From Spongiactinospora sp. TRM90649 (lineage in GTDB: Bacteria > Actinomycetota > Actinomycetes > Streptosporangiales > Streptosporangiaceae), in assembly GCF_029382225.1 (NCBI RefSeq), contig NZ_JARLTC010000007.1, positions 1-64,000 of the forward strand: a stretch of 64,000 bases of DNA. Reading direction: 5' to 3'. Numbering within the stretch: the first letter of the stretch is position 1; every line of letters begins with the position of its first letter. The notes beneath the pieces are model-generated. The model did no database searches. It saw only the letters and a list, made by a program, of their open reading frames with translations, and was not told the DNA's origin. Of the stretch, positions 1 through 64,000 are shown piece after piece. Position numbers and translations under genes: made by a program.

Positions 1-97
1 CCCCCACCGGGCCGGGGCGGCCCGGCCCCCGGCGGGGGCCCCGGCGGCGACCGGTCGGGATCAGGCGCCATCCATGACACGAGCGGAGGAAGCGGGC

Positions 98-1294
98 GTG
101 ACGCAGACGGAGTTCCGGCGGGCACAGACGTTGACGCTCTATTGGCACGAGGGAGAGCTGACCGCCGAGAATTACCTGGAGAGCCGTTCCACCGACGCGG
201 AGACCGACAACGCGGTGGCCGTGGACGTGCAGGCACTGGCCCTCCTGGAGCACTTCACCGACTGGTCGACGGTGGAGAAGGTGGCCGCCGGGCTCGGTGA
301 ATTCGACACGGGTTCAGTGCGCGAGGCCGTCCTTGCCCTGGCCGAAGCCGGGTTGCTGCTCGACCGGGACGGCGCGCGGCGCGAGGAGCGGTTCCTGCGG
401 GCCTGGCGCGACTGGGGCGAGGAGGCCAGATTCTTCCACTTCGGCACCCGCAACACCATCTACACCGGAGACGGCGTGGACCAGCGCCGCGCGGACGCCC
501 GGTGGATACGGCAGACCGGCGGTACGCCTCCGGCCATCTTCAAGTCGTATCCGGAAGCGCCGCGGGTCTACCTGCCGCGGATGTTCCTGCCGCTGTCGGA
601 TCAGTTCGGAGAGGTGTTGACGCGACGGCGGACGCACCGGGTGTTCACGGGCGAGCCGGTGAGCCTGGCGCAGTTGTCCATGGCGCTGTTCTACACCTTC
701 GCGCCGATGCAGCTCTACGACGCCGGAGACCTGGGCACGCTGATACTGAAGACGAGCCCCTGTGGAGGCGCCCGGCACGAGTTCGAGGGTTACGTGGCGA
801 TCCTCGACGTCGAGGACGTTCCGCCCGGCCTCTACCACTACAACGCTGAGGCGCACGCGCTGGAACTCGTCGATGCGGAATTCGACCGTGCGCGGCTGCA
901 CCGTCTGACGTTCGAATCGGAGATGTGCACGCCGTCGGCCTTCGTTTGTTTCGTGACCGCCGTGTTCGAACGGACCATGTACAAGTACCGGCATTCGCGG
1001 GCGCTGCGGGTGACGCTGCTGTCGGCCGGACATCTGGGGCAGACCTTCGTGCTGACATCGACCGCGGTCGGACTCGGCGCCTGGCAGAGCGCGGCGTTCC
1101 GCGACGAGGAAGTCGACGAGGCGCTCGGCGTGGACGGATTCTCCGAAGGGGTGCTGTACATGTTCGGCGCCGGGGTGCCCGAACTGGACGACACCGGGAT
1201 GCCCGCCGGGACCAACCGGGCCGGGCTGACCGATCCGACGCGGCTCGTCGCGGCCCACCGGGCCGTCGATCCGGCGGGTGGCGCTGACGGGTGA
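98..1294 (+). CDS. SagB-type peptide azoline dehydrogenase
   Basis: Flavin-dependent dehydrogenase of the SagB/ThcOx (nitroreductase-fold) family. In azole RiPP pathways this family oxidises azolines made by a YcaO enzyme to aromatic azoles. Residues 1-100 form a winged-helix-like N-terminal segment. The nitroreductase domain starts near residue 155, with the FMN-contacting RRRTHRVF at about 176-183 and the family motif SPCGGARH at about 220-227 (usually SPSGGARH). GTG at 98 is preferred because GGAGGA lies 7 bases upstream; an in-frame ATG at 74 has no clear ribosome site. It heads a tight plus-strand operon with an MFS exporter and an importer, and its natural partner YcaO lies at 9457-11307. 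The substrate (the peptide at 11375-11479) is inferred from neighbourhood. Confidence 0.85.
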   Translation: MTQTEFRRAQTLTLYWHEGELTAENYLESRSTDAETDNAVAVDVQALALLEHFTDWSTVEKVAAGLGEFDTGSVREAVLALAEAGLLLDRDGARREERFLRAWRDWGEEARFFHFGTRNTIYTGDGVDQRRADARWIRQTGGTPPAIFKSYPEAPRVYLPRMFLPLSDQFGEVLTRRRTHRVFTGEPVSLAQLSMALFYTFAPMQLYDAGDLGTLILKTSPCGGARHEFEGYVAILDVEDVPPGLYHYNAEAHALELVDAEFDRARLHRLTFESEMCTPSAFVCFVTAVFERTMYKYRHSRALRVTLLSAGHLGQTFVLTSTAVGLGAWQSAAFRDEEVDEALGVDGFSEGVLYMFGAGVPELDDTGMPAGTNRAGLTDPTRLVAAHRAVDPAGGADG

Positions 1295-2547
1295 GCGGCT
1301 CGGTCGCGGCGTACCGGCGGCTGTGGCGGCACCGATGGGTGCCCGCACTGCTGCTGGTGGGCGTGTGCGCCCGGGTACCCCTGCAGGCGTACGTCTTCGC
1401 GGTGCTCCTGCTGACGGTGGAGCGGACCGGCTCCTACCCGGTGGCGGGCGTGGTGACCGCCGCGACCGGCATCGCCTACGCCGTCGCAGTGCCGGTCCAC
1501 GGACGGCTCGTCGACCGGTTCGGGCAGACCTGGCCGCTGCGGATCGCGTCCGCCGTCAACGCCGTCGCCTTCACCGGCCTGCTGGTGAGCGCCGAAGTCC
1601 GGCCGACGGCGGGACTCCTCGCCGGGTGGGCCGCCGCGGTCGGGCTGTCCCTTCCCCCGGTGGCCGCCTCCGCGCGAGCGCTGTGGTCGCGGGTGATCGA
1701 CGATGAGGCGGTACGGCGTACCGCGCTGGCGGTGGACGCCATGGTGCTCGACATCGCGTTGATCATCGGGCCGTTGCTGGTCACCGCCGTCAGCGCGGCG
1801 GTAGGGCCGGGCTGGGCGGTGGGCGGCTGCGCGGTGGTGCTGCTCGGCGGCACCCTGTGGTTCAGCACGCTGCCGCCTTCACGGTCCTGGACACCGGCTC
1901 GGCGCGGGGGCGGACTGGCCGGTCCGCTACGGTCGCCGGGCATCGTCGTCCTGCTAGTCGTCTCCCTGCTCACCGGGGCACTGCTCGGGGTCGCGCGAAT
2001 CGGCTTCGTGGAGTTCGCCGACGAGTTCGCCGACGGGGCCGCGGGCGGGCTGGGGCTTGCGGCCTTCGGCGCGGGGAGTCTGCTGGGCGGACTGGCGTAC
2101 GGCGCGCGGTCCTGGCGGTGGGACGCCGCCATGCGGATGCGGGTGATCCTCGCCGGATACGCGTGCGGCGTCGGGGCACTCGCCCTGGCGCCGAACATCC
2201 CGGTGCTGGTCGCGCTGTCGCTGCCCGCCGGCTTCTTCCTCGCTCCCTTGGTCATCTGCACCTTCGAACTCATTGGCCGCTGCGCCCCTGAAGGCACCTT
2301 GACCGAGGCCTTCGCCTGGGGCATCACGGCCACCTTCGCCGGGTCGGCACTGGGCAACGTCGTCGCCGGCGCGCTGGCGGGCGCTGAGTTGTCCCCAGGC
2401 ATCGCGTTCGCCGTCGCCGCGGGCTTCGCCGTACTGGCCGCCGCCATCGTCACCGCCGGCACCAAGGCCCTCGCCGACCGGAGCACCCACGAGGCCGCCG
2501 TCCCGACGGCGAGCGGTACCGATGACATCGCTGAGAAGGGCTCCTGA
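1291..2547 (+). CDS. MFS transporter, probable peptide/metallophore exporter
   Basis: Major facilitator superfamily membrane protein of 418 residues with about 12 hydrophobic segments. The loop between the second and third segments carries the MFS motif-A-like GRLVDRFGQ (about residues 70-78). Its GTG start overlaps the stop of the SagB gene (GTGA) and its stop overlaps the next ATG (TGATG), so the genes are translationally coupled. Placed between a peptide dehydrogenase and a metallophore-type binding protein, it most likely moves the peptide product. Direction cannot be read from the sequence; YbtX-like MFS proteins of metallophore clusters are a precedent for an uptake role. Confidence 0.82.
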   Translation: MSGSVAAYRRLWRHRWVPALLLVGVCARVPLQAYVFAVLLLTVERTGSYPVAGVVTAATGIAYAVAVPVHGRLVDRFGQTWPLRIASAVNAVAFTGLLVSAEVRPTAGLLAGWAAAVGLSLPPVAASARALWSRVIDDEAVRRTALAVDAMVLDIALIIGPLLVTAVSAAVGPGWAVGGCAVVLLGGTLWFSTLPPSRSWTPARRGGGLAGPLRSPGIVVLLVVSLLTGALLGVARIGFVEFADEFADGAAGGLGLAAFGAGSLLGGLAYGARSWRWDAAMRMRVILAGYACGVGALALAPNIPVLVALSLPAGFFLAPLVICTFELIGRCAPEGTLTEAFAWGITATFAGSALGNVVAGALAGAELSPGIAFAVAAGFAVLAAAIVTAGTKALADRSTHEAAVPTASGTDDIAEKGS

Positions 2548-3608
2548 TGCACGTGCTCGCAAGCCGCTCCGCCCGCGTCGTCGCGGCGGTGGCGGCAGTT
2601 CTCCTGGCGGTCGGCTGCGCCGGTGCTTCCCGGCAGCCGGTCAGGGCCGCCGGGACACCCGGCTTCGCTTCGGTCACCGTCCGCGACTGCGGCGGAGTCG
2701 AATCGGTGATCAGCTCACCGCCCAGGCGAGCGGTGGTGCTGACGCCGAGCGTTCTGGAACTACTGCTCTGGCTCGACCTCGGCGACCGGGTGGCGGCGAC
2801 CGGGCAGCAGCCCAGGCCCGGCGCTCTGCCACCGCGGTTCGCCCAGCAGGCCGCCGCGATTCCCGCACTGTCCGGCAAGTACACGGCGGGCAGCGGCTAC
2901 CAGCCCGTGCCGCGCGAGGAACTGCTGTCCGCACAGCCCGACCTGGTCCTCGGCGGCTTCGCCAGCAACTTCGAGGCCGCGGGCGCGGTGTCCCAGGAGA
3001 AGCTGGCCGCGGACGGGATACCGTCCTACCTGGCCCTCTCCACCGCGTGCGAGTCCGCGGTCACCGCACCGCAGACCGGCTTCGAGCTGGTGTGGCGCGA
3101 TCTGGAGAACCTCGGCCGGATCTTCGGCGTGCCGGAACGGGCGGCGAAGGTCGTCGCCGGGATGAAGCAGAAGATCGCCCCGCTCCGGGCACGGGTGGAG
3201 AAGGCCGAACGGCCCACCGTGTTCCCGTTCGAGTTCGACGAGGGCACCGGTACGCCGTACGCGCCGGGCAACCGGCAGACGATCAACGCGGTCATCGAGA
3301 CCGCCGGGGGGCGCAATGTCTTCGGTGACCAGGACAAGGCGTACACCAAGGTCGGCTGGGAGGAGGTCGTGGCCCGCGACCCGGAGGTCATCCTGATCGT
3401 GATCTATGACAAGGGCGATCCCGCCGCCAACGACGTACGTTTCACCGAAGCCGAGAAGTTCCTCACCGGCAGCCAGGCGTTGCGCGGAGTGCGGGCAGTG
3501 ACCGGCAAGCGCTTCGCCCGGCTGGTCTACGAATCGGCCTCGGTGGGCGGCGTGCGCAATGCCGACGCCGTGGTCGAACTCGCCGGGCAGTTGCACCCAG
3601 CCGGATGA
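2547..3608 (+). CDS. Metallophore-type ABC substrate-binding lipoprotein (importer 1)
   Basis: Periplasmic-binding-protein-like lipoprotein of the FepB/BtuF class (helical-backbone fold), 353 residues. A signal peptide ends in the lipobox LLAVGC with acylated Cys24. The mature protein keeps the class features VRDCGG and PPRRAVVLTPS near the start and a conserved C-terminal helix region ending in VVELAGQL. It is coupled by overlap to the MFS gene before it and the FecCD permease after it (ATGA). It resembles the two other binding proteins in this window (14170-15177 and 20908-21918), all with an N/D-C-G motif shortly after the signal. The ligand is inferred to be a metal-peptide or related chelate. 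Confidence 0.87.
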   Translation: MHVLASRSARVVAAVAAVLLAVGCAGASRQPVRAAGTPGFASVTVRDCGGVESVISSPPRRAVVLTPSVLELLLWLDLGDRVAATGQQPRPGALPPRFAQQAAAIPALSGKYTAGSGYQPVPREELLSAQPDLVLGGFASNFEAAGAVSQEKLAADGIPSYLALSTACESAVTAPQTGFELVWRDLENLGRIFGVPERAAKVVAGMKQKIAPLRARVEKAERPTVFPFEFDEGTGTPYAPGNRQTINAVIETAGGRNVFGDQDKAYTKVGWEEVVARDPEVILIVIYDKGDPAANDVRFTEAEKFLTGSQALRGVRAVTGKRFARLVYESASVGGVRNADAVVELAGQLHPAG

Positions 3609-4690
3609 CGACTCTCAAGCCCGGCGCGGTGGTGACGTCGGCTTCTTCCCGTCAGCGCCGCCATACCGCGCGGGTCGCGTACTCCGTTCTGCTCTGCGTG
3701 CTGATGGCGGGCCTGGCCGTTTCGGTACTGCTCGGCACGGTGGATGTACCCGTGGGCACGGTGGGCCGCATCGTGGTCTGGCACCTGACCGGCCAGGGTG
3801 ATCCCGCCACCTGGACCGTCAGCCAGGACGCCGTGGTGTGGAACCTGCGGCTGCCGAGGGCGCTGCTGGCCGCGCTGGTCGGCGCGGGACTCGCCATATC
3901 GGGGGCCGCCACCCAGGCGCTCGTGCGCAACCCGCTGGCCGACCCCTACGTCCTGGGCCTGACCTACGGAGCGGCCGTGGGAGCGGTGGCGGTGATCATC
4001 ACCGGGGTGGCCCCGCTCGGCGGCGCGTCGACCGGCATCGCCGCCTTCCTCGGCGCGCTCGGCGCGTTCGCCGTCGTCTACACCCTCGCTCGGACGGGAG
4101 GCACCCTTGCCCCGTTGCGACTGATCCTTTCCGGCATGGCCGTCACCTACGCGCTGTCCGGCATCACCAGCTTCCTGGTGCTGCAGGCCGACGACCCCGG
4201 CACCACCCATTCGGTACTGTTCTGGCTCTTCGGCAGTCTGGCGGAGGCGAGCTGGGCCGCACTCGGACTGCCCGCCGTCGTGCTGGCCGTGACGATCGTC
4301 GCTATGTTCGCGCAGGCCAGACCGCTCAACGCGCTACTGCTCGGCGACGAGACCGCCGCCGGGCTCGGCATTCCCGCAGCCCGGCTCCGCCGGTACCTGT
4401 TCCTGCTCATCACCCTGCTCACCGGTGTGATGGTCGCGCTCGCCGGAGGGGTCGGCTTCATCGGTCTCATCGTGCCGCATGCCGCGCGACTGCTCGTGGG
4501 CAGCGACCACCGCAGGCTGCTGCCCGTGGCGGCCCTCGCCGGAGCGGGCTTCCTCGTCCTCGTGGACATCGCCGCGCGAACCGCCCTGCACCCACAGGAA
4601 CTGCCCGTCGGGATCGTCACCAGCGTCATCGGCGCTCCGCTGTTCCTCTGGCTCGTCCACACCCGCGCCCGCGACACCACCGGACTGTGA
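3605..4690 (+). CDS. FecCD-family ABC permease (importer 1)
   Basis: Inner-membrane permease of the BtuC/FecCD family, 361 residues, about 10 transmembrane segments. Diagnostic stretches are LPRALLAALVGAGLA, QALVRNPLADPYVLGL, and near the end GLIVPHAARLLVGSDHRRLLP, which forms the coupling helix contacting the ATPase. Start overlaps the stop of the binding protein gene. It forms the channel of importer 1 with the lipoprotein at 2547 and the ATPase at 4698. Confidence 0.9.
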   Translation: MTTLKPGAVVTSASSRQRRHTARVAYSVLLCVLMAGLAVSVLLGTVDVPVGTVGRIVVWHLTGQGDPATWTVSQDAVVWNLRLPRALLAALVGAGLAISGAATQALVRNPLADPYVLGLTYGAAVGAVAVIITGVAPLGGASTGIAAFLGALGAFAVVYTLARTGGTLAPLRLILSGMAVTYALSGITSFLVLQADDPGTTHSVLFWLFGSLAEASWAALGLPAVVLAVTIVAMFAQARPLNALLLGDETAAGLGIPAARLRRYLFLLITLLTGVMVALAGGVGFIGLIVPHAARLLVGSDHRRLLPVAALAGAGFLVLVDIAARTALHPQELPVGIVTSVIGAPLFLWLVHTRARDTTGL

Positions 4691-4697
4691 CCTCACG

Positions 4698-5501
4698 ATG
4701 ACCAGCCTGGACCTGCACGACGTGCACATCACCATCGGCGGGACGCCGATCGTCACCGGTGTCGATCTCAGCGTCCCGGCCGGGCGGCGAGTCGGGGTCA
4801 TCGGCCCCAACGGCAGCGGCAAGAGCACCCTGCTGCGCGCCGTGTACCGGCACCTGCCCCTCGCCAGGGGGAGCATCACCGTGGGCGGCGAGGACCTGCT
4901 GCGGCTCAAGCCACGCCGCGCCGCCCGGTTGATCGCCGTCATGCCCCAGGAGACGCGGTCCGACTTCGACGTCACCGTCTGGGAAATGGCCGCGATCGGC
5001 CGCACTCCCCACAAGCGGCCCTTCGCTGCCGACACCGCCGAGGACGTCGCCATCATCGACGACGCGCTCACCCGCGCCGGAGTCGGCCATCTCGCCCACC
5101 GTCACTTCGCCACCCTTTCCGGCGGCGAGAAACAGCGGGTCCTGCTCGCCCGTGCGCTGGCCCAGCAAGCATCCCTGCTCGTGCTGGACGAGCCCACCAA
5201 CCACCTCGACGTTCGTCACCAGTTCGAGCTGCTCGACCTGGTGACGGCCGCCGGCACGACGGTCCTCGCCGCCCTGCACGATCTCAACCTGGCCGCCGCC
5301 TACTGCGACCACCTTTACGTCCTGCGCGCGGGACGCGTAGTGGCGCACGGGCCACCGGACGAGGTCCTCACACCGCGACTCGTCGGCGAGGTGTTCGGTG
5401 TCGACGCCCACATCACCACCACCCCGGACACCGGCGCCCCCCACCTCATCCTCCGCCCTCGGGGCGCCACCGACGCGCCCCGAGGCCCGGAGGTCGAATG
5501 A
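4698..5501 (+). CDS. Metallophore-type ABC ATPase (importer 1)
   Basis: ATP-binding subunit of the FepC/BtuD type, 267 residues. Walker A GPNGSGKST, Q-loop MPQETRSDFD, signature LSGGEKQ, Walker B LLVLDEPTNHLD and H-loop ALHDLNLAA are all intact. ATG at 4698 was chosen because it starts 7 bases after the permease stop; the open frame extends upstream only inside the permease gene. The region after the Q-loop (TVWEMAAIGRTPHK) is shared with the ATPase at 12276-13091, showing close paralogy. Last gene of the plus operon, followed 18 bases later by the end of the convergent sigma factor gene. Confidence 0.9.
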   Translation: MTSLDLHDVHITIGGTPIVTGVDLSVPAGRRVGVIGPNGSGKSTLLRAVYRHLPLARGSITVGGEDLLRLKPRRAARLIAVMPQETRSDFDVTVWEMAAIGRTPHKRPFAADTAEDVAIIDDALTRAGVGHLAHRHFATLSGGEKQRVLLARALAQQASLLVLDEPTNHLDVRHQFELLDLVTAAGTTVLAALHDLNLAAAYCDHLYVLRAGRVVAHGPPDEVLTPRLVGEVFGVDAHITTTPDTGAPHLILRPRGATDAPRGPEVE

Positions 5502-5519
5502 GCGACCTGCCGACACCGC

Positions 5520-6107
5520 TCAAGCGGCGCGGTCGGCAGCTCGCAGTGACGCCGCCAACTGGTCACGAGCGCGGGCGACCCGGGACCGCACAGTGCCGAT
5601 CGGACAGCCGAGCAGCGCGGCGGCCTCCGCGTACGACAGGCCGATCAGTTGCGTGGTGACGAACGCCTCTCGCCGTTCCCGTGGAACCTCGTCGAGCAGT
5701 GCGGCGAGGACGACACCGTCCTCCAGGCCGGGTAACCCACGGGGACCGCACCGCTCCGCCGCGATCTGCCAGTCGGGCAGATCGGCGACGACCGGCCGCG
5801 CGGCGGCGGTACGGAAGCGGTCCATGACGACCCGCCGGGCTATGGAGATCAGCCAGACGCGGGCCGAGGACCGCCCGGCGAATCGCGGCAGGCTGCGCAA
5901 CGCCCGCAGGAAGGTCTCCTGAGCCAGGTCGTCGGCGGAGTGGTCGTCGGTGAGGTAGGCGACGAAGCGGCGCACGTCCCCGTAGGCGGCCTGGGCGAAG
6001 GCGGACAGGTGGGCGGCTTCCCCGGCACGCGCTTTCATGGCCAGGGCGGTCAGTTCTTCGTCAGCGGCGCCTCGCCGGTCGCCGTCGATCGCGGTCATGT
6101 CGTTCAT
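5520..6107 (-). CDS. ECF RNA polymerase sigma factor
   Basis: Small sigma-70-family factor, 195 residues. Region 2 includes SADDLAQETFLRALRSLPRF (DLxQETF motif). Region 4 contains the helix-turn-helix LIGLSYAEAAALLGCPIGTVRSRVARAR, here described as residues about 150-178. No anti-sigma gene is next to it. The gene at 6455-7003 lies upstream in the same direction, and a paralogue of that gene neighbours copper genes at 35.8-38.3 kb. A link to copper is therefore possible (mycobacterial SigC is a copper-related precedent), but nothing in the sequence proves it. The start is the ATG at 6107, preceded by AAGGG; ATG 6098 is an alternative. Confidence 0.88.
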   Translation of the reverse strand: MNDMTAIDGDRRGAADEELTALAMKARAGEAAHLSAFAQAAYGDVRRFVAYLTDDHSADDLAQETFLRALRSLPRFAGRSSARVWLISIARRVVMDRFRTAAARPVVADLPDWQIAAERCGPRGLPGLEDGVVLAALLDEVPRERREAFVTTQLIGLSYAEAAALLGCPIGTVRSRVARARDQLAASLRAADRAA

Positions 6108-6454
6108 CCCTTGCTAGTCGGAACGCGCGAAGGATCGGCGAAGGGCCGCTCGGCTGCGGCTCCCGGCTCTCGGCTCCGCACGATGAAAGATCGGCTGGGG
6201 AGTCGGGCATGGGGTCTTCGGCTGGAAGGGTGATCCCAGTCGTTGAGGCGCGGCGCCGCCGCACATGGCGGGATGCCCCCTGGGAGGACCACAGGGCATG
6301 CCGTGCCAGCCGAGGGGTGTTCCCGGCATCGTCTAGGAGACGGCCCAGCCCTCGGAACAGGCGATCACGCGGGGCGGCCCACTGTCAGCGTCGACCGGCG
6401 TGATGACCGGACGGCATGGGGGCTCCTCGATTGAGCCACCCGCCGGACGAACCG
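6108..6454. other. Intergenic, no convincing gene
   Basis: This stretch of about 350 bases holds several short overlapping open frames on both strands, but none has coherent codon use or recognisable similarity. On the minus strand a ten-codon frame (MPSGHHAGRR, 6385-6417) follows a good GAGGAG ribosome site, so a leader peptide or the frayed start of a broken gene is conceivable. The region presumably carries the promoter of the sigma factor gene. No clear operator or riboswitch was seen. Confidence 0.4.
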
Positions 6455-7003
6455 TCACGCGGCGTTGCACGCCGCCGGGGGACCGCGTCGATGGATCGCC
6501 GTGGTGACCATCGACAGCGAGGGAGACTCCGTCTCGCGCGGGGAGACGTCGTACCACGGGTGGCTGTCCTCAGACGGCAGGACCGATGGCCGACACCACA
6601 GGGAGATCGTCGGCCCGCCCCACAGCCGGAGCATTAGCCACAGTGCGCTTTCACCCCGATGGAGCCACCACCCGGTCAGGCCCGCCACAGCGAGGTGGAC
6701 GGCGGCCATTCCCGGTCCCGGGCCATCATGTCCATGTTCGGCGTGCGCTTCCGGCAGGGGCGCGCCCCAGGCGAACAACTGGTGCAGCGCGACCTGAGCC
6801 CCGATCGCGGCCGCCATGACGGTCTCCCGCCCACGTTGGCGTCCGGCGAGCGCGCAGGCGAGTGCGAACGTGCCCAAGAAGCCGAGCCCCAAAGCGGCGA
6901 GCGCTACCCTGCCACCCCCCGCGAATGCGTGACCCGCGGTCGTCACGGCGACACATACCACCGCGAACACGCCGCTTCGCACGAGACGTAAGGGCAACTC
7001 CAT
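6455..7003 (-). CDS. Small multi-pass membrane protein, paralogue of 35824-36387
   Basis: Predicted membrane protein of about 182 residues with four to five hydrophobic segments. It starts MELPLRLVRSGVFAVVCVAV. It shares its layout and many residues with the protein at 35824-36387: RLVRxxVFAVVCV at the start, GxQVALHxLF in the middle, a His-rich loop (HAEHGHDGPGPGMA here, HTHASTLAPGMG there), then the last membrane helix with GExALW. The His-rich periplasmic loop suggests metal contact. Its paralogue sits beside a copper chaperone and a Dyp peroxidase. ATG 7003 was chosen from the alignment to the paralogue; the open frame continues upstream to 7144 without a ribosome site. Confidence 0.65.
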   Translation of the reverse strand: MELPLRLVRSGVFAVVCVAVTTAGHAFAGGGRVALAALGLGFLGTFALACALAGRQRGRETVMAAAIGAQVALHQLFAWGAPLPEAHAEHGHDGPGPGMAAVHLAVAGLTGWWLHRGESALWLMLRLWGGPTISLWCRPSVLPSEDSHPWYDVSPRETESPSLSMVTTAIHRRGPPAACNAA

Positions 7004-7103
7004 GGGGAGCACGATGGCTATCGTCTCAGCCGACCGGCCCCTTGGGAAGAAGAATCTCGTGGTGCCGCCCGACGAACCGTGCTCCCCCAGGCGACGCTGA
7101 GAA

Positions 7104-8417
7104 TCAGACCAGCGCGAGCTCGCGGCGTAGCCGGAGGCGGGCACGCAGGAACAGCACGACGGTCAGCACGACGGAGAACGCGATCCACGCCACGTACAGT
7201 CCGGGCAGTCCCAGGCCCGCGTGGACGCCGAGGAACCAGCCCAGCGGGATGAGCACCAGGTAGTCGCCCGTGACGTTGGCGACCATCACGGACCGGGTGT
7301 CGCCGGTGGCGCGCAGGAAGCAGCCGTAGGCCATGGCGTACACCATCGGGGCCATGCTCACCAGCGCGAGCGGCACCGCCTGCCAGGCGAGTCCGGCCGT
7401 GTGCGCGTCCCCAGTGACCAGTGACAGCAACGGGCGGCCCAGCACCAGCGCGCAACCGGCCGGCACCGCGTACACGATCAGCAGGAGCCGGACGCCGGTG
7501 CGCCGCCACCGCTCGGCCCGCGCCGGGTCGCGTGCGCCGAGTTCGTGCCCGGCCCGGATGGTGATGGCGGCTGCGGCGGAGTTCATCACGGTGAAGACGA
7601 TGAGCAGCAGGTTGTCCACGATCCGGTAGGCGGCCAGTTCTGGGGTGCCCATCCGGGCCGCGAAGCCCGCGAGCAGCGCCTCGTTGAGGTAGCCGACGCC
7701 CATGGCGCTCATCTCCGGCCAGCCGATGCGCCACAGACCTCGCATCACTCCGGCGGCGTCGGCCTCCTCTCGCGTCTCGCGGGGGAGCCGGGCGCGGGCG
7801 TAGAGCAGCAGAAAGACGGTCCCGACGGCGGTGGCGGCGAGTGTGGCCACGGCCGCGCCCAGGACCCCGAGGCCGGCGGTGAAGATCAGCAGCAGGCCGA
7901 GCGGCAGGTTCACCACGTTGACCAGCACCGCGTTGTACATGGTCGCGCGGGTCACGCCGACGCCGGCGCAGGCGCTCTGCAGGGTGAAGGACGCGGCGGC
8001 GAACGGCACCGCGAACGCGAGCACGCGCAGGTAACCCGTGCCGGGCCCGATGAGTTCGGCCGAGGCCCCCAGCACGGTCAGCGCCGGTTCGGCGATCAGA
8101 TACAGAATCGCGCCGATGGCGACTCCGGCGCCGGCCGAGGCGATCAGACCGACCCGTACCACGCGGGCCACCGCCCCGGGCGTCCCCGCTCCGTGCCCCC
8201 GGGCGACCATGATCTGGACGGCGGTCGCCCAGCCCCGCACGATCACCAGGGCGATCAGATAGATGGGGGCGGCGAGCGCGAAGGCGCCCAGCGCCTGGGT
8301 GGACGACCGGGCCAGCAGGACCGTGTCCACGATGTTGACGATGATCTGCGTCAGCCCGGCCACCAGCAGCGGCATGGCCAGCGCCCAAAGACGCCTGACG
8401 GACGGCTCTTCGCTCAC
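7104..8417 (-). CDS. MATE-family efflux transporter
   Basis: Multidrug and toxin extrusion family transporter of 437 residues and 12 predicted membrane segments in two homologous halves. It begins VRRLWALAMPLLVAGLTQ, typical of MATE helix 1. The GTG start at 8417 overlaps the stop of the LLM gene upstream (GTGA). The open frame runs on upstream in frame as an artefact of the LLM gene. As last gene of the minus-strand RiPP operon it is a good candidate to export the mature peptide; drug export is the alternative. Confidence 0.85.
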   Translation of the reverse strand: MSEEPSVRRLWALAMPLLVAGLTQIIVNIVDTVLLARSSTQALGAFALAAPIYLIALVIVRGWATAVQIMVARGHGAGTPGAVARVVRVGLIASAGAGVAIGAILYLIAEPALTVLGASAELIGPGTGYLRVLAFAVPFAAASFTLQSACAGVGVTRATMYNAVLVNVVNLPLGLLLIFTAGLGVLGAAVATLAATAVGTVFLLLYARARLPRETREEADAAGVMRGLWRIGWPEMSAMGVGYLNEALLAGFAARMGTPELAAYRIVDNLLLIVFTVMNSAAAAITIRAGHELGARDPARAERWRRTGVRLLLIVYAVPAGCALVLGRPLLSLVTGDAHTAGLAWQAVPLALVSMAPMVYAMAYGCFLRATGDTRSVMVANVTGDYLVLIPLGWFLGVHAGLGLPGLYVAWIAFSVVLTVVLFLRARLRLRRELALV

Positions 8418-9436
8418 AGAGCGGCCCGCGCGGCTTCCAGCAGCCCGGTGTCGCGGTCGAGCAGGATCACGGTGTCCACCCGCGATTCCCGCCACGCGGC
8501 GAGCCGGTCGGTGATCGCCCCGAGGGGGCCGAGCAGTGCCACCTCCTCCAGCAGCCGGTCCGGCACCGCCATCGTGGCCGCCGCCTTGTCGCCGTCGGCG
8601 AAGTGCTTGCGCACATCGTGAGCCGCGCCCTCGTAGCCCATCTGGGCGACCACGTCGGCATAGGTGTTGCGCACCCCGGGAGCGGCGGCGCCTATCAGGT
8701 GGGCGTACAGCGGGCGCAGTTTGTCGCGCCCTTCCTCGACCGTGGGGGCTTGGGCCACGTACAGGATGGGGCAGATCTTCACGTCGGCGGCGGATCGCCC
8801 GGCCCGCGCGATGCCCTCGTCCAGCGGGGCGCAGAGGGCGGCCTCGTGTTCGGGGGCGTACATGCCCGGCAGCCAGCCGTCGGCCAGTTCGCCGGTGAGG
8901 GTCAGGTTGTGCGGGCCGATGGCGGCCAGGTAGATGGGCAGGTACGGGCGCAGCGGCGTCATGTCGGCGCGGATCGGCCTGGCCCGGCCGGTCGAGCCCG
9001 GCCCGGTGTACGGCAGCGGGTAGATCTCCCCGTCGTACCGGACGCGCTCCTCGTGGGCGATTATCCTGCGGACGATCTCGACGTACTCGCGGGTCCGGCG
9101 CAGCGGACGCTCGTAGGGCCGGCCGTGCCAGCCTTCGACGATCCACGGGACCGACAGGCCGAGCCCCAGCACGAACCGGCCGTGCGACAGGACGTCGAGC
9201 GTCATCGCGGTCATCGCCGTCGCCGCGGGCGTCCGGGCCGGGATCTGCATGATGGCGGTGCCCAGCTCGATCCGCTCGGTGACCGCGGCGAGGTAGCCCA
9301 GCACGCTGACGGCGTCCGGCCCGTACTCCTCCACGCTCCAGACCGAATCGACGCCGATCCGCTCGGCGTGCCGGATGACGGGGAGCAACCGCTCGATGGG
9401 TTCTCCTCCGTAGCCCATGGCCAGTCCCAGCCGCAT
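8414..9436 (-). CDS. LLM-class flavin/F420-dependent oxidoreductase in the RiPP operon
   Basis: Luciferase-like (TIM-barrel) oxidoreductase of 340 residues. The N-terminal strand MRLGLAMGYGG, the segment ERIELGTAIMQIPARTP and the GRFVLGLGLSVPW loop are typical of F420- or FMN-using LLM enzymes. It is tightly coupled to the MATE gene and lies 20 bases after the YcaO gene, so it probably acts on the peptide as a tailoring enzyme (hydroxylation, reduction or backbone oxidation). The cofactor and exact reaction cannot be read from the sequence. A second, unrelated LLM protein is at 56031. Confidence 0.85.
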   Translation of the reverse strand: MRLGLAMGYGGEPIERLLPVIRHAERIGVDSVWSVEEYGPDAVSVLGYLAAVTERIELGTAIMQIPARTPAATAMTAMTLDVLSHGRFVLGLGLSVPWIVEGWHGRPYERPLRRTREYVEIVRRIIAHEERVRYDGEIYPLPYTGPGSTGRARPIRADMTPLRPYLPIYLAAIGPHNLTLTGELADGWLPGMYAPEHEAALCAPLDEGIARAGRSAADVKICPILYVAQAPTVEEGRDKLRPLYAHLIGAAAPGVRNTYADVVAQMGYEGAAHDVRKHFADGDKAAATMAVPDRLLEEVALLGPLGAITDRLAAWRESRVDTVILLDRDTGLLEAARAAL

Positions 9437-9456
9437 GCACTTTCCTCTCGTAGTGG

Positions 9457-11307
9457 TCAGGCGAACGGCAGCGGCCGCCGTACGAGGTCGTCCTCGGTGA
9501 GCGGTCCGGGAACCCAGCCCCGGGCGACGGGCTCGTTCAGCAGCCGGGAGCCGCCGAGGAACGGGAAGGCGGCCGGCGCGTTGCAGTACAGGCCGGGCAC
9601 CAGCACCCGGGCCACGCTCAGCCCGGCCGCCCGCACGTCCCGGGTCGTCAGATCGACCGCGTACGCCCGCAGCCCCTGTTCGCGGAGCGAGGACAGCGGG
9701 CCGTTGGTCTCCGGTGGCAGCGGCGGGCCGGACGGGGCGCGCAGCCGGTCCAGCGCGGCGTCCTGCATGCGCTCGTCGAGGTAGACCTGGACGTTCACAC
9801 GCACGTCGTTGAGGTCTTTCCAGTCAGGGCGCAGGCCGTCGAGATAGGCGCGGTCCGGCCGGTGGGCCAGGTACGGCCGGCGCGTGATCGTGCCGGCCCG
9901 GACCCCGCGCCAGAAGCCGCCGTCGCCGTCGAGCAGTTCCCGGGCGGTCTCATAGGTGCCGATCGCCTCGGTGAACGCCTTGGCGGCGGCTTCCTCGGCG
10001 GTGGCCCGGCAGGCGCTGCCGAAGCCCACCACCCGGTGCCGCCGATCTTCGACGAAGGCGGCGGCCACCATCGCGTCGAACGACGAGGGGACGCGCAGCA
10101 GCGAGACCGTGAGCCCGGCCTGCGCGGCTTCCCGCAGCGCGTCCGCCAGGGGACCGGCCGGCGGCGGGGGAAGCGGGGAGGCCGGAGCGCCGCTCATCCA
10201 CCACAGCGTCACCGCGTCGCGTTCCAGCACTTCCCGCAGCGCCGCCACCCGTGCCGCAGAGGGCGTGTCAGCGGCGGCGGTACCGGCCAGCACGGGGTAG
10301 TTGGCAGGCGGCTCGTGCGCGCGCGGGCCGCGGTAGTAGTTGACGTACGCCAGCGAGGCGGGGACCAGGACGCGCCCGCCGCCGAACAGGTCCTCGGCGG
10401 CCGTCCAGGCGATCTCAAGATCGGCCGTCATCGGGGTGAACGGGAACCCGCGCGCCTCGTACTGGCTCTTGGAGTAGAGCGCGAAGTCCCGCGGATCGGC
10501 CGCGGGCTCCGCCAGCTCACGAAAGGCGGCGCGCGGCAGTCCCTTGGGCACGTGGTTGGCGCAGTAGCGTTCGGCGGCCTCGCCGATCGCCGCCCGGCGG
10601 GCCATGTCCTCGCCGCCCACGCTGGCGCCGCCGGTGACCGGGTCGGCGACCCAGGGCTGACGTGCCAGATGGGCGGAGTAGGAGACGAGACCGGAGATGA
10701 CGCCCGGACGGTCCCGGCGTACCTTTCTGATCAGTCCGAGGCGGTCGTCGATCAGCAGGCGTCCGGCGTCGGCGTCCGCACGGACCGGGACGGCCGGACC
10801 ACCGGGCAACGGCAGCACCGGGCGGTCCGACACCGCGACCGTCTGATCCGCTCTTCCCTGGGACACCGTCCGCAGGCGCCCATGGATCGTCTCGCCCGCC
10901 AGGTGGGCCATGACGTCTGCGGCCAGCAACGCCGCCGCGACCCCGGCGACCTCGGTGGGGCTCTCCTCATCGTCCTGCTCCGATGGGAGCCGACCGTCGG
11001 CGGCCAGCAGTCGCGCCCGCAGATCGGCATAGGTGACTCCGCCCGGGACGGTGAACGGTCCGACATGGACTCGCCCGGCGTCGGTATGGCTGCGATGCCA
11101 TGAGACGCCGGCGTCGGCGCACCTGATGTCGAGATCCCGCCAGTGGCGGTCGGGCAGGCCGGCGGCGCATGAGACGAGGAGATCGGCTCCTGTGACGGTC
11201 TCGATGCCTCGCGGGGTCATGACCACTTCACCCACCGGAGCCAGAAGAACGGCCACGGCCCGCGCGACCCGGTCATGGCCCTCCACCAGCAGTCGTGGCC
11301 GCCGCAC
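9457..11307 (-). CDS. Fused E1-like/YcaO azoline-forming cyclodehydratase
   Basis: ATP-dependent cyclodehydratase of 616 residues. The C-terminal YcaO domain (about residues 195-616) has the ATP/Mg motifs GEAAERYCAN (242-251) and REVLERDA (358-365) and ends in a proline-containing RRPLPFA tail, as in active YcaO proteins. Residues 1-180 look like a degenerate E1/ThiF-like partner domain. No CxxC zinc pairs were seen there. Start chosen at GTG 11307 because GAGAGGAG lies 5 bases upstream; the longer frame to 11394 would overlap the precursor stop region. It follows the precursor peptide by 67 bases that contain a strong hairpin. Expected role: making thiazoline/oxazoline from Cys, Ser or Thr of the peptide at 11375-11479. 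Thioamide formation is less likely because no TfuA partner was seen. Confidence 0.88.
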   Translation of the reverse strand: MRRPRLLVEGHDRVARAVAVLLAPVGEVVMTPRGIETVTGADLLVSCAAGLPDRHWRDLDIRCADAGVSWHRSHTDAGRVHVGPFTVPGGVTYADLRARLLAADGRLPSEQDDEESPTEVAGVAAALLAADVMAHLAGETIHGRLRTVSQGRADQTVAVSDRPVLPLPGGPAVPVRADADAGRLLIDDRLGLIRKVRRDRPGVISGLVSYSAHLARQPWVADPVTGGASVGGEDMARRAAIGEAAERYCANHVPKGLPRAAFRELAEPAADPRDFALYSKSQYEARGFPFTPMTADLEIAWTAAEDLFGGGRVLVPASLAYVNYYRGPRAHEPPANYPVLAGTAAADTPSAARVAALREVLERDAVTLWWMSGAPASPLPPPPAGPLADALREAAQAGLTVSLLRVPSSFDAMVAAAFVEDRRHRVVGFGSACRATAEEAAAKAFTEAIGTYETARELLDGDGGFWRGVRAGTITRRPYLAHRPDRAYLDGLRPDWKDLNDVRVNVQVYLDERMQDAALDRLRAPSGPPLPPETNGPLSSLREQGLRAYAVDLTTRDVRAAGLSVARVLVPGLYCNAPAAFPFLGGSRLLNEPVARGWVPGPLTEDDLVRRPLPFA

Positions 11308-11331
11308 TCGGGCTCCTCTCGTCGATGTGAA

Positions 11332-11356
11332 GGCCGGGGCCGCGGGGACCCCGGCC
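11332..11356 (-). terminator. Hairpin between precursor and YcaO genes
   Basis: A perfect 8-bp stem (GGCCGGGG with CCCCGGCC) around a 9-base loop lies between the precursor stop and the YcaO ribosome site. No T-tract follows, so it is probably not a complete intrinsic terminator. It could act as a partial terminator or mRNA stabiliser that gives more precursor than enzyme, a common arrangement in RiPP operons. Confidence 0.55.
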
Positions 11357-11374
11357 CGGTGCCCGGGACGACGA

Positions 11375-11479
11375 CTACTCGTCCTCCTCCTCACGCCATT
11401 CGAACGGCGAGTCCACCGCGGGGGTGTGGGACTTCAGGCACTGCGTGTCTTCGGGCTCGGCGAAACCTGGGTGCGCCAT
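11375..11479 (-). CDS. Candidate RiPP precursor peptide (34 aa)
   Basis: Short open frame starting at ATG 11479 with a near-perfect AAGGAGG ribosome site 6 bases upstream, and ending with TAG at 11375. The product begins MAHPGFAEPED, has a central TQCLKSHTPAVDS and ends FEWREEEDE. Thr12, Cys14, Ser17, Thr19 and Ser24 can be cyclised; His18, Trp28 and the acidic tail could also bind metal. It is directly upstream of the YcaO gene, and its leader region carries a Nur-like box, so it is separately controlled. It matches no precursor family I know. The leader/core boundary is not evident: the charged C-terminus could be a follower or part of the ligand. Confidence 0.72.
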   Translation of the reverse strand: MAHPGFAEPEDTQCLKSHTPAVDSPFEWREEEDE

Positions 11480-11530
11480 GTGCGTCCTCCTTAGGTCGCG
11501 CATATCGCCAGCTCTGCGTGCAATATGCAG

Positions 11531-11547
11531 TTGCGAACACCTTGCAA
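11531..11547. promoter_or_regulatory. Nur-like box upstream of the precursor gene
   Basis: TTGCGA-ACACC-TTGCAA matches the Streptomyces Nur (nickel-responsive Fur-family repressor) consensus tTGCaa-N5-ttGCAA, with complete outer TTGC...GCAA arms. It lies 52 bases before the precursor ATG, in the 104-bp gap after the FhuF-like gene. On the minus strand a plausible promoter precedes it (TTGTAT, 18 bases, TAAAGT), placing the box just past the -10, where a repressor would block transcription. The core TCGCAACTGCA (minus strand) recurs at 22005-22015. Consensus recalled from published work; no scan was run. Confidence 0.65.
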
Positions 11548-11583
11548 TAACTTTAAGCACAGGTCCGCGGCCGATACAAGAAA

Positions 11584-12273
11584 TCACTCTTCGAGTAATG
11601 CGCAGTCGGCACACTTGGTCCCATCCGGAACCCGGTAATAGAGGCAGCAGGTGGTGCGCCGAAATGTGAGGTCCGGTGCGAGCACGCCTTTTCCGGCCAG
11701 GCCGCCACGGCCGAGCAGCGTGGTGAGCAGCCGTCGCGCGGGGGCGGTGAGGTCCGGTCGTGCCGCCACGACGGAACGGCCGGCCTCCGCCAGTGCGGAG
11801 GCGGCGTTGCCGTACAGCAGCCCGGACGCGACCCTGACCCGTAACCCGGCGGCCAACGGTTCCAGATGCCCGCGGACCACCGTCTCGTACAGCAGGTCAG
11901 CGGCCTCCTCTTCGGTGCCGACCCGTCGGCCGGAGAGCGTCTTCAGGCGTAGCCGGGGTCCATCGTCGGCGCGGTCGAGCGCGGACAGATCGGGGAGCAC
12001 CCCATGGCCGAGCACCGCGCCGAGCGCCGGGGACCACAGTCGCGCGGCGTGTCCCAACTGCGCGATCGACGCGCCGACCCGCAGTTCATCCGTACCGTAC
12101 TTGGCCGCCGTGGCCTCGACCAGATCCGTGAAGCCCCGCTCGTAGTCATATCTCACGCTGTGCCAGCCGGCATCGTCGCCGCCGATCTGAAGGACGAAGA
12201 AGGGGCCGTATTCGGCCACCTCTGCCATGGACGCGTGAAGCGACGCCGAGAACGACGATCCCTGCGGTTCCAA
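11584..12273 (-). CDS. FhuF-like [2Fe-2S] ferric/metallophore reductase
   Basis: Protein of 229 residues whose last 25 residues hold the FhuF cluster motif: Cys209-Cys210, ten residues, Cys221, two residues, Cys224. The upstream part (GASIAQLGHAARLWSPALGAVL) is also typical of FhuF. FhuF proteins reduce metal-siderophore complexes in the cytoplasm to release the metal. The gene starts 2 bases after the stop of importer 2's ATPase. The start is a TTG at 12273 with GGAG about 10 bases upstream; ATG 12228 is an alternative that would cut into the conserved region. Its presence beside a cobalamin riboswitch and Nur-like boxes raises the idea of reductive release of Co(III) or of iron. Confidence 0.82.
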   Translation of the reverse strand: MEPQGSSFSASLHASMAEVAEYGPFFVLQIGGDDAGWHSVRYDYERGFTDLVEATAAKYGTDELRVGASIAQLGHAARLWSPALGAVLGHGVLPDLSALDRADDGPRLRLKTLSGRRVGTEEEAADLLYETVVRGHLEPLAAGLRVRVASGLLYGNAASALAEAGRSVVAARPDLTAPARRLLTTLLGRGGLAGKGVLAPDLTFRRTTCCLYYRVPDGTKCADCALLEE

Positions 12274-12275
12274 GG

Positions 12276-13091
12276 CTATGGTGCTCCATTCCTGGGAAAT
12301 GGCAGGGCCGGAAATCCGGTTCTCAGGACCACCTGTGGGACCCCGTTCTCCGGGTGTTCGGTGACCTCGGCGTCAACCCGGTAGACAGCGGCGAACAGGG
12401 CGGGAGTGAGCACCTCACGGGGAGTTCCCATCGCCACGACGGCTCCGGCGTCCATCACGCAGATGCGGTCGCAGAACGCGGCGGCCAGGTTGAGGTCGTG
12501 CAGCGCGATCACCGCGGTGACCCCCAGCCCGCGCACCAGCCGCAGCGCGTCGAGCTGGTGGCGCAGGTCCAGGTGGTTGGTCGGTTCGTCCAGCACCATC
12601 GTGCCGGGCTGCTGCGCGAGCGCCCGGGCGATGAGCACCCGCTGCTTCTCGCCGCCCGACAGCCGGTCGAAGGGCGCGTACGCCAGCCCGGCCACGTCCA
12701 GCCGCTCCAGTGCGCCCGCGATGATCGCCCGGTCGTCGGCGTCGTCGCCGTCGAACGCGCGCTTGTGCGGGGTGCGGCCCATCGCGACCACGTCGTAGAC
12801 CGTGAGGTCGAAGTCGCCGGCCGTCTCCTGGAGCACCGCGGCCATCCTGCGGGCGAGCCACTGTCCCGGCATCCGCCAGACGTCCCGCCCGTCCAGCAGC
12901 ACCCGCCCGGAGGTGGGGCGCCGCGCCCGGTAGAAGGTCCGCAACAGGGTGGACTTGCCCGCCCCGTTGGGGCCGGCCAGCCCGAGCACCTCGCCGGGCG
13001 CGACGTCTAACGTCACTCCCCTGACGAGATCCTTTCCTGCGACGCGCACCGACACGTCCTGTACGGCAAGCGCCGCCGCTCTCGCCGTCAC
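12276..13091 (-). CDS. Metallophore-type ABC ATPase (importer 2, riboswitch-controlled)
   Basis: FepC/BtuD-type ATPase of 271 residues with Walker A GPNGAGKST, Q-loop VLQETAGDFD, signature LSGGEKQ, Walker B MVLDEPTNHLD and ALHDLNLAA. GTG start at 13091 overlaps the permease stop (GTGA). The post-Q-loop segment TVYDVVAMGRTPHK makes it a close paralogue of the ATPase at 4698. It is third in the operon that starts with the cobalamin riboswitch, then leads into the FhuF-like gene, the precursor and YcaO. Confidence 0.9.
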   Translation of the reverse strand: MTARAAALAVQDVSVRVAGKDLVRGVTLDVAPGEVLGLAGPNGAGKSTLLRTFYRARRPTSGRVLLDGRDVWRMPGQWLARRMAAVLQETAGDFDLTVYDVVAMGRTPHKRAFDGDDADDRAIIAGALERLDVAGLAYAPFDRLSGGEKQRVLIARALAQQPGTMVLDEPTNHLDLRHQLDALRLVRGLGVTAVIALHDLNLAAAFCDRICVMDAGAVVAMGTPREVLTPALFAAVYRVDAEVTEHPENGVPQVVLRTGFPALPFPRNGAP

Positions 13092-14173
13092 CGCGATCGC
13101 CTCCGCATGAGCCACAGGAAGAAGGGGCCGCCGACCAGCGCGGTGATGATCCCGACCGGAATCTCCTCCGGGGAGATCAGCGTCCGGGCGAACAGGTCGG
13201 CCACGATGAGGAACGCCGCCCCGAGCAGCGCCGTGGCGGGCAGCGCCCGCCGATGGTCGGCGCCGATCAGCAGCCGCACTACATGCGGCATGATCAGCCC
13301 GACGAACCCGATCGACCCGCTGACCGCGACGATGGCGCCGATCATGACCGCCACCAGCACGAACAGCGCCGCCCGGAGGCGGTGCACGTCCAGCCCCAGC
13401 GCGGCGGCGGCCTCCTCCCCGGCCAGGAACAGGTTCAGGGGACGGGAGACGCCGAGCAGTACGGCGGTGCCCAGCAGCACGGCCGCCGCGGGCACCCACA
13501 CCACCTGCCAGGTGGTGCCCGCCAGGCCGCCGAGCATCCAGCGCAGCGCCGACTGCGTCTTGTGCGGGTCACTGGAGGTCACCACCAGGAACCCGGCCAC
13601 CGCCGAGAGCACTTCGGCCATCGCGACTCCGGCCAGCACCAGCCGTACGGTGGTCATCCGCCCGCCCGACCTGGCCAGGAAGTAGACCGCCACCAGCGCG
13701 GCCAGCGCCCCGGCGAACGCCGCCACCGGCAGCGAGAACGCCCCGAACAGGGTCAGGCCGAACACCACCACGCTCACCGCGCCGACGGTGGCGCCCGACG
13801 ACACGCCGAGCAGCATCGGATCGGCCAGCGGGTTGCGGACCAGGGCCTGCAGCGCCATCCCGCACACCGAAAGCCCCGCCCCGATGACCGCGCACAGCAG
13901 TACGCGCGGCAGTCGTACGTCCATGACGATGGTCTCCCGCACGGGCGACCAGACCGGCTCGGCCAGCGCGGGATGGATCCGATGCGCCAGGATGCCCCAC
14001 ACCTGCTCCGGCGGCAGGGCGATCGACCCGGCCGCGATGCCCGCCGTGGCCGCCACGCCTAGCAGTACCACCAGCAGCCCGAGCAGCAGTGGGTAGGGTG
14101 CCCCCGGCCGCCGCGACGGGAGCCGGGCCGCCGGGGCATCGACGGCCCGGGCGTCCTCGGTCAGCTCCTTCAC
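13088..14173 (-). CDS. FecCD-family ABC permease (importer 2)
   Basis: BtuC/FecCD-type permease of 361 residues and about 10 membrane segments. Family motifs are LPRVLLCAVIGAGLS, QALVRNPLADPMLLGVSSGA and GLIMPHVVRLLIGADHRRALP. The GTG at 14173 overlaps the stop of the binding protein gene and fits the length of the other two permeases. Upstream extension of the frame lies inside the binding protein gene and is rejected. Confidence 0.9.
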   Translation of the reverse strand: MKELTEDARAVDAPAARLPSRRPGAPYPLLLGLLVVLLGVAATAGIAAGSIALPPEQVWGILAHRIHPALAEPVWSPVRETIVMDVRLPRVLLCAVIGAGLSVCGMALQALVRNPLADPMLLGVSSGATVGAVSVVVFGLTLFGAFSLPVAAFAGALAALVAVYFLARSGGRMTTVRLVLAGVAMAEVLSAVAGFLVVTSSDPHKTQSALRWMLGGLAGTTWQVVWVPAAAVLLGTAVLLGVSRPLNLFLAGEEAAAALGLDVHRLRAALFVLVAVMIGAIVAVSGSIGFVGLIMPHVVRLLIGADHRRALPATALLGAAFLIVADLFARTLISPEEIPVGIITALVGGPFFLWLMRRRSR

Positions 14174-15177
14174 TTGAACCGGTCGGCGTGAATCTGGCGG
14201 GCCAGCGCCTCGACCGCCGACGGCGTCCGTACCCCGAGCACCACCGACGACAGCGGCAGCACCGCGAACCGCTGCTTCTTGATCGCCGGAACATCGGCGA
14301 GCGCCGGGTTGGACAGCAGGAACCGCTTCTTGTCGGCGACCGGCTGATCCCCGTAGTCGTAGATGACGATCCATTCCGGAGCGCGCTCGGCGACCTGCTC
14401 GAACGACACGTCGCCCCAGACCTTGCCCAGATCGGCGAACAGGTTCTCGGCGCCGGCCAGCTTGACGACCTCGTTGCCGACGCCCCGGCCACCGGCCGTG
14501 AAGGCGGTCTTGTCACCGCTGTCGTAGACGAACAGTTTGACCGGGGCGACCCCGGCCAGCTTCTCCTCGACCCCGTCGAGAGTGGCGTGCAGCGTCGCGA
14601 GGAGGGGGTCGGCGCGCTCGGGAACGCCAAAGATCTTGGCGAGGTTGCGGATCTCCTGGTCGATCATGGCCATCGTCACCGGACCGTCGGCGCACTCCTC
14701 GATGTTGAGGTAGGTGCGGATACCGGCTTTGCTCAGGACGTCGCGGCCGCGCCCCTCCTTCTCGTCGAAGGTGCTGGAGAAACCGCCGTAGACGAAGTCC
14801 GGCTCTTCGGCCAGCAACGCCTCATAGGCCGGGTACTTCGGCGACAGCACCTTCACGCCCTCGTAGGCGGCCTGATACTCGGGGAGGATCTTGTCGTCGA
14901 GGTAGCCGGTGCCGACCATGGACTCTTCCAGCCCGAGCGCCAGCAGCACCTCGGTGGCGTGCTGGTTGAGCGACACCGCGCGCCGGGGCGGGCGCTCGTA
15001 GGTGGTCTTGACGCCGCAGTTGTCGAGGGTGACCGGGAAACCCGCGGGCGCGGAGGCGGAAGCCGGGGCGGCCTGCCTGACGTCGGCGGGCGCGCCCCCG
15101 CACCCGGCGAGCAGCGCGCCGGCGATGAGGGCGGACAGCGGGGCGAGCAGCAGGAACGAAGGACGTCTGCCCGTCAT
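14170..15177 (-). CDS. Metallophore-type ABC substrate-binding lipoprotein (importer 2)
   Basis: FepB/BtuF-class lipoprotein of 335 residues. Signal peptide with lipobox LLAGC, acylated Cys26. The mature part carries LDNCGVKT and PPRRAVSLNQHATEVLLALGL, close to the binding protein at 2547. The ATG at 15177 has GAGAGGAA 6 bases upstream. It is the first gene after the cobalamin riboswitch. Its substrate could therefore be cobalamin, a cobalt chelate or the cluster's own metallated peptide. Sequence similarity to the other two binding proteins in this RiPP cluster favours a chelate of the cluster's product. Confidence 0.88.
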   Translation of the reverse strand: MTGRRPSFLLLAPLSALIAGALLAGCGGAPADVRQAAPASASAPAGFPVTLDNCGVKTTYERPPRRAVSLNQHATEVLLALGLEESMVGTGYLDDKILPEYQAAYEGVKVLSPKYPAYEALLAEEPDFVYGGFSSTFDEKEGRGRDVLSKAGIRTYLNIEECADGPVTMAMIDQEIRNLAKIFGVPERADPLLATLHATLDGVEEKLAGVAPVKLFVYDSGDKTAFTAGGRGVGNEVVKLAGAENLFADLGKVWGDVSFEQVAERAPEWIVIYDYGDQPVADKKRFLLSNPALADVPAIKKQRFAVLPLSSVVLGVRTPSAVEALARQIHADRFK

Positions 15178-15340
15178 GGAAGGTTCCTCTCACGGAATCT
15201 GCACGACGGGGCGGTAACTCCGGGATCCGGGAAACGGCATGGCGCAGACGTCGGCGCGGTGCCCGCGCGGCATCGCCGATCGGCGCGTCGGCCATGTCGG
15301 CCCGCTCCTCTCCGGGGAGATCCGCCCCAGTTCATCGAGG

Positions 15341-15491
15341 AGGCGACCGCGTGAGTCTCCTGGCTCTCGGGTCGAAGCTCGCCCCCGCCTTCCCACCCCG
15401 AGTGGGGCAGTGGCTCGGTGGGGGTCCGCTCGCCGATCACAGTGGCGGGACCGCGCCGGATTCACACCGGCTTCCTCGTCCGCGCTCGCCT
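15341..15491 (-). promoter_or_regulatory. Cobalamin riboswitch
   Basis: Read on the minus strand, this leader shows the B12-aptamer signatures in order: a GGAAGCCGGTG segment, GAATCCGGCGCGGTCCCGCC followed by ACTGTGA, the GGGAAGGCG element, and the B12 box AGCCAGGAGAC (15355-15365). A closing P1 helix can be formed by AGGCGA at 15486-15491 and TCGCCT at 15341-15346. It lies about 160 bases before the lipoprotein gene of importer 2, in the 376-bp gap after the ABC exporter pair. Expected effect: adenosylcobalamin or cobalamin lowers expression of 15177-12276 and possibly of all genes down to 7104. The remaining leader (15178-15340) would be the expression platform; it has GC-rich inverted repeats but I could not assign an exact switch. 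Confidence 0.92.
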
Positions 15492-15553
15492 TTCCGTCAT
15501 CTTTTCATGAACCCGATCGATTCCCTAGGCGTCTGCGTGCGATGAGTCCTGGA

Positions 15554-17320
15554 TCACGGGCCGGTCAGTTGCCCGGCCAGGAGCCTGGCGTAGGCCCCGT
15601 CACGGGACACCAGATCGGCATGAGCGCCGGACTCCACGACACGGCCGTCGCCCAGGACGACGATGAGGTCGGCCGTGCGGATGGTGGACAGCCGATGGGC
15701 GATGATCAGGGTCGTCCGGTCGTGGCGGGCGGCGGTCATGGCGGCAGCGACCTCCTGCTCGCTTTCCACGTCGAGGTTGGAGACGGCCTCGTCCATGATG
15801 AGGATGGGCGCGTCCTTGAGCAGGGCGCGGGCGATGGCGATGCGCTGCCGCTGGCCGCCCGACAACCGAGCGCCCAGTTCGCCGGGAACGGTGTCGTAAC
15901 CGTCGGGAAGTCCGCGGATGAACTCGTGGGCGTACGCGGCGCGGGCGGCGGCCTCGACGTCCGCGTCGGTGGCGTCGGGACGGCCGAGCCGGATGTTGTC
16001 ACGCAGGGAGATGTTGAACAGGTAGACGTCCTGCGGGACGAGCGTGATCAGGCGGCGCAGTTCTTCCTGGGGGAAGTCGCGGACGTCGTGGCCGCCGACG
16101 CTGATCGAGCCCGAGGTGACGTCCCACAGGCGCATGAGCAGGTTGGCGCAGGTGGACTTGCCCGCACCGGAGTGGCCGACCAGGGCGGCGGTCTGGGCGG
16201 GGGCGACGGTGAAGCCGACGCCGCTGATCGCCTCGGGCAGATCGGGGGCGTACCGGAACCGGACGTCCTGGAAACGGACTCGCGGTTCGATGGGGCCGGG
16301 AGGGGCGGTGGTGACCCGGTCGGTGACCGGGGCGGGAGTGATGAGCACGGTCATGATCCGGTCGCCGGCGGCGACGACCAGGTTGAGATCGCGAGCGACG
16401 TCGGTGACCGCGGTGACAGGGGCGAAGGTCGTCGCGGCCAGCACGACGGCGACGGGGAAGAGTTCCGGTCTCAGGGCACCAGCCGACACCAGGAGGGCGG
16501 CCGTCACCAACACGGCCAGCAGTCCCAGCGTGGTGGCCGCGTTGGTGACGGCGTGCTCGATCCCGGAGCGACGTCCGTGCGCGAGCCGGGCCCGCAGCAG
16601 TCGGCCGTCCTGGTCGAGCACTCGGTCGAGCTGGCGGTCACCGGCCCCTGAGGTGAGCAGTTCACGCAGTCCCTGCAGGGTGTCGACGACTTCGGCGTTG
16701 AGCTCTCCCAGCTCGGCCCGCAGCGCCGCGCCCTGGGCCGCCGCCCGCCGGCGCAGCCACGCGGGTAGCAGGGCGAGCAGGATCAGGGCGGGTGCCAGGG
16801 CGAGAGCCAGCGCCGGATGGAACACCGCCAGGGCGGTGAGCGCGGCGGCCGGGACGGTCGCCGCGCTGACGAGCGGGCTGAGCGTGTGCGCGAACCAGAG
16901 CTCCAGTTGTTCGACGTCGGAGACGGCCGCGGCCCCAAGGTCGCCGGAGCGGCGTTGCAGCAGGTAACCGGGGGCGAGCCGGTCGAAGGCGGCGTAGACG
17001 CGATTGCGCACGTCGGCCAGCACGCGGAAGGCCGCGACATGCGCGAGGTAGGACTCCAGCCACGGGGTGAACGCCAGCAGCGGCAGCAGCAGGCCGAGCA
17101 CCACCAGGCCGCCGCGCAGTTCCCCGGCGGCGCCACCGGTGATCGCACGGCTGACCACCCAGGCCCCGACGCCCGCCGAGGCCAGGACGACCAGGTGATG
17201 GGCGATGCCGCTGACGATCGCGCCCAGCAGCAGCGGCCGGTGCGGACCGAGCAGGGCCAGCAACGGCCGGAAGCGGGCGCCGGGAAGACGACGTGCGGAG
17301 GTGGCGGTCAGGGCGGTCAT
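15554..17320 (-). CDS. Exporter-fold ABC transporter subunit B (half of heterodimer)
   Basis: 588-residue protein with an N-terminal six-helix type-I exporter (CydC-like) membrane domain and a C-terminal ATPase. Walker A GHSGAGKST, signature LSGGQRQ, Walker B ILIMDEAVSNLD and H-loop AHRLS are present. Its start overlaps the stop of the partner subunit (ATGA). The pair belongs to the operon of importer 3 under the Nur-like boxes. It may export the peptide, or act as an exporter-fold importer, as do YbtPQ for yersiniabactin and IrtAB for mycobactin. CydDC-type thiol export is another reading. Confidence 0.87.
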   Translation of the reverse strand: MTALTATSARRLPGARFRPLLALLGPHRPLLLGAIVSGIAHHLVVLASAGVGAWVVSRAITGGAAGELRGGLVVLGLLLPLLAFTPWLESYLAHVAAFRVLADVRNRVYAAFDRLAPGYLLQRRSGDLGAAAVSDVEQLELWFAHTLSPLVSAATVPAAALTALAVFHPALALALAPALILLALLPAWLRRRAAAQGAALRAELGELNAEVVDTLQGLRELLTSGAGDRQLDRVLDQDGRLLRARLAHGRRSGIEHAVTNAATTLGLLAVLVTAALLVSAGALRPELFPVAVVLAATTFAPVTAVTDVARDLNLVVAAGDRIMTVLITPAPVTDRVTTAPPGPIEPRVRFQDVRFRYAPDLPEAISGVGFTVAPAQTAALVGHSGAGKSTCANLLMRLWDVTSGSISVGGHDVRDFPQEELRRLITLVPQDVYLFNISLRDNIRLGRPDATDADVEAAARAAYAHEFIRGLPDGYDTVPGELGARLSGGQRQRIAIARALLKDAPILIMDEAVSNLDVESEQEVAAAMTAARHDRTTLIIAHRLSTIRTADLIVVLGDGRVVESGAHADLVSRDGAYARLLAGQLTGP

Positions 17321-19035
17321 CGGGCGGCTCCGTCCTGGGCGGCGACCAGACGGGCGTAGGCCCCCCGGCCCGCCAGCAGCTCCTCCGGCGGCCCGGCCTC
17401 CTCGATCCGTCCGTCCGCCATGACGATGACGCGGTCGGCGGTACGGACGGTGGACAGCCGATGGGCGATCATGAGGGTGGTCCGGCCGCCCGTGAGAGTG
17501 TCGAGGGCGTGCTGGATCGCGGCCTCGTTGGCGGCGTCGACACTGGAGGTGGCTTCGTCCAGCACGAGCACGGGCGCGTCCTTGAGCAGGGCGCGGGCGA
17601 TCGCGATGCGCTGGCGTTCGCCCCCGGACAGCTTCAGGCCGCGCTCACCGACCATGGTGTCGTAGCCGTCGGGCAGGGCTTCGATGAACTCGTGAGCCCG
17701 CGCGGCGCGCGCGGCGGCCTCAAGCTCGTCGGCCGAGGCTCCGGGCCGGGCGAGGGACAGATTGCGGCGCACGCTGCCGTGAAAGAGGTACGTGTCCTGG
17801 GAGACAACGGCGACCATGGCGCGCAGCCGGTCGAGCGGCAGGTCGCGGACGTCCACCCCGTTGATCCTGATGTGACCCGACTCGGGATCGAAGAAGCGCA
17901 GGAGGACGGAGGCGACCGTGGTCTTGCCCGCTCCCGAGCGGCCGACCAGGGCCACGCGTTCCCCCGGAGCGACGTCGAGAGAGAAGCCGTGCAGCGCGGG
18001 ACGGTCGCGGTCTCGGTAGGTCAAATGCACGTTCTCGAACGTCACGGACGGCGGGCCGGTCACCCCGGCGGACGCGGTGCCCTGTTCCTGGGCGGGTGCG
18101 TCGAGCAGCTTGAAGACGGCCTTCAGCGACGGCACCGCGTTGTAACTGGAGTGGTAGGCGGCCTCCAGGTCCTTCAGCGGCCGGAAACTCTCGGCGGTCA
18201 GCAGCAGGATGATCAGTAGCTCGGTTACGGTGAGTTCGCCGGCGGCCAGCCGCAGCGCGCCCACGCCGAGCGCGACCGCCGTGCCGAGGCCGACCACGAA
18301 GGCCACACCGCCGACGTACAGGATGACGACGGCCATCAACCGGATGGAGTCACGGCAGAACGCCTGGGCCAGGCGAGCCAGCTCGGCCCCGCGCCGCCCG
18401 CTGGCGTTGAACGACTTGAGCGTGGCCATGCCCTGCAGCGCGTCGAGGTTCTCCGCGTACATGCCCTTGTACCCGCGAAACCAGGCCGCGTTCCGGTCGG
18501 CCAGCACGCGATCGGACAGCAGCGGCAGGATCGGCAGCAGTAGGGAGCAGGCCAGCACGACCCCGCCGACCAGCGGATCCAAGGTGAACAGATACGCGGT
18601 GACCGCGACGGCCCCCAGCACGGCGGCGATCGCCTGCGGCAGGAACCTGCCGACGTAGGCGTCCACGGTCTCGATGCCGTCCACCAGAGTCGTCTGCGCC
18701 GAACCGGTCCGCCCGCGCTGGGCGTGCGCGGGTCCGAGCCGAAGCAGGTGAGAGGTCACCCGCCGGCGCAGCTCCGCCTTGACGGCGCCGGAGACCCGTA
18801 GCGAGGCGACCTCCCGGACGGCCAGCGCGGCACTGCGCACCAATTGCAGGGCGACGACTCCGGCGACCGGCCACACGATCGACTCCGGCCCCTCGCCGGC
18901 GAAGACGCGCGACAGGGCGTGCGCGACCAGTACCCCCTGGCCGACATACGTGCCGGTGATGGAAAGCAGCAGGGCCACGAGCGCGGCCAGGCGCAGCCGG
19001 ATCGACGGCGATGTCGCCAGCAGTCGGAAGATCAC
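17317..19035 (-). CDS. Exporter-fold ABC transporter subunit A (half of heterodimer)
   Basis: 572-residue membrane-ATPase half-transporter. Walker A GRSGAGKTT, signature LSGGERQ, Walker B VLVLDEATSSVD, AHRLS all intact. The GTG start at 19035 overlaps the stop of the importer 3 ATPase, and its own stop overlaps the start of its partner at 17320. Both halves keep full catalytic motifs, so both ATP sites may be active. No SID-like extra domain (as in IrtA) was seen at the N-terminus. Confidence 0.87.
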   Translation of the reverse strand: MIFRLLATSPSIRLRLAALVALLLSITGTYVGQGVLVAHALSRVFAGEGPESIVWPVAGVVALQLVRSAALAVREVASLRVSGAVKAELRRRVTSHLLRLGPAHAQRGRTGSAQTTLVDGIETVDAYVGRFLPQAIAAVLGAVAVTAYLFTLDPLVGGVVLACSLLLPILPLLSDRVLADRNAAWFRGYKGMYAENLDALQGMATLKSFNASGRRGAELARLAQAFCRDSIRLMAVVILYVGGVAFVVGLGTAVALGVGALRLAAGELTVTELLIILLLTAESFRPLKDLEAAYHSSYNAVPSLKAVFKLLDAPAQEQGTASAGVTGPPSVTFENVHLTYRDRDRPALHGFSLDVAPGERVALVGRSGAGKTTVASVLLRFFDPESGHIRINGVDVRDLPLDRLRAMVAVVSQDTYLFHGSVRRNLSLARPGASADELEAAARAARAHEFIEALPDGYDTMVGERGLKLSGGERQRIAIARALLKDAPVLVLDEATSSVDAANEAAIQHALDTLTGGRTTLMIAHRLSTVRTADRVIVMADGRIEEAGPPEELLAGRGAYARLVAAQDGAAR

Positions 19036-19787
19036 CGCTCCTCCTTGAGCCGTTCGAAGACGAGCTGGGTGCGGCGCACCGCGCGCACGCCGTACACCTG
19101 GGAGATCACTTCGGGGACGAGCACCCGGTCGGGCGGGCCGCCGACGAGGATGCGGCCCGCCTCCATGACGTAGAGGCGGTCGCAGAAGGCGGCGGCCTGG
19201 TTGAGGTCGTGCAGTGCGGCCAGGGTGGCGATGCCCAGCTCGCGCACCAGGTGCAGCAGTTCGAGCTGGTGGCGGATGTCCAGGTGGGAGGTGGGTTCGT
19301 CGAGCAGGAGCAGGCGGGTCCGCTGGGCGAGCGCGCGGGCGATGAGCGCCCGCTGCTTCTCACCGCCGGACAGGGTGGCGTAGACGCGTTCCTCGGCACC
19401 GGTCAGGCCGACCCGCTCCAGCGCCCCTGCGCACAGTTCCTCATCTGTGGCGTCGATGCCGTCCAGCGCGCTCTTGTACGGCGAGCGCCCCATGAGCACG
19501 ACCTCCCATACCGTGAAGTCCAGCTCGGCGGGAGCCTCCTGCGCGACCACGGCGGTACGTCTGGCCGACTCGCGCCAGGACAGGCGGTGCACGTCGTCGC
19601 CGTCCACGGCGATCAGCCCGGCCGAGGGCCGCAGCGCCCGGTATACGGCCCGCAACAGCGTCGACTTGCCGCAGCCGTTCGGGCCGACCAACCCCACGAA
19701 CTCGCCATCGTCCACCGCGAGGTCCGCCCGGTTCACGATCGGACGGCCGTTCACCTCGACGGAGACGCCCCCCAGGTCGAGTCTCAT
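19032..19787 (-). CDS. Metallophore-type ABC ATPase (importer 3)
   Basis: 251-residue FepC/BtuD-type ATPase. Walker A GPNGCGKST, signature LSGGEKQ, Walker B LLLLDEPTSHLD and ALHDLNQAA. The start at ATG 19787 overlaps the permease stop (ATGA); the upstream frame extension lies within the permease gene. It differs from ATPases 1 and 2 in the post-Q-loop segment (TVWEVVLMGRSPYK), so importer 3 is the more divergent paralogue. Confidence 0.9.
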   Translation of the reverse strand: MRLDLGGVSVEVNGRPIVNRADLAVDDGEFVGLVGPNGCGKSTLLRAVYRALRPSAGLIAVDGDDVHRLSWRESARRTAVVAQEAPAELDFTVWEVVLMGRSPYKSALDGIDATDEELCAGALERVGLTGAEERVYATLSGGEKQRALIARALAQRTRLLLLDEPTSHLDIRHQLELLHLVRELGIATLAALHDLNQAAAFCDRLYVMEAGRILVGGPPDRVLVPEVISQVYGVRAVRRTQLVFERLKEER

Positions 19788-20911
19788 CCCACCGTCACCG
19801 CCCGATCGGGGGAACGGCGGCGCAGCAACCACAGGAAGAACGGCACCCCGACCACCGCGGTCACGATGCTGAGCGCCAGCTCCTGCGGGGCGTTCACCGT
19901 CCGGGCGGCGACATCGACCAGTTGCAGGAACGCCGCGCCCAGCAGCGCCGTCACCGGCAGCACCCGCCGGTGGTCGGCACCGACCAGCAGCCGGGCGGCG
20001 TGCGGGACGATCAGACCGACGAACGCGATCGCCCCGCTGGTGGCCACCAGCACCCCCACGAGTAGCGACGTCAGTACGAACAGGGACAGCCGGAAACGGT
20101 GCACGTGCACACCGAGCGAGATCGCAGTCTCCTCACCGGCGGCGAGCGCGTTGAGCGGCCGATGCTGGAGCAGCAGGTAGACCAGCCCGGCGGCCAGGAC
20201 GGCCGCGGGCAGCGGCAACATCTCCCAGCGGGCACCGCCGAGGCTGCCCATCAGCCAGAACAGCACCTGCTGGGCGGCCCGCCCGCTCTGCGCCTGCTGC
20301 AACACGAAGCTGTAGACCGCCTGGAACAGGTACGCCAACGCCACCCCGGCCAGCACCAGCCGCGCGGGAGTGATCCGGCCCGACCGCTGCGCGAGCGCGT
20401 AGACCAGGGCCAGCGCGATCAGCGATCCGGCGAAGGCCGCGGCCGACAGCGAAAGCCCGCCCAGCGCCGACGCGCCCAGCACCAGCACGAGGACCGCGCC
20501 CAGCGATGCGCCGGAGGAGACTCCGAGCAGGAACGGATCGGCCAGGGGATTGCGCACCAGTGCCTGCAGCACCGCCCCGACCAACGCCAGCCCGGCCCCC
20601 ACCAGCAGCGCCAGCAACGCCCGGGGCAGCCGGAAGTCCCACACGATCTGCTCCTGGACCGGCGTCCAGGTCTGGACGACCGCGCCCGGCAACAGCCGGT
20701 CGGCGACGATGCCCCACGCCTGCGGCAGGGCCACGTACACCGCCCCGACGCTTACCGCGAGCCAAGTCGAAACCACCATGGCGGCGGCGAGCGCGACGAC
20801 GAGTGACAGGAACCGGCCGCCGCCGCTGCGGGTCCTGCCACGGCCCGGCCGCTTGGCCACCGTTGCCCGATGCGGCTGCTCACGCGGCACCGGATCGCGA
20901 TGGGTGGTCAC
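19784..20911 (-). CDS. FecCD-family ABC permease (importer 3)
   Basis: 375-residue FecCD/BtuC permease. Motifs LPRALLALLVGAGLA, QALVRNPLADPFLLGVSSGA and GLIVPHAARLLVGADHRRVLP. An extra basic N-terminal tail of about 30 residues precedes the first helix. Start overlaps the binding protein stop; its stop overlaps the ATPase start. Five genes from 21918 to 15554 are joined by 4-base overlaps, so they almost certainly form one transcript. Confidence 0.9.
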   Translation of the reverse strand: MTTHRDPVPREQPHRATVAKRPGRGRTRSGGGRFLSLVVALAAAMVVSTWLAVSVGAVYVALPQAWGIVADRLLPGAVVQTWTPVQEQIVWDFRLPRALLALLVGAGLALVGAVLQALVRNPLADPFLLGVSSGASLGAVLVLVLGASALGGLSLSAAAFAGSLIALALVYALAQRSGRITPARLVLAGVALAYLFQAVYSFVLQQAQSGRAAQQVLFWLMGSLGGARWEMLPLPAAVLAAGLVYLLLQHRPLNALAAGEETAISLGVHVHRFRLSLFVLTSLLVGVLVATSGAIAFVGLIVPHAARLLVGADHRRVLPVTALLGAAFLQLVDVAARTVNAPQELALSIVTAVVGVPFFLWLLRRRSPDRAVTVG

Positions 20912-21918
20912 CGGGCGAACGCGCCGGGATGCAGAAAGCGGGCGATATCTGTGATGGCCAGGATGTTCCGGTAGCCGGGATGCTGGGCCGCTGCGGGAAC
21001 CGCGAGAAAGCGCTTCTTCCCGGCCGCCGGGCTGTCCTTGGCGATGGCGAAGATGTCGGCGGCCTTGGCCGGGGCGCCGGGCAGCTTCTCACCCTGCAGT
21101 TCGGCGTACTCACTGACCAGGAGGGCATCGGGGCGCGCGGCGGCGATCTTCTCGGCGCTGACCTCGGTGTAGTCGGCTCTGACGTCGGCCAGGACGTTCA
21201 CGCCCCCGGCCAGTGTGATCATCTGGTTCGTCAGCCCGGCACCGCCGTATGCGTTGACCGGCCCCTTGCCGCCGTCGGTGGCCAGCACCTTGACCGCAGG
21301 CTCGTCGCGCACGCGCTCACGGACGTCCGCGAGCTGCTCGCGCAGGTCATCGATCAACTTGCCGGCCCGGTCGGGGACACCGAAGATCGCGCCCAGGTTG
21401 CGCAGGTCGGTGAAGGTGTCCTCGATGGTGAACGTGAGTGTCTCCTCTGGAGTGCACCAGCCGCCCATGATGTAGACGGGCGTACCCGCGGCGTCGAGCT
21501 CCTCTACAGAGGCATGGCCCCCACCGGCGTCGAAGCTGTTCATCGTGTTGTCCAGCACGAAGTCGGCGGACTGCGCGAGCATGACCTCTTTCTGCGGCAG
21601 CATGATCGAGTCGGAGATCTCCGGGATCGTGTCGTACGGCTCCCGCTGGCCTGGCAGGAACGCGCTCTCGGCGAAGTTGGTGCGCCCTGCGACGTGATCG
21701 CCCAGCCCGAGAGCGAGCAGGGTCTCCAACGCGGGCTGGTACCCCGTCACGACCTTGGCGGGCGGCGCGTCGAACGTGAGCGTTCTCCCGCAGTTGGTGA
21801 CCGAGACGGGGAAACCGGCGCGCGGGGCCACAGTGGGCTCGGCCCGCTGAACGGCGGCCCCGGTCGAACAGGCCGTCGCCATCAGGATGGCCGCCACCGC
21901 TGCGACCCCGTATCGCAT
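20908..21918 (-). CDS. Metallophore-type ABC substrate-binding lipoprotein (importer 3)
   Basis: FepB/BtuF-class lipoprotein. ATG 21918 gives a short signal MRYGVAAVAAILMATAC with lipobox Cys17 and a 336-residue product. Longer in-frame starts exist up to 22026, but that stretch contains the Nur-like boxes, so it is better read as the promoter region. The mature protein has VTNCGRT and the PPAKVVTGYQPALETLLALGLGD segment seen in the other two paralogues. First gene of the five-gene importer 3/exporter operon. Confidence 0.86.
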   Translation of the reverse strand: MRYGVAAVAAILMATACSTGAAVQRAEPTVAPRAGFPVSVTNCGRTLTFDAPPAKVVTGYQPALETLLALGLGDHVAGRTNFAESAFLPGQREPYDTIPEISDSIMLPQKEVMLAQSADFVLDNTMNSFDAGGGHASVEELDAAGTPVYIMGGWCTPEETLTFTIEDTFTDLRNLGAIFGVPDRAGKLIDDLREQLADVRERVRDEPAVKVLATDGGKGPVNAYGGAGLTNQMITLAGGVNVLADVRADYTEVSAEKIAAARPDALLVSEYAELQGEKLPGAPAKAADIFAIAKDSPAAGKKRFLAVPAAAQHPGYRNILAITDIARFLHPGAFAR

Positions 21919-21992
21919 GATCCGGCCTGTACCCGCATGTCCGGCACGCCCGCCCTTGGGACGACGGACGTGAACGCATTCGGTCGATAAAC

Positions 21993-22026
21993 TTGCAAGG
22001 TCATTGCAGTTGCGACTTGATTGCAT
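21993..22026. promoter_or_regulatory. Two abutting Nur-like boxes upstream of importer 3 operon
   Basis: Box 1 (21993-22009) is TTGCAA-GGTCA-TTGCAG and box 2 (22010-22026) is TTGCGA-CTTGA-TTGCAT. Both fit tTGCaa-N5-ttGCAA with at most two changed edge bases, and they sit exactly 17 bp apart. They lie 75 bases before the chosen start of the binding protein. The right half-site of box 1 with the left of box 2 contains the same 11 bases (TGCAGTTGCGA) found at 11526-11536 near the precursor gene. Two boxes suggest cooperative repressor binding and tighter control than at the precursor. Confidence 0.68.
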
Positions 22027-22249
22027 CAGCCACCACGGTAAGCCGCCACCAAATACCGGTCAATGGGTACGCCGTCCGGACTCCCGCCGGACCGGGGTGA
22101 TCCTGATACTCCAAGCACCGGTTCAACAGCGGCCGGGCCATGCTCGTCACGGACCCTTCATCACCACATGGCCAGGCACAGTGCCCTGTTCCGCGCCGCG
22201 ATGTTTCGCCGTGGTGTGCGTGAGGCCGAGCGCAGCGGCTGCGGGCCCG

Positions 22250-23018
22250 CGCACCTGCGCGAACTGGGGCCCGCTGCTCGTAGTCGATCGGGCTCAGATA
22301 GCCGAGAGTGGAGTGCCTCCTTCGGGAGTTCTAGCGGGTGATCCACTTGAAAACCGCCAGGCGGGCCTCGCGCGCCGAGGGCCAGCGTCTGGCGCCTTGC
22401 AACGTCTCGCGTTTGAGGCCGGCGTTGAACGCCTCCGCGGCGGCGTTGTCGGCGCTGGTGCCCACCGCGCCCATGGACAGGCGCACACCGAGCCCGGCGC
22501 ACACCGTGGCGAACTCGGCCGAGGTGTACTGGAGCCCGCCGGCCGCCGTGAGCCCAGGTCCAGCACGGTCGCCAGGTAGAGAAACCGGCCCTCACCGATG
22601 GGCGGGTAGGTGATGTCGCCCAGATGGCGGCGGTTCGGGCCCGTGCGGTGAAGTCCCTGTTGATCAGGTCGGGCACCTTCTGGTGGGACGGCTCGGGCAC
22701 CGTGGTGCGGACCTTCTTGCGCAGGTGCAGCCCGACGGTCCCGAAACGGCGCATCACCCGCGCGACGCGCTTGTGGTTGACCGCGTGGCCCCGGACGCGC
22801 AGTTCGGCGGTGACGCGAGGATTGCCGTAGGTACCATCGAACTCCGCATGGATCCGCCTGATCTCGGCGCAGAGGGCGACATCGGCCGTGGTCCGCTCCG
22901 CCCGGGCCGGTGCGGCCTTACGCCCACCGGTAGAAGCCCGAACGGGACACCTTCAAGATCCGGCACAGCCGCTTGAGCGCGGCGCCGCAGCGGAACGACG
23001 AGCGCGCATGTACATACC
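22250..23018 (-). pseudogene. IS3-family transposase OrfB remnant
   Basis: Read on the minus strand and switching frames, the stretch encodes pieces of an IS3-family DDE transposase. These are LCRILKVSRSGFYRW near 22970, VMRRFGTVGLHLRKKVRTT near 22740, NRDFTARA near 22640, then the C-terminal NAGLKRETLQGARRW and AVFKWITR near 22350, and YLSPIDYE near 22280. Stops and frameshifts interrupt it and the N-terminus (plus OrfA) is missing, so it is dead. No terminal inverted repeats were identified. It marks the edge between the metallophore locus and the conflict-gene region. The stretch 22027-22249 shows no gene. Confidence 0.8.
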
Positions 23019-23024
23019 CTCCCA

Positions 23025-26000
23025 TCAGGCGGTTCCCGGCCGGTAGGTGAACACGTAGGTGCCCACACTCCCGCCCGCGCACAGGTCGGCGCCCGACCAG
23101 CAGCAGGCGCGCAGGCTCTCCGCGACACGCATCACGGTGTCGCAGCGTCCCGTTGGCACGTCCCAGACGCGGATAACGCCGCTCGCGTCGGCGGTCGCGA
23201 GCCGCCGGCCCGCGGCGTCCGCGGAGCAGCCGGTCACCGCCGTCTGGTGTCCGCTGAGCGTACGGCTCCGCGCCTGCGCCCCGCCGGAGCCCGCTGCCAC
23301 GTCCCACAGCCGGACGGTCCCGGCCGCGTCGGCGGTGGCGAGCCAGTGACCGCGGGGATCGGCGGCACAGGCGCGTACCGTGGTGGGGTGTTCCCCGAGC
23401 ACCGACAGTCGGCCAGTTGCGTCCCACAGGTACACCCGCCCGCTGTCACCGGCCGCCGCCACCCAGGCGTCGCCGGCGGCGCAGCAGCAGCGCATGGGCC
23501 CACCGTCCGGCGTGGTCTCGGCGTGCCGCTCGCCGGTCGCGGCGTCCCAGAGTCGCACCGCGCCGTCCGTGCCCGCTGTGGCGAGCCGCGCGCCGGCCGC
23601 CGCGCACCCGGACACACCGCCCTCGTGCGCGCGTGATCGGGCGCGGGCGCGGCCCGACGGAAGGTCCCAGATCCACACGTCACCGCCGTCTCCCCCGGCG
23701 GCCAGCCAGCCGCCGCCGGCCGCGCAGCTGCGGACCGTCCCGCCGATGTCGTACGCGGCCCGCACCTCGCGGGTGGCGATGTCGGTGATCCGCACCGCGC
23801 CGTCCACGCCCGCCGTGGCGAGCCAGCCGTCGCCCGCCGCGCAGGCCGCGACGCCGCCCGTGCCGTCCAGCAGTACGGCACGTGGCGCGCCACCTGCCGT
23901 GTCCCAGAACCGCAGCACTCCCGCCGCGTCGCCGCTGGCCAGCCAGCCGCCGCCGGGGTCCGGCTCGCAGGTCCAGACCTCGCTCTGGTGACCGTGCAGC
24001 ATGGCGTGCTGCTCGCCGGTGGCGACGTCCCAGATCCGCAGCGTCCGGTCGTCGCCGGCACTGGCCAGCCAGGTGCCGTCCGGGCTGAACCGGCACCACC
24101 ACACGCCGCCGACGTGCCCGGTGAGTACGGTCCTGACCCGCTCGACGGCCAGGTCCCACAGCCGAACGGCGCCGTCCACCCCAGCGCTGGCGGCGAGGGT
24201 GCCGTCCGGGCCGAGGTCCACCGTCCACACGCCTTCGGAGTCGCGCAGCAGGGCCCGCTGCTTTCCGGTGGCAACGTCCCAGATCCGCAGGGTGCCGTCG
24301 TCGCCCCCGGTGACCAGCCAGGTGCCGTCGGGGCCGATCGGGCAGCCCCACACGCCCGCCGTGTGCCCCCGCAGCTCAAGGCGCGGCTCCGCACGCGGCT
24401 CGCCGCCGCTTGGGGGGGTGGGGGCGCGGTTCCACAGCCTGACCACGCCCCCGGCGTCGCCGGTGGCCAGGAAGGAGCCGTTGGGGGCGATGGCGCAGCT
24501 CCATACCCCCGCCGGGTGGGGCAGCTCGCCGAGCAGCGCGCCGGTCCGCGTGTCCCAGATCCGCACTGTGCCGTCATCGCCCGCGCTGGCCAACCAGCTC
24601 CCGTCAGGGGCGACCGGGCACGACCAGATACCCGCCGGGTGTCCGGGGAGGCGGAGACGTACCCGTTCCTCGCGAACGTCCCATATGTCCAACCGGCCCT
24701 GTGTCGTCCCGGTGACCAGCCAGGTCCCGCCAGGCTCTGCCGCGAACGCCTGGAACCCGCCTGTGTGGGGTGCCCGCGGCTCCGCCGGGCCGTCCGCCAC
24801 GCTCCACATTCGCAGTGCGCCCTCGATGTCGCTGGTGGCCAGCCAGGTGCCGTCGGGGCCGGCCGCGCAGCTCATCGCGCCGCCCCTGTGGCCGTGGAAG
24901 ACGGCGATGGCCTCGCCGGTGGCGGCGTCCCAGACGCGCACCGTCCCGTCGTCGGAGGCGGTGGCCAGCCAGGTGCCGTCGGGCGCGATCGAGCAGCCGC
25001 GGATCGCCGCCGCGTGGCCGCGCATGGTGAGCCTCGGCTCCCAAGTCGCGGTATCCCACACCTGGACCGTGCCGGTGGCGTCCCCGCTGACCAGCCAGGT
25101 GCCGTCAGAGGCCACCGCACAGCCCCACACCCCGCCGCCGTGCCCGGTGAGCTGGGCGCGCGGCTCACCGGTGGCGGCGTCCCAGACGCGCACCACGCGG
25201 TCCTCGCCGCCGACGGCCACCCAGGTGCCGTCAGGTGCGGCGGCACAGCTCCTGATGCCGCCCCCGTGACCGTCGATGACGAGCCGCTCCCGGCCGGTGT
25301 CCAGGTCCCACAGTCGCATGACCCCGCCCGCGTCGCCGCTGGCCAGCCAGGTGCCGGTGGGGGGAGCCGTACAGGCCTGCAGCCCCGCCGTGTGGCCGCG
25401 CAGCACCCGTGAGCCGCCTGCGGGGCCGAGGTCCCAGACCCGCACGGTCATGTCGTCGCTCGCGGTCGCGGCCCATCCGGCGTCCGGTGACACGTAGCAG
25501 GCGTTGATCTTCCGCGAGTGCCCTTCGAGTACGGCGCGGCAGCGGCCATCCGCTATGTCCCACACCCGTAGCGTGCCGTCGGCTCCGCAACTGACCAAGG
25601 TCGTCTCCGCCACCGCGCAGCCCCACACCCCGCCGACATGTCCGGTCAGGACGCGCTGCAGCGCCGGATGCGGCAGGTCCGGGAGGGGCCAGCGGGTGAC
25701 GAGACCGGAGTGCCGCCGGGTGCGGCCGAAGGCTTCGACCAGCGGACCGAGGCTGGCCACGCCGCCGAGGCGGCTCAGCAGGATGTCGGTGAGCGCGTGG
25801 GCGGGACGGGTCGGGGCGAGCAGGTGGGCATCGCGGCCGACGGCCCACAGCAGGTCGGCCTGGAGCGGCTGATCCACCAGGGCCAGGTCGGCGACCACGG
25901 CGACCGGGCCGAGTCGCTCCAGCTTCGCGGAGACGAAGCGCAGGTCGCCGGTCAGCTGGGCCAGCTCATCGGCGCGGCCCGCGCCGAGCAGGTGGTAGGC

Positions 26001-27863
26001 GAGGTGCCGCCAGAGGTAGTCGGGTTCGGCGGGCAGGTTCCACCAGGCATGCGGTACGCCGTCGAGGAGGGCGGCGTGCATGCCGGCCAGTCGCGTCCGG
26101 CTCGCACGGGCGCGCAGGTAGGCTCGCAGCACATCGTGCAGGCGGAGGGCCGGATCCTCCTGGTGATCCCGCGCGACCGGGTACAACGCGAGGGCCAGGT
26201 CGCCGAACTCCTCGCACAACCGCTCGCTCTCATACTCATCGAGCCCGCTCGTGGCCGCCCAGTACCCGGCCAGCACGGAAAGTGGGACGGCCACGTCGTC
26301 GGGGAAGATCGCTAGCTCCAGGTAGCGCTCCAGCGCGTCGCCGGGGAGCACCGCCAGGCTGGCTTCCATGGTGGCCGCCACTGCCTGGTCGCGGTCCTCC
26401 GCCCGCCGTACGTCCAGGGCGGTCGGCCCGGCCCCGCGCAGCCGCCGCTCGATCCGCGCCGCCGCCTGGTCGGGGGTCACGCCCTCCCGTACGGCACGCC
26501 GCAGCGCCCGCCCGACCAGCCCGAGCAGCACCGGCCAGCGCCCGGTGAGCGCGCCCAGCCGGTCGGCCCAGGTGGGCGGCAGGCCGGGGACGTGGCTCGC
26601 CAGCAGGTCCCTGGCCTCATCGGAGTGCATCGCGTCGATCGTCACCACCCCGGATTCGTCCGGCAGGACACTCCTGATCCGCGTAGTGATCAGCCGGGTG
26701 CAGTACGGCCCGCCGCCAAGGAACGGCCGTAACTGGGACCGGCGCCACACGTCGTCGATCACCAGCAGGTGCCGCCGGTGTCCGATCAGCTCGGTCAGGT
26801 GCCGTCCTGCGCGGTCGGGGTTGGTGAACGAGGGCCGCTCCCCGGAGATCGCCTCGGCCAGGTCGTTTATCTCGGTGGCGAGTTCGGCGCCCGCCAGTCG
26901 TTCACCCACGGTCACCCACAGCACGCCGTCGGGATATGTCTCGGCGATCTCGGGGTGAGCGCAGATCTCGGCGGCCAGCGTGGTCTTGCCGAAGCCGCCC
27001 GCGCCCTGGAGGGCGGTGATCCCGACCGGCGGGCGCGGGCCCTTCGCCGTCAGCAGCGCCAGCAGTCGGGCGGTCGGGTACGGGCGCGGGACGACGTAGC
27101 CGGTGGCGGGGGGCGAGGTGGTGAGGGGCCGGTCGGGGCGGGGAGACGCGGTCAGGGTGTCGAGCGTGTCCGGGCGCAATCCGACCAGGCCGGACAGCGC
27201 CGCCGAGCCCGCCGGGTCGAGCCCTTCGTACCACCGGTCGGCGCGGGATACCGCGAGCCGTCCAAGCCCGTCGGAACGGTGGTGCTCAACGACGATGCCG
27301 AGCGCCCTGCCCTGGCTCCACACCAGCGCCCCGGACATGCCCTCCCAGGGGGACCTGCCGGGCTCAACATCGTGGGCGGGCGGCGGCACCAGCAACTCCA
27401 GCGTGCCCTCACGCAGGTTGGACAGCAGCGGAATGCGGCCGCGCACGTGGCAGGAATCGCGGTACTGGGACGGCGAGCCGTCGTCGAGTAGGCGCCCGCG
27501 GTCGGCACGAAGCTTGAACCGGGGGAAGCCGACCGCACTGCCCGGCAGTTCGTCGTCCCGCTCCGGCACCCGGGCGAAGCGTACCGGCCGTACCGGCTCG
27601 CGGTCGGTCTCCAGCGTGATCAGCGCCACGTCGGCGCGCGGGTCCGTCCAGGCCACGACGCCGTCGGCGGTCCACTCGCCCTGCCGGTCGGCGTCGAACC
27701 TGACCCGGACCGTCGCCACGCCGCGCACCACGTGGGCGGCGGTCAGCACGACGCCCGAGGTCACACGATAGCCAGATCCGCGCCGCCCGGGGACGGCGCC
27801 GTCGCGCGCGACCAGGATCTCTGCGACTCTGCCGGGGTCGACCCCGGGGCCGCCATGCCCCAT
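23025..27863 (-). CDS. Trypsin/NB-ARC/WD40 conflict-system protein
   Basis: 1612-residue multidomain protein. Residues 1-235 form a trypsin-like serine protease with candidate triad His44 (TAAHVV), Asp78 (ADVALI) and Ser177 (GMSGA). Residues about 260-600 form an NB-ARC STAND ATPase with Walker A GAGGFGKTT (287-295), Walker B LLVIDD (366-371) and a winged-helix region. From about residue 735 to the end are 21 WD repeats, enough for three seven-bladed propellers; the last is incomplete. The partner trypco2 gene is 3 bases upstream. Such trypco2/protease/NTPase sets are described as NTP-dependent biological conflict (probably anti-invader) systems in multicellular bacteria. The propellers would sense a signal, the ATPase would switch, and the protease would be the effector. 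Confidence 0.88.
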   Translation of the reverse strand: MGHGGPGVDPGRVAEILVARDGAVPGRRGSGYRVTSGVVLTAAHVVRGVATVRVRFDADRQGEWTADGVVAWTDPRADVALITLETDREPVRPVRFARVPERDDELPGSAVGFPRFKLRADRGRLLDDGSPSQYRDSCHVRGRIPLLSNLREGTLELLVPPPAHDVEPGRSPWEGMSGALVWSQGRALGIVVEHHRSDGLGRLAVSRADRWYEGLDPAGSAALSGLVGLRPDTLDTLTASPRPDRPLTTSPPATGYVVPRPYPTARLLALLTAKGPRPPVGITALQGAGGFGKTTLAAEICAHPEIAETYPDGVLWVTVGERLAGAELATEINDLAEAISGERPSFTNPDRAGRHLTELIGHRRHLLVIDDVWRRSQLRPFLGGGPYCTRLITTRIRSVLPDESGVVTIDAMHSDEARDLLASHVPGLPPTWADRLGALTGRWPVLLGLVGRALRRAVREGVTPDQAAARIERRLRGAGPTALDVRRAEDRDQAVAATMEASLAVLPGDALERYLELAIFPDDVAVPLSVLAGYWAATSGLDEYESERLCEEFGDLALALYPVARDHQEDPALRLHDVLRAYLRARASRTRLAGMHAALLDGVPHAWWNLPAEPDYLWRHLAYHLLGAGRADELAQLTGDLRFVSAKLERLGPVAVVADLALVDQPLQADLLWAVGRDAHLLAPTRPAHALTDILLSRLGGVASLGPLVEAFGRTRRHSGLVTRWPLPDLPHPALQRVLTGHVGGVWGCAVAETTLVSCGADGTLRVWDIADGRCRAVLEGHSRKINACYVSPDAGWAATASDDMTVRVWDLGPAGGSRVLRGHTAGLQACTAPPTGTWLASGDAGGVMRLWDLDTGRERLVIDGHGGGIRSCAAAPDGTWVAVGGEDRVVRVWDAATGEPRAQLTGHGGGVWGCAVASDGTWLVSGDATGTVQVWDTATWEPRLTMRGHAAAIRGCSIAPDGTWLATASDDGTVRVWDAATGEAIAVFHGHRGGAMSCAAGPDGTWLATSDIEGALRMWSVADGPAEPRAPHTGGFQAFAAEPGGTWLVTGTTQGRLDIWDVREERVRLRLPGHPAGIWSCPVAPDGSWLASAGDDGTVRIWDTRTGALLGELPHPAGVWSCAIAPNGSFLATGDAGGVVRLWNRAPTPPSGGEPRAEPRLELRGHTAGVWGCPIGPDGTWLVTGGDDGTLRIWDVATGKQRALLRDSEGVWTVDLGPDGTLAASAGVDGAVRLWDLAVERVRTVLTGHVGGVWWCRFSPDGTWLASAGDDRTLRIWDVATGEQHAMLHGHQSEVWTCEPDPGGGWLASGDAAGVLRFWDTAGGAPRAVLLDGTGGVAACAAGDGWLATAGVDGAVRITDIATREVRAAYDIGGTVRSCAAGGGWLAAGGDGGDVWIWDLPSGRARARSRAHEGGVSGCAAAGARLATAGTDGAVRLWDAATGERHAETTPDGGPMRCCCAAGDAWVAAAGDSGRVYLWDATGRLSVLGEHPTTVRACAADPRGHWLATADAAGTVRLWDVAAGSGGAQARSRTLSGHQTAVTGCSADAAGRRLATADASGVIRVWDVPTGRCDTVMRVAESLRACCWSGADLCAGGSVGTYVFTYRPGTA
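23130..25650 (-). repeat. Tandem WD40-coding repeats (about 21 units)
   Basis: Repeats of about 120-130 bases coding for WD units with the shared pattern GH-GGVWGCAVAPDGTWLAT-GDDGTVRVWD (quoted here with gaps). On the plus strand the phrase GCCAGCCAGGTGCCGTC recurs many times, so copies are similar at DNA level, not only in protein. This suggests amplification or gene conversion within the array. Confidence 0.8.
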
Positions 27864-27866
27864 CGG

Positions 27867-28166
27867 TCAGCGTTCCAGCGCCGACTCTTCGCCGGACACC
27901 CATGGGATGGCGTCCGACCCCGCCACCCTCGGCTGGAGGGTCAGGGTGATCCGCTGGACACCGGTGCGGGCCGTCTGGGCCTCCGCGCCGAGCCCGACTA
28001 CCCAAAAGCGCACCTCGCCGGTAGCGGTGCCGCGCTCCTCTACGGTGACCGCGGTCTCCAACTCGACCGGACCCAACTCGAAACGGAGTTTCGCGTCCTC
28101 TGCCGCCTCGATCGCATCGGTTAGCTCGCGCCGGAGTTCGCGAACCACTTTCGCTAACTCGATCAT
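27867..28166 (-). CDS. Trypco2-domain protein, partner of the conflict protease
   Basis: 99-residue protein matching the trypsin-co-occurring domain 2 pattern. It has an N-terminal helix MIELAKVVRELRREL, then LRFELGPVELETAVTVEE, GEVRFWVVGLGAE and a final strand with ITLTLQP. Start at ATG 28166 with GGAG 6 bases upstream; the frame extends further upstream but lacks family features. The stop lies 3 bases before the protease/NB-ARC gene. In this family the protein is thought to regulate or be a target of the associated protease; mechanism unknown. Confidence 0.85.
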   Translation of the reverse strand: MIELAKVVRELRRELTDAIEAAEDAKLRFELGPVELETAVTVEERGTATGEVRFWVVGLGAEAQTARTGVQRITLTLQPRVAGSDAIPWVSGEESALER

Positions 28167-28372
28167 TTCCAGCTCCGCGGGTAATGCCAGGGAACAGCAC
28201 CGATGCTCCGCCGGCCCTGCCCGCCGGAAGGTGCGCTTTCGCGGCATTACTGTAATCCCGGGGCGGCACGGAAACGCCTGCGATGGCCGAAATATGACAC
28301 CCCCTGGACAGGGATTATCACAGGATGTATCGTCTGGTTCCCACTGCGTACGGCACATGCGGGAATCGAGTT

Positions 28373-29377
28373 ATGACCGTTACCGGAAGTTCTATTCCAG
28401 TGCTCACGGTTCCTTCCATCGATGTGTACGTCACCTATCAGTGCAATCTTCGTTGCGCCCACTGCTTCGTCGGCGAAAATCTGGATGTTGGGCACCGCTT
28501 CAGCTTCCAGTCCCTGCTCGGCGTCATCGACGGATGCCTTTCCTGGGGCACGGAGGAGATCACCTTTCTGGGCGGCGAGCCCACCCTGTACCCCCGGATA
28601 GTGGACGCGGTGAAGGCCGCCCAGCAGCGCGGGCTGCGGGCGCGGATCGTCACCAACGGCACCGGCGGTTTCCGCGCCTTCATGCGGCGTTTCGACGGCA
28701 CGACGCTCCCGGTGATCGGGTTCAGCCTGGACGGTTCGACCCCCGAGACCCACGACGCGATCCGCGGGCCGGGCACCCTGGCGACGACGCTCGGCAACAT
28801 CGCCGAGAGCAAGCGGCTGGGCTACCCGTCGTTCGGCATCACCTCGATCAGCCGACAGAACGCCCACGACGTGCGCGCCATCCTAGACCTGTGCGAGGCG
28901 CAGGGGTTCACCCACGTCAACCTGCACTACACGACCAACCTTGGGTTCGCGGGCGAGGACATGGTCCTGCCGGTCGACGAGTGGCGGGAACTGTGCGAGA
29001 GAGTCCGCGCCCACGTTGAGTCCATGGACATCGAGGTGCGGGTGGAGCATATGTTCACCGCAGGGGACAAGGCGCTGCCCTGCGCGGTGCGGAGCCGGAA
29101 CAACCTCCAGTTCCTACCAGACGGAAGGGTGTTCCTCTGCCCGCTGTTCATCGACATACCAGACATGCACGCATTCGTCTGGGACGGCCACGCCTTGGTG
29201 GGCAACCAGCACATGGTCACCGAGGAGACCGCCTGCGCGGCGGAGGGGCCGGTCCACTGCACGGCCCTGCCGTACGTGAACGGCGGGCTCAGCGACACGG
29301 TCGAGCGGATGGGGTTGCGGGTGGCGTGCGTGCTGGACAAGACCCGGATGCGCGGCGCTCGATCCGCCATGCGCTGA
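28373..29377 (+). CDS. Radical SAM protein with SPASM-like C-terminal cysteines
   Basis: 334-residue radical SAM enzyme. The cluster motif is CNLRCAHC (Cys24, Cys28, Cys31), followed by FLGGEPTLYP, the GGE motif binding SAM, and SLDGSTPETHD. After residue 240 several cysteines (RVFLCPLF, EETACAAEGPVHCTAL, VACVLDK) could hold a second iron-sulfur cluster. ATG 28373 is preferred over 28325 because the protein then starts close to the barrel. It is divergent from the trypco2 gene across a 206-bp gap. No short peptide gene is beside it, so substrate is unknown: a peptide or small molecule tied to the conflict system, or unrelated. Confidence 0.82.
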   Translation: MTVTGSSIPVLTVPSIDVYVTYQCNLRCAHCFVGENLDVGHRFSFQSLLGVIDGCLSWGTEEITFLGGEPTLYPRIVDAVKAAQQRGLRARIVTNGTGGFRAFMRRFDGTTLPVIGFSLDGSTPETHDAIRGPGTLATTLGNIAESKRLGYPSFGITSISRQNAHDVRAILDLCEAQGFTHVNLHYTTNLGFAGEDMVLPVDEWRELCERVRAHVESMDIEVRVEHMFTAGDKALPCAVRSRNNLQFLPDGRVFLCPLFIDIPDMHAFVWDGHALVGNQHMVTEETACAAEGPVHCTALPYVNGGLSDTVERMGLRVACVLDKTRMRGARSAMR

Positions 29378-29384
29378 ACACCGT

Positions 29385-29965
29385 TCAACAAACGGGCGGA
29401 ATCGAGGAAGCGATCACCTCGCTCGATGTCGCCCAACCGCGGCTCGGGCGGCACCGCCGGTTCGGTGAGGCGATCCCCCGGCCTGGCAGCGGCCGTGGGA
29501 GCCCTGGGCGCCGCAACCGGCGCGACCGCCTCACCCTCGGGCAGCACCGCCAGGTCGATCAGATGGGCGGGCAGCGCGGTCAGGGTGTGACGGGAGGGAT
29601 CAGCTGCCGGTGACAGGGCTGGGCGGGCAGCAAAGGTCCCCGGGCCTGGGCGTGGTGGGCGGCGACCAGGGCCAAGGCGGTCTGGCCGACCCCGGCCACC
29701 GCCGAGACCACCACTCCCGTCCCCCAGGCCTTGGGCGGGGCGGACGGGTCCAGGAAGGCCAGCAGCCCGACCAGCGAGCTGCTCCGGCCGGTGAACCCGG
29801 TGGGGGCGGCGGGCAGCCCGGCCAGGGCCCTCGGCGCCGGACCGTGCACGCTCACCTGTGCCACGGCGTTCTGGCCGGTCAGGATGATGCCGTGGTTGAC
29901 GCCCGCCTGCAAGCCCTTCGGTCGTTTGTCACCGCCTCCCTGGGGCAGCGGGCGGTGAGCGGGGA
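29385..29965 (-). pseudogene. NB-ARC/STAND regulator remnant
   Basis: The gap between the radical SAM and diiron-oxidase-like genes contains minus-strand pieces of an NB-ARC protein. Near 29880-29680 the frame reads GLPAAPTGFTGRSSSLVGLL, then VVSAVAGVGQTALAL, a P-loop with Lys changed to Gln. After a frame change near 29590 it reads LPAHLIDLAVLPEGEAVAPV, as in the winged-helix part of such proteins, with the middle missing. The lost P-loop lysine, the frame change and the large deletion indicate a pseudogene. The rest of 29378-30035 holds nothing else recognisable. Confidence 0.55.
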
Positions 29966-30035
29966 GCGGAGGGATGCCAATGGACACCATCGGGCCACAC
30001 GGCGCGGGGGTGACGCCGTCGGGCGGGGAGCCGGG

Positions 30036-31043
30036 GTGAGGCTTCCCGCCCCGCGTGGTCCCGTCACCGCGACGCTCTTCGAACGCCTGCGCGGCCCGGC
30101 CGGTCACCGGCCGCTGCCGCTCCCGGCGGCCGGTGGCACGCTGACGGACGACGACTTCCAGCTCGCCTTGTTCGCCTGCTACGAGCTGCACTACCAGGGC
30201 TTCGACGACGTGGACGACCGCTGGGAGTGGGCCCCCGCGCTGCTGGCCGCGCGGGGGGCGCTGGAGCGGCGGCTGGAAGAGACGCTGGCGCGGGCCGTGC
30301 CGACGCCGCCGTACGATCCCGCGCGGGAGATGCGCGCGGCGCTCGGCGACTTGACCGCCGCCGACGACGGCCCCTCGGTGTCCGCCTTCCTCGCCCGCCG
30401 GGCCGACCTCGGGCACTTCCGCGAGTTCGTCGTGCACCGGTCGATCTACCACCTGAAGGAGGCCGACCCGCACACCTGGGCGATTCCCCGGCTGTCGGGG
30501 GCGCCGAAGGCCGCCCTGGTGGAGATCCAGGCCGACGAGTACGGCGGCGGCCGTCCCGAGCGCATGCACTCCGAGCTGTTCCGCGCCACCATGCGCGGCC
30601 TGGACCTGGACGACTCCTACGGCGTCTACCTCGGCCGCGTGCCCGGCGTCACGCTGGCCATCTCCAACGCCATGTCCCTGTTCGGCCTGCACCGCCGCCT
30701 GCGCGGCGCCCTGGTCGGGCACCTGGCCGCGCTGGAGATGACCTCTTCCGCGCCGAACCGCCGCTACGCCACCGGCCTGCGCAGACTCGGCGGCGACGAC
30801 ACCGCGGCCCGCTTCTACGACGAGCACGTCCAGGCCGACGCCGTCCACGAACAGATCGCCGCCCAGGACCTGTGCGGCGCCTTCGCCGCCGCTCACCCCG
30901 ACCTGGCGGGGGACGTCCTGTTCGGCGCGTCGTGCGCCCTGTGGTTGGAACGCGCGTGGGCGGCCCACATCCTCGGCCACTGGGAGCGCGGCCTCACCTC
31001 CCTGCTCCCACGCCCCGCCCTGAACGGCTCGCTCATCCGGTAG
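30036..31043 (+). CDS. Iron-containing redox enzyme (heme-oxygenase-like diiron family)
   Basis: 335-residue protein of the iron-containing redox enzyme family with a heme-oxygenase-like all-helical fold. Candidate metal ligands lie in EIQADEYGGGRPERMH, in the helix with FREFVVHRSIYHLKEADPH, and in DEHVQADAVHEQI, giving the Glu/His spacing expected for a diiron site. GTG 30036 has GGGGAG 5 bases upstream. The open frame continues upstream into degraded sequence and was cut. The substrate is unknown; relatives cleave fatty acids or amino acids oxidatively. Confidence 0.72.
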   Translation: MRLPAPRGPVTATLFERLRGPAGHRPLPLPAAGGTLTDDDFQLALFACYELHYQGFDDVDDRWEWAPALLAARGALERRLEETLARAVPTPPYDPAREMRAALGDLTAADDGPSVSAFLARRADLGHFREFVVHRSIYHLKEADPHTWAIPRLSGAPKAALVEIQADEYGGGRPERMHSELFRATMRGLDLDDSYGVYLGRVPGVTLAISNAMSLFGLHRRLRGALVGHLAALEMTSSAPNRRYATGLRRLGGDDTAARFYDEHVQADAVHEQIAAQDLCGAFAAAHPDLAGDVLFGASCALWLERAWAAHILGHWERGLTSLLPRPALNGSLIR

Positions 31044-31056
31044 AGGACCTCAGATC

Positions 31057-31720
31057 ATGTCTGACCGCATCGCCGACCGCTGGGGACCCCGCACGCCCTA
31101 CGGCCCCGGAGAGGAGTGGCCGGTTCGCGTGGACCGCCACCTTGAGGGCGACCTCACGGAGGCCGACGTCGACTCGTGGGTGCCGTCCGCGTCGATCCTG
31201 CACTCCAACGGCGACGCGATGGACATCGCGGTCAAGGACGGGCGCGTCGTCGGCGTGCGGGGCCGCGCCGCCGATCGGGTCAACCACGGACGGCTCGACC
31301 CGAAGGACCTGTACGGCTGGGCGCGGACGGCGACCTGCCGGGGCTGCGCAACTGGGACAACCCCGAGCACATCCGCGAGCTGGGCCGAGCTGTGGAACGT
31401 CGAGCCGTCGGTCATCCCGCACTGGGCGCCGCCCACGCACGCCATGCAGATCTTCCGCTACGCCGAGCAGGGCTCGATCCGGCCGGCGGGCCGTCCCTGC
31501 GACTACACCGGGATCACCTACGGCCTGCTGCGCGGTGGCGGGGTGCAGTGGCCCTGCACGCCGTCCGCGCCGCACGGCACCGAACGCCTGTACACGGACG
31601 GCCGGTTCAACACCGATCCCGGGTACTGCGAGACCTACGGCCATGACCTGACGACCGGCGCCGAGTACGGCAGGGAGCACTACACGGCCCGTCAGCCCGC
31701 CGGACGCCGCAGGCGCTGGT
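31057..31720 (+). pseudogene. Molybdopterin oxidoreductase remnant
   Basis: Begins MSDRIADRWGPRTPYGPGEE, the start of a molybdopterin oxidoreductase, and stays recognisable to DLYGW near 31320. It then changes frame (LRNWDNPEHIREL around 31345), returns to ELWNVEPSVIPHWAPPTHAMQI, and jumps to a much later segment, GITYGLLRGGGVQWPCTP and RFNTDPGYCETYGHDLTTG. Intact relatives exceed 700 residues, so most of the protein has been deleted and the rest is rearranged. The last piece runs on in frame into the glycosyltransferase gene. Confidence 0.7.
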
Positions 31721-31806
31721 GGTGGCCACCGGGTAGCGCCCGGCGCCCCCCGTTTGGCGATCGGCCGCCAGGGCAGCCACCGGGGCATGGGGGGTGCCCA
31801 TTCGTG

Positions 31807-32916
31807 ATGGATGTTCCTGGCCGCCTGGATCTCGACTATGTGCTGCCGTTGCGCTGGCACGAGGACGCGGGGCTCGGCGAGCTGACGGCCTATCTGCGCG
31901 TGCTCGCCCGGCACGTGCGGGTCATCGTGGTGGACGGCAGCCCGGCCGAGCTGTTCGACCGCCACGCGCGCCGCTGGCGGGGCCTGGTCCGGCACGTGCG
32001 CCCGGCGGACGGTCTCCGGTTCGCCAACGGCAAGGTCGCGGGCGTCACCACCGGTGTGCGGCTCGCGACCGGCGACCGCGTCGTGATCGCCGATGACGAC
32101 GTGCGCTACGACCTGCCCGGCCTGGCCGCGGTGCACGCGCTGCTGCGGGACGCCGAGCTGGTCAGGCCGCAGAACTACTTCTCGCCGCTGCCCTGGCACT
32201 CGCGCTGGGACACCGCGCGGACGCTGCTCAACCGCGGCCTCGGCGCGGACTATCCGGGCACGTTCGGCCTCCGGCGCGCGTTCTTCCTGCGCGCGGGCGG
32301 CTACGACGGCGACGTGCTGTTCGAAAACCTGGAGCTGATCCGCACCGTGCGCGCCCACGGTGGGCGCGAGGCTCGCCCGCCCGGCCTGTACGTCCGGCGG
32401 CTGCCCTGCGACGCCCGGCACTTCTGGGGGCAGCGGGTCCGGCAGGCCTACGACGACCGGGCGCAGCCGGTCAGGATGGCGGCCTTCCTCGCCGTGCTGC
32501 CCGCCCTCGCGCTCATCAGACGGCCCCGTACGGTCCTGACCTGCGCCGCGCTGGCCGTTTGCCTGGCCGAGACCGGACGGCGGCGCGCCGGCGGACGGCG
32601 GGTCTTCCCGGTGACCGGCTCCCTGCTGGCACCCGTCTGGATCCTGGAACGAGCGGTCTGCAGCTGGTTCGCACTGGGGGCCGCCTTGACCGGCGGCATA
32701 CCCTACGCGGGCGGCCGGATCCGGCACGCGGCCCACTCCGTGCGACGGCTACGCCGCCGGGCCCGGACCGCTGGGCGCGCGGAAACCGGCGGCCTTGTGC
32801 GAGCCGTCGCAGAACGGCTTGACCGAGGACAGGCCACACCGGCAGAGCGCGACCGTCGCCCGGCCGGGGTCGATCGGCTCGCCGTCCTGGGTGCGCAGTT
32901 CGAAGCGCCCGCGTAG
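31807..32916 (+). CDS. Family 2-like glycosyltransferase with C-terminal membrane segment
   Basis: 369-residue protein starting MDVPGRLDLDYVLPLRW, with GT-A features: VIVVDGSP, a DDD metal motif in VIADDDVRYD, and a C-terminal region with hydrophobic helices (MAAFLAVLPALAL, LLAPVWILERAV). A GTG just before the ATG at 31804 is an alternative. The last 55 codons are antisense to the CDGSH gene (32749-32964) and look like low-complexity Arg-rich sequence. The original stop may therefore have been lost, so the true C-terminus is uncertain. Confidence 0.7.
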   Translation: MDVPGRLDLDYVLPLRWHEDAGLGELTAYLRVLARHVRVIVVDGSPAELFDRHARRWRGLVRHVRPADGLRFANGKVAGVTTGVRLATGDRVVIADDDVRYDLPGLAAVHALLRDAELVRPQNYFSPLPWHSRWDTARTLLNRGLGADYPGTFGLRRAFFLRAGGYDGDVLFENLELIRTVRAHGGREARPPGLYVRRLPCDARHFWGQRVRQAYDDRAQPVRMAAFLAVLPALALIRRPRTVLTCAALAVCLAETGRRRAGGRRVFPVTGSLLAPVWILERAVCSWFALGAALTGGIPYAGGRIRHAAHSVRRLRRRARTAGRAETGGLVRAVAERLDRGQATPAERDRRPAGVDRLAVLGAQFEAPA

Positions 32917-32964
32917 CAGCAGCGGGCCGTCCTCGCAGGGCGTCACGGTGACCATCTCGTCCAT
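32749..32964 (-). CDS. CDGSH iron-sulfur domain protein
   Basis: 71-residue protein with the [2Fe-2S] mitoNEET-type motif CRCGLSSVKPFCDGSH: ligands Cys41, Cys43, Cys52 and His56. The N-terminal half is a beta-rich lead-in (VTVTPCEDGPLLLRGRFELR) typical of single-domain actinobacterial CDGSH proteins. It overlaps the end of the convergent glycosyltransferase frame by 168 bases. Redox or cluster-transfer role expected; no partner is evident. Confidence 0.85.
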   Translation of the reverse strand: MDEMVTVTPCEDGPLLLRGRFELRTQDGEPIDPGRATVALCRCGLSSVKPFCDGSHKAAGFRAPSGPGPAA

Positions 32965-33007
32965 GCCCCACCACCTGCCCGAACCGGGCGCCGTCAGCCC
33001 ACCGGGT

Positions 33008-33877
33008 TCAGCCGGGCAGCGTCTCGCCGCCGATCGGGGCCAGGATCTCGCCGGTGTAGTACGACGACAACCGGCCCGCCGCGAAGAAGACGTACGACGG
33101 CGCGATCTCGTCGGGATCGGCGGCACGCCCCATCGGCACCTGCGAACCGAACTTCTCCACCTTCTCCGGCGGCATCGTCGCCGGGATCAGCGGCGTCCAG
33201 ACCGGGCCGGGCGCCACCGCGTTGACCCGGATGCCCCGCTCGGTGAGGTTCTGCGCCATCGAGTAGGTGAACGCGTTGATCGCGCCTTTGGTGGCGGCGT
33301 AGTCGATGAGCGTCTTGTTGCCGCGCAGGCCGTTGATGGAGGAGGTGTTGATGATGGCCGAGCCCTCGCGCAAGTGGGGCAGGGCCGCCTTGGTGACGCG
33401 GTAGTAGCTGGTGATGTTGACGGCGAACGTGCGTTCCCACTGCTCCTCGTCCAGTTCCTCCAGCGAGTCGACCGGTGACTGGTAGGCCACGTTGTTGACC
33501 ACGATGTCGAGCCCGCCCAGCTCGTCCACCGCGCGCCGCACGACGGCCGCGCAGTGGTCTCCGTCGGCCAGGTCGCCCGGCAGCAGCACGGAGCGCCGTC
33601 CTTCGGCCTCGACCAGTTCGCCGGTGTGCCGGGCGTCCTCGTGCTCGGTCAGGTAGGCGATCGCGACGTCGGCGCCCTCCTTGGCGAAGGCCACGGCCAC
33701 CGCGCGGCCGATCCCGGAATCACCTCCGGTGATCAGTGCGCGTTTGCCCTTGAGCAGGTCGCTCCCGATGTGGTCGCGCATCTCGTCGCGCGGTTCGGGG
33801 CTCATCGGCCCGGTCTTCCCCGGATATGGCTGGTCCTGTGCGGAGGGCGTGCTGCCCGGTTGCTCTGGCATGGCCAT
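33008..33877 (-). CDS. Short-chain dehydrogenase/reductase
   Basis: 289-residue SDR with NAD(P)-binding GGDSGIGRAVA, the VNNVAY segment and catalytic Ser-Tyr-Lys in NTSSINGL and YAATKGA. The N-terminal extension with PGKTGPMSPEP places it in the general-stress YhdG/glucose-dehydrogenase-like subgroup. ATG 33877 and ATG 33922 are both possible starts; the shorter one fits the usual length of about 290. It faces the CDGSH gene 43 bases downstream in the same direction. Confidence 0.85.
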   Translation of the reverse strand: MAMPEQPGSTPSAQDQPYPGKTGPMSPEPRDEMRDHIGSDLLKGKRALITGGDSGIGRAVAVAFAKEGADVAIAYLTEHEDARHTGELVEAEGRRSVLLPGDLADGDHCAAVVRRAVDELGGLDIVVNNVAYQSPVDSLEELDEEQWERTFAVNITSYYRVTKAALPHLREGSAIINTSSINGLRGNKTLIDYAATKGAINAFTYSMAQNLTERGIRVNAVAPGPVWTPLIPATMPPEKVEKFGSQVPMGRAADPDEIAPSYVFFAAGRLSSYYTGEILAPIGGETLPG

Positions 33878-33993
33878 CCCGTGCCCGGGCACGGGTAGTG
33901 GTAACGCCTTCGGTGTCCCCATTCTCTGCCGAGCGATGGCCGTTCGAGCACGCCACCCGAGGGTAGGGGCGGTCTCCCGGACGAGGAGGCGCG

Positions 33994-34808
33994 GTGTCAC
34001 TGCACCGGCAGGACCATGTTGTGGACGACCTGACCATCGCCGGTCACCGTAGACGCGGGCCGGGCACCCCCGTGGTGTGCGTGCACGGGGCCGAAGTGTC
34101 CAGCAGGGAGCCGCTCCCGCTCGTCGAGGTGCTCGGCGAACGCCACGACGCCTGGGCGATCGACCTGCCTGGGTTCGGGGCGAGCGGCAAGCCGGCACGG
34201 CTACCGCCGCGGAGCTGGGCGCCGGCACCTTGACGCTGTACTACTACGTCCAGACCAAGGACGAACTGATCACCCTGATGGACGACGCGATCATGGGCGA
34301 GGTGCTGATCCCCGCCGACGAGTTCCCCGCCCACTGGTACGACGCGCTCACCGCGATCTCGCTACGCACCTGGGACATGCTGATGCGCCGCCCCTGGGTG
34401 CTGCACTCCCTGCAGAACGCGTCGGCCGGCCCCAACGCCATGCGGCACTTCGAGCAGTCGCTGGCCGCCGTCGCCGACACCGGGCTGGACGCGCCCGGCA
34501 AGTTCGCGGTGCTGGCCATGGCTGACGACTACGTGCACGGCAACGCGCTGCGCTCGGCCGAGATGCGCTCGGCGGACGCGACCGCCATGGACGCCGAGGC
34601 GGTCGAGGCGGCCATGCGGTTTTCCCAGGCTCAGCTCGCCACCGGGGAGTCCCCGCAGACCGAGGCGCTGCTCGGTGATGATGATCCCCGCACCGCCTTC
34701 CCCCGGCTCATCGGCGAGATGTCCGGACGAGACCGGTTCCGGCGCGGCTTGGCCGTACTCCTGACCGGTGCGGCGAGCAGGATGAACCTCCGCCTGCCCG
34801 AACGTTGA
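33994..34808 (+). pseudogene. Alpha/beta-hydrolase N-terminus joined to headless TetR gene
   Basis: From GTG 33994, which has a good GGAGG site, the first 69 codons encode the start of an alpha/beta hydrolase (VVCVHGAEVSS, AIDLPGFGASGKPA). At about 34200 similarity stops abruptly. In another frame a TetR-family protein begins mid-way through its DNA-binding domain (AAELGAGTLTLYYYVQTKDEL) and continues intact to 34808 with the usual TetR C-terminal domain. Neither half is complete. This looks like a deletion that fused two neighbours. A protein could start at ATG 34077, but it would lack a full helix-turn-helix. Confidence 0.75.
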
Positions 34809-34815
34809 GCGCCTG

Positions 34816-35631
34816 CTAGAGGGCGGTGGCGCGGAGGAACGCCTCGGCGAACACCTGGGTGACATCCCGGACCGGAGGCAGGCCGTCGCCCAGCGCGTCC
34901 TGGAGCACCGGGCGCAACAGCATGTGCCCCGCCATCGGCCCGATCATGAGCTGGATGAGCAGCGGAAGCGGGAGCGGCCGCAGTCGCCCGGCGTGGATCT
35001 GCGCGTTCAGCACGGCGCCGAGGCTGTCGAGCATTCTGGGCAGGTTGGCCTTCAGCATCCGCGCGGCCGTGCCGTCGGGGCGGGTGAACAGGTCGCCGAA
35101 GATCGCCGGCAGCACCCGCGGCTCCCGGTCGAACGCCTCTGCCAGTGCGGTGTAGACGGCATGGACCATGTCCTGGATCCGCTCGGGCGGATCGGCGGCC
35201 AGCGCCTCCAGGTCGGGGACCGGGACGTACCGGTCGAACATGGTGGCCAGCAGGCCGTCGCGGTTGCCGAAAGTGGCGTGCAGGCTGGTCGGTGAGCAGT
35301 CGGCGGCCACCGCGACGGCGTCCATCGTGACCGCGCCGAGTCCGTCGCGGGCGATGAGCACGGCCGCGGCCTCGATGGCGCGTTCCCTGACCGGTGGACG
35401 GCCGCCGGGATCGATTCCGGTCTGCCGGACCGCCTCCTCCAGGCCGGCCCGTGATCCGCCGAGCCTTCTGATCAGGGTGCTGCGCGAGATGCCCGCGGCA
35501 GCGGCGATCGCGCCCAGCGGCACGTCGGCCACGTCTTTGCCGTGGCGCTCGGCGGCCACCAGCGCGGCCGCCACGAGATCTTCGTCCACGGCGACCGATG
35601 ATACTCCTGCTGGGATGAACCTCATAAGCAT
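34816..35631 (-). CDS. TetR-family transcriptional regulator
   Basis: 271-residue regulator, longer than usual for TetR. Residues 15-75 look like a first, divergent helix-turn-helix (LGAIAAAAGISRSTLIRRLGG). Residues 80-130 hold a standard TetR DNA-binding domain (VTMDAVAVAADCSPTSLHATFG), so there may be two HTH units in tandem. The C-terminal half is helical and ligand binding. ATG 35631 has GGAG 5 bases upstream. A 26-bp palindrome lies 13 bases upstream, so it probably represses itself. Confidence 0.85.
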   Translation of the reverse strand: MLMRFIPAGVSSVAVDEDLVAAALVAAERHGKDVADVPLGAIAAAAGISRSTLIRRLGGSRAGLEEAVRQTGIDPGGRPPVRERAIEAAAVLIARDGLGAVTMDAVAVAADCSPTSLHATFGNRDGLLATMFDRYVPVPDLEALAADPPERIQDMVHAVYTALAEAFDREPRVLPAIFGDLFTRPDGTAARMLKANLPRMLDSLGAVLNAQIHAGRLRPLPLPLLIQLMIGPMAGHMLLRPVLQDALGDGLPPVRDVTQVFAEAFLRATAL

Positions 35632-35643
35632 ATCGTCTCCAGC

Positions 35644-35669
35644 ATTAACTCATCAAATGATGAGTTAAT
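35644..35669. promoter_or_regulatory. 26-bp palindromic operator of the TetR gene
   Basis: Perfect inverted repeat with arms ATTAACTCATCA and TGATGAGTTAAT around a 2-base centre AA. It lies immediately upstream of the TetR gene's ribosome site and is AT-rich in a GC-rich setting, as expected for a promoter-operator. The next gene in the other direction starts at 35824, so it could also control that unit. Confidence 0.75.
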
Positions 35670-35823
35670 GAGACCTTGTATGATCAGCGTGATCGGTGCG
35701 GGATTACCGCGCACGGCCGTGGCGGCGGTCAACGCCGCCGGCCGCGCCGAGGACTCTCGGCGGCGCCTCATCGTTGGTGGGCTATTCCGGGGCGGTGGGG
35801 TGGGATGGGATGATTGGTGCACC

Positions 35824-36387
35824 ATGACCGCCTCTATGTCGTTTCGGCTTGTCCGCGCTGCGGTGTTCGCCGTGGTGTGTGTGGGGCTGAGCGCGGCGGC
35901 GCACCGGGTGAGTGGTGGGACGCTCTCGGTGGCGGTGGTGGCGGGCGGTCTGCTGCTGGCGTTCGGGGCCGGGGCGGCGGCCTCGGGGCGTGAGCGTTCG
36001 CTGGCGGTCATCCTTCCGTTGCTGGCGGGGACGCAGGTGGCGCTGCATGTGCTGTTCTCGCTCAGTCACGCGCCCGTCGTGCAAGAGGTCACCGGTCATA
36101 CGCACGCGTCGACGCTGGCGCCCGGGATGGGCATGCTGATCGCGCACGCCTGGGCCGCCGGGATGAGCGCGATGTGGCTGGCCAAGGGCGAGGCGGCGCT
36201 GTGGGGGGTGCTGCGCCGGCTGGCGGTGCGGCTGCGTCCCATGCTGGTGCCCTATCTGCAGCCGGTGGACGAGCCGGACGTCGTCGTGGCGGCACCCGAG
36301 CCGGGCCGGTTGCGCTCGGTGCTGCTGGCGTCCGCCGCGCCCCGGCGCGGCCCGCCGTACACGCAGGTCTCTCTCCACTCCGGCTGA
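35824..36387 (+). CDS. Small multi-pass membrane protein beside copper genes
   Basis: 187-residue membrane protein (MTASMSFRLVRAAVFAVVCV) with about five hydrophobic segments and a His-containing loop (VTGHTHASTLAPGMG). Paralogue of 6455-7003. ATG 35824 aligns with the paralogue's start; the frame upstream to 35668 overlaps the operator region and is rejected. It precedes a PCu(A)C chaperone and Dyp peroxidase, so a role in copper or heme-protein assembly at the membrane is likely but unproven. Confidence 0.7.
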   Translation: MTASMSFRLVRAAVFAVVCVGLSAAAHRVSGGTLSVAVVAGGLLLAFGAGAAASGRERSLAVILPLLAGTQVALHVLFSLSHAPVVQEVTGHTHASTLAPGMGMLIAHAWAAGMSAMWLAKGEAALWGVLRRLAVRLRPMLVPYLQPVDEPDVVVAAPEPGRLRSVLLASAAPRRGPPYTQVSLHSG

Positions 36388-36552
36388 CCGCCCTCGGCGG
36401 GGCCGGAGGACGTCTCCATGCCCGGTGTCATCGGCTCCGGGTCCGCGGCCACCTCGCAGGTCGGCCGTCGAGTGATCCTGCGTGCATCCGCCTTCGGCGT
36501 GACATGGAGTCTTTCCGTCGCCGAGGCCTGCCTTGAAAGGCCTTGTTCCACG

Positions 36553-37128
36553 ATGTTCTTCCCCCTTTCGCGTTCTCGCGTTCTGTCTGTTCTGTCGCTT
36601 CCGGCGCTGGCCGCCGTACTCGTGAGCGGGTGTGCGGCGGCCGAGCAGGCCGTCTCGGCCGCGCCGCCGAGCGTCGCCGTTCCCGCCGGACCGGCCCTGA
36701 CGGTCACCGATCCCTGGGTCAAGGTCACCGGCGAGGGCATGACCGCCGCGTTCGGCACCCTGGTCAACAACACCGGCGCCGAGGTGCGGGTCGTCTCCGG
36801 CACTTCGCCGCTGTCGCCGAAGATCGAACTGCACGAGGTCGTGGAGTCCGGCGGCAAGATGGTGATGCGCCCTAAGAAGGGCGGTTTCGTGATCCCCGCC
36901 CGTGGGACACATGAGCTGACGCCCGGCGGCGACCACATCATGCTGATGGACATCACCGGCAAGGTCGAGCCGGGCGCGGAGATCCCCTTCACGCTGACTC
37001 TGGACGGCGGCGGCACCCTGCGGTTCACCGCGATCGGCAAGGAGTTCGCCGGTGGCAAGGAGGACTACCAGCCCGGATCCGGCAAGGACGGCATGCACGC
37101 CGGCGGCGACGGCGAGGACAAGGGCTGA
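36553..37128 (+). CDS. PCu(A)C copper chaperone lipoprotein
   Basis: 191-residue lipoprotein (lipobox LVSGC, Cys27) with the PCu(A)C fold. Candidate copper ligands match the family: His94, Met105 ten residues later, then His128 and Met130 in DHIML. A Gly/Asp/His-rich tail follows (HAGGDGEDKG). Extracytoplasmic chaperone that hands Cu(I) to cuproenzymes. The stop overlaps the start of the Dyp peroxidase (TGATG). The same pair (ECuC and DtpA) is known in Streptomyces lividans, where it supports maturation of the copper oxidase GlxA. Confidence 0.88.
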   Translation: MFFPLSRSRVLSVLSLPALAAVLVSGCAAAEQAVSAAPPSVAVPAGPALTVTDPWVKVTGEGMTAAFGTLVNNTGAEVRVVSGTSPLSPKIELHEVVESGGKMVMRPKKGGFVIPARGTHELTPGGDHIMLMDITGKVEPGAEIPFTLTLDGGGTLRFTAIGKEFAGGKEDYQPGSGKDGMHAGGDGEDKG

Positions 37129-38315
37129 TGGGCGGTCACCGATCCGGCGAGCCTCCGCTCAGCCGGCGGTCCTTGCTGGCCTCCGGCGTCGCCACGGCGG
37201 GCGCGCTCGCCCTCACCCCGGTTCCCGCCACTGCGCAGACCGGCCCGGCGACCGAGCCGTTCCACGGAACGCATCAGGCCGGGATCGCCACCGGCCCGCA
37301 GGCGCACGCCGTCTTCATCGCGCTTGACCTGCGCGGCGGCGCGGACCGGGACGCCGTCCGGCGGATGATGCGCCTGCTGACCGACGACGCCCGCCGTCTG
37401 ACCGCCGGACGGCCCGCGCTCGCCGACACCGAACCCGAACTGGCGGCACTGCCCGCCCGGCTGACCGTCACCTTCGGCTTCGGCCCCGGCCTGTTCGAGG
37501 CGACCGGCACGACCGCCCTGCGCCCACCGCAGATCGCACCGCTGCCCCGCTTCGCCATCGACCGCCTGGAGCGGCGCTGGAGCGGCGGTGACCTGCTGGT
37601 GCAGATCTGCGCCGACGACCCGCTGACCGTCGCGCACGCGCTGCGCATGATCGTCAAGGACGCCCGCGCCTTCGCCCGGGTGCGCTGGACGCAACGCGGG
37701 TTCCGGCGCGGTGCCGGGATCCAGCGGGCCGGGCAGACCCAGCGCAACGTCATGGGCCAGCTCGACGGCACCGTCAACCCCACCCCCGGCACGCCCGGCT
37801 TCGACCGCGCGGTGTGGGTGGGCGAAGGGCCGGGCTGGCTGCACGGCGGCACCACCCTGGTGCTGCGGCGCATCCGGGCCGAGATGGAGACCTGGGACGC
37901 GGCCGACCGGGTCGCCAAGGAGTTCACCGTCGGCCGTCGCATGGACGACGGCGCTCCGCTGACGGGCACCCGCGAGCATGACGAACCCGACTTCGCCAAG
38001 CTGAACGCGGCAGGGCTGCCGGTCATCTCCGAGTACGCCCACATCCGGCGGGCGCGCACCGCCGACCCCGCTCTGCGGATCTTCCGCCGCGTCTACAACT
38101 ACGACGAGGGGCTGTCGGCGGACGGCCGCGCCGACAGCGGGCTGGTCTTCGCCTCCTACCAGGCCGACGTCACCCGCCAGTTCCTGCCGGTGCAGGAACG
38201 ACTGGCCGAGGCCGACCTGCTGAACGAGTGGACCACGCCGATCGGGTCGGCCCTGTTCGCCGTCCCGCCGGGCTGCGGCCCGGACGGCTGGATCGGGGAG
38301 GGCCTGCTGTCATGA
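37128..38315 (+). CDS. Tat-exported Dyp-type heme peroxidase
   Basis: 395-residue Dyp peroxidase. Tat signal SRRSLLASG at residues 12-20. The distal heme motif GQLDG (210-214, catalytic Asp213) and proximal His305 in YAHIRRA are present. Translationally coupled to the copper chaperone gene. By analogy to DtpA it would be secreted folded with heme and help the copper trafficking route; EfeB-like iron extraction is the alternative, but EfeU/EfeO genes are absent. Confidence 0.9.
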   Translation: MGGHRSGEPPLSRRSLLASGVATAGALALTPVPATAQTGPATEPFHGTHQAGIATGPQAHAVFIALDLRGGADRDAVRRMMRLLTDDARRLTAGRPALADTEPELAALPARLTVTFGFGPGLFEATGTTALRPPQIAPLPRFAIDRLERRWSGGDLLVQICADDPLTVAHALRMIVKDARAFARVRWTQRGFRRGAGIQRAGQTQRNVMGQLDGTVNPTPGTPGFDRAVWVGEGPGWLHGGTTLVLRRIRAEMETWDAADRVAKEFTVGRRMDDGAPLTGTREHDEPDFAKLNAAGLPVISEYAHIRRARTADPALRIFRRVYNYDEGLSADGRADSGLVFASYQADVTRQFLPVQERLAEADLLNEWTTPIGSALFAVPPGCGPDGWIGEGLLS

Positions 38316-38410
38316 ACCTCCTCGTGGTCAACGATCCGGTGGCAGACGGCCGGTGCGGGCGTCATACGCCGGACGACGCGAATGCCGGGCCGGGTTCGCC
38401 CGCCTCGTAG
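38312..38410 (+). CDS. Short ORF, possible gene remnant
   Basis: A 32-codon frame starts at ATG 38312, overlapping the peroxidase stop (ATGA), and reads MNLLVVNDPVADG before degenerating into low-complexity sequence. The coupling suggests a third gene once followed, now truncated. The rest of the gap up to 38650 shows only a hairpin and no gene. Confidence 0.25.
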   Translation: MNLLVVNDPVADGRCGRHTPDDANAGPGSPAS

Positions 38411-38420
38411 GAACCACCCG

Positions 38421-38461
38421 CCCTCTGGCGGCCCGGCGTCGGGGTTCGCGCCGCCGGAGGG
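38421..38461 (+). terminator. Strong hairpin after the peroxidase gene
   Basis: Arms CCCTCTGGCGGC and GCCGCCGGAGGG form a 12-bp stem (one G-U pair) with a 17-base loop. No T-run follows. Location between the peroxidase and PepSY genes fits a transcription end or processing site. Confidence 0.4.
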
Positions 38462-38650
38462 CAGGTACCCGGCCACCGCAAGGCTCGCACGGACGCGCTT
38501 CGTCCGAGGGCCTCCGGCCGGTCCGGTTCCCGTTCACCGGCGGGCGGCCGCACGCCGCCCGTGTCACGGCCATGCCCGCGCGCCCGTCGTGCGGCGATCC
38601 TTCCGCCGCCGGGCCGCGTACCCCCATCAGCTCGTGAAACGGAGCCGACC

Positions 38651-40168
38651 ATGACGTCCACCGTTCCGCCTTCGGGTCCGACACCGGAGGCGTCCACCAT
38701 TACCGCCACCGCGGATCCCGCCGAAGCGCCCACACCCATGCCCGCGCCCGGCTCCTCCGGGCGTTACCGCGTCGTGTGGCGCTGGCACTTCTACGCGGGC
38801 CTGTTCACCGCGCCCGTCCTGCTGGTGCTGGCGATCACCGGCGCGATCTACCTGTTCAAGGAGCCCTTCGAGAACTGGCGCTACGCCGACGTCCGCACCC
38901 TGTCCGCCCCCGTCGCCACCGCGCTGCCGCTTAGCACCCAGATCCAGGCCGCCCTCGCGGCCCGCCCCGGCTCGACCCTGGACGGCGTGATCCCGCCGCA
39001 GGCGCCCGACCGCACCACGCGGGTCGTCATGGCTGCCGGCGACCCGTCCAATCCGTTCGCGCAGGGGATCTCGGTGTACGTCCACCCCGGCACCGGCGAG
39101 GTGCTCGGCCAGATCGACGACTCGGCCACGTTCATGCGGGTCGTGCGGACCGTGCACGGCGAGCTGATGGCCGGGGTCACCGGCGACCGGATCGTGGAGA
39201 CCGCCGCCTGCTGGGCGCTGATCCTGGTGGTCACCGGCGCGTACCTGTGGTGGCGCGGCCCGGCCCGGCGCCGGCTCCCCCGGTCGGCGTGGCGTCCGCT
39301 GAAGCGCGGGCGGTTACGCCGCGTCCACGCGGTGACCGGGGCCGTCGCCGGTGTGGTCCTGGTGTTCCTGGTACTGTCCGGCCTGCCCTGGTCGGGCTTC
39401 TGGGGCGACAACCTGTCCAGGCTGCAGGCTTCGATCGGCTCGACCTCGCCCGACGCCGCTGCCTTCGCCCGCGAGTCGGTCCCGGCCAAGGAGCTGACCG
39501 CCAACCCCGACACCGCCGTGCCGTGGGCCGCTGAGCGACTGCCGGTGCCCGCCGACCCGGGCGGCGGCGGCGGGCACGGTGCTCACGGAAGCGGTACGGC
39601 CGGCCGCGGCTGGTCGTACCCGGGGTCGATCACCGCCGAGCGGGCCCTGGCCGCCGCCGCCCCCGAGGCCGGAGGTTGCAGGCAGCCCGGGTGTGAGCTG
39701 AGCGTGCTGCCGCCCGCGGGCCCCAAGGGCGTCTACACCGTGGTGGCCACAGACGTAGAAGACCCGGCGCTGGGCCGTACCGTGCTGGTCGACCAGTACA
39801 GCGGCAAGGTCCTGGTGGACTACGGCTGGGAGGAGTACGGCCTGCTGGCCAAGGCCGTGGAACAGGGCATCGCCGTGCACGAGGGGCGTCGCTTCGGTAC
39901 GGCGAACCTGCTGGTCATGCTGGGCACCTGCGTGGCGTTGATCACGCTGGTCGTCTCCGGAGCCTGGATGTGGTGGAAGCGCCGCCCGCGCGGCCGTCTC
40001 GCCGCCCCGGCCAGGACCACCGACCGGCGCACCGCCTACGGAGTCCTGGCGGTGCTGGCGGTACTGGGCGTGGTGTTCCCGCTGGCCGGGATCACCATGG
40101 TCGCGGTGCTGTCGCTGGACCGGCTGGTGATTCGCCGCATTCCCAAACTGAACACCCTGATCGGCTGA
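38651..40168 (+). CDS. PepSY-associated transmembrane protein
   Basis: 505-residue membrane protein with four main membrane helices and two extracytoplasmic PepSY-like domains. The first helix (FYAGLFTAPVLLVLAITGAIYLF) and the next segments (VRTVHGELMAG, LILVVTGAYLWW) are typical of the PepSY_TM family, related to iron/copper reductase-type proteins. A Gly/His-rich insertion (GGGGGHGAHGSG) is near residue 310. ATG 38651 follows GGAG at 38641. It is the third member of the copper/heme group. Confidence 0.85.
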   Translation: MTSTVPPSGPTPEASTITATADPAEAPTPMPAPGSSGRYRVVWRWHFYAGLFTAPVLLVLAITGAIYLFKEPFENWRYADVRTLSAPVATALPLSTQIQAALAARPGSTLDGVIPPQAPDRTTRVVMAAGDPSNPFAQGISVYVHPGTGEVLGQIDDSATFMRVVRTVHGELMAGVTGDRIVETAACWALILVVTGAYLWWRGPARRRLPRSAWRPLKRGRLRRVHAVTGAVAGVVLVFLVLSGLPWSGFWGDNLSRLQASIGSTSPDAAAFARESVPAKELTANPDTAVPWAAERLPVPADPGGGGGHGAHGSGTAGRGWSYPGSITAERALAAAAPEAGGCRQPGCELSVLPPAGPKGVYTVVATDVEDPALGRTVLVDQYSGKVLVDYGWEEYGLLAKAVEQGIAVHEGRRFGTANLLVMLGTCVALITLVVSGAWMWWKRRPRGRLAAPARTTDRRTAYGVLAVLAVLGVVFPLAGITMVAVLSLDRLVIRRIPKLNTLIG

Positions 40169-40236
40169 GCGGGCACCACGTTCGCCCTTGACCTCCCCTG
40201 CCCTCTGGAATCTGATCGGATGGGGGCGGGGGAGCC

Positions 40237-40359
40237 TCAGTTCCGCTTTCTACGGTCGTGCTTGAGCGCGAGTCGGACGGCTCCGTAGATGATGACGAAC
40301 AGGGCCAATCCCATAAGGAGCCAGTAGATCAGTACATCGACCACATTCATGAACGTCAT
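40237..40359 (-). CDS. 40-residue single-pass membrane protein
   Basis: Small open frame with ATG 40359 and GGAGG 8 bases upstream. The product starts MTFMNVVDVLIYWLLM, has one hydrophobic helix, and ends in a basic cytoplasmic tail (KHDRRKRN). Good ribosome site and membrane-protein composition support it, but no family was recognised. It is convergent with the PepSY gene. Confidence 0.55.
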   Translation of the reverse strand: MTFMNVVDVLIYWLLMGLALFVIIYGAVRLALKHDRRKRN

Positions 40360-40374
40360 GACTGATGCCTCCGG

Positions 40375-40930
40375 TTCTACCGACCTTCTCGCTGAGGCAC
40401 CAGCTTGTCAAGATCGGAGGCCGATTCGGGGGTCAGGCGGTAGAACCCTTGCAGGCTGGCCGCGCGTTCGAGGCGCCCGTCCTCGGTGACGTACTTGAGC
40501 GTCCGGGTCTGGCCTCGTGCGTTCCGCCAGGTGGGGCGGGGCAGAAGAGCGCCGGGAACCGAGAGGTCGAAACGGACGGGCGTCGCGTCGACGTGGATGG
40601 GCTCGGCCCAGTTCGACCGCCGAGGCGAGCGTCTCCGGGTAGTCGCTCACGCGCCGGATCCCTTCGTGGGGCGTGCTCACCCTCGGCCAGCCAGTCGGCG
40701 ATCGCCATGGAGATGGGCAGGCCGGTCAGCTTCTCCACCCAGGCCCACTGGCCGTTGGAGTTCAGCTCCAGGTACACGTACTCGCCCTCGGGCGTGAGGA
40801 TCACGTCGATGCAGCCGAAGGACAGGCCGAGCGAGGCGACCAGCTCGACGCGGTGTCCTTCCACGTCCGCCGGCGGGTCGAAGGCGGAGAAGCCGGTGAA
40901 GTCGCCGTCCACGTGGCGGAAGTCGTCCGG
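40375..40930 (-). pseudogene. ATP-grasp peptide-ligase remnant and following frameshifted frame
   Basis: From about 40925 to 40670 (minus strand) the sequence encodes the C-terminal third of an MvdD-type ATP-grasp ligase: DDFRHVDGDFTGFSAFDPPADV, LGLSFGCIDVILTPEG, and ELNSNGQWAWVEKLTGLPIS. The N-terminal two thirds are missing. It is followed by a frame beginning VSTPHEGIRRVSDYPETLAS at 40680, which needs a frameshift near 40600 to continue to DGRLERAASLQGFYRLTP and the stop at 40377. ATP-grasp ligases of this type make omega-ester/amide links in graspetides. Together with the C39 exporter downstream this looks like a decayed RiPP locus. The stretch 40931-41123 shows no gene. Confidence 0.6.
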
Positions 40931-41123
40931 AGTCCCGGACGCGGCGACTCCCCGCTCACGGCACCTGATCACGGGAGGGCCGACTTGCGGATGGCTGCAG
41001 GACCGCTTGGACGCGGATACTCCGCCGCGCGGGTCCCAGCGGGTCGCAAGTCCGTTCCAAGCTCGCGGCCCTAGCTTTCCCCGGCGACCTGTGCGCATGT
41101 TCGGCCACGGAGGAAAGAGGGTC

Positions 41124-41390
41124 ATGTCGAAGATCACGATCGACGATCCGAACGACGCCACCCGCCCCGTCCCACGTCCCCGCCACGCGGCGCCGGCGCG
41201 GCAGCAGGAGGGGAGGGTGTACCGCGAGGAGGCCCTGCGCGAGCACGCCGCGCCCCGCCCGGTCCGGCGTCTGCCGCTGGTGGTCAGCGGCCCGTCGTTC
41301 CTCGTGCTGTGGCTGGTCGTGGCGGCGATCGTGGCGGCCGGGGCCGCGCTGACCGCGATGGCCGTGCTGGCCGTGGGAGCGGCCGGATGA
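41124..41390 (+). CDS. Small membrane protein coupled to C39 ABC exporter
   Basis: 88-residue protein: a polar, Pro/Arg-rich N-terminal 60 residues (MSKITIDDPNDATRPVPRP) then one hydrophobic helix (FLVLWLVVAAIVAAGAALTAM). AGGAAAGAGG-like ribosome site precedes ATG 41124. Its stop overlaps the exporter start (ATGA). The layout REEAL...one helix resembles the truncated start of an HlyD-type adaptor that often accompanies peptidase-containing exporters; could be an accessory subunit. Confidence 0.6.
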   Translation: MSKITIDDPNDATRPVPRPRHAAPARQQEGRVYREEALREHAAPRPVRRLPLVVSGPSFLVLWLVVAAIVAAGAALTAMAVLAVGAAG

Positions 41391-43528
41391 TCCGCCGGCT
41401 GCCCGTCATCCTGCAGAACACCGACACCGAGTGCGGCGCCGCCAGCCTGGCGATGGTGCTCTGCCACCACGGCCGGCGCACGACCCTCCACCAGGTCACC
41501 GAACGCCTCCAGATCGGCAGGGACGGCCTGAGCGCCAAGGCCCTCCTGGACGGCGCGCGCGAACACGGCCTCAAGGCCAGGGGTTTCTCCCTGGCCCCAG
41601 AAGACCTGGCCCGCGTCCCGCTCCCGGCCGTGGCGCACTGGGAGTTCCGCCACTTCCTGGTCGTGGAGCGCTGGTCGCCGGACCGCGTCGACGTCGTGGA
41701 CCCGGCGGACGGCCGGCGCAGGCTCACCGCCGAGGAGTTCGGCGCCGGGTTCACCGGCGTGCTGCTGGTGTTCGAGCCGGGGGAGGGCTTCCAGCGCGGC
41801 TCGACTTCCATGGCGGGCGCCTGGCGCAGGGAGTTCATGGGCACGCTGCTGCGGCGGCGCAAGGGCCTGCTCGCGCAGATCGTCGCCGCGTCGCTGCTGC
41901 TGCAGTTGCTCGGGCTGGCGCTGCCGATGTTCTCCCAGCTCCTGCTGGACACGATCATCCCGGCGCGGAGTGTGGACGTGCTGACCTTGCTGGGCGGCTC
42001 CGTGCTGCTGGCGGGCGCGGCCCAGTTCGTCATCGGCTACCTGCGCAGCGCGCTGCTGGTGGCCGTGCGGGCCCGCGCGGACCAGCAGCTCACCGAGGGG
42101 GTGGTCAGCCATCTGGTGGCACTGCCCTACCGGTACTTCACCCGGCGCGGTAACGGCGACCTGGTCACCAGGGCGGCCAGCGTGTCCACCCTCAGCGCCC
42201 TCCTCACCGGCCAGATCGTGGCCGCGCTGCTGGACGGCCCGCTGGCCGTCGGGTACCTCGTGGTCGTCTACTTCTGGGACCCCGTCTTCGGGCTGGCGCT
42301 GAGCGGTGTGGCCGTGCTCCAGCTCCTCCTCATGCTGGGCACCACGAACCGCATCGCCACGCTCACCAGGCAGGAGCTGTCGGCGCTGTCGGCGTCCCAG
42401 AACAGCCTCATCCAGACGATCATGGGCATCGAGACGCTGAAGGCGTCCGGGGCCGAGCAGCGAGCCGTCGAGAAGTGGTCGGCCCATTTCAACCGGCAGC
42501 TCGACGCGGACGTGCGGACCGGGCTGGCGCAGGGGCTGCTGGAGTCCACGCTGTCGGCGATCCGGGTGGTGGTGCCGCTCGGGCTGCTGTGGCTGGGCAC
42601 CTGGCGGGTGCTCGACGGGCAGCTCACGGTGGGCGCGCTGATCGCGCTCAACGCCATCGCGCTGGGCGTGCTGACCCCGCTCGGCTCGCTCATGGCCGGG
42701 CTGCAGAGCCTGCAGCAGGCGGGCGCGCACTTCGACCGGCTCTCGGACATCCTGGCCACCGACCCGGAGCCGAGCGAGGGCATCGAGGTGCTGCGGCTGC
42801 GCGGCGCGATCGAACTGCGCGACGTGAGCTTCCGCCACGACCCGCGCGCCCCGTGGACGGTTCAGAACGTGTCCGCCGACATCCGTCCCGGCCAGAAGGT
42901 CGCGCTGGTGGGAGCCTCAGGGTCGGGCAAGACCACGCTGGCCAGGCTGCTGCTGGCGCTGCACTCCCCCGTGGTGGGTGAGATCCGCTATGACGGCGTG
43001 CCGGTCGGCGAGCTGAACCTGCGCACGCTGCGCCGTCAGTTCGGCGTGGTCACCCAGGACCCGTCCCTGTTCAACGGCTCGATCAGGGACAACATCGCGT
43101 TGAACGAGCCCGACGCGCCGCTGGAGCGCGTGGCGGCGGCGGCGCGGGTGGCCGCGCTGCATGAGGAGATCATGGCCATGCCGATGGGGTACGAGACGAT
43201 GCTCACCGACGGCGGCGGCCTCTCCGGCGGCCAGCGGCAGCGGCTCGCCCTGGCCCGCGCCCTCCTGGCCCGCCCCAAGGTGCTGCTGCTGGACGAGGCC
43301 ACCAGCAATCTCGACAGTGCCACCGAGGCCGCCATCGAGGCGAACCTGAGCCACCTGGCCCAGACCCGGATCATCATCGCCCACCGGCTCAGCACGGTCA
43401 GGGACGCCGACGTCATCCTCGTCGTCAGCGGCGGGCGCATCGTCGAGCGCGGCACACATCAGGAGCTGATGGCCTGGCGCGGCACGTACGCCGAACTGGT
43501 CGCGACCCAGAACGTTTCGACTGCCTGA
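41387..43528 (+). CDS. Peptidase-containing ABC exporter (C39/PCAT, LanT-like)
   Basis: 713-residue bifunctional transporter. Residues 1-130 form a C39 cysteine protease with Cys16 (TECGAAS), His89 (FRHFLVVE) and Asp105 (VVDPADG), which trims leader peptides after a GG-type motif. A six-helix membrane domain follows, then an ATPase with Walker A GASGSGKTT, signature LSGGQRQ and Walker B VLLLDEATSNLD. All catalytic residues are intact, so the exporter looks functional, although no precursor with a double-Gly leader is visible nearby and the adjacent ATP-grasp gene is broken. Confidence 0.9.
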   Translation: MIRRLPVILQNTDTECGAASLAMVLCHHGRRTTLHQVTERLQIGRDGLSAKALLDGAREHGLKARGFSLAPEDLARVPLPAVAHWEFRHFLVVERWSPDRVDVVDPADGRRRLTAEEFGAGFTGVLLVFEPGEGFQRGSTSMAGAWRREFMGTLLRRRKGLLAQIVAASLLLQLLGLALPMFSQLLLDTIIPARSVDVLTLLGGSVLLAGAAQFVIGYLRSALLVAVRARADQQLTEGVVSHLVALPYRYFTRRGNGDLVTRAASVSTLSALLTGQIVAALLDGPLAVGYLVVVYFWDPVFGLALSGVAVLQLLLMLGTTNRIATLTRQELSALSASQNSLIQTIMGIETLKASGAEQRAVEKWSAHFNRQLDADVRTGLAQGLLESTLSAIRVVVPLGLLWLGTWRVLDGQLTVGALIALNAIALGVLTPLGSLMAGLQSLQQAGAHFDRLSDILATDPEPSEGIEVLRLRGAIELRDVSFRHDPRAPWTVQNVSADIRPGQKVALVGASGSGKTTLARLLLALHSPVVGEIRYDGVPVGELNLRTLRRQFGVVTQDPSLFNGSIRDNIALNEPDAPLERVAAAARVAALHEEIMAMPMGYETMLTDGGGLSGGQRQRLALARALLARPKVLLLDEATSNLDSATEAAIEANLSHLAQTRIIIAHRLSTVRDADVILVVSGGRIVERGTHQELMAWRGTYAELVATQNVSTA

Positions 43529-43539
43529 GGCGGCAAAGT

Positions 43540-43960
43540 AGGTCAACCCTCACAACAGAGGTACGAGGTCTGCCGGCGGAACTACCGGGTGATGTCCTGG
43601 ACCGCACCTACGGTCGTGAGCTGCGGGGAGAGACGGACGATCCGGATTACCTGGTCGCCCAGGGCGAGTACATGCGCGCGTGCGTCGTGCGCACCTCTTC
43701 GGTGAGCCTCGACCCGGATCTCATGAGCTTGATCACGTTCCGGGTGCTGGTCGGTCAGGCGGACTACCACGTGACGGGAGCCCTCAAGGAGTGGGACATC
43801 TTCGACAGGCTCGACCGGATTCGAGTTCCCACGCTGGTCCTCGGCGGAGAGTTCGACGAATGCGTCCCCTCGCATCTCGCGGATATCGCCCGCCGCATCC
43901 CGGATTCCGAGCATGTCACGCTCGTAGCGGCGTCAGCGGTGCCGTCGTTTCCGTACAAGA
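43540..43960 (+). pseudogene. Proline iminopeptidase-like hydrolase fragment
   Basis: In frame from 43570 the sequence reads LPAELPGDVLDRTYGRELRGE, then GALKEWDIFDRLDRIRVPTLVLGGEFDECVPSH and IARRIPDSEH. This is the C-terminal part of an alpha/beta hydrolase of the proline iminopeptidase type, with the acid Asp and its lid region. The nucleophile-containing N-terminal half is absent and the end has diverged (no catalytic His), so it is a fragment. Confidence 0.65.
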
Positions 43961-44054
43961 CGGTCATGGCGATGCCTCGTAAGGTGGGCGTGGGTTGCGG
44001 CCCGATTGCCGATCTACCAGCGACCTCGTCGCCGGACCATGAGGGGAACAGGAC

Positions 44055-44633
44055 ATGCGTGATCTGGTCTACACAGGATTCGTCTCGCTCGATGGGGTCG
44101 TGGACTCTCCGGGCGGTGGGCCGGGCGAGGAGCACCGCAGCGGGGGCTGGGTGATCAAGGACGTCGAGTTCCTGCCCGAGGCGTTCTCGCTGAAGGGCGA
44201 GGAGCTTGAGGACACGACCGCGCTGATGTTCGGCCGCCGGAGCTATGAGGCGTTCGCGCCGATCTGGCGTGACTCGGACGACCACGCCGCCTACAAGGAC
44301 CTGCCCAAGTACGTGGTCTCGACCACGCTGTCCGAGGACGACCTCGTCGAGGGGTGGGGGCCGACGACGATCCTGCGTTCGGCGGACGAGGTCGTCGAGC
44401 TCAAGGACGGCGAGGGCGGCGCGATCTTCATCCATGGCAGCGCGGAGCTCACCCGGCGGCTGTCGGAGGCCGGGCTGATCGACCGGTACAACCTGCTCCT
44501 CTTCCCCGTGCTGCTCGGCGCCGGGAAGAGCCTGTTCAGCCAGGCGGACAAGGACAAGCAGGTGCTCACCCTCCGGGAGTCCGCGGCCTACCCCAACGGC
44601 ATCGTGAAGCTGATCTACGACGTGGCCGGCTGA
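44055..44633 (+). CDS. Dihydrofolate reductase-family protein (RibD C-terminal type)
   Basis: 192-residue protein of the dihydrofolate reductase/RibD C-terminal fold: MRDLVYTGFVSLDGVVDSPGG at the start, LMFGRRSYEAFAPIW in the middle, and IFIHGSAELTRRLSEAGLIDRY then LLFPVLLGAGKSLF near the end. These stand-alone proteins are NADPH reductases of unknown substrate. Its 3' end overlaps that of the convergent AraC gene by 19 bases. Confidence 0.85.
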   Translation: MRDLVYTGFVSLDGVVDSPGGGPGEEHRSGGWVIKDVEFLPEAFSLKGEELEDTTALMFGRRSYEAFAPIWRDSDDHAAYKDLPKYVVSTTLSEDDLVEGWGPTTILRSADEVVELKDGEGGAIFIHGSAELTRRLSEAGLIDRYNLLLFPVLLGAGKSLFSQADKDKQVLTLRESAAYPNGIVKLIYDVAG

Positions 44634-45325
44634 TCCAGGTTCAGGGCGATCGCGCCACCGGTGCCCTCGCGGAGTTGCCGTGCCGTGCGCCCGACGTAGC
44701 GGCGCAGCGCGCGGGCCAGGTGGGGCTCGTCGAAGTATTCGAGCCCGGAGACGACATCGGCGACCGGTATGCCGGTGGCCAGGAGCGCCGCCGCGTGGCG
44801 TGCGCGTTCGATCTGCCGCACGGCGCCCTGGGTCATCCCGGTCGCCGCGCGGAACCGGCGTTCGACGGTTCGTTCCGAGACCGCTGGACGGTGGCCCCGG
44901 CGAACCTCGGTGACGAGCGGGTCGCGGACCACGGCTCCGGCGCGGACCAGCCGGTCGACCAGGGCCTCGGCGTCGTCGGGGCCGGGGGACCCCCAGCGCA
45001 CGCCGTCCAGCAGGAACGTCCCGCGGGTGGCCTCGGGGAGCTCGACGCCCCCGTTGACCAGGGCCGGCGTGGGGACGGCCCGCAGCGACGTGCCGACGGC
45101 GAACTCGATGCCGAAGAAGATCGCGCCCTCCGGCACCGGCGCGGTGCCGGTGCTGGTCTCGGGGCCGGAGATGCTTGCGGACACCCTGCCGTCGTGCTCG
45201 GAGAAGACCAGGCCCCAGCACACCGCCGCGACGGAGGTCATCTCCGCGACGTGTTCGCTCGTAGCGCTCCACACGGTGTCGACCCACGGTGAGTCGGACG
45301 CGCGCGTCTCAAACCGCAGTACCAC
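44615..45325 (-). CDS. AraC-family transcriptional regulator
   Basis: 236-residue regulator with a cupin-like N-terminal half (FGIEFAVGTSLRAVP) and C-terminal AraC double HTH (VSERTVERRFRAATGMTQGAVRQ; VSGLEYFDEPHLARALRRYVGRTARQL). GTG 45325 is the best start; the open frame upstream to 45418 has no coding character. Convergent with the DHFR-family gene, which it may regulate. Confidence 0.83.
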   Translation of the reverse strand: MVLRFETRASDSPWVDTVWSATSEHVAEMTSVAAVCWGLVFSEHDGRVSASISGPETSTGTAPVPEGAIFFGIEFAVGTSLRAVPTPALVNGGVELPEATRGTFLLDGVRWGSPGPDDAEALVDRLVRAGAVVRDPLVTEVRRGHRPAVSERTVERRFRAATGMTQGAVRQIERARHAAALLATGIPVADVVSGLEYFDEPHLARALRRYVGRTARQLREGTGGAIALNLDQPATS

Positions 45326-45413
45326 GGAAGCAGGATACGCGGGGTGCCGTCCGGACCCTGCGGGACTCCGGCCGTGAGGTACGCCCCTGCAAGGGATGTA
45401 AAAAATTGTTGAC

Positions 45414-45459
45414 GTCATGTCCGCTTTGTTTTACCTTGGTCATGTCAAGTTTGTTGTAC
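45414..45459. promoter_or_regulatory. Direct-repeat operator upstream of 45472
   Basis: Two 21-bp copies of GTCATGTC-N3-TTTGTT-N-TAC start at 45414 and 45439, 25 bp apart, matching at 17 of 21 positions. A -35-like TTGACG (45409-45414) touches the first copy. The repeat ends 12 bases before the start of the membrane protein whose operon includes an XRE regulator, the likely binder. Confidence 0.6.
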
Positions 45460-45471
45460 ATGGGAGCGGGC

Positions 45472-45891
45472 ATGTCCTTCGAAGAGAAGCGCGCGTGGAT
45501 CTACATCGTGGTCGCGGCCGGCGTGGCCGTGGTCTACTTCGCGATCATCCTGTCCAGGGTGCCTGGAACGGACGTGGCGACGATCGCCTACATGTGGCCG
45601 ATGCTCACCGCGCTCGGTGTCGGAATCGCGGCGAACATCGTCCTGAACATGGTGGCCGCGATGATCTCACCGCGAGAGGCCGGGAAGACCGACGAGCGTG
45701 ACAAGCAGATCAACCGGCTGGGCGAGTACGTGGGGTTCTACGTCATGAGCATCGCCGCGGTCGTCCCGCTCGGCCTGGCGATGGCGAAGATCGAGCAGTT
45801 CTGGATCGCCAACACGCTCTACCTGGCATTCGTCCTGGCCGCCGTCGCCTCCTCGATCGTGAAGATCGTCGCCTACCGGCGGGGCTTCTAG
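45472..45891 (+). CDS. Four-helix membrane protein paired with XRE regulator
   Basis: 139-residue membrane protein (MSFEEKRAWIYIVVAAGVAVVYF) with four predicted helices; a short charged loop (REAGKTDERDKQINRLGEYVG) separates helices two and three. GGGAGCGGGC precedes ATG 45472. This pairing of a DUF2178-like membrane protein with a small Cro/C1-type regulator is common in bacteria; function unknown. The regulator starts 1 base after its stop. Confidence 0.78.
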   Translation: MSFEEKRAWIYIVVAAGVAVVYFAIILSRVPGTDVATIAYMWPMLTALGVGIAANIVLNMVAAMISPREAGKTDERDKQINRLGEYVGFYVMSIAAVVPLGLAMAKIEQFWIANTLYLAFVLAAVASSIVKIVAYRRGF

Positions 45892-45892
45892 C

Positions 45893-46126
45893 ATGCCCAA
45901 GGCCACCAGGGTCACCAATCAGATCCGAGCCCTGCGATTCGCCCACGGGGAGATGACGCAGGCCGAACTGGCCGACCGCGTCGGCGTCACCCGCCAGACC
46001 ATCATCGCCATCGAGCAGGGCCGCTACTCGCCGTCGCTGGAGGTGGCCTTCCAGATCGCCCGGGTGTTCGGGGTGCCGCTCGACGACGTCTTTCAGTACC
46101 CCGGGACAGAGGAGGTCGTTGGATGA
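45893..46126 (+). CDS. Small XRE-family helix-turn-helix regulator
   Basis: 77-residue Cro/C1-type DNA-binding protein: MTQAELADRVGVTRQTIIAIEQGRYSPSLEVA carries the HTH (described at residues 21-52), followed by IARVFGVPLDDVFQY. No effector domain. Its stop overlaps the start of the DUF4386 gene (ATGA). It probably binds the direct repeats at 45414-45459. Confidence 0.9.
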   Translation: MPKATRVTNQIRALRFAHGEMTQAELADRVGVTRQTIIAIEQGRYSPSLEVAFQIARVFGVPLDDVFQYPGTEEVVG

Positions 46127-46860
46127 TCACGGGAGTCTTACGGACCGGCGCGACGACTGAAGGAGCCGTGATCCGCGCCGCCCGGATGACCGGGCTCTTC
46201 TACCTCGGTATGGCCATCACGGGCGTACTCGGATTCCTGGTCATCCGGCCGAGGCTCTTCGCGGCCGGCGATCCCGGCGCGACGCTGGCGCACCTGGTCG
46301 GGAACGAGTCGCTGGCGCGCGCCGGAGTCGCGGTGGAGATGCTCATGGTCCTCACCCAGGCGCTCACCGCCACCTGGTTCTACCGCCTGTTCCGCACCGT
46401 GAACGCCACCACAGCCAGTGGTATAGCCGCCTTCGGGCTGGTCAACGCCGTCATCGGGCTCGGCAGCGCGGTGTTCCTGGCGACCGCGGTCGAGGTCGCG
46501 TCCGCCCCGGCCGGCGACGCACCCGCGACCGTCCACCTCATGTATCTGCTGAGCGGCAACCTGTGGGGCGTCGGAGCGATGTTCTTCGGCCTGTGGCTCA
46601 TCCCCATGGGCTTCTGCGTGCTCCACTCGGGCTGGATGCCCCGGCCGCTCGGCTGGACGCTCATCGGAGGCGGCGTCGGCTACCTGCTCGGCGCGTTCAT
46701 CGTGTACCTCGCCCCCGAGGCCCAAGTCGTCGCCGAGATCCTCGCGGCGCCCGCGCACCTGGGCGAGTTCTGGATGGTCGGCTACCTGCTGGCCCGCGGC
46801 GTCCGCCGTAACGCGCCACAAGAAGGCCGGACGCCAGGTTCACCCCCTAGAAAAGGGTGA
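46123..46860 (+). CDS. DUF4386-type membrane protein
   Basis: 245-residue membrane protein with about six helices. The pattern AARMTGLFYLGMAITGVLGFLVIRP, the conserved GLWLIPMGFCVLHSGWMPRPLG and the following GGVGYLLGAF are typical of DUF4386. Third gene in the XRE operon. Function unknown. Its end overlaps the convergent SDR gene by 14 bases. Confidence 0.85.
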   Translation: MITGVLRTGATTEGAVIRAARMTGLFYLGMAITGVLGFLVIRPRLFAAGDPGATLAHLVGNESLARAGVAVEMLMVLTQALTATWFYRLFRTVNATTASGIAAFGLVNAVIGLGSAVFLATAVEVASAPAGDAPATVHLMYLLSGNLWGVGAMFFGLWLIPMGFCVLHSGWMPRPLGWTLIGGGVGYLLGAFIVYLAPEAQVVAEILAAPAHLGEFWMVGYLLARGVRRNAPQEGRTPGSPPRKG

Positions 46861-47614
46861 ACCCGCCGTCGATCACCACCACTGAGCCCGTCATGAAGCT
46901 GGACGCCTGGCCGGCCAGGAAGACCACGGCCGGGCCGAGCTCCTCGGGGAGGCCGTAGCGCTTCATCGCGGCGGGCTCGACGCACCATTCGCGGTACTCC
47001 GGCTGGTCCACGGGGGACGCCTCGGTGAGGATGTAACCGGGGGCGAGCGCGTTGACCCGGATCCCGTGCGGCGCCCACTCGGCGGCCAGGGCCTTGGTGA
47101 GCTGGTGCACCGCCGCCTTGGAGGCCAGGTACGCGGGCTGCCACCGGGGCCGGTTGACGATCATGGCCGACATGGAGCCGATGTTGACGATGCTCCCGCC
47201 GCCCTGCTCGACCATCCGCGCGCCGACGGCCTTGGTGCAGTACCAGAGGCCGTCCAGGTTGGTGGCCAGCACTTCGCGCCAGAGCTCGTCGGGGGTGTCC
47301 AGGGCCTCCCGGCCGATGCTGATCCCGGCGTTGTTGACCAGTACGTCGATCGGGCCCAGTTTCTCGCTGACCAGCTCCACCATCCGATCGACCTGGGCCG
47401 AATCGGTCACGTCCAGGCTGACCGGAAGTGCCGTGATCCCGGCGGCCTGGAGTTCCCTGGCCGCTCGCTCAGCGGGCTCAAGGGTGCGGGCGGTCACCGC
47501 GACGGACGCGCCCGCCTCGCCCAGCGCCTGGGCCAGGGCCCGGCCGATGCCGCGGCTGGCTCCGGTGACCACGGCGACCTTGCCCTGCAACGAGAATGAG
47601 TCCAAGACGGTCAT
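46847..47614 (-). CDS. Short-chain dehydrogenase in sugar operon
   Basis: 255-residue SDR: cofactor motif TGASRGIGRALAQ, NNAGIS, and catalytic Tyr/Lys in PAYLASKAAVHQ. Similar in length to sugar/polyol dehydrogenases such as 2-deoxy-gluconate 3-dehydrogenase. Start ATG 47614 overlaps the epimerase stop (ATGA), placing it last in the sugar-transport operon, so it probably oxidises the imported sugar or its lactone/acid. Confidence 0.87.
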   Translation of the reverse strand: MTVLDSFSLQGKVAVVTGASRGIGRALAQALGEAGASVAVTARTLEPAERAARELQAAGITALPVSLDVTDSAQVDRMVELVSEKLGPIDVLVNNAGISIGREALDTPDELWREVLATNLDGLWYCTKAVGARMVEQGGGSIVNIGSMSAMIVNRPRWQPAYLASKAAVHQLTKALAAEWAPHGIRVNALAPGYILTEASPVDQPEYREWCVEPAAMKRYGLPEELGPAVVFLAGQASSFMTGSVVVIDGGFTLF

Positions 47615-48438
47615 GTTGTCTTCCTGTCGGTTGGCTGTCGTGCGGTCCAGTGCAGCGTCATCGAGAAGCGCAACGGCGCTCCCGGCTCGACGAGCTGATA
47701 GTGGCGGGTGTTCAAGCCGTTGACCGGGCCGGACAATGGTTCGACGCAGACGGCGTCGGCCTCGGTTTCGCAGACGATCCAGTGGCCGGCCGCGCTGGCG
47801 ACGGTCAGGTCGAGGGCCGGCCATCGCAGGACCGGCGCGCTGGAGACGGCGGTGAAGGAGTCGTCCCATGGCCGCGGGCCGGGGGAGGTGGACAGATGCT
47901 GCGGAATGCCGTCATCGTCGCAGACATAGCGCAGGCCGGGCTCGAAGCTGTAGGTGACCTCGGGGCCGCCGTCGATCCTGCGCGCGAACCACGGGTGGAA
48001 ACCGACGATCGCGGGCATGGTGCGGCGGTCGTTGGTCACCGTGGCGCTCATCGTCAGCGCGTCGGGCGTCAGCTCGAACTCCTGCCGCACGGCGCCGCCG
48101 AACGGCCAGCGCTCGTCCAGCTCGACATCGATGGCAACAGCGCTGTCAACAGTGCCGCCCACGCTCCAGGGGCGGTCGAAGACGAGGCCGTGCAGCGCAT
48201 GCGGGGGGAGGTTCGCGGGCACCGTCCACTCCCGCCCGGCGAACGTGAAGCGGGCGCCCTCCAGCCGGCCGACGAACGGCGCCATCAGGAAGCTGCCGTG
48301 CATGATCTGACCCAGGCCGGCCGGGCCCGCGCCGCCGGCGCCCAGCAGTTCCGCGTCGCCGACCCGCAGGGACGTCAGGCGGCCACCGTCGGCGGGGTCC
48401 ACCCGGATGGCGGCGTTCCCTGCGGTCAACTCGATCAT
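47611..48438 (-). CDS. Aldose 1-epimerase (galactose mutarotase-like)
   Basis: 275-residue mutarotase-fold protein. IHGS-like MHGSFLMAPFVGRLEGARF, the active-site PPHALHGLVFDRPW and IVGFHPWFARR (catalytic His candidates), and VEPLSGPVNGLN (candidate catalytic Glu) are present. Start ATG 48438 overlaps the permease stop. Supplies interconversion of sugar anomers for the following SDR. Confidence 0.87.
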   Translation of the reverse strand: MIELTAGNAAIRVDPADGGRLTSLRVGDAELLGAGGAGPAGLGQIMHGSFLMAPFVGRLEGARFTFAGREWTVPANLPPHALHGLVFDRPWSVGGTVDSAVAIDVELDERWPFGGAVRQEFELTPDALTMSATVTNDRRTMPAIVGFHPWFARRIDGGPEVTYSFEPGLRYVCDDDGIPQHLSTSPGPRPWDDSFTAVSSAPVLRWPALDLTVASAAGHWIVCETEADAVCVEPLSGPVNGLNTRHYQLVEPGAPLRFSMTLHWTARQPTDRKTT

Positions 48439-50267
48439 TTGACGCTCCCCGCGGTCAGTCCTCCCACCAGATGCCGCTCGATGGTGATGAACAGCACCAC
48501 GACGGGCACCGTCGCGATCAGTGAGGCGACGAAGAGGTACTGGTAGTTGGTCTGGTTGAGGCCGACCAGTTGCTGGATGCCGACCGGCAGGGTGACCCGG
48601 CCGCTGGTCGGGTCGTTGAAGACGGTCAGCGAGATGACGAACTCGTTCCACACCTGGATGAAGGTGAAGACCAGCGCGGTCACCAGGCCCGGGCGCACCA
48701 CCGGCAGCATGATGCGCAGCATCCGGCGCACCGGCCCGAGCCCTTCCATCATGGCCGCCTCCTCGATCGCGAGGTCGACGCCGGCGAACTGGCCGTTCAT
48801 GATCCAGGTGACGAAGGCGAGGTTGAACGCCGCGTTGACCACGACGATCGCCCAGTACTGGTTGACTCCGTCGACGAAGATGACTTCCTGGTAGATGCCG
48901 ACGACCAGGGCGACCGGCGCGAGGACCTGCGTGACCAGCACGAGGTTCAGGAAGGCCGTCCGTCCGGCGAATCGGTTGCGCGCGGTGTAGTACGCGGCCG
49001 GCACCGCGATCAGCAGGACCAGCGCGGTCGAGGCGGCCGCGATGATCAGGCTGTTGCGCAGCAGGCCGGCGAGCGGCAGCACGTCCCAGACGTTCGTCCA
49101 GTTGCTCCACTCCCACCGATCCGGCAGGTAGGTGGCGGGCACCGCGTACAGCTCGGCGCCGTTCTTGAACGAGGACAGGAACATCACCGCGTACGGTGCC
49201 AGGAAGAACGCCGCGACGGCCAGCCCGGCCAGCGGCAGCACCACCGGACGCAGCCGCGGCCACACCTTCGGGCGCGCCCGGTCCGGCAGCGCCACCGAAA
49301 CCGGACGTGCCGGACGCTGCCGGCTCCACCGCTCGCCAAGACGGTCGGCCAGCGCCGTCCAGGTACGGCCCAGCCACGTCCGCCGCTCCCGGTCGCCGTT
49401 GACCGCACGCAGGTACAGCAGCACCACGACGATCAGGATCAGCACGTTGAACACCGACAGCGCGGCTCCCTCACCGGTGTTCAGCTGCTCCTGGAAAGCG
49501 ATCTTGTACGCCCAGGTGAGGGTGGTGTCCGAGAAGTTCCCCGGGTTGCTCCCGGTGATGACCCAGATCACCGGGAACGAGTTGAACACGTAGATGGTGA
49601 CCAGGATCGTGGCGATCACCAGGGCGGGGCGGAGCAGCGGCAGGGTGATGTAGCGGTACGTCTTCCAGGGGCCGGCGCCGTCCAGCTTTCCGGCTTCGTA
49701 CACCTGCGGATCGATCGCCTGCAACCCGGCCAGCAGCACATAGGTGGTGAAGGGGATGGTCACCACGATGCCCACCCCGATCACCGACCAGAAGGCGTAC
49801 CGAGGGTCCTGGTACCAGCCGATCGGTTCGCTGAGCACGCCGAGGTCCATCAGGAACCGGTTGACGATCCCGTTGCCGCCCTCCAGCATGTACCGCCACA
49901 CCGTGGAGGTCATCACCAGCGAGGTCGCCCACGGCACGATCAGCGCCCAGCGCACCAGGCGCCGCCCGAAGAACCGCTTGTTCAGTAGTTGCGCCAGGCC
50001 GAGCGCGACAAGGATGGATGCGCCGACCACGAGCAACACCCACACGACGGTGTTGCTCATCACGTTGGCCAGTGCCGGTTCGGCCAGCAGGCGGCGGTAG
50101 TTGGCCAGCCCGGCGAAGCCGTGGCTTACCCCGGTCTCGTCGGTGAGCTGCAGTGACGTCCAGACCATCCGCAGCGCGGGAAGTGTGATCACCGCGGCGA
50201 TGAGCAGGACGCTCGGCGAGATCCAGGCCAGCGACCGCCGGTTGTGGTGCCGCATCCTCGGTGTCAC
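48435..50267 (-). CDS. Fused MalF-MalG-type sugar ABC permease
   Basis: 610-residue protein holding two complete binding-protein-dependent permeases in one chain. The first half (residues 1-290) has six helices and the EAA loop YEAGKLDGAGPWKTYRYITLP. A basic linker follows (DRERRTWLGRTW ... RPARPVSVALPDRAR). The second half (about 345-610) is MalG-like with EEAAMMEGLGPVRRMLRIMLP. Normally these are separate genes. No stop or frameshift separates them here, so either a true fusion or loss of an intervening stop. It overlaps the epimerase gene by 4 bases and follows the binding protein gene by 3 bases. No ATPase gene is in the operon; a shared MsiK-type ATPase is likely. Confidence 0.86.
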   Translation of the reverse strand: MTPRMRHHNRRSLAWISPSVLLIAAVITLPALRMVWTSLQLTDETGVSHGFAGLANYRRLLAEPALANVMSNTVVWVLLVVGASILVALGLAQLLNKRFFGRRLVRWALIVPWATSLVMTSTVWRYMLEGGNGIVNRFLMDLGVLSEPIGWYQDPRYAFWSVIGVGIVVTIPFTTYVLLAGLQAIDPQVYEAGKLDGAGPWKTYRYITLPLLRPALVIATILVTIYVFNSFPVIWVITGSNPGNFSDTTLTWAYKIAFQEQLNTGEGAALSVFNVLILIVVVLLYLRAVNGDRERRTWLGRTWTALADRLGERWSRQRPARPVSVALPDRARPKVWPRLRPVVLPLAGLAVAAFFLAPYAVMFLSSFKNGAELYAVPATYLPDRWEWSNWTNVWDVLPLAGLLRNSLIIAAASTALVLLIAVPAAYYTARNRFAGRTAFLNLVLVTQVLAPVALVVGIYQEVIFVDGVNQYWAIVVVNAAFNLAFVTWIMNGQFAGVDLAIEEAAMMEGLGPVRRMLRIMLPVVRPGLVTALVFTFIQVWNEFVISLTVFNDPTSGRVTLPVGIQQLVGLNQTNYQYLFVASLIATVPVVVLFITIERHLVGGLTAGSVK

Positions 50268-50270
50268 GGA

Positions 50271-51674
50271 TCAGCCGCCGTTGCCCTGCGTCGCCGCGGA
50301 CTGGATCTGGTCCAGGACCGACTTGGTGTCCGCGCCGGGGGTCAGCGCGGTGCCGAGCTGAGCCTCAAGGGTGCCCTGCGCCTTGGGGAACGCGGGGTCG
50401 GTCGACGGGTAGAACTTCGCGATCGGCAGCAGGTCCAGGTACGGGGCGAAGTCGGGCTCCTTCTTCAGGGCCGCGGACGCCGATTTGGTGGTCGGCAGGA
50501 AGCCCTGGCTGGTCAGGAAGCGCACGTAGTTGTCGGTCTCGTAGAAGAAGTTCAGGAACTTCGACACGGCCTCGGTGTTGCCCGGCTTCTTGAACGACAC
50601 CAGGTAGTCCTGCACTCCCAGCGTGAACGGCTCGGTGCCGTTGTTCACCGGGATGGGGGCGATGCCGTAGTTGACGGTGGAGTCCCACTGCTTGAACAGG
50701 CTGGGGGCGAAGCTGGCGCCCATGATCATGCCGGTCTGGCCGTTGGCGAACGGCCGGAAGACGCCGTCGGTACGGTTCGTCTGACCCGGGTTGGGCTGCG
50801 TCACCTTGTAGACGTTGGCGAGACAGCTGAGGAAGTTCAGGCTCTGGACGTTGCGCTCACTGTTGACGCTGAACTTGTCGCCCGTCTTCCAGTCGCCGCC
50901 GTTGGACCACATCCACAGGGACCACTCGCCCTGGTTCTCCTCGCCGCCCAGCGGCAGGCCGTACCCGGTGTACCCGGCCTCCTTGATCTTCTTGGCGGAG
51001 GCCACCAGCTCGGCCCAGGTGGCCGGGGGCTTGGTGATCCCCACCTTGGCGAAGATGTCCTTGTTGTAGAACAGCGCGCGGGTGCTGGCGATCAGCGGGA
51101 GTCCGTACTGGCTGCCCTCGTAGAAGCTGTTCTCCTTGAACGACGGGATGAAGTCGTCCCCGACCTTCTGGTCGACCAGCGGGCCGATCGGCTGAAGCAG
51201 CCCGTTCGCGGCCCATCCGGAGAACTTGTTCTGGTTGAGGATGTCCGGGTACTGCTTGGTCTGGATCATCGTGCTGACCTGCTGGTCGATGTTGTTCCAG
51301 TCGATGATCCGGATGTTGACCTTGTAGCCCGGGTTGGCCGTCTCGAACTTGGCGGCGAGGTCCTTCCAATACGCCTCGGTGGTCCCTGTGTAGGCTCCGC
51401 CGACGAAACTGATGGTCTTGCTGCTGGTCGTGGCCTCGGCAGGCCCGGTTTCGCGCGAAGCCTGCCGGACCTGCAGGCTCTGGCCGCCCGCACTGCCGCC
51501 TTCGCTCGGCTGCTTCAGCGACGTGCCGGTCGTCCCGCTCGTGATCTGGTCGCAGCTCGCCTGGTCGAGGGTGGTCCCCGAGGCGGAGGAACCACCCGCC
51601 GCGCAACCAGTGGCTGCCAGCACCGTGCAGACGCCCATCAGCGAGAACAGCTGAGTCCTACGCCTTACCTTCAT
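50271..51674 (-). CDS. Sugar ABC substrate-binding lipoprotein
   Basis: 467-residue extracellular solute-binding protein family 1 lipoprotein. Signal MKVRRRTQLFSLMG..., lipobox LAATGC with Cys24, then a Ser/Gly-rich spacer. Family features include WAELVASAKKIKEAGY and the MIMGASFAP segment near the hinge. First gene of the operon leading to the fused permease. Divergent from the ROK regulator gene with a shared 230-bp control region. Confidence 0.9.
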   Translation of the reverse strand: MKVRRRTQLFSLMGVCTVLAATGCAAGGSSASGTTLDQASCDQITSGTTGTSLKQPSEGGSAGGQSLQVRQASRETGPAEATTSSKTISFVGGAYTGTTEAYWKDLAAKFETANPGYKVNIRIIDWNNIDQQVSTMIQTKQYPDILNQNKFSGWAANGLLQPIGPLVDQKVGDDFIPSFKENSFYEGSQYGLPLIASTRALFYNKDIFAKVGITKPPATWAELVASAKKIKEAGYTGYGLPLGGEENQGEWSLWMWSNGGDWKTGDKFSVNSERNVQSLNFLSCLANVYKVTQPNPGQTNRTDGVFRPFANGQTGMIMGASFAPSLFKQWDSTVNYGIAPIPVNNGTEPFTLGVQDYLVSFKKPGNTEAVSKFLNFFYETDNYVRFLTSQGFLPTTKSASAALKKEPDFAPYLDLLPIAKFYPSTDPAFPKAQGTLEAQLGTALTPGADTKSVLDQIQSAATQGNGG

Positions 51675-51731
51675 GTCACACCGTTTCCTGCTTGAAGCTC
51701 TACCTCGCCCGGGGGTGGGTCAGAGTCGCGA

Positions 51732-51761
51732 GGTTAGTTAAGGGTAGCTACATACCTAACC
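51732..51761. promoter_or_regulatory. Spaced inverted repeat in the divergent sugar promoter
   Basis: GGTTAG (51732-51737) and CTAACC (51756-51761) are inverted arms 18 bases apart, with AGGGTA and TACCT as partly nested inner arms. It lies 58 bases upstream of the binding protein gene and 144 bases upstream of the ROK gene. Candidate operator for a ROK regulator. The outer arms resemble half of an iron box, but the spacing is wrong for that. Confidence 0.4.
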
Positions 51762-51904
51762 CTGTCAATAGGTTTCGGTCCGTGACATTGGGTGGTTTGT
51801 GGGCCAACGTGCCAGGTCGATCGTTTGAGTTGCGCTTTTTCGCCGTTCATGCTCGAATGCGGTATGTCAGAAGCCCGTACATACCCAGTGAGGACGGTAG
51901 TGCG

Positions 51905-53128
51905 GTGTGGCCACCCAGTGAGACCCCCCGGCCCGGGCGGCCGACCGGGGGCCGGCCGCCCGTCCTGATGACCGCGGTCAAAGCCGGGCGCGTCAATCAG
52001 GGGCGGGTACTGCAGGCGCTGCAGGACTTGGGACCGTTGTCACGAGCCGATCTGGCCCGGCTGGCGGGGGTCAGCCGGGCCACCATCGGCTCCATCGTGC
52101 AGCCCCTCCTTGAGGGCGGGCTGCTCGTGGAGGGCGAACCGCAACGGGGGGCCACCCCGGGCGGCAAGCCGTCCCGGCCGCTGTGGTTCGCTCCGGACAG
52201 CCCGCCGCTGGCCGCGGTGCACCTGGTGCCCGGCTGGGTGGAGGCCGCGCTGGTGAGCGCGGACGGCAAGATCCTCGCCGCCGCCAGCGGACACTTCCGG
52301 GTCACCGCCCCCGCCGCCACGGTGGTGGACTGCGTGGTCGACCGGCTCAACGCGGTCCTGGCGGGAAGCGCGTCCCGGGCACTCGGCGTGGGCATCGCGG
52401 TCGGCGGCATCGTCGAATCGACCAGCGGAACCATCGTCGCCTGCAACCTGATGCCGGCGCTCTCCGGCCTCCCGCTCGGGCCTCTGGTCTCCGAGCGGGT
52501 GAACCTGCCGGTCCACCTCGACCTGCACCCCCGGGCCCAGGCCCTCGGCGACCGCTGGTCCGGCCCCGGCCGGGGCGAGCAGTCCTTCGCGTCCATCTAC
52601 ATCGGCGAGGCGATCGGCGCGGGCCTGTTCCTCAACGGCGCCATCCACTGCGGACCGGCCGGAGCGGGCGGCGAGATCGGGCACACCATCGTCGATGTCC
52701 GCGGCCGGACCTGCCGCTGCGGCCAGCGCGGCTGCTGGGAGACCATCGCCACGCGCGACTGGCTGCGCGAGGAGGCCGCCCGGCTACATCTGCCCGCGGC
52801 GCAGGCGATGACCACGGCGCTGCTGGCCGGGCTGTCGGCGGCCGGCAACGCCGACGCCAAGGAACTGTTCGAGCGGTACGCCCGCAACCTCGCCCTCGGT
52901 GTGGTGAACCTGCAGCAGATCCTCGCCCCCGGCCTGTTCATCCTGCACGGCGACGTGATCGCCGGCGGTGAGGCGCTGCGCGGGCGGGTCGAACGGCAGG
53001 CGCGCAGCCACCTTCCGGCGCGATCCGCGACCGAACCGCAGATCACCTTCGGCTCCGCCCACGACCGCACCACCCTGCTCGGCGCGGCCGGCCTGGTGCT
53101 GTCCCAGTCCTTCCCGCTCGTCGGCTGA
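51905..53128 (+). CDS. ROK-family transcriptional regulator 1
   Basis: 407-residue ROK repressor. N-terminal winged HTH (LSRADLARLAGVSRATIGSIVQPLL), then a sugar-kinase-like fold with ATP motif remnants, the zinc motif CRCGQRGCWET and the GHTIVDV histidine. GTG 51905 gives a length equal to its tandem paralogue; the longer frame up to 51692 overlaps the promoter. Probably controls the divergent sugar ABC operon, with sugar as inducer. Confidence 0.87.
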   Translation: MWPPSETPRPGRPTGGRPPVLMTAVKAGRVNQGRVLQALQDLGPLSRADLARLAGVSRATIGSIVQPLLEGGLLVEGEPQRGATPGGKPSRPLWFAPDSPPLAAVHLVPGWVEAALVSADGKILAAASGHFRVTAPAATVVDCVVDRLNAVLAGSASRALGVGIAVGGIVESTSGTIVACNLMPALSGLPLGPLVSERVNLPVHLDLHPRAQALGDRWSGPGRGEQSFASIYIGEAIGAGLFLNGAIHCGPAGAGGEIGHTIVDVRGRTCRCGQRGCWETIATRDWLREEAARLHLPAAQAMTTALLAGLSAAGNADAKELFERYARNLALGVVNLQQILAPGLFILHGDVIAGGEALRGRVERQARSHLPARSATEPQITFGSAHDRTTLLGAAGLVLSQSFPLVG

Positions 53129-53284
53129 ACCGGCGCCCAGAGGAGGACGAGATGTCATCGATCGAGTCTCAGGACGATCGCCGGCACGACTCGTATATTG
53201 GGGTGCCAGAAAGATCACGCACGACCACGCCCCCCTTGGGCGCGCCGCATCGGGTGTTCCGTCTAGATCGGGAGGGACTGTAGC

Positions 53285-54511
53285 GTGCAATCGGAGTGGA
53301 CGCGCCCGGAGGCAACGGCCCCGCCGTCCCGGCCTCATTCGCCGCTGATCTCCCCGAACACGGTCAGCCAGGTGAACCGCGCCCGAGTCCTGCAGGCGCT
53401 CTACGACGTCGGCCCGCTGTCCCGCGCCGACCTGGCCCGGCTCACCGAGGTCAGCCGGGCGACGATCGGCTCCATCGTGCAGCCGATGATCGACAACGGG
53501 ATGCTGGCCGAGGGCGATCCCCAGCCCAGCGGCGCGGTCGGCGGCAAGCCGTCGCGCCCGCTGTGGTTCTCCCCGGACAGCCCGCCCATCGCCGCCGTCC
53601 ACCTGCTGCCAGGACACGTCGACACCGCGCTGGTCAGCGCGGGCGGCGCGATCCTGACCACGGCGAAACGCGAGTTCCCCGCGGACACCCACGACTCCGC
53701 CCTGGTCGTCGACGCGGTCTCCGAGGCGTTAGACGAGCTGTTCGCGCCGAACCGACCGGCCGCCCTCGGCGTGGGCATCGCGGTCGGCGGCATGGTCAAC
53801 ACCGACAGCGGCACCATCGTGCAGGTCAACCTGGCCCCCGGCCTGGCCGGTCTGCCGATCGGCCCGCTCATCGCCGAGCGCACCCACCTGCCCGTCTACG
53901 TCGACCTGCACCCACGCGTCCAGGCTCTCGGCGACCGCTGGTTCGGGCAGGGCCGCGGGCTGTCCACCTTCGCCTCGCTCTACGCCGGAGAGGCGCTCGG
54001 CGTGGGGCTGGTGCTGAACGGGTCGGTGCACCGCGGGCCGGGCGGCGCGGGCGGTGAGATCGGGCACAGCATCGTGCAGGTCGACGGCCTGCCCTGCCAC
54101 TGCGGTCAGCGCGGCTGCTGGGAGACCATCGCCACGCACCGCTGGCTGCGCGATGAGGCGGCCCGGCTCAACCTGCCCTCGGCGTCCACTTTGACGGTCG
54201 GGCCGCTGACCCGGCTCGCCGCCAAGGGCCATCCCGGGGCGACCGAGCTGTTCGACCGGTATGTCGACAATCTCGCCGTCGGCATCACGAACGTCCAGCA
54301 GATCCTCGCCCCCGGGCTGTTCATCCTGCACGGCGACGTGGTCGCGGGCGGCGAGGCGTTGCGCGGCAAGATCGAGCGGCAGGTGCGGCTGCGCACCGCC
54401 GCCCATCCGGGCAGCCAGCCGCAGATCGCGTTCTCCGCGCTGCACGACGACTCCACCCTGCTCGGCGCCGCCGGGCTCGTGCTCTCCCACTTCCTCCAGC
54501 TCACCCCCTGA
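53285..54511 (+). CDS. ROK-family transcriptional regulator 2
   Basis: 408-residue paralogue of the preceding gene. HTH LSRADLARLTEVSRATIGSIVQPMI, zinc motif CHCGQRGCWET, and the same C-terminal TLLGAAGLVLS. GTG 53285 is preceded by GGGAGGGA about 8 bases upstream. A 156-bp gap separates the two genes. The high similarity implies tandem duplication; the two may form heteromers or answer different sugars. Confidence 0.88.
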   Translation: MQSEWTRPEATAPPSRPHSPLISPNTVSQVNRARVLQALYDVGPLSRADLARLTEVSRATIGSIVQPMIDNGMLAEGDPQPSGAVGGKPSRPLWFSPDSPPIAAVHLLPGHVDTALVSAGGAILTTAKREFPADTHDSALVVDAVSEALDELFAPNRPAALGVGIAVGGMVNTDSGTIVQVNLAPGLAGLPIGPLIAERTHLPVYVDLHPRVQALGDRWFGQGRGLSTFASLYAGEALGVGLVLNGSVHRGPGGAGGEIGHSIVQVDGLPCHCGQRGCWETIATHRWLRDEAARLNLPSASTLTVGPLTRLAAKGHPGATELFDRYVDNLAVGITNVQQILAPGLFILHGDVVAGGEALRGKIERQVRLRTAAHPGSQPQIAFSALHDDSTLLGAAGLVLSHFLQLTP

Positions 54512-54744
54512 CACGGTCCGCCGAAGGGGCCCGGCCGAAGACGGTCACCGCGAGCGCGCCCAGCGTCAGCGCGCCCAGCGCCAGCACGCCGCCTCAGGAG
54601 AACTTCGCGACGCCGGATGAATCGGGCATGGAGCTGGTGGTGCTCACGGCGGCCCCCGGCAGCCCCTCGGCCGACGCCCTGCGGCTCCTGGCCGCCCTTG
54701 ACCCCGGCGGTGACGTCCGTCACCCGGCGGGTCACGTGCTTGAC
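54512..54744. other. Intergenic with weak gene remnants
   Basis: No intact gene. Minus-strand 54600-54512 reads GGVLALGALTLGALAVTVFGR, as at the C-terminus of an MFS transporter. Plus-strand 54630 onward reads MELVVLTAAPGSPSADALRLLAAL, without an assignable family. Both are likely scraps. Confidence 0.3.
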
Positions 54745-54760
54745 CTCAATCAAACTTGAG
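54745..54760. promoter_or_regulatory. Inverted repeat before the MarR-like gene
   Basis: CTCAA and TTGAG arms with 6 bases between (TCAAAC) lie 17 bases upstream of the regulator's ATG, in an AT-richer stretch. Likely an autoregulatory operator. Confidence 0.45.
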
Positions 54761-54776
54761 ATCTTACGGTCAGTAC

Positions 54777-55244
54777 ATGACGACTCAGCAGATCTCTGAC
54801 GCCGAACTCGCCGCACAGCCCGCCGCCTACTGGACCGGTGTCGCCTACGAGGCGCTCGTCTCGTACATCCGGGCCCGGCAGGCCGAGAAGGGCTACAGCC
54901 ATCCCCAGTTCTGGCTGCTGCGCAACCTGTCGGTGCACGACATCTCGCCCGACGGCGAGGGCATGACGCTGTCCGAGCTGCAGGAGGCCATGTCCGCCTA
55001 CATCCGGCCCGAGGACGACCTGGCGGCGGAGGCCGAGGTGCTCCTCGGCCGCGGCTGGCTGTCCCGGGACGCCGAGGCCCGGCTGTGGATCACCGAGGAG
55101 GGCGAACAGGCCCGCCGCGACCTCGCGCTCAACGGCCCCGTCATCCGCGCCGCCCTCCACGAGGGCATCGACGACGCGGACTACGTCACCACGGTGAAGG
55201 TGCTCCAGCAGTTCGTCCGCAACGCGAACGGAGCGGTCGCCTGA
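54777..55244 (+). CDS. MarR-like winged-helix regulator
   Basis: 155-residue protein with a MarR-type layout: helical N-terminus, winged HTH around GMTLSELQEAMSAYIRPEDDLAAEAEVLLGRGWL (described residues 62-95), wing with LWITEEGEQARRDL. The start at ATG 54777 follows the operator-like repeat; a frame start at 54756 lies inside it. No adjacent partner identifies its signal. Confidence 0.75.
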   Translation: MTTQQISDAELAAQPAAYWTGVAYEALVSYIRARQAEKGYSHPQFWLLRNLSVHDISPDGEGMTLSELQEAMSAYIRPEDDLAAEAEVLLGRGWLSRDAEARLWITEEGEQARRDLALNGPVIRAALHEGIDDADYVTTVKVLQQFVRNANGAVA

Positions 55245-55284
55245 CGATTCGGCGCGTCGTGTCGGATCGGGGCGAGGCTGTTCG

Positions 55285-55400
55285 TAGAAGGAGGTGAGAG
55301 GCTCAACCGGGCCATCGCGGTCGCCGAGCTCGACGGCCCGGAGGTCGCACTGGCGATCATCGACCGTCTCGGGGACGCCCTGGCCGGCTCGGACGCTCAC
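55285..55400 (+). pseudogene. ECF sigma factor C-terminal fragment
   Basis: Reads RLNRAIAVAELDGPEVALAIID followed by RLGDALAGSDAH (split for length). This is the TPR-like C-terminal region of DUF6596-type (SigJ/ECF41-like) sigma factors. Only about 40 codons remain, no sigma domains are present, so it is a scrap that runs into the convergent membrane protein gene. Confidence 0.45.
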
Positions 55401-55795
55401 CGCGCGATGAGCACCTGGGCCACGGCGGCGACGGCGGAGATCGCGCCGCCGAGCGCGGCGATCGAAGCCAGGGACTTCTCCGGGCTGATCCAAAGCCCCC
55501 GGTTGAGCTGACGCCACTTCGGCGGAACGATCGCGAGCTTGAGCTTCTGCCACTTGTGCTGCTGGTAGGAGCATCCCATCAGCAGCCCGCGGGCGTTCTT
55601 CCGGCACGGCTCCCCATTCCGGGTGAGTGCCCCACACCAGACCGGTGCCTGAAACAGGAAGAAGACCGTTGTCAGCGCCGAAAGCGCGACAAGCCCTATG
55701 GGTCCGAACGCCTGGGTCCACCATGCGGTGATCAGCACGACGAAGAGGAGGTAACCCCAGTACTTGCCAAGTGATCCCATCTTCTGTTTCGCCAT
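55397..55795 (-). CDS. Hypothetical membrane protein
   Basis: 132-residue protein with two N-terminal helices (YWGYLLFVVLITAWW; LVALSALTTVFFLF), a cytoplasmic or exposed middle with cysteines (PVWCGALTRNGEPCRKNARGLLMGC) and a C-terminal hydrophobic stretch (AALGGAISAVAAVAQVLI). The CGAxTRxGxPC pattern could hold zinc. No family recognised. ATG 55795 is the only good start. Confidence 0.65.
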   Translation of the reverse strand: MAKQKMGSLGKYWGYLLFVVLITAWWTQAFGPIGLVALSALTTVFFLFQAPVWCGALTRNGEPCRKNARGLLMGCSYQQHKWQKLKLAIVPPKWRQLNRGLWISPEKSLASIAALGGAISAVAAVAQVLIAR

Positions 55796-56030
55796 GTCCG
55801 GACGGTAGCGGCCCGCGAGTGATCACGACTAGAGATTGATGTGTCACTCAAGGTGACTGAGATCTGTATGTATCAGCCACAGTTCGAGTCCGCGGTGACT
55901 TGTCCACAGGCCGTGGATGGGGTGGGGGTCGTGCGTCGCGTTGCGTTGACACCGGTGGCAGGGTTCTAGCGTGGCCGGGATGGGCGGCGGATGGTGGTCG
56001 CCTGGCGGGGATTTCGGCCGGAGGGGCGCG

Positions 56031-56885
56031 ATGAAGTTCGGAATCAGTTACAGCACGCCGTACCACGGCATCGAACCCGACGCGTTGATTTCCTATGCGC
56101 GGCATGCCGAGGAATGTGGGTTCGAGTCGTTCTATGTGCCGGAGCACATCGCGTTGTATCCCGGTGCGACGGTCGGGCGATTCGAGCTCCCGCCGACGTT
56201 GCCGTATCTCGATCCGCTCGATTGTCTGAGCTTCGTCGCGGCCGGCACGCGGCGGATCCTGCTCGGGACGGGGGTGCTGCTCCTGCCGTATCACCATCCG
56301 GTCGTCCTGGCCAAGCGTCTGGCGACCGTTGATGTGCTGTCCAAGGGGCGGATGCGGCTGCTGACCGTGGGGCTCGGCGCGCTGCCCGGGGAGGCGAAGG
56401 CGGTCGGGGTCGACTTCGCTTCCCGGGGGCGTCGTGCGGATGAGGCGATCGACGTGATGCGGTCCCTGTGGGAAGGGGGCGAGGGCGGGGTCGGTCACGC
56501 GGGGGAGTTCTTCGCGTTCGATGATCTGTGCCAGTTCCCGAAGCCTTACGGGGTCACGCATCTGCCGATTCACGTCGGCGGGTCGAGCCGGGCCGCCGCG
56601 CGGCGGGCCGGGCGACGGGGTGACGGTTACTTCCCCGGTGGCTCGATGGACGCGGCGGAGCGTGCGGCTCAGTGGGAGCTCGCGCGGGCGACCGCCGTCG
56701 AGGCCGGACGTGACCCGCGGGCGCTGGAGTACACGCGGGCGGGGTCCATCGACATGACCGTTGATCAGGCCGAGGCGCTGGCCGCGGAGGGCGTGACCCG
56801 CGTCGTCGTGGGTGCCACGGCCACGGACGTGGCGGAGCAGCGCGAGGAGATGGCCGTGTTCGCCGAGCGGTTCTCCCTGGTCTAG
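56031..56885 (+). CDS. LLM-class F420-dependent oxidoreductase
   Basis: 284-residue TIM-barrel oxidoreductase beginning MKFGISYSTPYHGIEPDAL, with SFYVPEHIALYPG, RRILLGTGVLLLPYHHPVVLAKRLATVD and the GRMRLLTVGLG loop. Size and motifs match the TIGR03619-like F420 branch. GGAGGGGCG lies just before ATG 56031. Stand-alone; substrate unknown. Confidence 0.87.
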   Translation: MKFGISYSTPYHGIEPDALISYARHAEECGFESFYVPEHIALYPGATVGRFELPPTLPYLDPLDCLSFVAAGTRRILLGTGVLLLPYHHPVVLAKRLATVDVLSKGRMRLLTVGLGALPGEAKAVGVDFASRGRRADEAIDVMRSLWEGGEGGVGHAGEFFAFDDLCQFPKPYGVTHLPIHVGGSSRAAARRAGRRGDGYFPGGSMDAAERAAQWELARATAVEAGRDPRALEYTRAGSIDMTVDQAEALAAEGVTRVVVGATATDVAEQREEMAVFAERFSLV

Positions 56886-56908
56886 GGCCTTTGTGGCATC
56901 CTCTGTCC

Positions 56909-57100
56909 ATGGCGATCAAGGCGTTGCTGTTCGATGTGGACGGAGTGCTGCTCGATTCCAGCGCGACGCATCGGCGGATCTGGGATGCCTGGTCGGCCGT
57001 GCGGGGGTTGGACAGAGACCTGGTGTGGGGCCTTACCCACGCCCGGCGGCCGGAGGACACCATTCGCGAGGTCGCCCCGGGCGTCGCCGGGGCGGTAAAT
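56909..57100 (+). pseudogene. Truncated HAD-family hydrolase
   Basis: ATG 56909 begins MAIKALLFDVDGVLLDSSATH, with the catalytic DVDGVLLDS motif of HAD phosphatases, and remains similar up to EDTIREVAPGV near 57090. It is then cut off about 64 codons in, where the convergent DinB gene ends. The core Ser/Thr, Lys and second Asp motifs are missing, so it is not functional. Confidence 0.7.
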
Positions 57101-57104
57101 GCGC

Positions 57105-57644
57105 TCAGCAGCGGTCGGCGTTGTGGAGGTGGCGGAGGGCGCCCAGTTCGGCGGCGTTCTTCATCAGTTCGACGTTGGTCCAGGCGATGACGTGGCCGAG
57201 GGTGAGGGTTCCGTCGGCGAACCAGGTGCTTTGGGTGGTGGAGTCGAGGTCCGCGTCGGTGAGGGGCTTCAAAGCGGCCGCCCAGCGGTCATGGCAGGCC
57301 GTGAGCCACTTCACGGCGGAGGACACGTCGCCCGGCCAGGGGGTGGCCGCGGCGGCGGACGACCAGTCGAAGGGCTCGGTCGTCGGCTCGAAGCACTGAC
57401 GGTGGGCGTTGCTCCACCAGAAGCCGATGTGCCACATCACCCAGCCGGCCGACAACACCGGGATCGGCTCGGGTTCCGGGATGGCGAAGTCGGCGGCCCA
57501 GGTGCCGTCCGGCCGGGGGCGGACGCTCCAGCAGTTGGCGGCGGGCTCCCAGAGGGCCTCTTCGTCGGTCACTTTGTCCAGGTGCATGGTGAGCAGGGTC
57601 CAGGACACGTCGAGCTGCCAGCGGAGGCGGTCGAGTTCGGGCAT
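57105..57644 (-). CDS. DinB-like four-helix protein
   Basis: 179-residue DinB/MDMPI-like protein. A metal-binding set is suggested by His44-region LTMHLDKVTDEE, HIGFWWSNAH and TLGHVIAWTNVEL. ATG 57644 is chosen; the frame upstream to 57734 overlaps the divergent methyltransferase. Relatives are thiol-dependent enzymes (mycothiol transferases) or of unknown role. Confidence 0.8.
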   Translation of the reverse strand: MPELDRLRWQLDVSWTLLTMHLDKVTDEEALWEPAANCWSVRPRPDGTWAADFAIPEPEPIPVLSAGWVMWHIGFWWSNAHRQCFEPTTEPFDWSSAAAATPWPGDVSSAVKWLTACHDRWAAALKPLTDADLDSTTQSTWFADGTLTLGHVIAWTNVELMKNAAELGALRHLHNADRC

Positions 57645-57712
57645 GGGCCGAAACCCTAGCCGCCGGGGCGAGCGCTCGGCCTCTGGATTTTGCGTGGACG
57701 GGCTAGCGTGAG

Positions 57713-58357
57713 GTGGTGTCTGAGAGTTCGTCACGTGATGTGCGGTTGCGGCGCTATTGGGATGGTCAGGCGGGTACCTACGATCGGCGGATCGCGTTCG
57801 CCGAAGAGCGGTTCTTCGGCGACACCCGGCCGTGGTTGTGTGGGCAGGCGGTCGGGGAGGTGCTGGAGATCGCGGTCGGGACCGGGCTGAATCTGCCGCA
57901 CTATCCGGAGGATGTCCAGGTCACCGGGGTGGAGTGGAGTTCCTCGATGCTGGAGGTGGCCCGGCGGCGGGCCCGTGAGCTCGGACGGCAGGCCGTCCTG
58001 GAGCAGGGCGACGCGCGTGAGCTGTGCTTCCCCGACGGAAGCTTCGACACGGTCGTGTGCACGTTCGCGCTGTGCGGGATCCCCTCCCCCCGCACGGCCT
58101 TCGCCGAGATGACCCGCGTCCTGCGCCCCGGCGGGCTGCTCCTGCTGGCCGACCACGTGGGTTCGACGGTCTGGCCGGTATGGGCGTTGCAGGCGTTGAT
58201 GGACGCGTTCTCGGTGCCGACGAGCGGGGAGCACTTCCGCCGCCGCCCGCTGCGGTGGGTGCGGGCGGCGGGGTTCGACGTCACGCGGCACGAGCGGTTC
58301 AAGCTCGGCATCATCGAACGTCTCGCCGCCCGCAAACCGGGCATGGTCATTCCTTAG
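57713..58357 (+). CDS. Class I SAM-dependent methyltransferase
   Basis: 214-residue methyltransferase: motif I VLEIAVGTGLNLPHYP, acidic motif VEWSSSMLEVA, motif post-II FDTVVCTFALCGIP and LRPGGLLLLADHV. Closest in pattern to phosphatidylethanolamine N-methyltransferase/UbiE-like enzymes. GTG at 57713 or 57716. Divergent from DinB with only 68 bases between starts. Confidence 0.85.
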   Translation: MVSESSSRDVRLRRYWDGQAGTYDRRIAFAEERFFGDTRPWLCGQAVGEVLEIAVGTGLNLPHYPEDVQVTGVEWSSSMLEVARRRARELGRQAVLEQGDARELCFPDGSFDTVVCTFALCGIPSPRTAFAEMTRVLRPGGLLLLADHVGSTVWPVWALQALMDAFSVPTSGEHFRRRPLRWVRAAGFDVTRHERFKLGIIERLAARKPGMVIP

Positions 58358-59967
58358 AAGGAGTTCCAGAAGCGGCAGCGGTGCTCACGGCACAGATCGG
58401 TGCGGCGGATGCCGGAGGGGCCGGGGGCCAGGCGCTGGACGGCCGGCTCCCCCGCGTCCACGGCGGGCCAGTACGGCGTGCCCGGCCCGTTCGGGTCGCC
58501 GGTCCTGGCGAACCGGCTCCAGTAGGCGATCATCGTGTCGGACAGCCGGGCCTGGGCCGGTGACAGGGTCCGCCCGGCGAAGTAGTCGGCCGCGAAGAGG
58601 TACTGCAGCTCGGAGGCGTGGAACGCGCCGGTCGGGAAGCTCGGCACCACAGGGGTGCCGGACACCCACGGGGCCCCGCGATCGGCGAACTCGTAGGCGT
58701 AGGTCGGCACCTTGGCGGCGAGCAGCCGGTTGGTCTCGACGGCGGGAGTCGCCCAGAGGTGGTCGGTCATGACGGACTGCATGGCGGCGCCCGCCCGGCT
58801 CGTCCCAGGCTCGCCATAGTTGTCCAGGGGGTAGCGGGCCAGCACCCGATCTGCGGCCTGGTCGCCGAAGTAGGCGCGGATCCCCCGCACGTAGCCGTCG
58901 TCGGTCAGCGGCGGCGCGCCCGCCAGTTCCTGGCCGAAGGTGACGTGCTCGTCGCGGGTGATGCCGTGCATCACCGGCACCCGGTTGAAGCGGCCGGCGG
59001 CGAAGGCCGTGGCGGGGTCGCGGGGCAGCAGCGGGCCGCCGATCACGGGCGCGAACTCGTTCTGGCTGTGCGCGAGCAGTTCGGCGGGGGACTTGGCACG
59101 CAGGCAGGCGGCCACGGCGGCGGGGGAGGCCGCGGGGCAACCCAGGCGTTCGGCGGTGGCTTCGCCGTGGCGGTAGGCCTGGGCCCTGGGGCGGGGGAGC
59201 CAGCTCCAGCCGGCGGGCCAGCGGGCCATCGTGCACGGGGCGCTCTGCACGATGGCCCGCTGGAACAGGCCGGCCGAGCCCGGTGAGATGAGATGGGCGC
59301 AGGCGCTCGCGCCGCCGGCCGACTCCCCCGCCACCGTGACGTTGCCGGGGTCGCCGCCGAAGGAGGCGGCGTTGCGGCGGACCCAGCGCAGCGCCGCCCG
59401 CTGGTCCTCGATGCCGAAGTTGCCGGACAGGTTCTCGGCGTTCCCGCCGTCCAGCGCGGGATGGGCCAGGTAGCCGAAGACGCCGAGCCGGTAGTTGACG
59501 GTGACCACGACGGCGTCGCCCCGGACGGCGAGCCGGTCCGCGCCGTACATGTCGCCCGAGCCGTTCCGGAAGCCCCCGCCGTGCAGCCAGACGATCACCG
59601 GCCGGGGACGGGCGCTCGCCCGGCGCGGGGTGGTCACGTTCAGGTAGAGGCAGTCCTCGCTCAGGCTTCGTTTCTCCCCCAGCATCCCGGCGGTCTGCGC
59701 GCAGGCGGGGCCGGGCCGGGTGGCGTCGCGCCGTCCGGCCCACGGGACGGCGGGCCGCGGCGAGGCCCACCGCAGCTCGCCGACCGGGGGAGCCGCGTAC
59801 GGGATCCCCGAGAAGGAACGGTGGTCATCGGCGACGACGCCCTGTAAGCGCCCGCCGTCGGTGGTTACCAGGGCGCCCCGGTCGGCGGTGGCCGACGCCA
59901 CCCCGGTCGTCAGTGCGAGTGACAGGCCAAGCCCGGCGGCGACCGCCGCGCGCGAACGAATCATCAT
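58354..59967 (-). CDS. Secreted type-B carboxylesterase
   Basis: 537-residue carboxylesterase/lipase with signal peptide (MMIRSRAAVAAGLGLSLALT, cleavage near ASA-TA). Oxyanion-hole VIVWLHGGGFRNG, nucleophile Ser in VAGESAGGAS, and the EDCLYLNV disulfide motif are present; the catalytic acid is in the MHGITRDEH region and the His in the C-terminal part. Overlaps the methyltransferase end by 4 bases on the opposite strand. Confidence 0.88.
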   Translation of the reverse strand: MMIRSRAAVAAGLGLSLALTTGVASATADRGALVTTDGGRLQGVVADDHRSFSGIPYAAPPVGELRWASPRPAVPWAGRRDATRPGPACAQTAGMLGEKRSLSEDCLYLNVTTPRRASARPRPVIVWLHGGGFRNGSGDMYGADRLAVRGDAVVVTVNYRLGVFGYLAHPALDGGNAENLSGNFGIEDQRAALRWVRRNAASFGGDPGNVTVAGESAGGASACAHLISPGSAGLFQRAIVQSAPCTMARWPAGWSWLPRPRAQAYRHGEATAERLGCPAASPAAVAACLRAKSPAELLAHSQNEFAPVIGGPLLPRDPATAFAAGRFNRVPVMHGITRDEHVTFGQELAGAPPLTDDGYVRGIRAYFGDQAADRVLARYPLDNYGEPGTSRAGAAMQSVMTDHLWATPAVETNRLLAAKVPTYAYEFADRGAPWVSGTPVVPSFPTGAFHASELQYLFAADYFAGRTLSPAQARLSDTMIAYWSRFARTGDPNGPGTPYWPAVDAGEPAVQRLAPGPSGIRRTDLCREHRCRFWNSF

Positions 59968-60078
59968 GTCTCCCCGTACGCCTGTTCAATACGGGGCTCA
60001 CTCTTTCAACGCCCACCTGGGAAGACATTGAGGGCAGCCACCCGGATCATCCCCCTGCCGGCCCTACCCCGGCGCGGG

Positions 60079-61296
60079 TCACTCGTCGCCGCGAAGCTGC
60101 GTGTCGGAGCCCGCGAGCTGCTCCGCCTCGGTCTCCTTCATCCGCACCAGGCCGTCCACGACCTTGCCGATCACCCACGTGACGACGAAGACGTAGACGC
60201 CCACCGCGATGATGGCCACGAGCTGTTTGCCCAGCAGCGCGATCGACCCGCCGTAGAACAGGCCCTTGGTGGTGCTGCCGGTCATCCCGGTGGCGAACAG
60301 GCCGATCAGGAGCGTGCCGACGATGCCCGCCGCGCCGTGCACGCCGACCACGTCGAGGGTGTCGTCGTATCCGAGCACCAGTTTCCACTCCACCGCGAAG
60401 GACACCACGACGGCCGCGAGGATGCCGATGACCAGCGCGCCCTCCGGGTTCACATACGCGCAGGAGGGGGTGATCGCGACGAGTCCGGCCAGGGCGCCGG
60501 TGGCCGAGCCGAGCCGGGTGAACGAGCGGGCCCGGAGCCATTCCATGACCAGCCAGGTCAGCATGCCCGCCGCGCCGGCGATCATCGTGCTGAGGAAGGC
60601 GTTGACGGCGACCCGGCCGTCGGCCATGGCCGAGCCGCCGTTGAAGCCGAACCAGCCGAACCAGAGCAGCGCGAGGCCCAGCATGACGAACGGGATGTTG
60701 CTGGGCTGCGGCGGCTCCTTGCGCCGGAAGCGGATGCCGGGGCCGAGCGCGATCGCCAGGGCGAGTCCGGACATGCCGGAGTTGAGCTCGACGACCAGGC
60801 CGCCCGCGAAGTCGAGCACGCCCCACTTGTTGATCCAGCCGCCGGTGTCGAACACCCAGTGCGCGACCGGGAAGTAGACCAGGATCACCCAGACGATCGA
60901 GAACAGGATCCACGGCCCGAGCCGTACCCGCCCGGCGACCGATCCGCTGATCAGCGCGACGGTGATGATCGCGAAGGTGAGCTGGAAGAGCGCGAACGCG
61001 TAGGTCGGCACCTGGCCGTGCAGCATGCTGGGGGTGATGTCGGCGAACCGCAGGTCACCCCACCCGATCAGCCCCAGGCCGCCGACGTCGGGGCCGAAGA
61101 CGATCCCGTAGCCGAACGCGAACCACAGGATCGTGACCAGGCTGATCGAGACGAAGCTCATGAAGAGCATGGTCAGCACGTTCTTCGCGCGGACCATCCC
61201 GCCGTAGAAGAACGCCAGGCCGGGCGTCATGAGGAGCACCATGGCGGTGCTGACCAGCACCCACGCGGAGTCGCCGGTGTTCAAGCCGGTCGGCAT
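60079..61296 (-). CDS. amt: Ammonium transporter
   Basis: 405-residue Amt/MEP/Rh-family channel with 11 membrane segments. Family motifs DSAWVLVSTAMVLLMTPGLAFFYGG at the start, GFNGGSAMADGRVAVNAF, and the signature DDTLDVVGVHGAAGIVGTLLIG with a pore His. A charged C-terminal tail follows. Pore twin histidines and the cytoplasmic tail suggest normal regulation by GlnK, but no glnK gene follows here. Confidence 0.93.
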   Translation of the reverse strand: MPTGLNTGDSAWVLVSTAMVLLMTPGLAFFYGGMVRAKNVLTMLFMSFVSISLVTILWFAFGYGIVFGPDVGGLGLIGWGDLRFADITPSMLHGQVPTYAFALFQLTFAIITVALISGSVAGRVRLGPWILFSIVWVILVYFPVAHWVFDTGGWINKWGVLDFAGGLVVELNSGMSGLALAIALGPGIRFRRKEPPQPSNIPFVMLGLALLWFGWFGFNGGSAMADGRVAVNAFLSTMIAGAAGMLTWLVMEWLRARSFTRLGSATGALAGLVAITPSCAYVNPEGALVIGILAAVVVSFAVEWKLVLGYDDTLDVVGVHGAAGIVGTLLIGLFATGMTGSTTKGLFYGGSIALLGKQLVAIIAVGVYVFVVTWVIGKVVDGLVRMKETEAEQLAGSDTQLRGDE

Positions 61297-61377
61297 CGCC
61301 CACCCTCGATTCGTCGTCCACGGGGGGCGTCACCCTGTGAGTATGAACCGCGCCGATCAGCACAAAACCATCCATGA

Positions 61378-61399
61378 ACCCGGGTTGCCGCAACCGGGT
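61378..61399 (-). terminator. Hairpin after the GH65 gene
   Basis: ACCCGGTTGC and GCAACCCGGGT pair around a single central base, with one bulged G. It lies 14 bases after the stop of the GH65 gene on the minus strand and is followed by a T-rich stretch (GGTTTTGTG), consistent with a weak terminator. Confidence 0.5.
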
Positions 61400-61412
61400 A
61401 CAGCCGTTGGCC

Positions 61413-63776
61413 TCAGCGTGCCCAGGCCGTACGGCGGGCCTCCGGCGCGCGTCCCGGCGGCTGGCTGATCGGCTCGCCGGGCTCCGGCGCGGGCGGGTTG
61501 GGCCGGGTGACCGGCTCCTCGCCCAGGCCGAACGGCGTGCCGTGGTGCTTCACCGTGACCGGCGGCCCCTCGTGGAGCCGGTAGGTCGTCGTGTCGCCGT
61601 CCACGACGACGCAGACCAGGCTGTCGCGGTACCGCAGCCGGAAGGACAGCCGGGTGAGGTCCGGCGGCAGCCTGGGGGCGAAGCACAGCCGGCCCTGTTC
61701 CGGACGCATCCCGCCGAACCCGGCGACCAGCGAGATCCAGATCCCGGCCAGCGAGGCCATGTGCAGCCCGTTGACCGTGGTGTTCTGCAGGTCGGCGAGG
61801 TCCATCATGGCCGCCTCGCCGAGGTAGCGGTAGGCGAGGCTGAGATGCCCGACCTCGGCGGCGATCACCGCCTGGGTGCAGGCGGACAGCGACGAGTCGC
61901 GCACCGTCAGGGCCTCGTAGTAGGCGAAGTTGCGGGCCTTCTGCTCGGGGGTGAAGGCGTCGCCGCGCAGGTGCATGGCCAGCACGAGATCGGCCTGTTT
62001 GACCACCTGGCGGCGGTAGAGGTCGAAGTAGGGGAAGTGCAGCAGCAGCGGGTACTGGTCAGGGCGGGTGGCCGCGAAGTCCCAGCGCGCGTGCCGGGTG
62101 AATCCCTCGCTCTGCTGATGCACGCCGAGATGGTCGTCGAAGATCACGGTCATCGCGTCGGCCGCGTCCCGCCAGTCGGCCAGCTCCGGTTCGTCGACCC
62201 CGAGTTCCTCGGCCCGGCGGGGGTGGCGTTCGGCGGCGGCGGCCGCGTCGCGCAGGTTCCGCTGGGCCATCAGGTTGGTGTAGAGGTTGTCGTCGGCGAT
62301 GGCGCTGTACTCGTCGGGGCCGGTCACGCCGTCGATGTGGAACCGGCCGTCGGTGTGGTGATGGCCGAGCGAGGACCACAGCCGTGCGGTGCCGACCAGC
62401 AGCGGCAGGCCGGTGTCGCGCTCGAACTGGGCGTCTCCGGTGGCCTCGACGTACTCCGAGACGGCGTGCGCGATGTCGGCGTTGACGTGGAACGCGGCGG
62501 TTCCGGCCGGCCAGTAGCCGGAGCCCTCCTGGCCGTTGATGGTCCGCCAGGGGAAGGCGGTGCCGGACAGGCCGAGCTGCCCGGCGCGGGCCCGCGCCGG
62601 GTCCATGGTGGATTTCCGCCAGGACAGCACGTCGGCGGCGGCCCTCGGGTGGGTGTGGGTGAGCACGGGGAGCACGAAGGTCTCGGTGTCCCAGAAGGCG
62701 TGGCCGTCGTAGCCGGAGCCGGTCAGCCCCTTGCCGGGGATGGGGCGGTTCTCCAGCCGCGCGGCCGACTGGAGCAGGTGGAACAGCCCGAACCGGACGG
62801 CCTGCTGCACCTCGGGATCGCCCTCGATCTCGACGTCCGCGCCCTGCCAGAACGTGTCGAGGAAGCCGCGCTGGTCGGCGCACAGGCCGTCCCAGCCGGC
62901 CAGCCGCGCCGCCGCCAGTGCCGCGACGACCTGGTCGTGCATGGCGGCCCGGGAGCGCTGCGCCGACCACCCGTAGGAGAACAGCTTGACCAGCCGCAGC
63001 TTCCCGCCGGGCGGGAGGCGCGTGGTGACGGTGACCCGGCTGACGTCGCCTGCGCCCTCCGCCTCGACCCGGGTCTGCTCGGGGCCGTCCACCTCGTGAC
63101 GCATCGCGGCGGCCACCCGCAGGCCGCTGGCCCGGGTGCGGTGGACCATGATCGCGATGCCGTCCGTGGCCGAGATGTTCTCCTCCAGGACCAGCGGCGA
63201 CCCCAGGGCGGCGGCGGCCCTGGGGTCGCCGTCCGCGGCCTGGCGGGTCTCGTTGGCGACCAGTTCGGACTGCACGACCACGCTGCGGGGGTGTTCCATC
63301 GCCTCGACCTCGTAGCGGATGGCGGCCACCGCGCGGTGCGTGAAGGAGACCAGGCGGGTGGACGTGACGCGCACCCGGCCGCCGGTCGGTGAGCTCCAGT
63401 CGACCTTGCGGGTGAGGATCCCGGTTCGCAGGTCGAGGGTCCGCTCGTGCTGGTGCAGGGTGCCGTACCGCAGGTCGAACGGCTCGTCGTCGACCAGCAG
63501 CCGGATGATCTTGCCGTTGGTGACGTTCACCACCGTCTGACCGGATTCGGGATAGCCGTACCCGGCCTCCGCGTACGGCAGCGGCCGCAGCTCGTAGAAC
63601 CCGTTGAGGTACGTGCCCGGCTCCCCGCACGGCTCGCCCTCCTCGAAGGTCCCCCGTAGCCCGATGTGCCCGTTGGACAGCGCGAACAGCGACTCGGCCT
63701 GGCACAGGACGCCGAGGTCCAGGTGGGACTCGGTCAGCGTCCACGGTTCCACCGCGAAGGCCGGATGCTGGATCAT
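61413..63776 (-). CDS. GH65 disaccharide phosphorylase/hydrolase
   Basis: 787-residue glycoside hydrolase family 65 protein, full length for the family. N-terminal beta-sandwich (SNGHIGLRGTFEEGEP), linker, then the helical barrel with HAFWDTETFVLPVL, FPWRTINGQEG and the catalytic-acid region VTGPDEYSAIADDNLYTN (Glu in GPDEY). C-terminal beta domain ends the chain. Family members phosphorolyse maltose, trehalose or kojibiose to beta-glucose 1-phosphate. The next gene upstream encodes a beta-phosphoglucomutase-like HAD, which fits. Confidence 0.9.
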   Translation of the reverse strand: MIQHPAFAVEPWTLTESHLDLGVLCQAESLFALSNGHIGLRGTFEEGEPCGEPGTYLNGFYELRPLPYAEAGYGYPESGQTVVNVTNGKIIRLLVDDEPFDLRYGTLHQHERTLDLRTGILTRKVDWSSPTGGRVRVTSTRLVSFTHRAVAAIRYEVEAMEHPRSVVVQSELVANETRQAADGDPRAAAALGSPLVLEENISATDGIAIMVHRTRASGLRVAAAMRHEVDGPEQTRVEAEGAGDVSRVTVTTRLPPGGKLRLVKLFSYGWSAQRSRAAMHDQVVAALAAARLAGWDGLCADQRGFLDTFWQGADVEIEGDPEVQQAVRFGLFHLLQSAARLENRPIPGKGLTGSGYDGHAFWDTETFVLPVLTHTHPRAAADVLSWRKSTMDPARARAGQLGLSGTAFPWRTINGQEGSGYWPAGTAAFHVNADIAHAVSEYVEATGDAQFERDTGLPLLVGTARLWSSLGHHHTDGRFHIDGVTGPDEYSAIADDNLYTNLMAQRNLRDAAAAAERHPRRAEELGVDEPELADWRDAADAMTVIFDDHLGVHQQSEGFTRHARWDFAATRPDQYPLLLHFPYFDLYRRQVVKQADLVLAMHLRGDAFTPEQKARNFAYYEALTVRDSSLSACTQAVIAAEVGHLSLAYRYLGEAAMMDLADLQNTTVNGLHMASLAGIWISLVAGFGGMRPEQGRLCFAPRLPPDLTRLSFRLRYRDSLVCVVVDGDTTTYRLHEGPPVTVKHHGTPFGLGEEPVTRPNPPAPEPGEPISQPPGRAPEARRTAWAR

Positions 63777-63785
63777 CGTGCCCGC

Positions 63786-64000
63786 TCACTCCTCCGGCAG
63801 CAGGTCGGCGAGGTCGCCGACCACGAGGTCCGCGCCGTGCTCGCGCAGGGCGTCGGCGTGCCCGGCGCGGTCCACGCCGACGACGCGGGCGAAATGCCCG
63901 GCGCGGCCCGCCTCGACCCCGGCGAGCGCGTCCTCGAACACGGCCGCCTGCGCGGCCGTCAGCCCGAGCGCCTCGGCGGCGGCGAGGTACATGTCGGGGG
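63786..64000 (-). CDS. Beta-phosphoglucomutase-like HAD phosphatase (partial, runs off window)
   Basis: Only the C-terminal 70 codons are in the window. They read [26 protein letters not shown], the HAD motif IV region ([14 protein letters not shown]), then [13 protein letters not shown] and [11 protein letters not shown], characteristic of beta-phosphoglucomutase. Stop at 63786 is 9 bases upstream of the GH65 start, so the two are one operon converting beta-glucose 1-phosphate to glucose 6-phosphate. The start lies beyond position 64000. Confidence 0.85.

Follow-up and report, generated by a model that had tools for sequence, protein, structure and literature searches.

A likely nickel-starvation-induced ribosomal metallophore cluster in Spongiactinospora and related actinomycetes

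Organization of the locus

The window, a 64,000-nucleotide stretch of DNA from Spongiactinospora sp. TRM90649, starts at base 1 of its contig, so that anything upstream of the SagB gene lies outside view. The following genes and features were located:

74 (or 98)-1294, plus strand: SagB-type nitroreductase (Pfam/NCBIfam match)
1291-2547, plus strand: MFS transporter (Pfam/NCBIfam match)
4698-5501, plus strand: ATPase frame of importer 1, whose binding protein (SBP) and FecCD were matched by Pfam
74..5501, plus strand: SagB-MFS-importer 1 unit
7104..8413, minus strand: MATE exporter (TIGR00797, 193.8 bits)
8414..9436, minus strand: LLM-class F420-dependent-type oxidoreductase (TIGR03559, 339.7 bits, cut-off 335)
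9457..11307, minus strand: YcaO cyclodehydratase with fused E1-like N-terminal domain (TIGR03604, 239.2 bits, cut-off 219.25)
11375..11479, minus strand: precursor peptide gene, 34 aa, core HTPAVDSPFEW (conserved ORF and RBS)
11531..11547, minus strand: predicted Nur (nickel repressor) box, TTGCAAGGTGTTCGCAA (consensus and matrix match)
11550..11579, minus strand: sigma70-like precursor promoter, -35 TTGTAT, 18 nt, -10 TAAAGT (consensus match only)
11584..12273, minus strand: FhuF-like 2Fe-2S protein (PF11575, FhuF_C, covering the C-terminal 21 residues only)
12276..13073, minus strand: importer 2 ATPase (PF00005)
13088..14170, minus strand: importer 2 FecCD permease (PF01032)
14170..15177, minus strand: importer 2 binding protein, SBP2 (PF01497)
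15332..15532, minus strand: cobalamin riboswitch of the importer 2 operon (RF00174, 98.6 bits, cut-off 31.5)
15554..19035, minus strand: ABC transporter pair (two genes), CydDC-like (ABC domains by Pfam)
about 19032..21918 (start 21918 inferred), minus strand: importer 3, comprising ATPase, FecCD and binding protein (SBP3)
21993..22026, minus strand: two abutting predicted Nur boxes upstream of importer 3 (1 mismatch each)

All the parts named in a preliminary description of this DNA (precursor, fused YcaO, SagB, LLM enzyme, FhuF, three importers and the MFS, MATE and ABC exporters) were recovered by Pfam, NCBIfam and Rfam matches and open reading frames. Within the ABC pair, the 17320-19035 gene, which was covered by NCBIfam, matches the CydD model TIGR02857 with 406.8 bits, below the cut-off of 435, while its partner is known from Pfam alone. 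Placing SagB, MFS and importer 1 in the same locus did not hold up, as no SagB occurs around any of the YcaO genes of the 18 other Type I loci (L041-L058; stretches of 13-20 kb). These genes were consequently discarded as part of the cluster core, and probably represent a separate system truncated by the contig end.

A conserved precursor, YcaO and LLM gene set

The precursor (11479-11375, minus strand) reads MAHPGFAEPEDTQCLKSHTPAVDSPFEWREEEDE and has 34 residues, with the strong ribosome binding site AAGGAGG in front. It lies ahead of the YcaO and F420-type LLM genes in the window and in 17 related genomes, among them those of the cultivable Streptosporangium saharense (L042) and Spongiactinospora rosea (L043). 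The preliminary description had staked its proposal on conservation of this frame, which is intact in 17 of the 18 other Type I loci (18/19 with the window). The exception, L050, has lost the precursor and the box by deletion, yet retains YcaO and importer 2. Among the 18 aligned precursors 13 positions, including the HTPAVD..F.W core, are invariant, and in the HTPAVD codons variation is confined to third positions, the first and second being invariant. HTPAVD is broken in relatives P0074, P0079, P0083 and P0084, and the nearly invariant core Thr is replaced by Met in one relative. The only Cys of the precursor is Gly in six of the 18 (L043, L044, L045, L048, L049 and L055), for which reason a Cys-derived thiazole was dropped as the key modification. 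Together with the Thr to Met exchange, and with LLM as the only dehydrogenase conserved with the cluster, this leaves the earlier designation as an ‘azole’ RiPP unsupported.

The YcaO scores above the cut-off of the SagD-type model TIGR03604, and its predicted structure (pLDDT 85.3) has as top folds the fused cyclodehydratases LynD, MusD and TruD, matched over both domains at 16-18% identity. Unlike these, many members of the YcaO clade lack the N-terminal domain, judging by their lengths. An LLM gene follows YcaO in 19/19 Type I loci, a MATE gene is found in 12 and an FhuF-like gene precedes the precursor or YcaO in 11, giving the recurring order FhuF-precursor-YcaO-LLM-MATE; neither a protease gene nor an RRE gene was recognized in the cluster. 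The plasmid search returned distant YcaOs only (20/20 records below 60% identity), and members in Streptomyces are known from protein matches only. As none of 393 genomes in a class-wide sample, G000 aside, gives a match at E 1e-100, the cluster seems sparse beyond its order. On sequence grounds, this is a conserved actinomycete RiPP-type cluster that retains precursor, YcaO and LLM as a set. The same data bear on a chance neighbourhood, that is, an ordinary azole bacteriocin beside unrelated siderophore and B12 importers. The SagB unit is not conserved and each importer family occurs alone elsewhere, as such a neighbourhood would have it, but the recurring gene order largely contradicts it, as do the core invariant in 18 loci, its few heterocyclisable residues and the conserved box, making coincidence very improbable.

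A predicted Nur site in the precursor promoter

The box at 11531-11547 matches the Nur consensus used here (TTGCRA-N5-TYGCAA) with 0 mismatches and lies 2 nt downstream of the -10 element. With a matrix built from sodF promoters only it scores 23.9, the best among 300 shuffles being 16.4, and 17 of 18 precursor promoters reach at least 15.5 (shuffle p <= 0.010), the exception being L045 (p = 0.81). The double box ahead of importer 3 scores 18.5 (shuffle p = 0.005). Matches with up to two mismatches number four in the whole window against 2.65 expected; since this is chance level, the boxes of the window rest on position and conservation rather than on number. Perfect boxes are scarce (23 across eight genomes; three in the reversed control). 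As controls, nikA promoters carry the box in 10/10 loci (eight perfect, two with one mismatch), nikA being present in 10/19 cluster genomes and not found at E 1e-70 in the other nine, and sodF promoters carry it in 18/18 assignable cases, 7 of 25 sodF loci having been dropped. In 5/19 genomes sodF adjoins the peptide cluster, in one of them with nikAB as well. The genome also encodes a Fur-family protein (L203); among PDB entries it matches 3eyy, the S. coelicolor Nur, best, with 181.7 bits against 75.6 for the runner-up.

The nickel control by Nur-like boxes proposed earlier thus finds support in the sequences, and the case for nickel is stronger than before because the box is kept at precursor, nikA and sodF promoters and a Nur homologue is encoded. 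By box and encoded homologue the precursor promoter is predicted to belong to the Nur regulon. The box fits the tTGCaa-N5-ttGCAA of the Streptomyces regulon (PMC3919588) and occurs ahead of sodF and nikA here; a peptide cluster as Nur target sets the locus apart, none having turned up in the literature searched.

An iron or zinc siderophore might be suggested by the FecCD importers and the FhuF-type protein. However, no iron box (up to five mismatches) or Zur box (up to three) occurs anywhere in the window, which confirms the reported lack of an iron box in the promoters of the locus, and the 18 precursor promoters hold neither save for one Zur-like site with four mismatches (L046). Nur boxes stand there instead; iron or Zur control was therefore rejected, and a siderophore for either metal is hardly credible.

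Importers, the cobalamin riboswitch and cobalt

The expected co-occurrence of importers and YcaO across genomes was found. SBP2 homologues (E 1e-75) are present in 63 of 345 genomes, namely 16/19 with Type I loci and 47/326 others, and the importer 3 FecCD in 11/19 against 25/326 (Fisher p = 1.5e-7, kinship ignored). At least one importer 3 gene lies within 10/19 Type I loci. Both importers also occur in genomes without the cluster, where only two of seven importer 3 loci examined have a box in position. A box at SBP2 promoters, seen at single loci (L045, L048, L055, L081), was not retained as a feature (4/16 Type I against 2/22 others, p = 0.22); among the four, that of L053 is the precursor's own box, and among the two, G005 carries a YcaO remnant.

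Both controls of the preliminary description, riboswitch and Nur boxes, are present, but the cobalt side of its proposal has become weaker, because the B12 riboswitch belongs to the importer operon, which is found without the peptide cluster too. An alternative is that the cluster serves cobalt or vitamin B12 (cobamide) acquisition, with a peptide that binds a corrinoid or cobalt itself and a secondary role for nickel control. In 11/19 loci the riboswitch is followed on the same strand by importer 2 genes, FhuF or both and, beyond these, by the peptide genes; in L053 it is divergent from the precursor. SBP2 and SBP3 give weak BtuF matches, far below cut-off. Against this, genomes that lack an intact peptide cluster also have the riboswitch operon (10 loci of this kind were scanned), the precursor is served by a predicted Nur promoter of its own and 6/7 loci of the importer 3 subclade have no riboswitch. 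Cobalt or B12 as the primary purpose is accordingly improbable; given the B12 riboswitch ahead of importer 2, cobalt remains a plausible second cargo of a nickel metallophore.

Relation to methanobactin and streptamidine

Methanobactin, the copper RiPP, is a ribosomal metallophore that is exported and then re-imported, and MbnB and MbnC are its modification genes. The present cluster resembles it in the idea of a ribosomal peptide chelator with export and re-import, and differs in its YcaO chemistry and nickel regulator. The cluster genes that were scanned with Pfam and NCBIfam gave no match to MbnB/MbnC-type families, and the MATE protein matches the MbnM model weakly (37.7 bits, cut-off 285). 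Methanobactin was earlier named as the nearest concept; by gene order, sister YcaO clade and precursor ends, the streptamidine family stands nearer.

Streptamidine is made by the ami cluster of Streptomyces albidoflavus J1074 and belongs to a YcaO RiPP family with a short, Ser/Thr/Cys-poor precursor, similar gene order, four importer genes of FecBCDE type, a pair of ABC transporter genes and an E1-like partner, AmiB (PMC8442711). The ami cluster has a McbC-like AmiE where LLM stands here and an AmiC-type hydrolase, none being seen here, whereas MATE and FhuF are present here (PMC8442711). The cluster YcaOs split from the ALV-type clade, their apparent sister, with SH-aLRT 95 in a quick, midpoint-rooted tree without the true AmiD. 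Streptamidine-type precursors carry the ALV motif, of which neither form (A or B) occurs in any of the 18 aligned precursors; the F..E and HTP..F.W elements here are nonetheless similar to those of ALV precursors, and motif-B-like precursors in L059, L060, L090 and L095 end in NALVH[TNS]PF.W, resembling HTPAVD..F.W.

These likenesses permit a different reading, namely a streptamidine-like amidine RiPP that is not for metal capture (a signal, or a ribosome or development effector), with Nur merely tying its output to nickel and the importers taking up the peptide or serving biosynthesis. The sister clade and the similar precursor ends are in its favour; moreover, streptamidine bound none of seven metals, Ni and Co included, a mutant in its YcaO showed no phenotype when starved of metals and deletion of the FecBCDE genes abolished production, the link of the family to metal import being the authors' proposal (PMC8442711). 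The Nur box, however, is present in 17/18 precursor promoters of the clade, whereas the 22 more distantly related YcaO loci, four of them with ALV precursors, have no box at up to one mismatch. The sodF and nik neighbours and the LLM in place of AmiE likewise speak against a role apart from metals, which is possible but unlikely.

A model for nickel acquisition

The conserved peptide gene beside modifying enzymes, importers of the metal-complex type and a predicted Nur site together suggest that the cluster is likely a nickel-starvation-induced ribosomal metallophore, and that it probably makes a secreted peptide which is produced when nickel is short and re-imported with nickel bound. Because streptamidine bound no metal, binding and re-import are steps that we infer. 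Nickel-loaded Nur would repress the promoter, and nickel starvation would lead to peptide production. The YcaO, using ATP, may close a backbone ring near HTPAVD, giving an oxazoline at Thr or else an amidine as in streptamidine, and the LLM enzyme may tune the redox state of this ring. The flanks would be removed by a protease encoded outside the cluster genes identified, and the peptide exported via MATE. Ni(II) could be held by His, the ring nitrogen and Asp, possibly with a freed N-terminal [KR]-[SA]-His as an extra ligand of the ATCUN type, a nickel-binding motif in peptide chemistry. SBP2 or SBP3 with the FecCD permeases would return the complex, and the FhuF-like 2Fe-2S protein may aid metal release. 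With hypothetical ends, calculated [M+H]+ values are for example 836.43 (KSHTPAVD - H2O) and 1482.70 (KSHTPAVDSPFEW - H2O), shifted by -2.016 if oxidised.

No ribosomal metallophore for nickel or cobalt was found in the openly licensed PMC literature, in which this cluster is likewise undescribed, although the supplementary precursor lists of PMC8442711 could include the family unnamed. The evidence seems evenly balanced on the broader claim that this Nur-repressed actinomycete RiPP is the first nickelophore to be made ribosomally, secreted to capture nickel (and cobalt) and taken up by either of two FecCD routes, and that the streptamidine-like family by extension consists of metallophores. 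The locus yields a simple prediction, that nickel turns the peptide off via Nur, and its short invariant core is suited to synthesis. If true, the model offers a possible role for the large streptamidine-like family, whose members would be metallophores for various metals, depending on the repressor that controls them, and this would answer what streptamidine is for.

Gene organization and distribution of the peptide cluster

The window is the opening 64 kb of a 364-kb contig in the 9.1-Mb genome of this actinomycete, and every part named in the preliminary description, which proposed a RiPP metallophore locus probably for nickel/cobalt, was recovered from its sequence. The genes form three units, with SBP1 to SBP3 as the binding proteins of importers 1 to 3:

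Plus strand, starting at the contig edge: SagB, MFS, SBP1, FecCD, ATPase
Minus strand, peptide unit, 5' to 3': riboswitch, SBP2, FecCD, ATPase, FhuF, precursor, YcaO, LLM, MATE
Minus strand, importer 3 unit, upstream of the peptide unit: SBP3, FecCD, ATPase, CydDC-like ABC pair

The SagB-MFS-importer unit (74-5501) is possibly the tail of a second RiPP/metallophore cluster, and an ECF-type sigma factor gene (5520-6107), unmatched in other Type I loci, separates it from the peptide unit. The ABC gene at 17317-19035, beside importer 3, has the thiol reductant exporter CydD as its nearest model, which is unusual next to a metallophore importer. A WD40-repeat protein of 1612 residues is encoded at 23025-27863.

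The window YcaO has 56 protein-database matches, its own record counted, in Streptosporangium, Sphaerisporangium, Actinomadura, Nonomuraea, Streptomyces and others. Within the order it occurs in 41 of 345 genomes, at 57 places including the window (E 1e-60). Stretches were fetched for 40 of the other 56 places, and 18 of these plus the window constitute the Type I loci, in all 19 of which YcaO is followed by LLM. MATE is present in 12 of the 19, FhuF precedes precursor/YcaO in 11, and at least one importer-3 gene is found in 10. Locus L192, from a genome that lacks an intact cluster, carries a Type I YcaO remnant (8816-9094) behind FhuF, and L186 (4540-10397) has a riboswitch-SBP2-FecCD-ATPase-FhuF-MATE array with no adjoining YcaO; the genome of L186 may possibly use a peptide made by others.

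The proposed precursor holds up in relatives, being intact in 18 of 19 Type I loci with 13 invariant positions in the alignment (MAH..F.E and HTPAVD..F.W). First and second positions of the HTPAVD codons are unchanging while third positions vary, which argues that the protein is under selection. A profile search returned 24 precursors, partly from genomes already covered; HTPAVD is intact in 13 of the 17 read, and broken in P0074 (HM), P0079 (AVE), P0083 (AT) and P0084 (HCT). The sole Type I exception, L050, retains just the end of the precursor gene: a natural deletion (10250-10400) has taken out most of the precursor along with its Nur box, leaving YcaO, LLM, MATE and importer 2.

Metal control

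The Nur box is described as tTGCaa-N5-ttGCAA (PMC3919588). In order to avoid circularity, the scoring matrix was derived from sodF promoters only (20 boxes, 18 promoters), leaving out the seven of 25 sodF loci with an unassigned start. With this matrix 17 of 18 precursor promoters score at least 15.5 (shuffle p ≤0.010); that of L045 fails. The box starts 1-7 nt past the predicted -10 in most loci, overlaps it in L056-L058, and lies about one 17-bp repeat farther downstream in L043.

Among the 19 Type I genomes, a Nur box stands just upstream of nikA in all 10 nikA loci found, nikA being absent from the other nine at E 1e-70. Eight genomes hold 23 perfect boxes versus 3 for the reversed control. 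As read from their positions, five of the 23 are at the peptide promoter, four at nikA, three at sodF, one at a FhuF/SBP2 operon, and 10 elsewhere (five in genome G322), some within long frames. The sodF gene adjoins the peptide cluster in G293, G164, G173, G039 and G038 (L043, L052, L054, L057, L058), joined in L058 by nikAB. One of the four Fur-family proteins of the window genome has 3eyy as by far its best PDB match, in a search with a correct-strand comparison for two of the four, this one included. Nickel control of the peptide cluster is strongly supported at the sequence level.

Upstream of importer 3, a Nur box scores 18.5 in the window, 23.7 in L043 and a weaker 14.6 in L044. In the other subclade importer 3 directly follows LLM; no box was found in five of its six scored loci (L051, L053, L054 and L056-L058), and only L052 has a one-mismatch box in the LLM-importer 3 gap. 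Where importer 3 occurs away from the cluster, two of the seven genomes examined (L150, L153) carry a suitably placed box.

The cobalt part of the proposal fares less well. Of the 19 Type I loci, 12 contain a cobalamin riboswitch or directly adjoin one, and a further locus (L043) has one some 8 kb away. Such a riboswitch is also just upstream of SBP2 in all 15 further SBP2 loci scanned, 10 of them in genomes that lack an intact Type I cluster; the riboswitch therefore belongs to importer 2, so that cobalt as a cargo of the peptide cluster is a hint and no finding.

Chemistry and relation to streptamidine

Since the predicted structure of YcaO (mean pLDDT 85.3) matches LynD, MusD and TruD along its length, our best guess is that it would act as a cyclodehydratase whose partner domain is E1-like; many relatives among the protein-database matches are too short for this domain. 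LLM belongs to an F420-type family. The one Cys of the precursor is not conserved, and one Thr, between His and Pro, is nearly invariant; the product ring may be an oxazoline at Thr or a streptamidine-like N-terminal amidine.

In the YcaO tree a supported branch places Type I and chosen database proteins (Streptomyces, others) all to one side, next to loci with a double YcaO and FecCD importers. Four of these neighbours (L059, L060, L090, L095) have motif-B-like ALV precursors, as a likeness to streptamidine. They are without a Nur box, and the two scanned for a cobalamin riboswitch (L059, L090) are without that as well, which suggests another regulator to be found. The streptamidine authors (PMC8442711) suspected metal import, report no binding to seven metals and leave the role open. 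The Nur box was found in none of 22 more distant YcaO loci, and the riboswitch in none of the six scanned, which suggests that Type I is a sister family of the streptamidine-like loci with its own metal control. The predicted metallophore function of the peptide cluster is likely.
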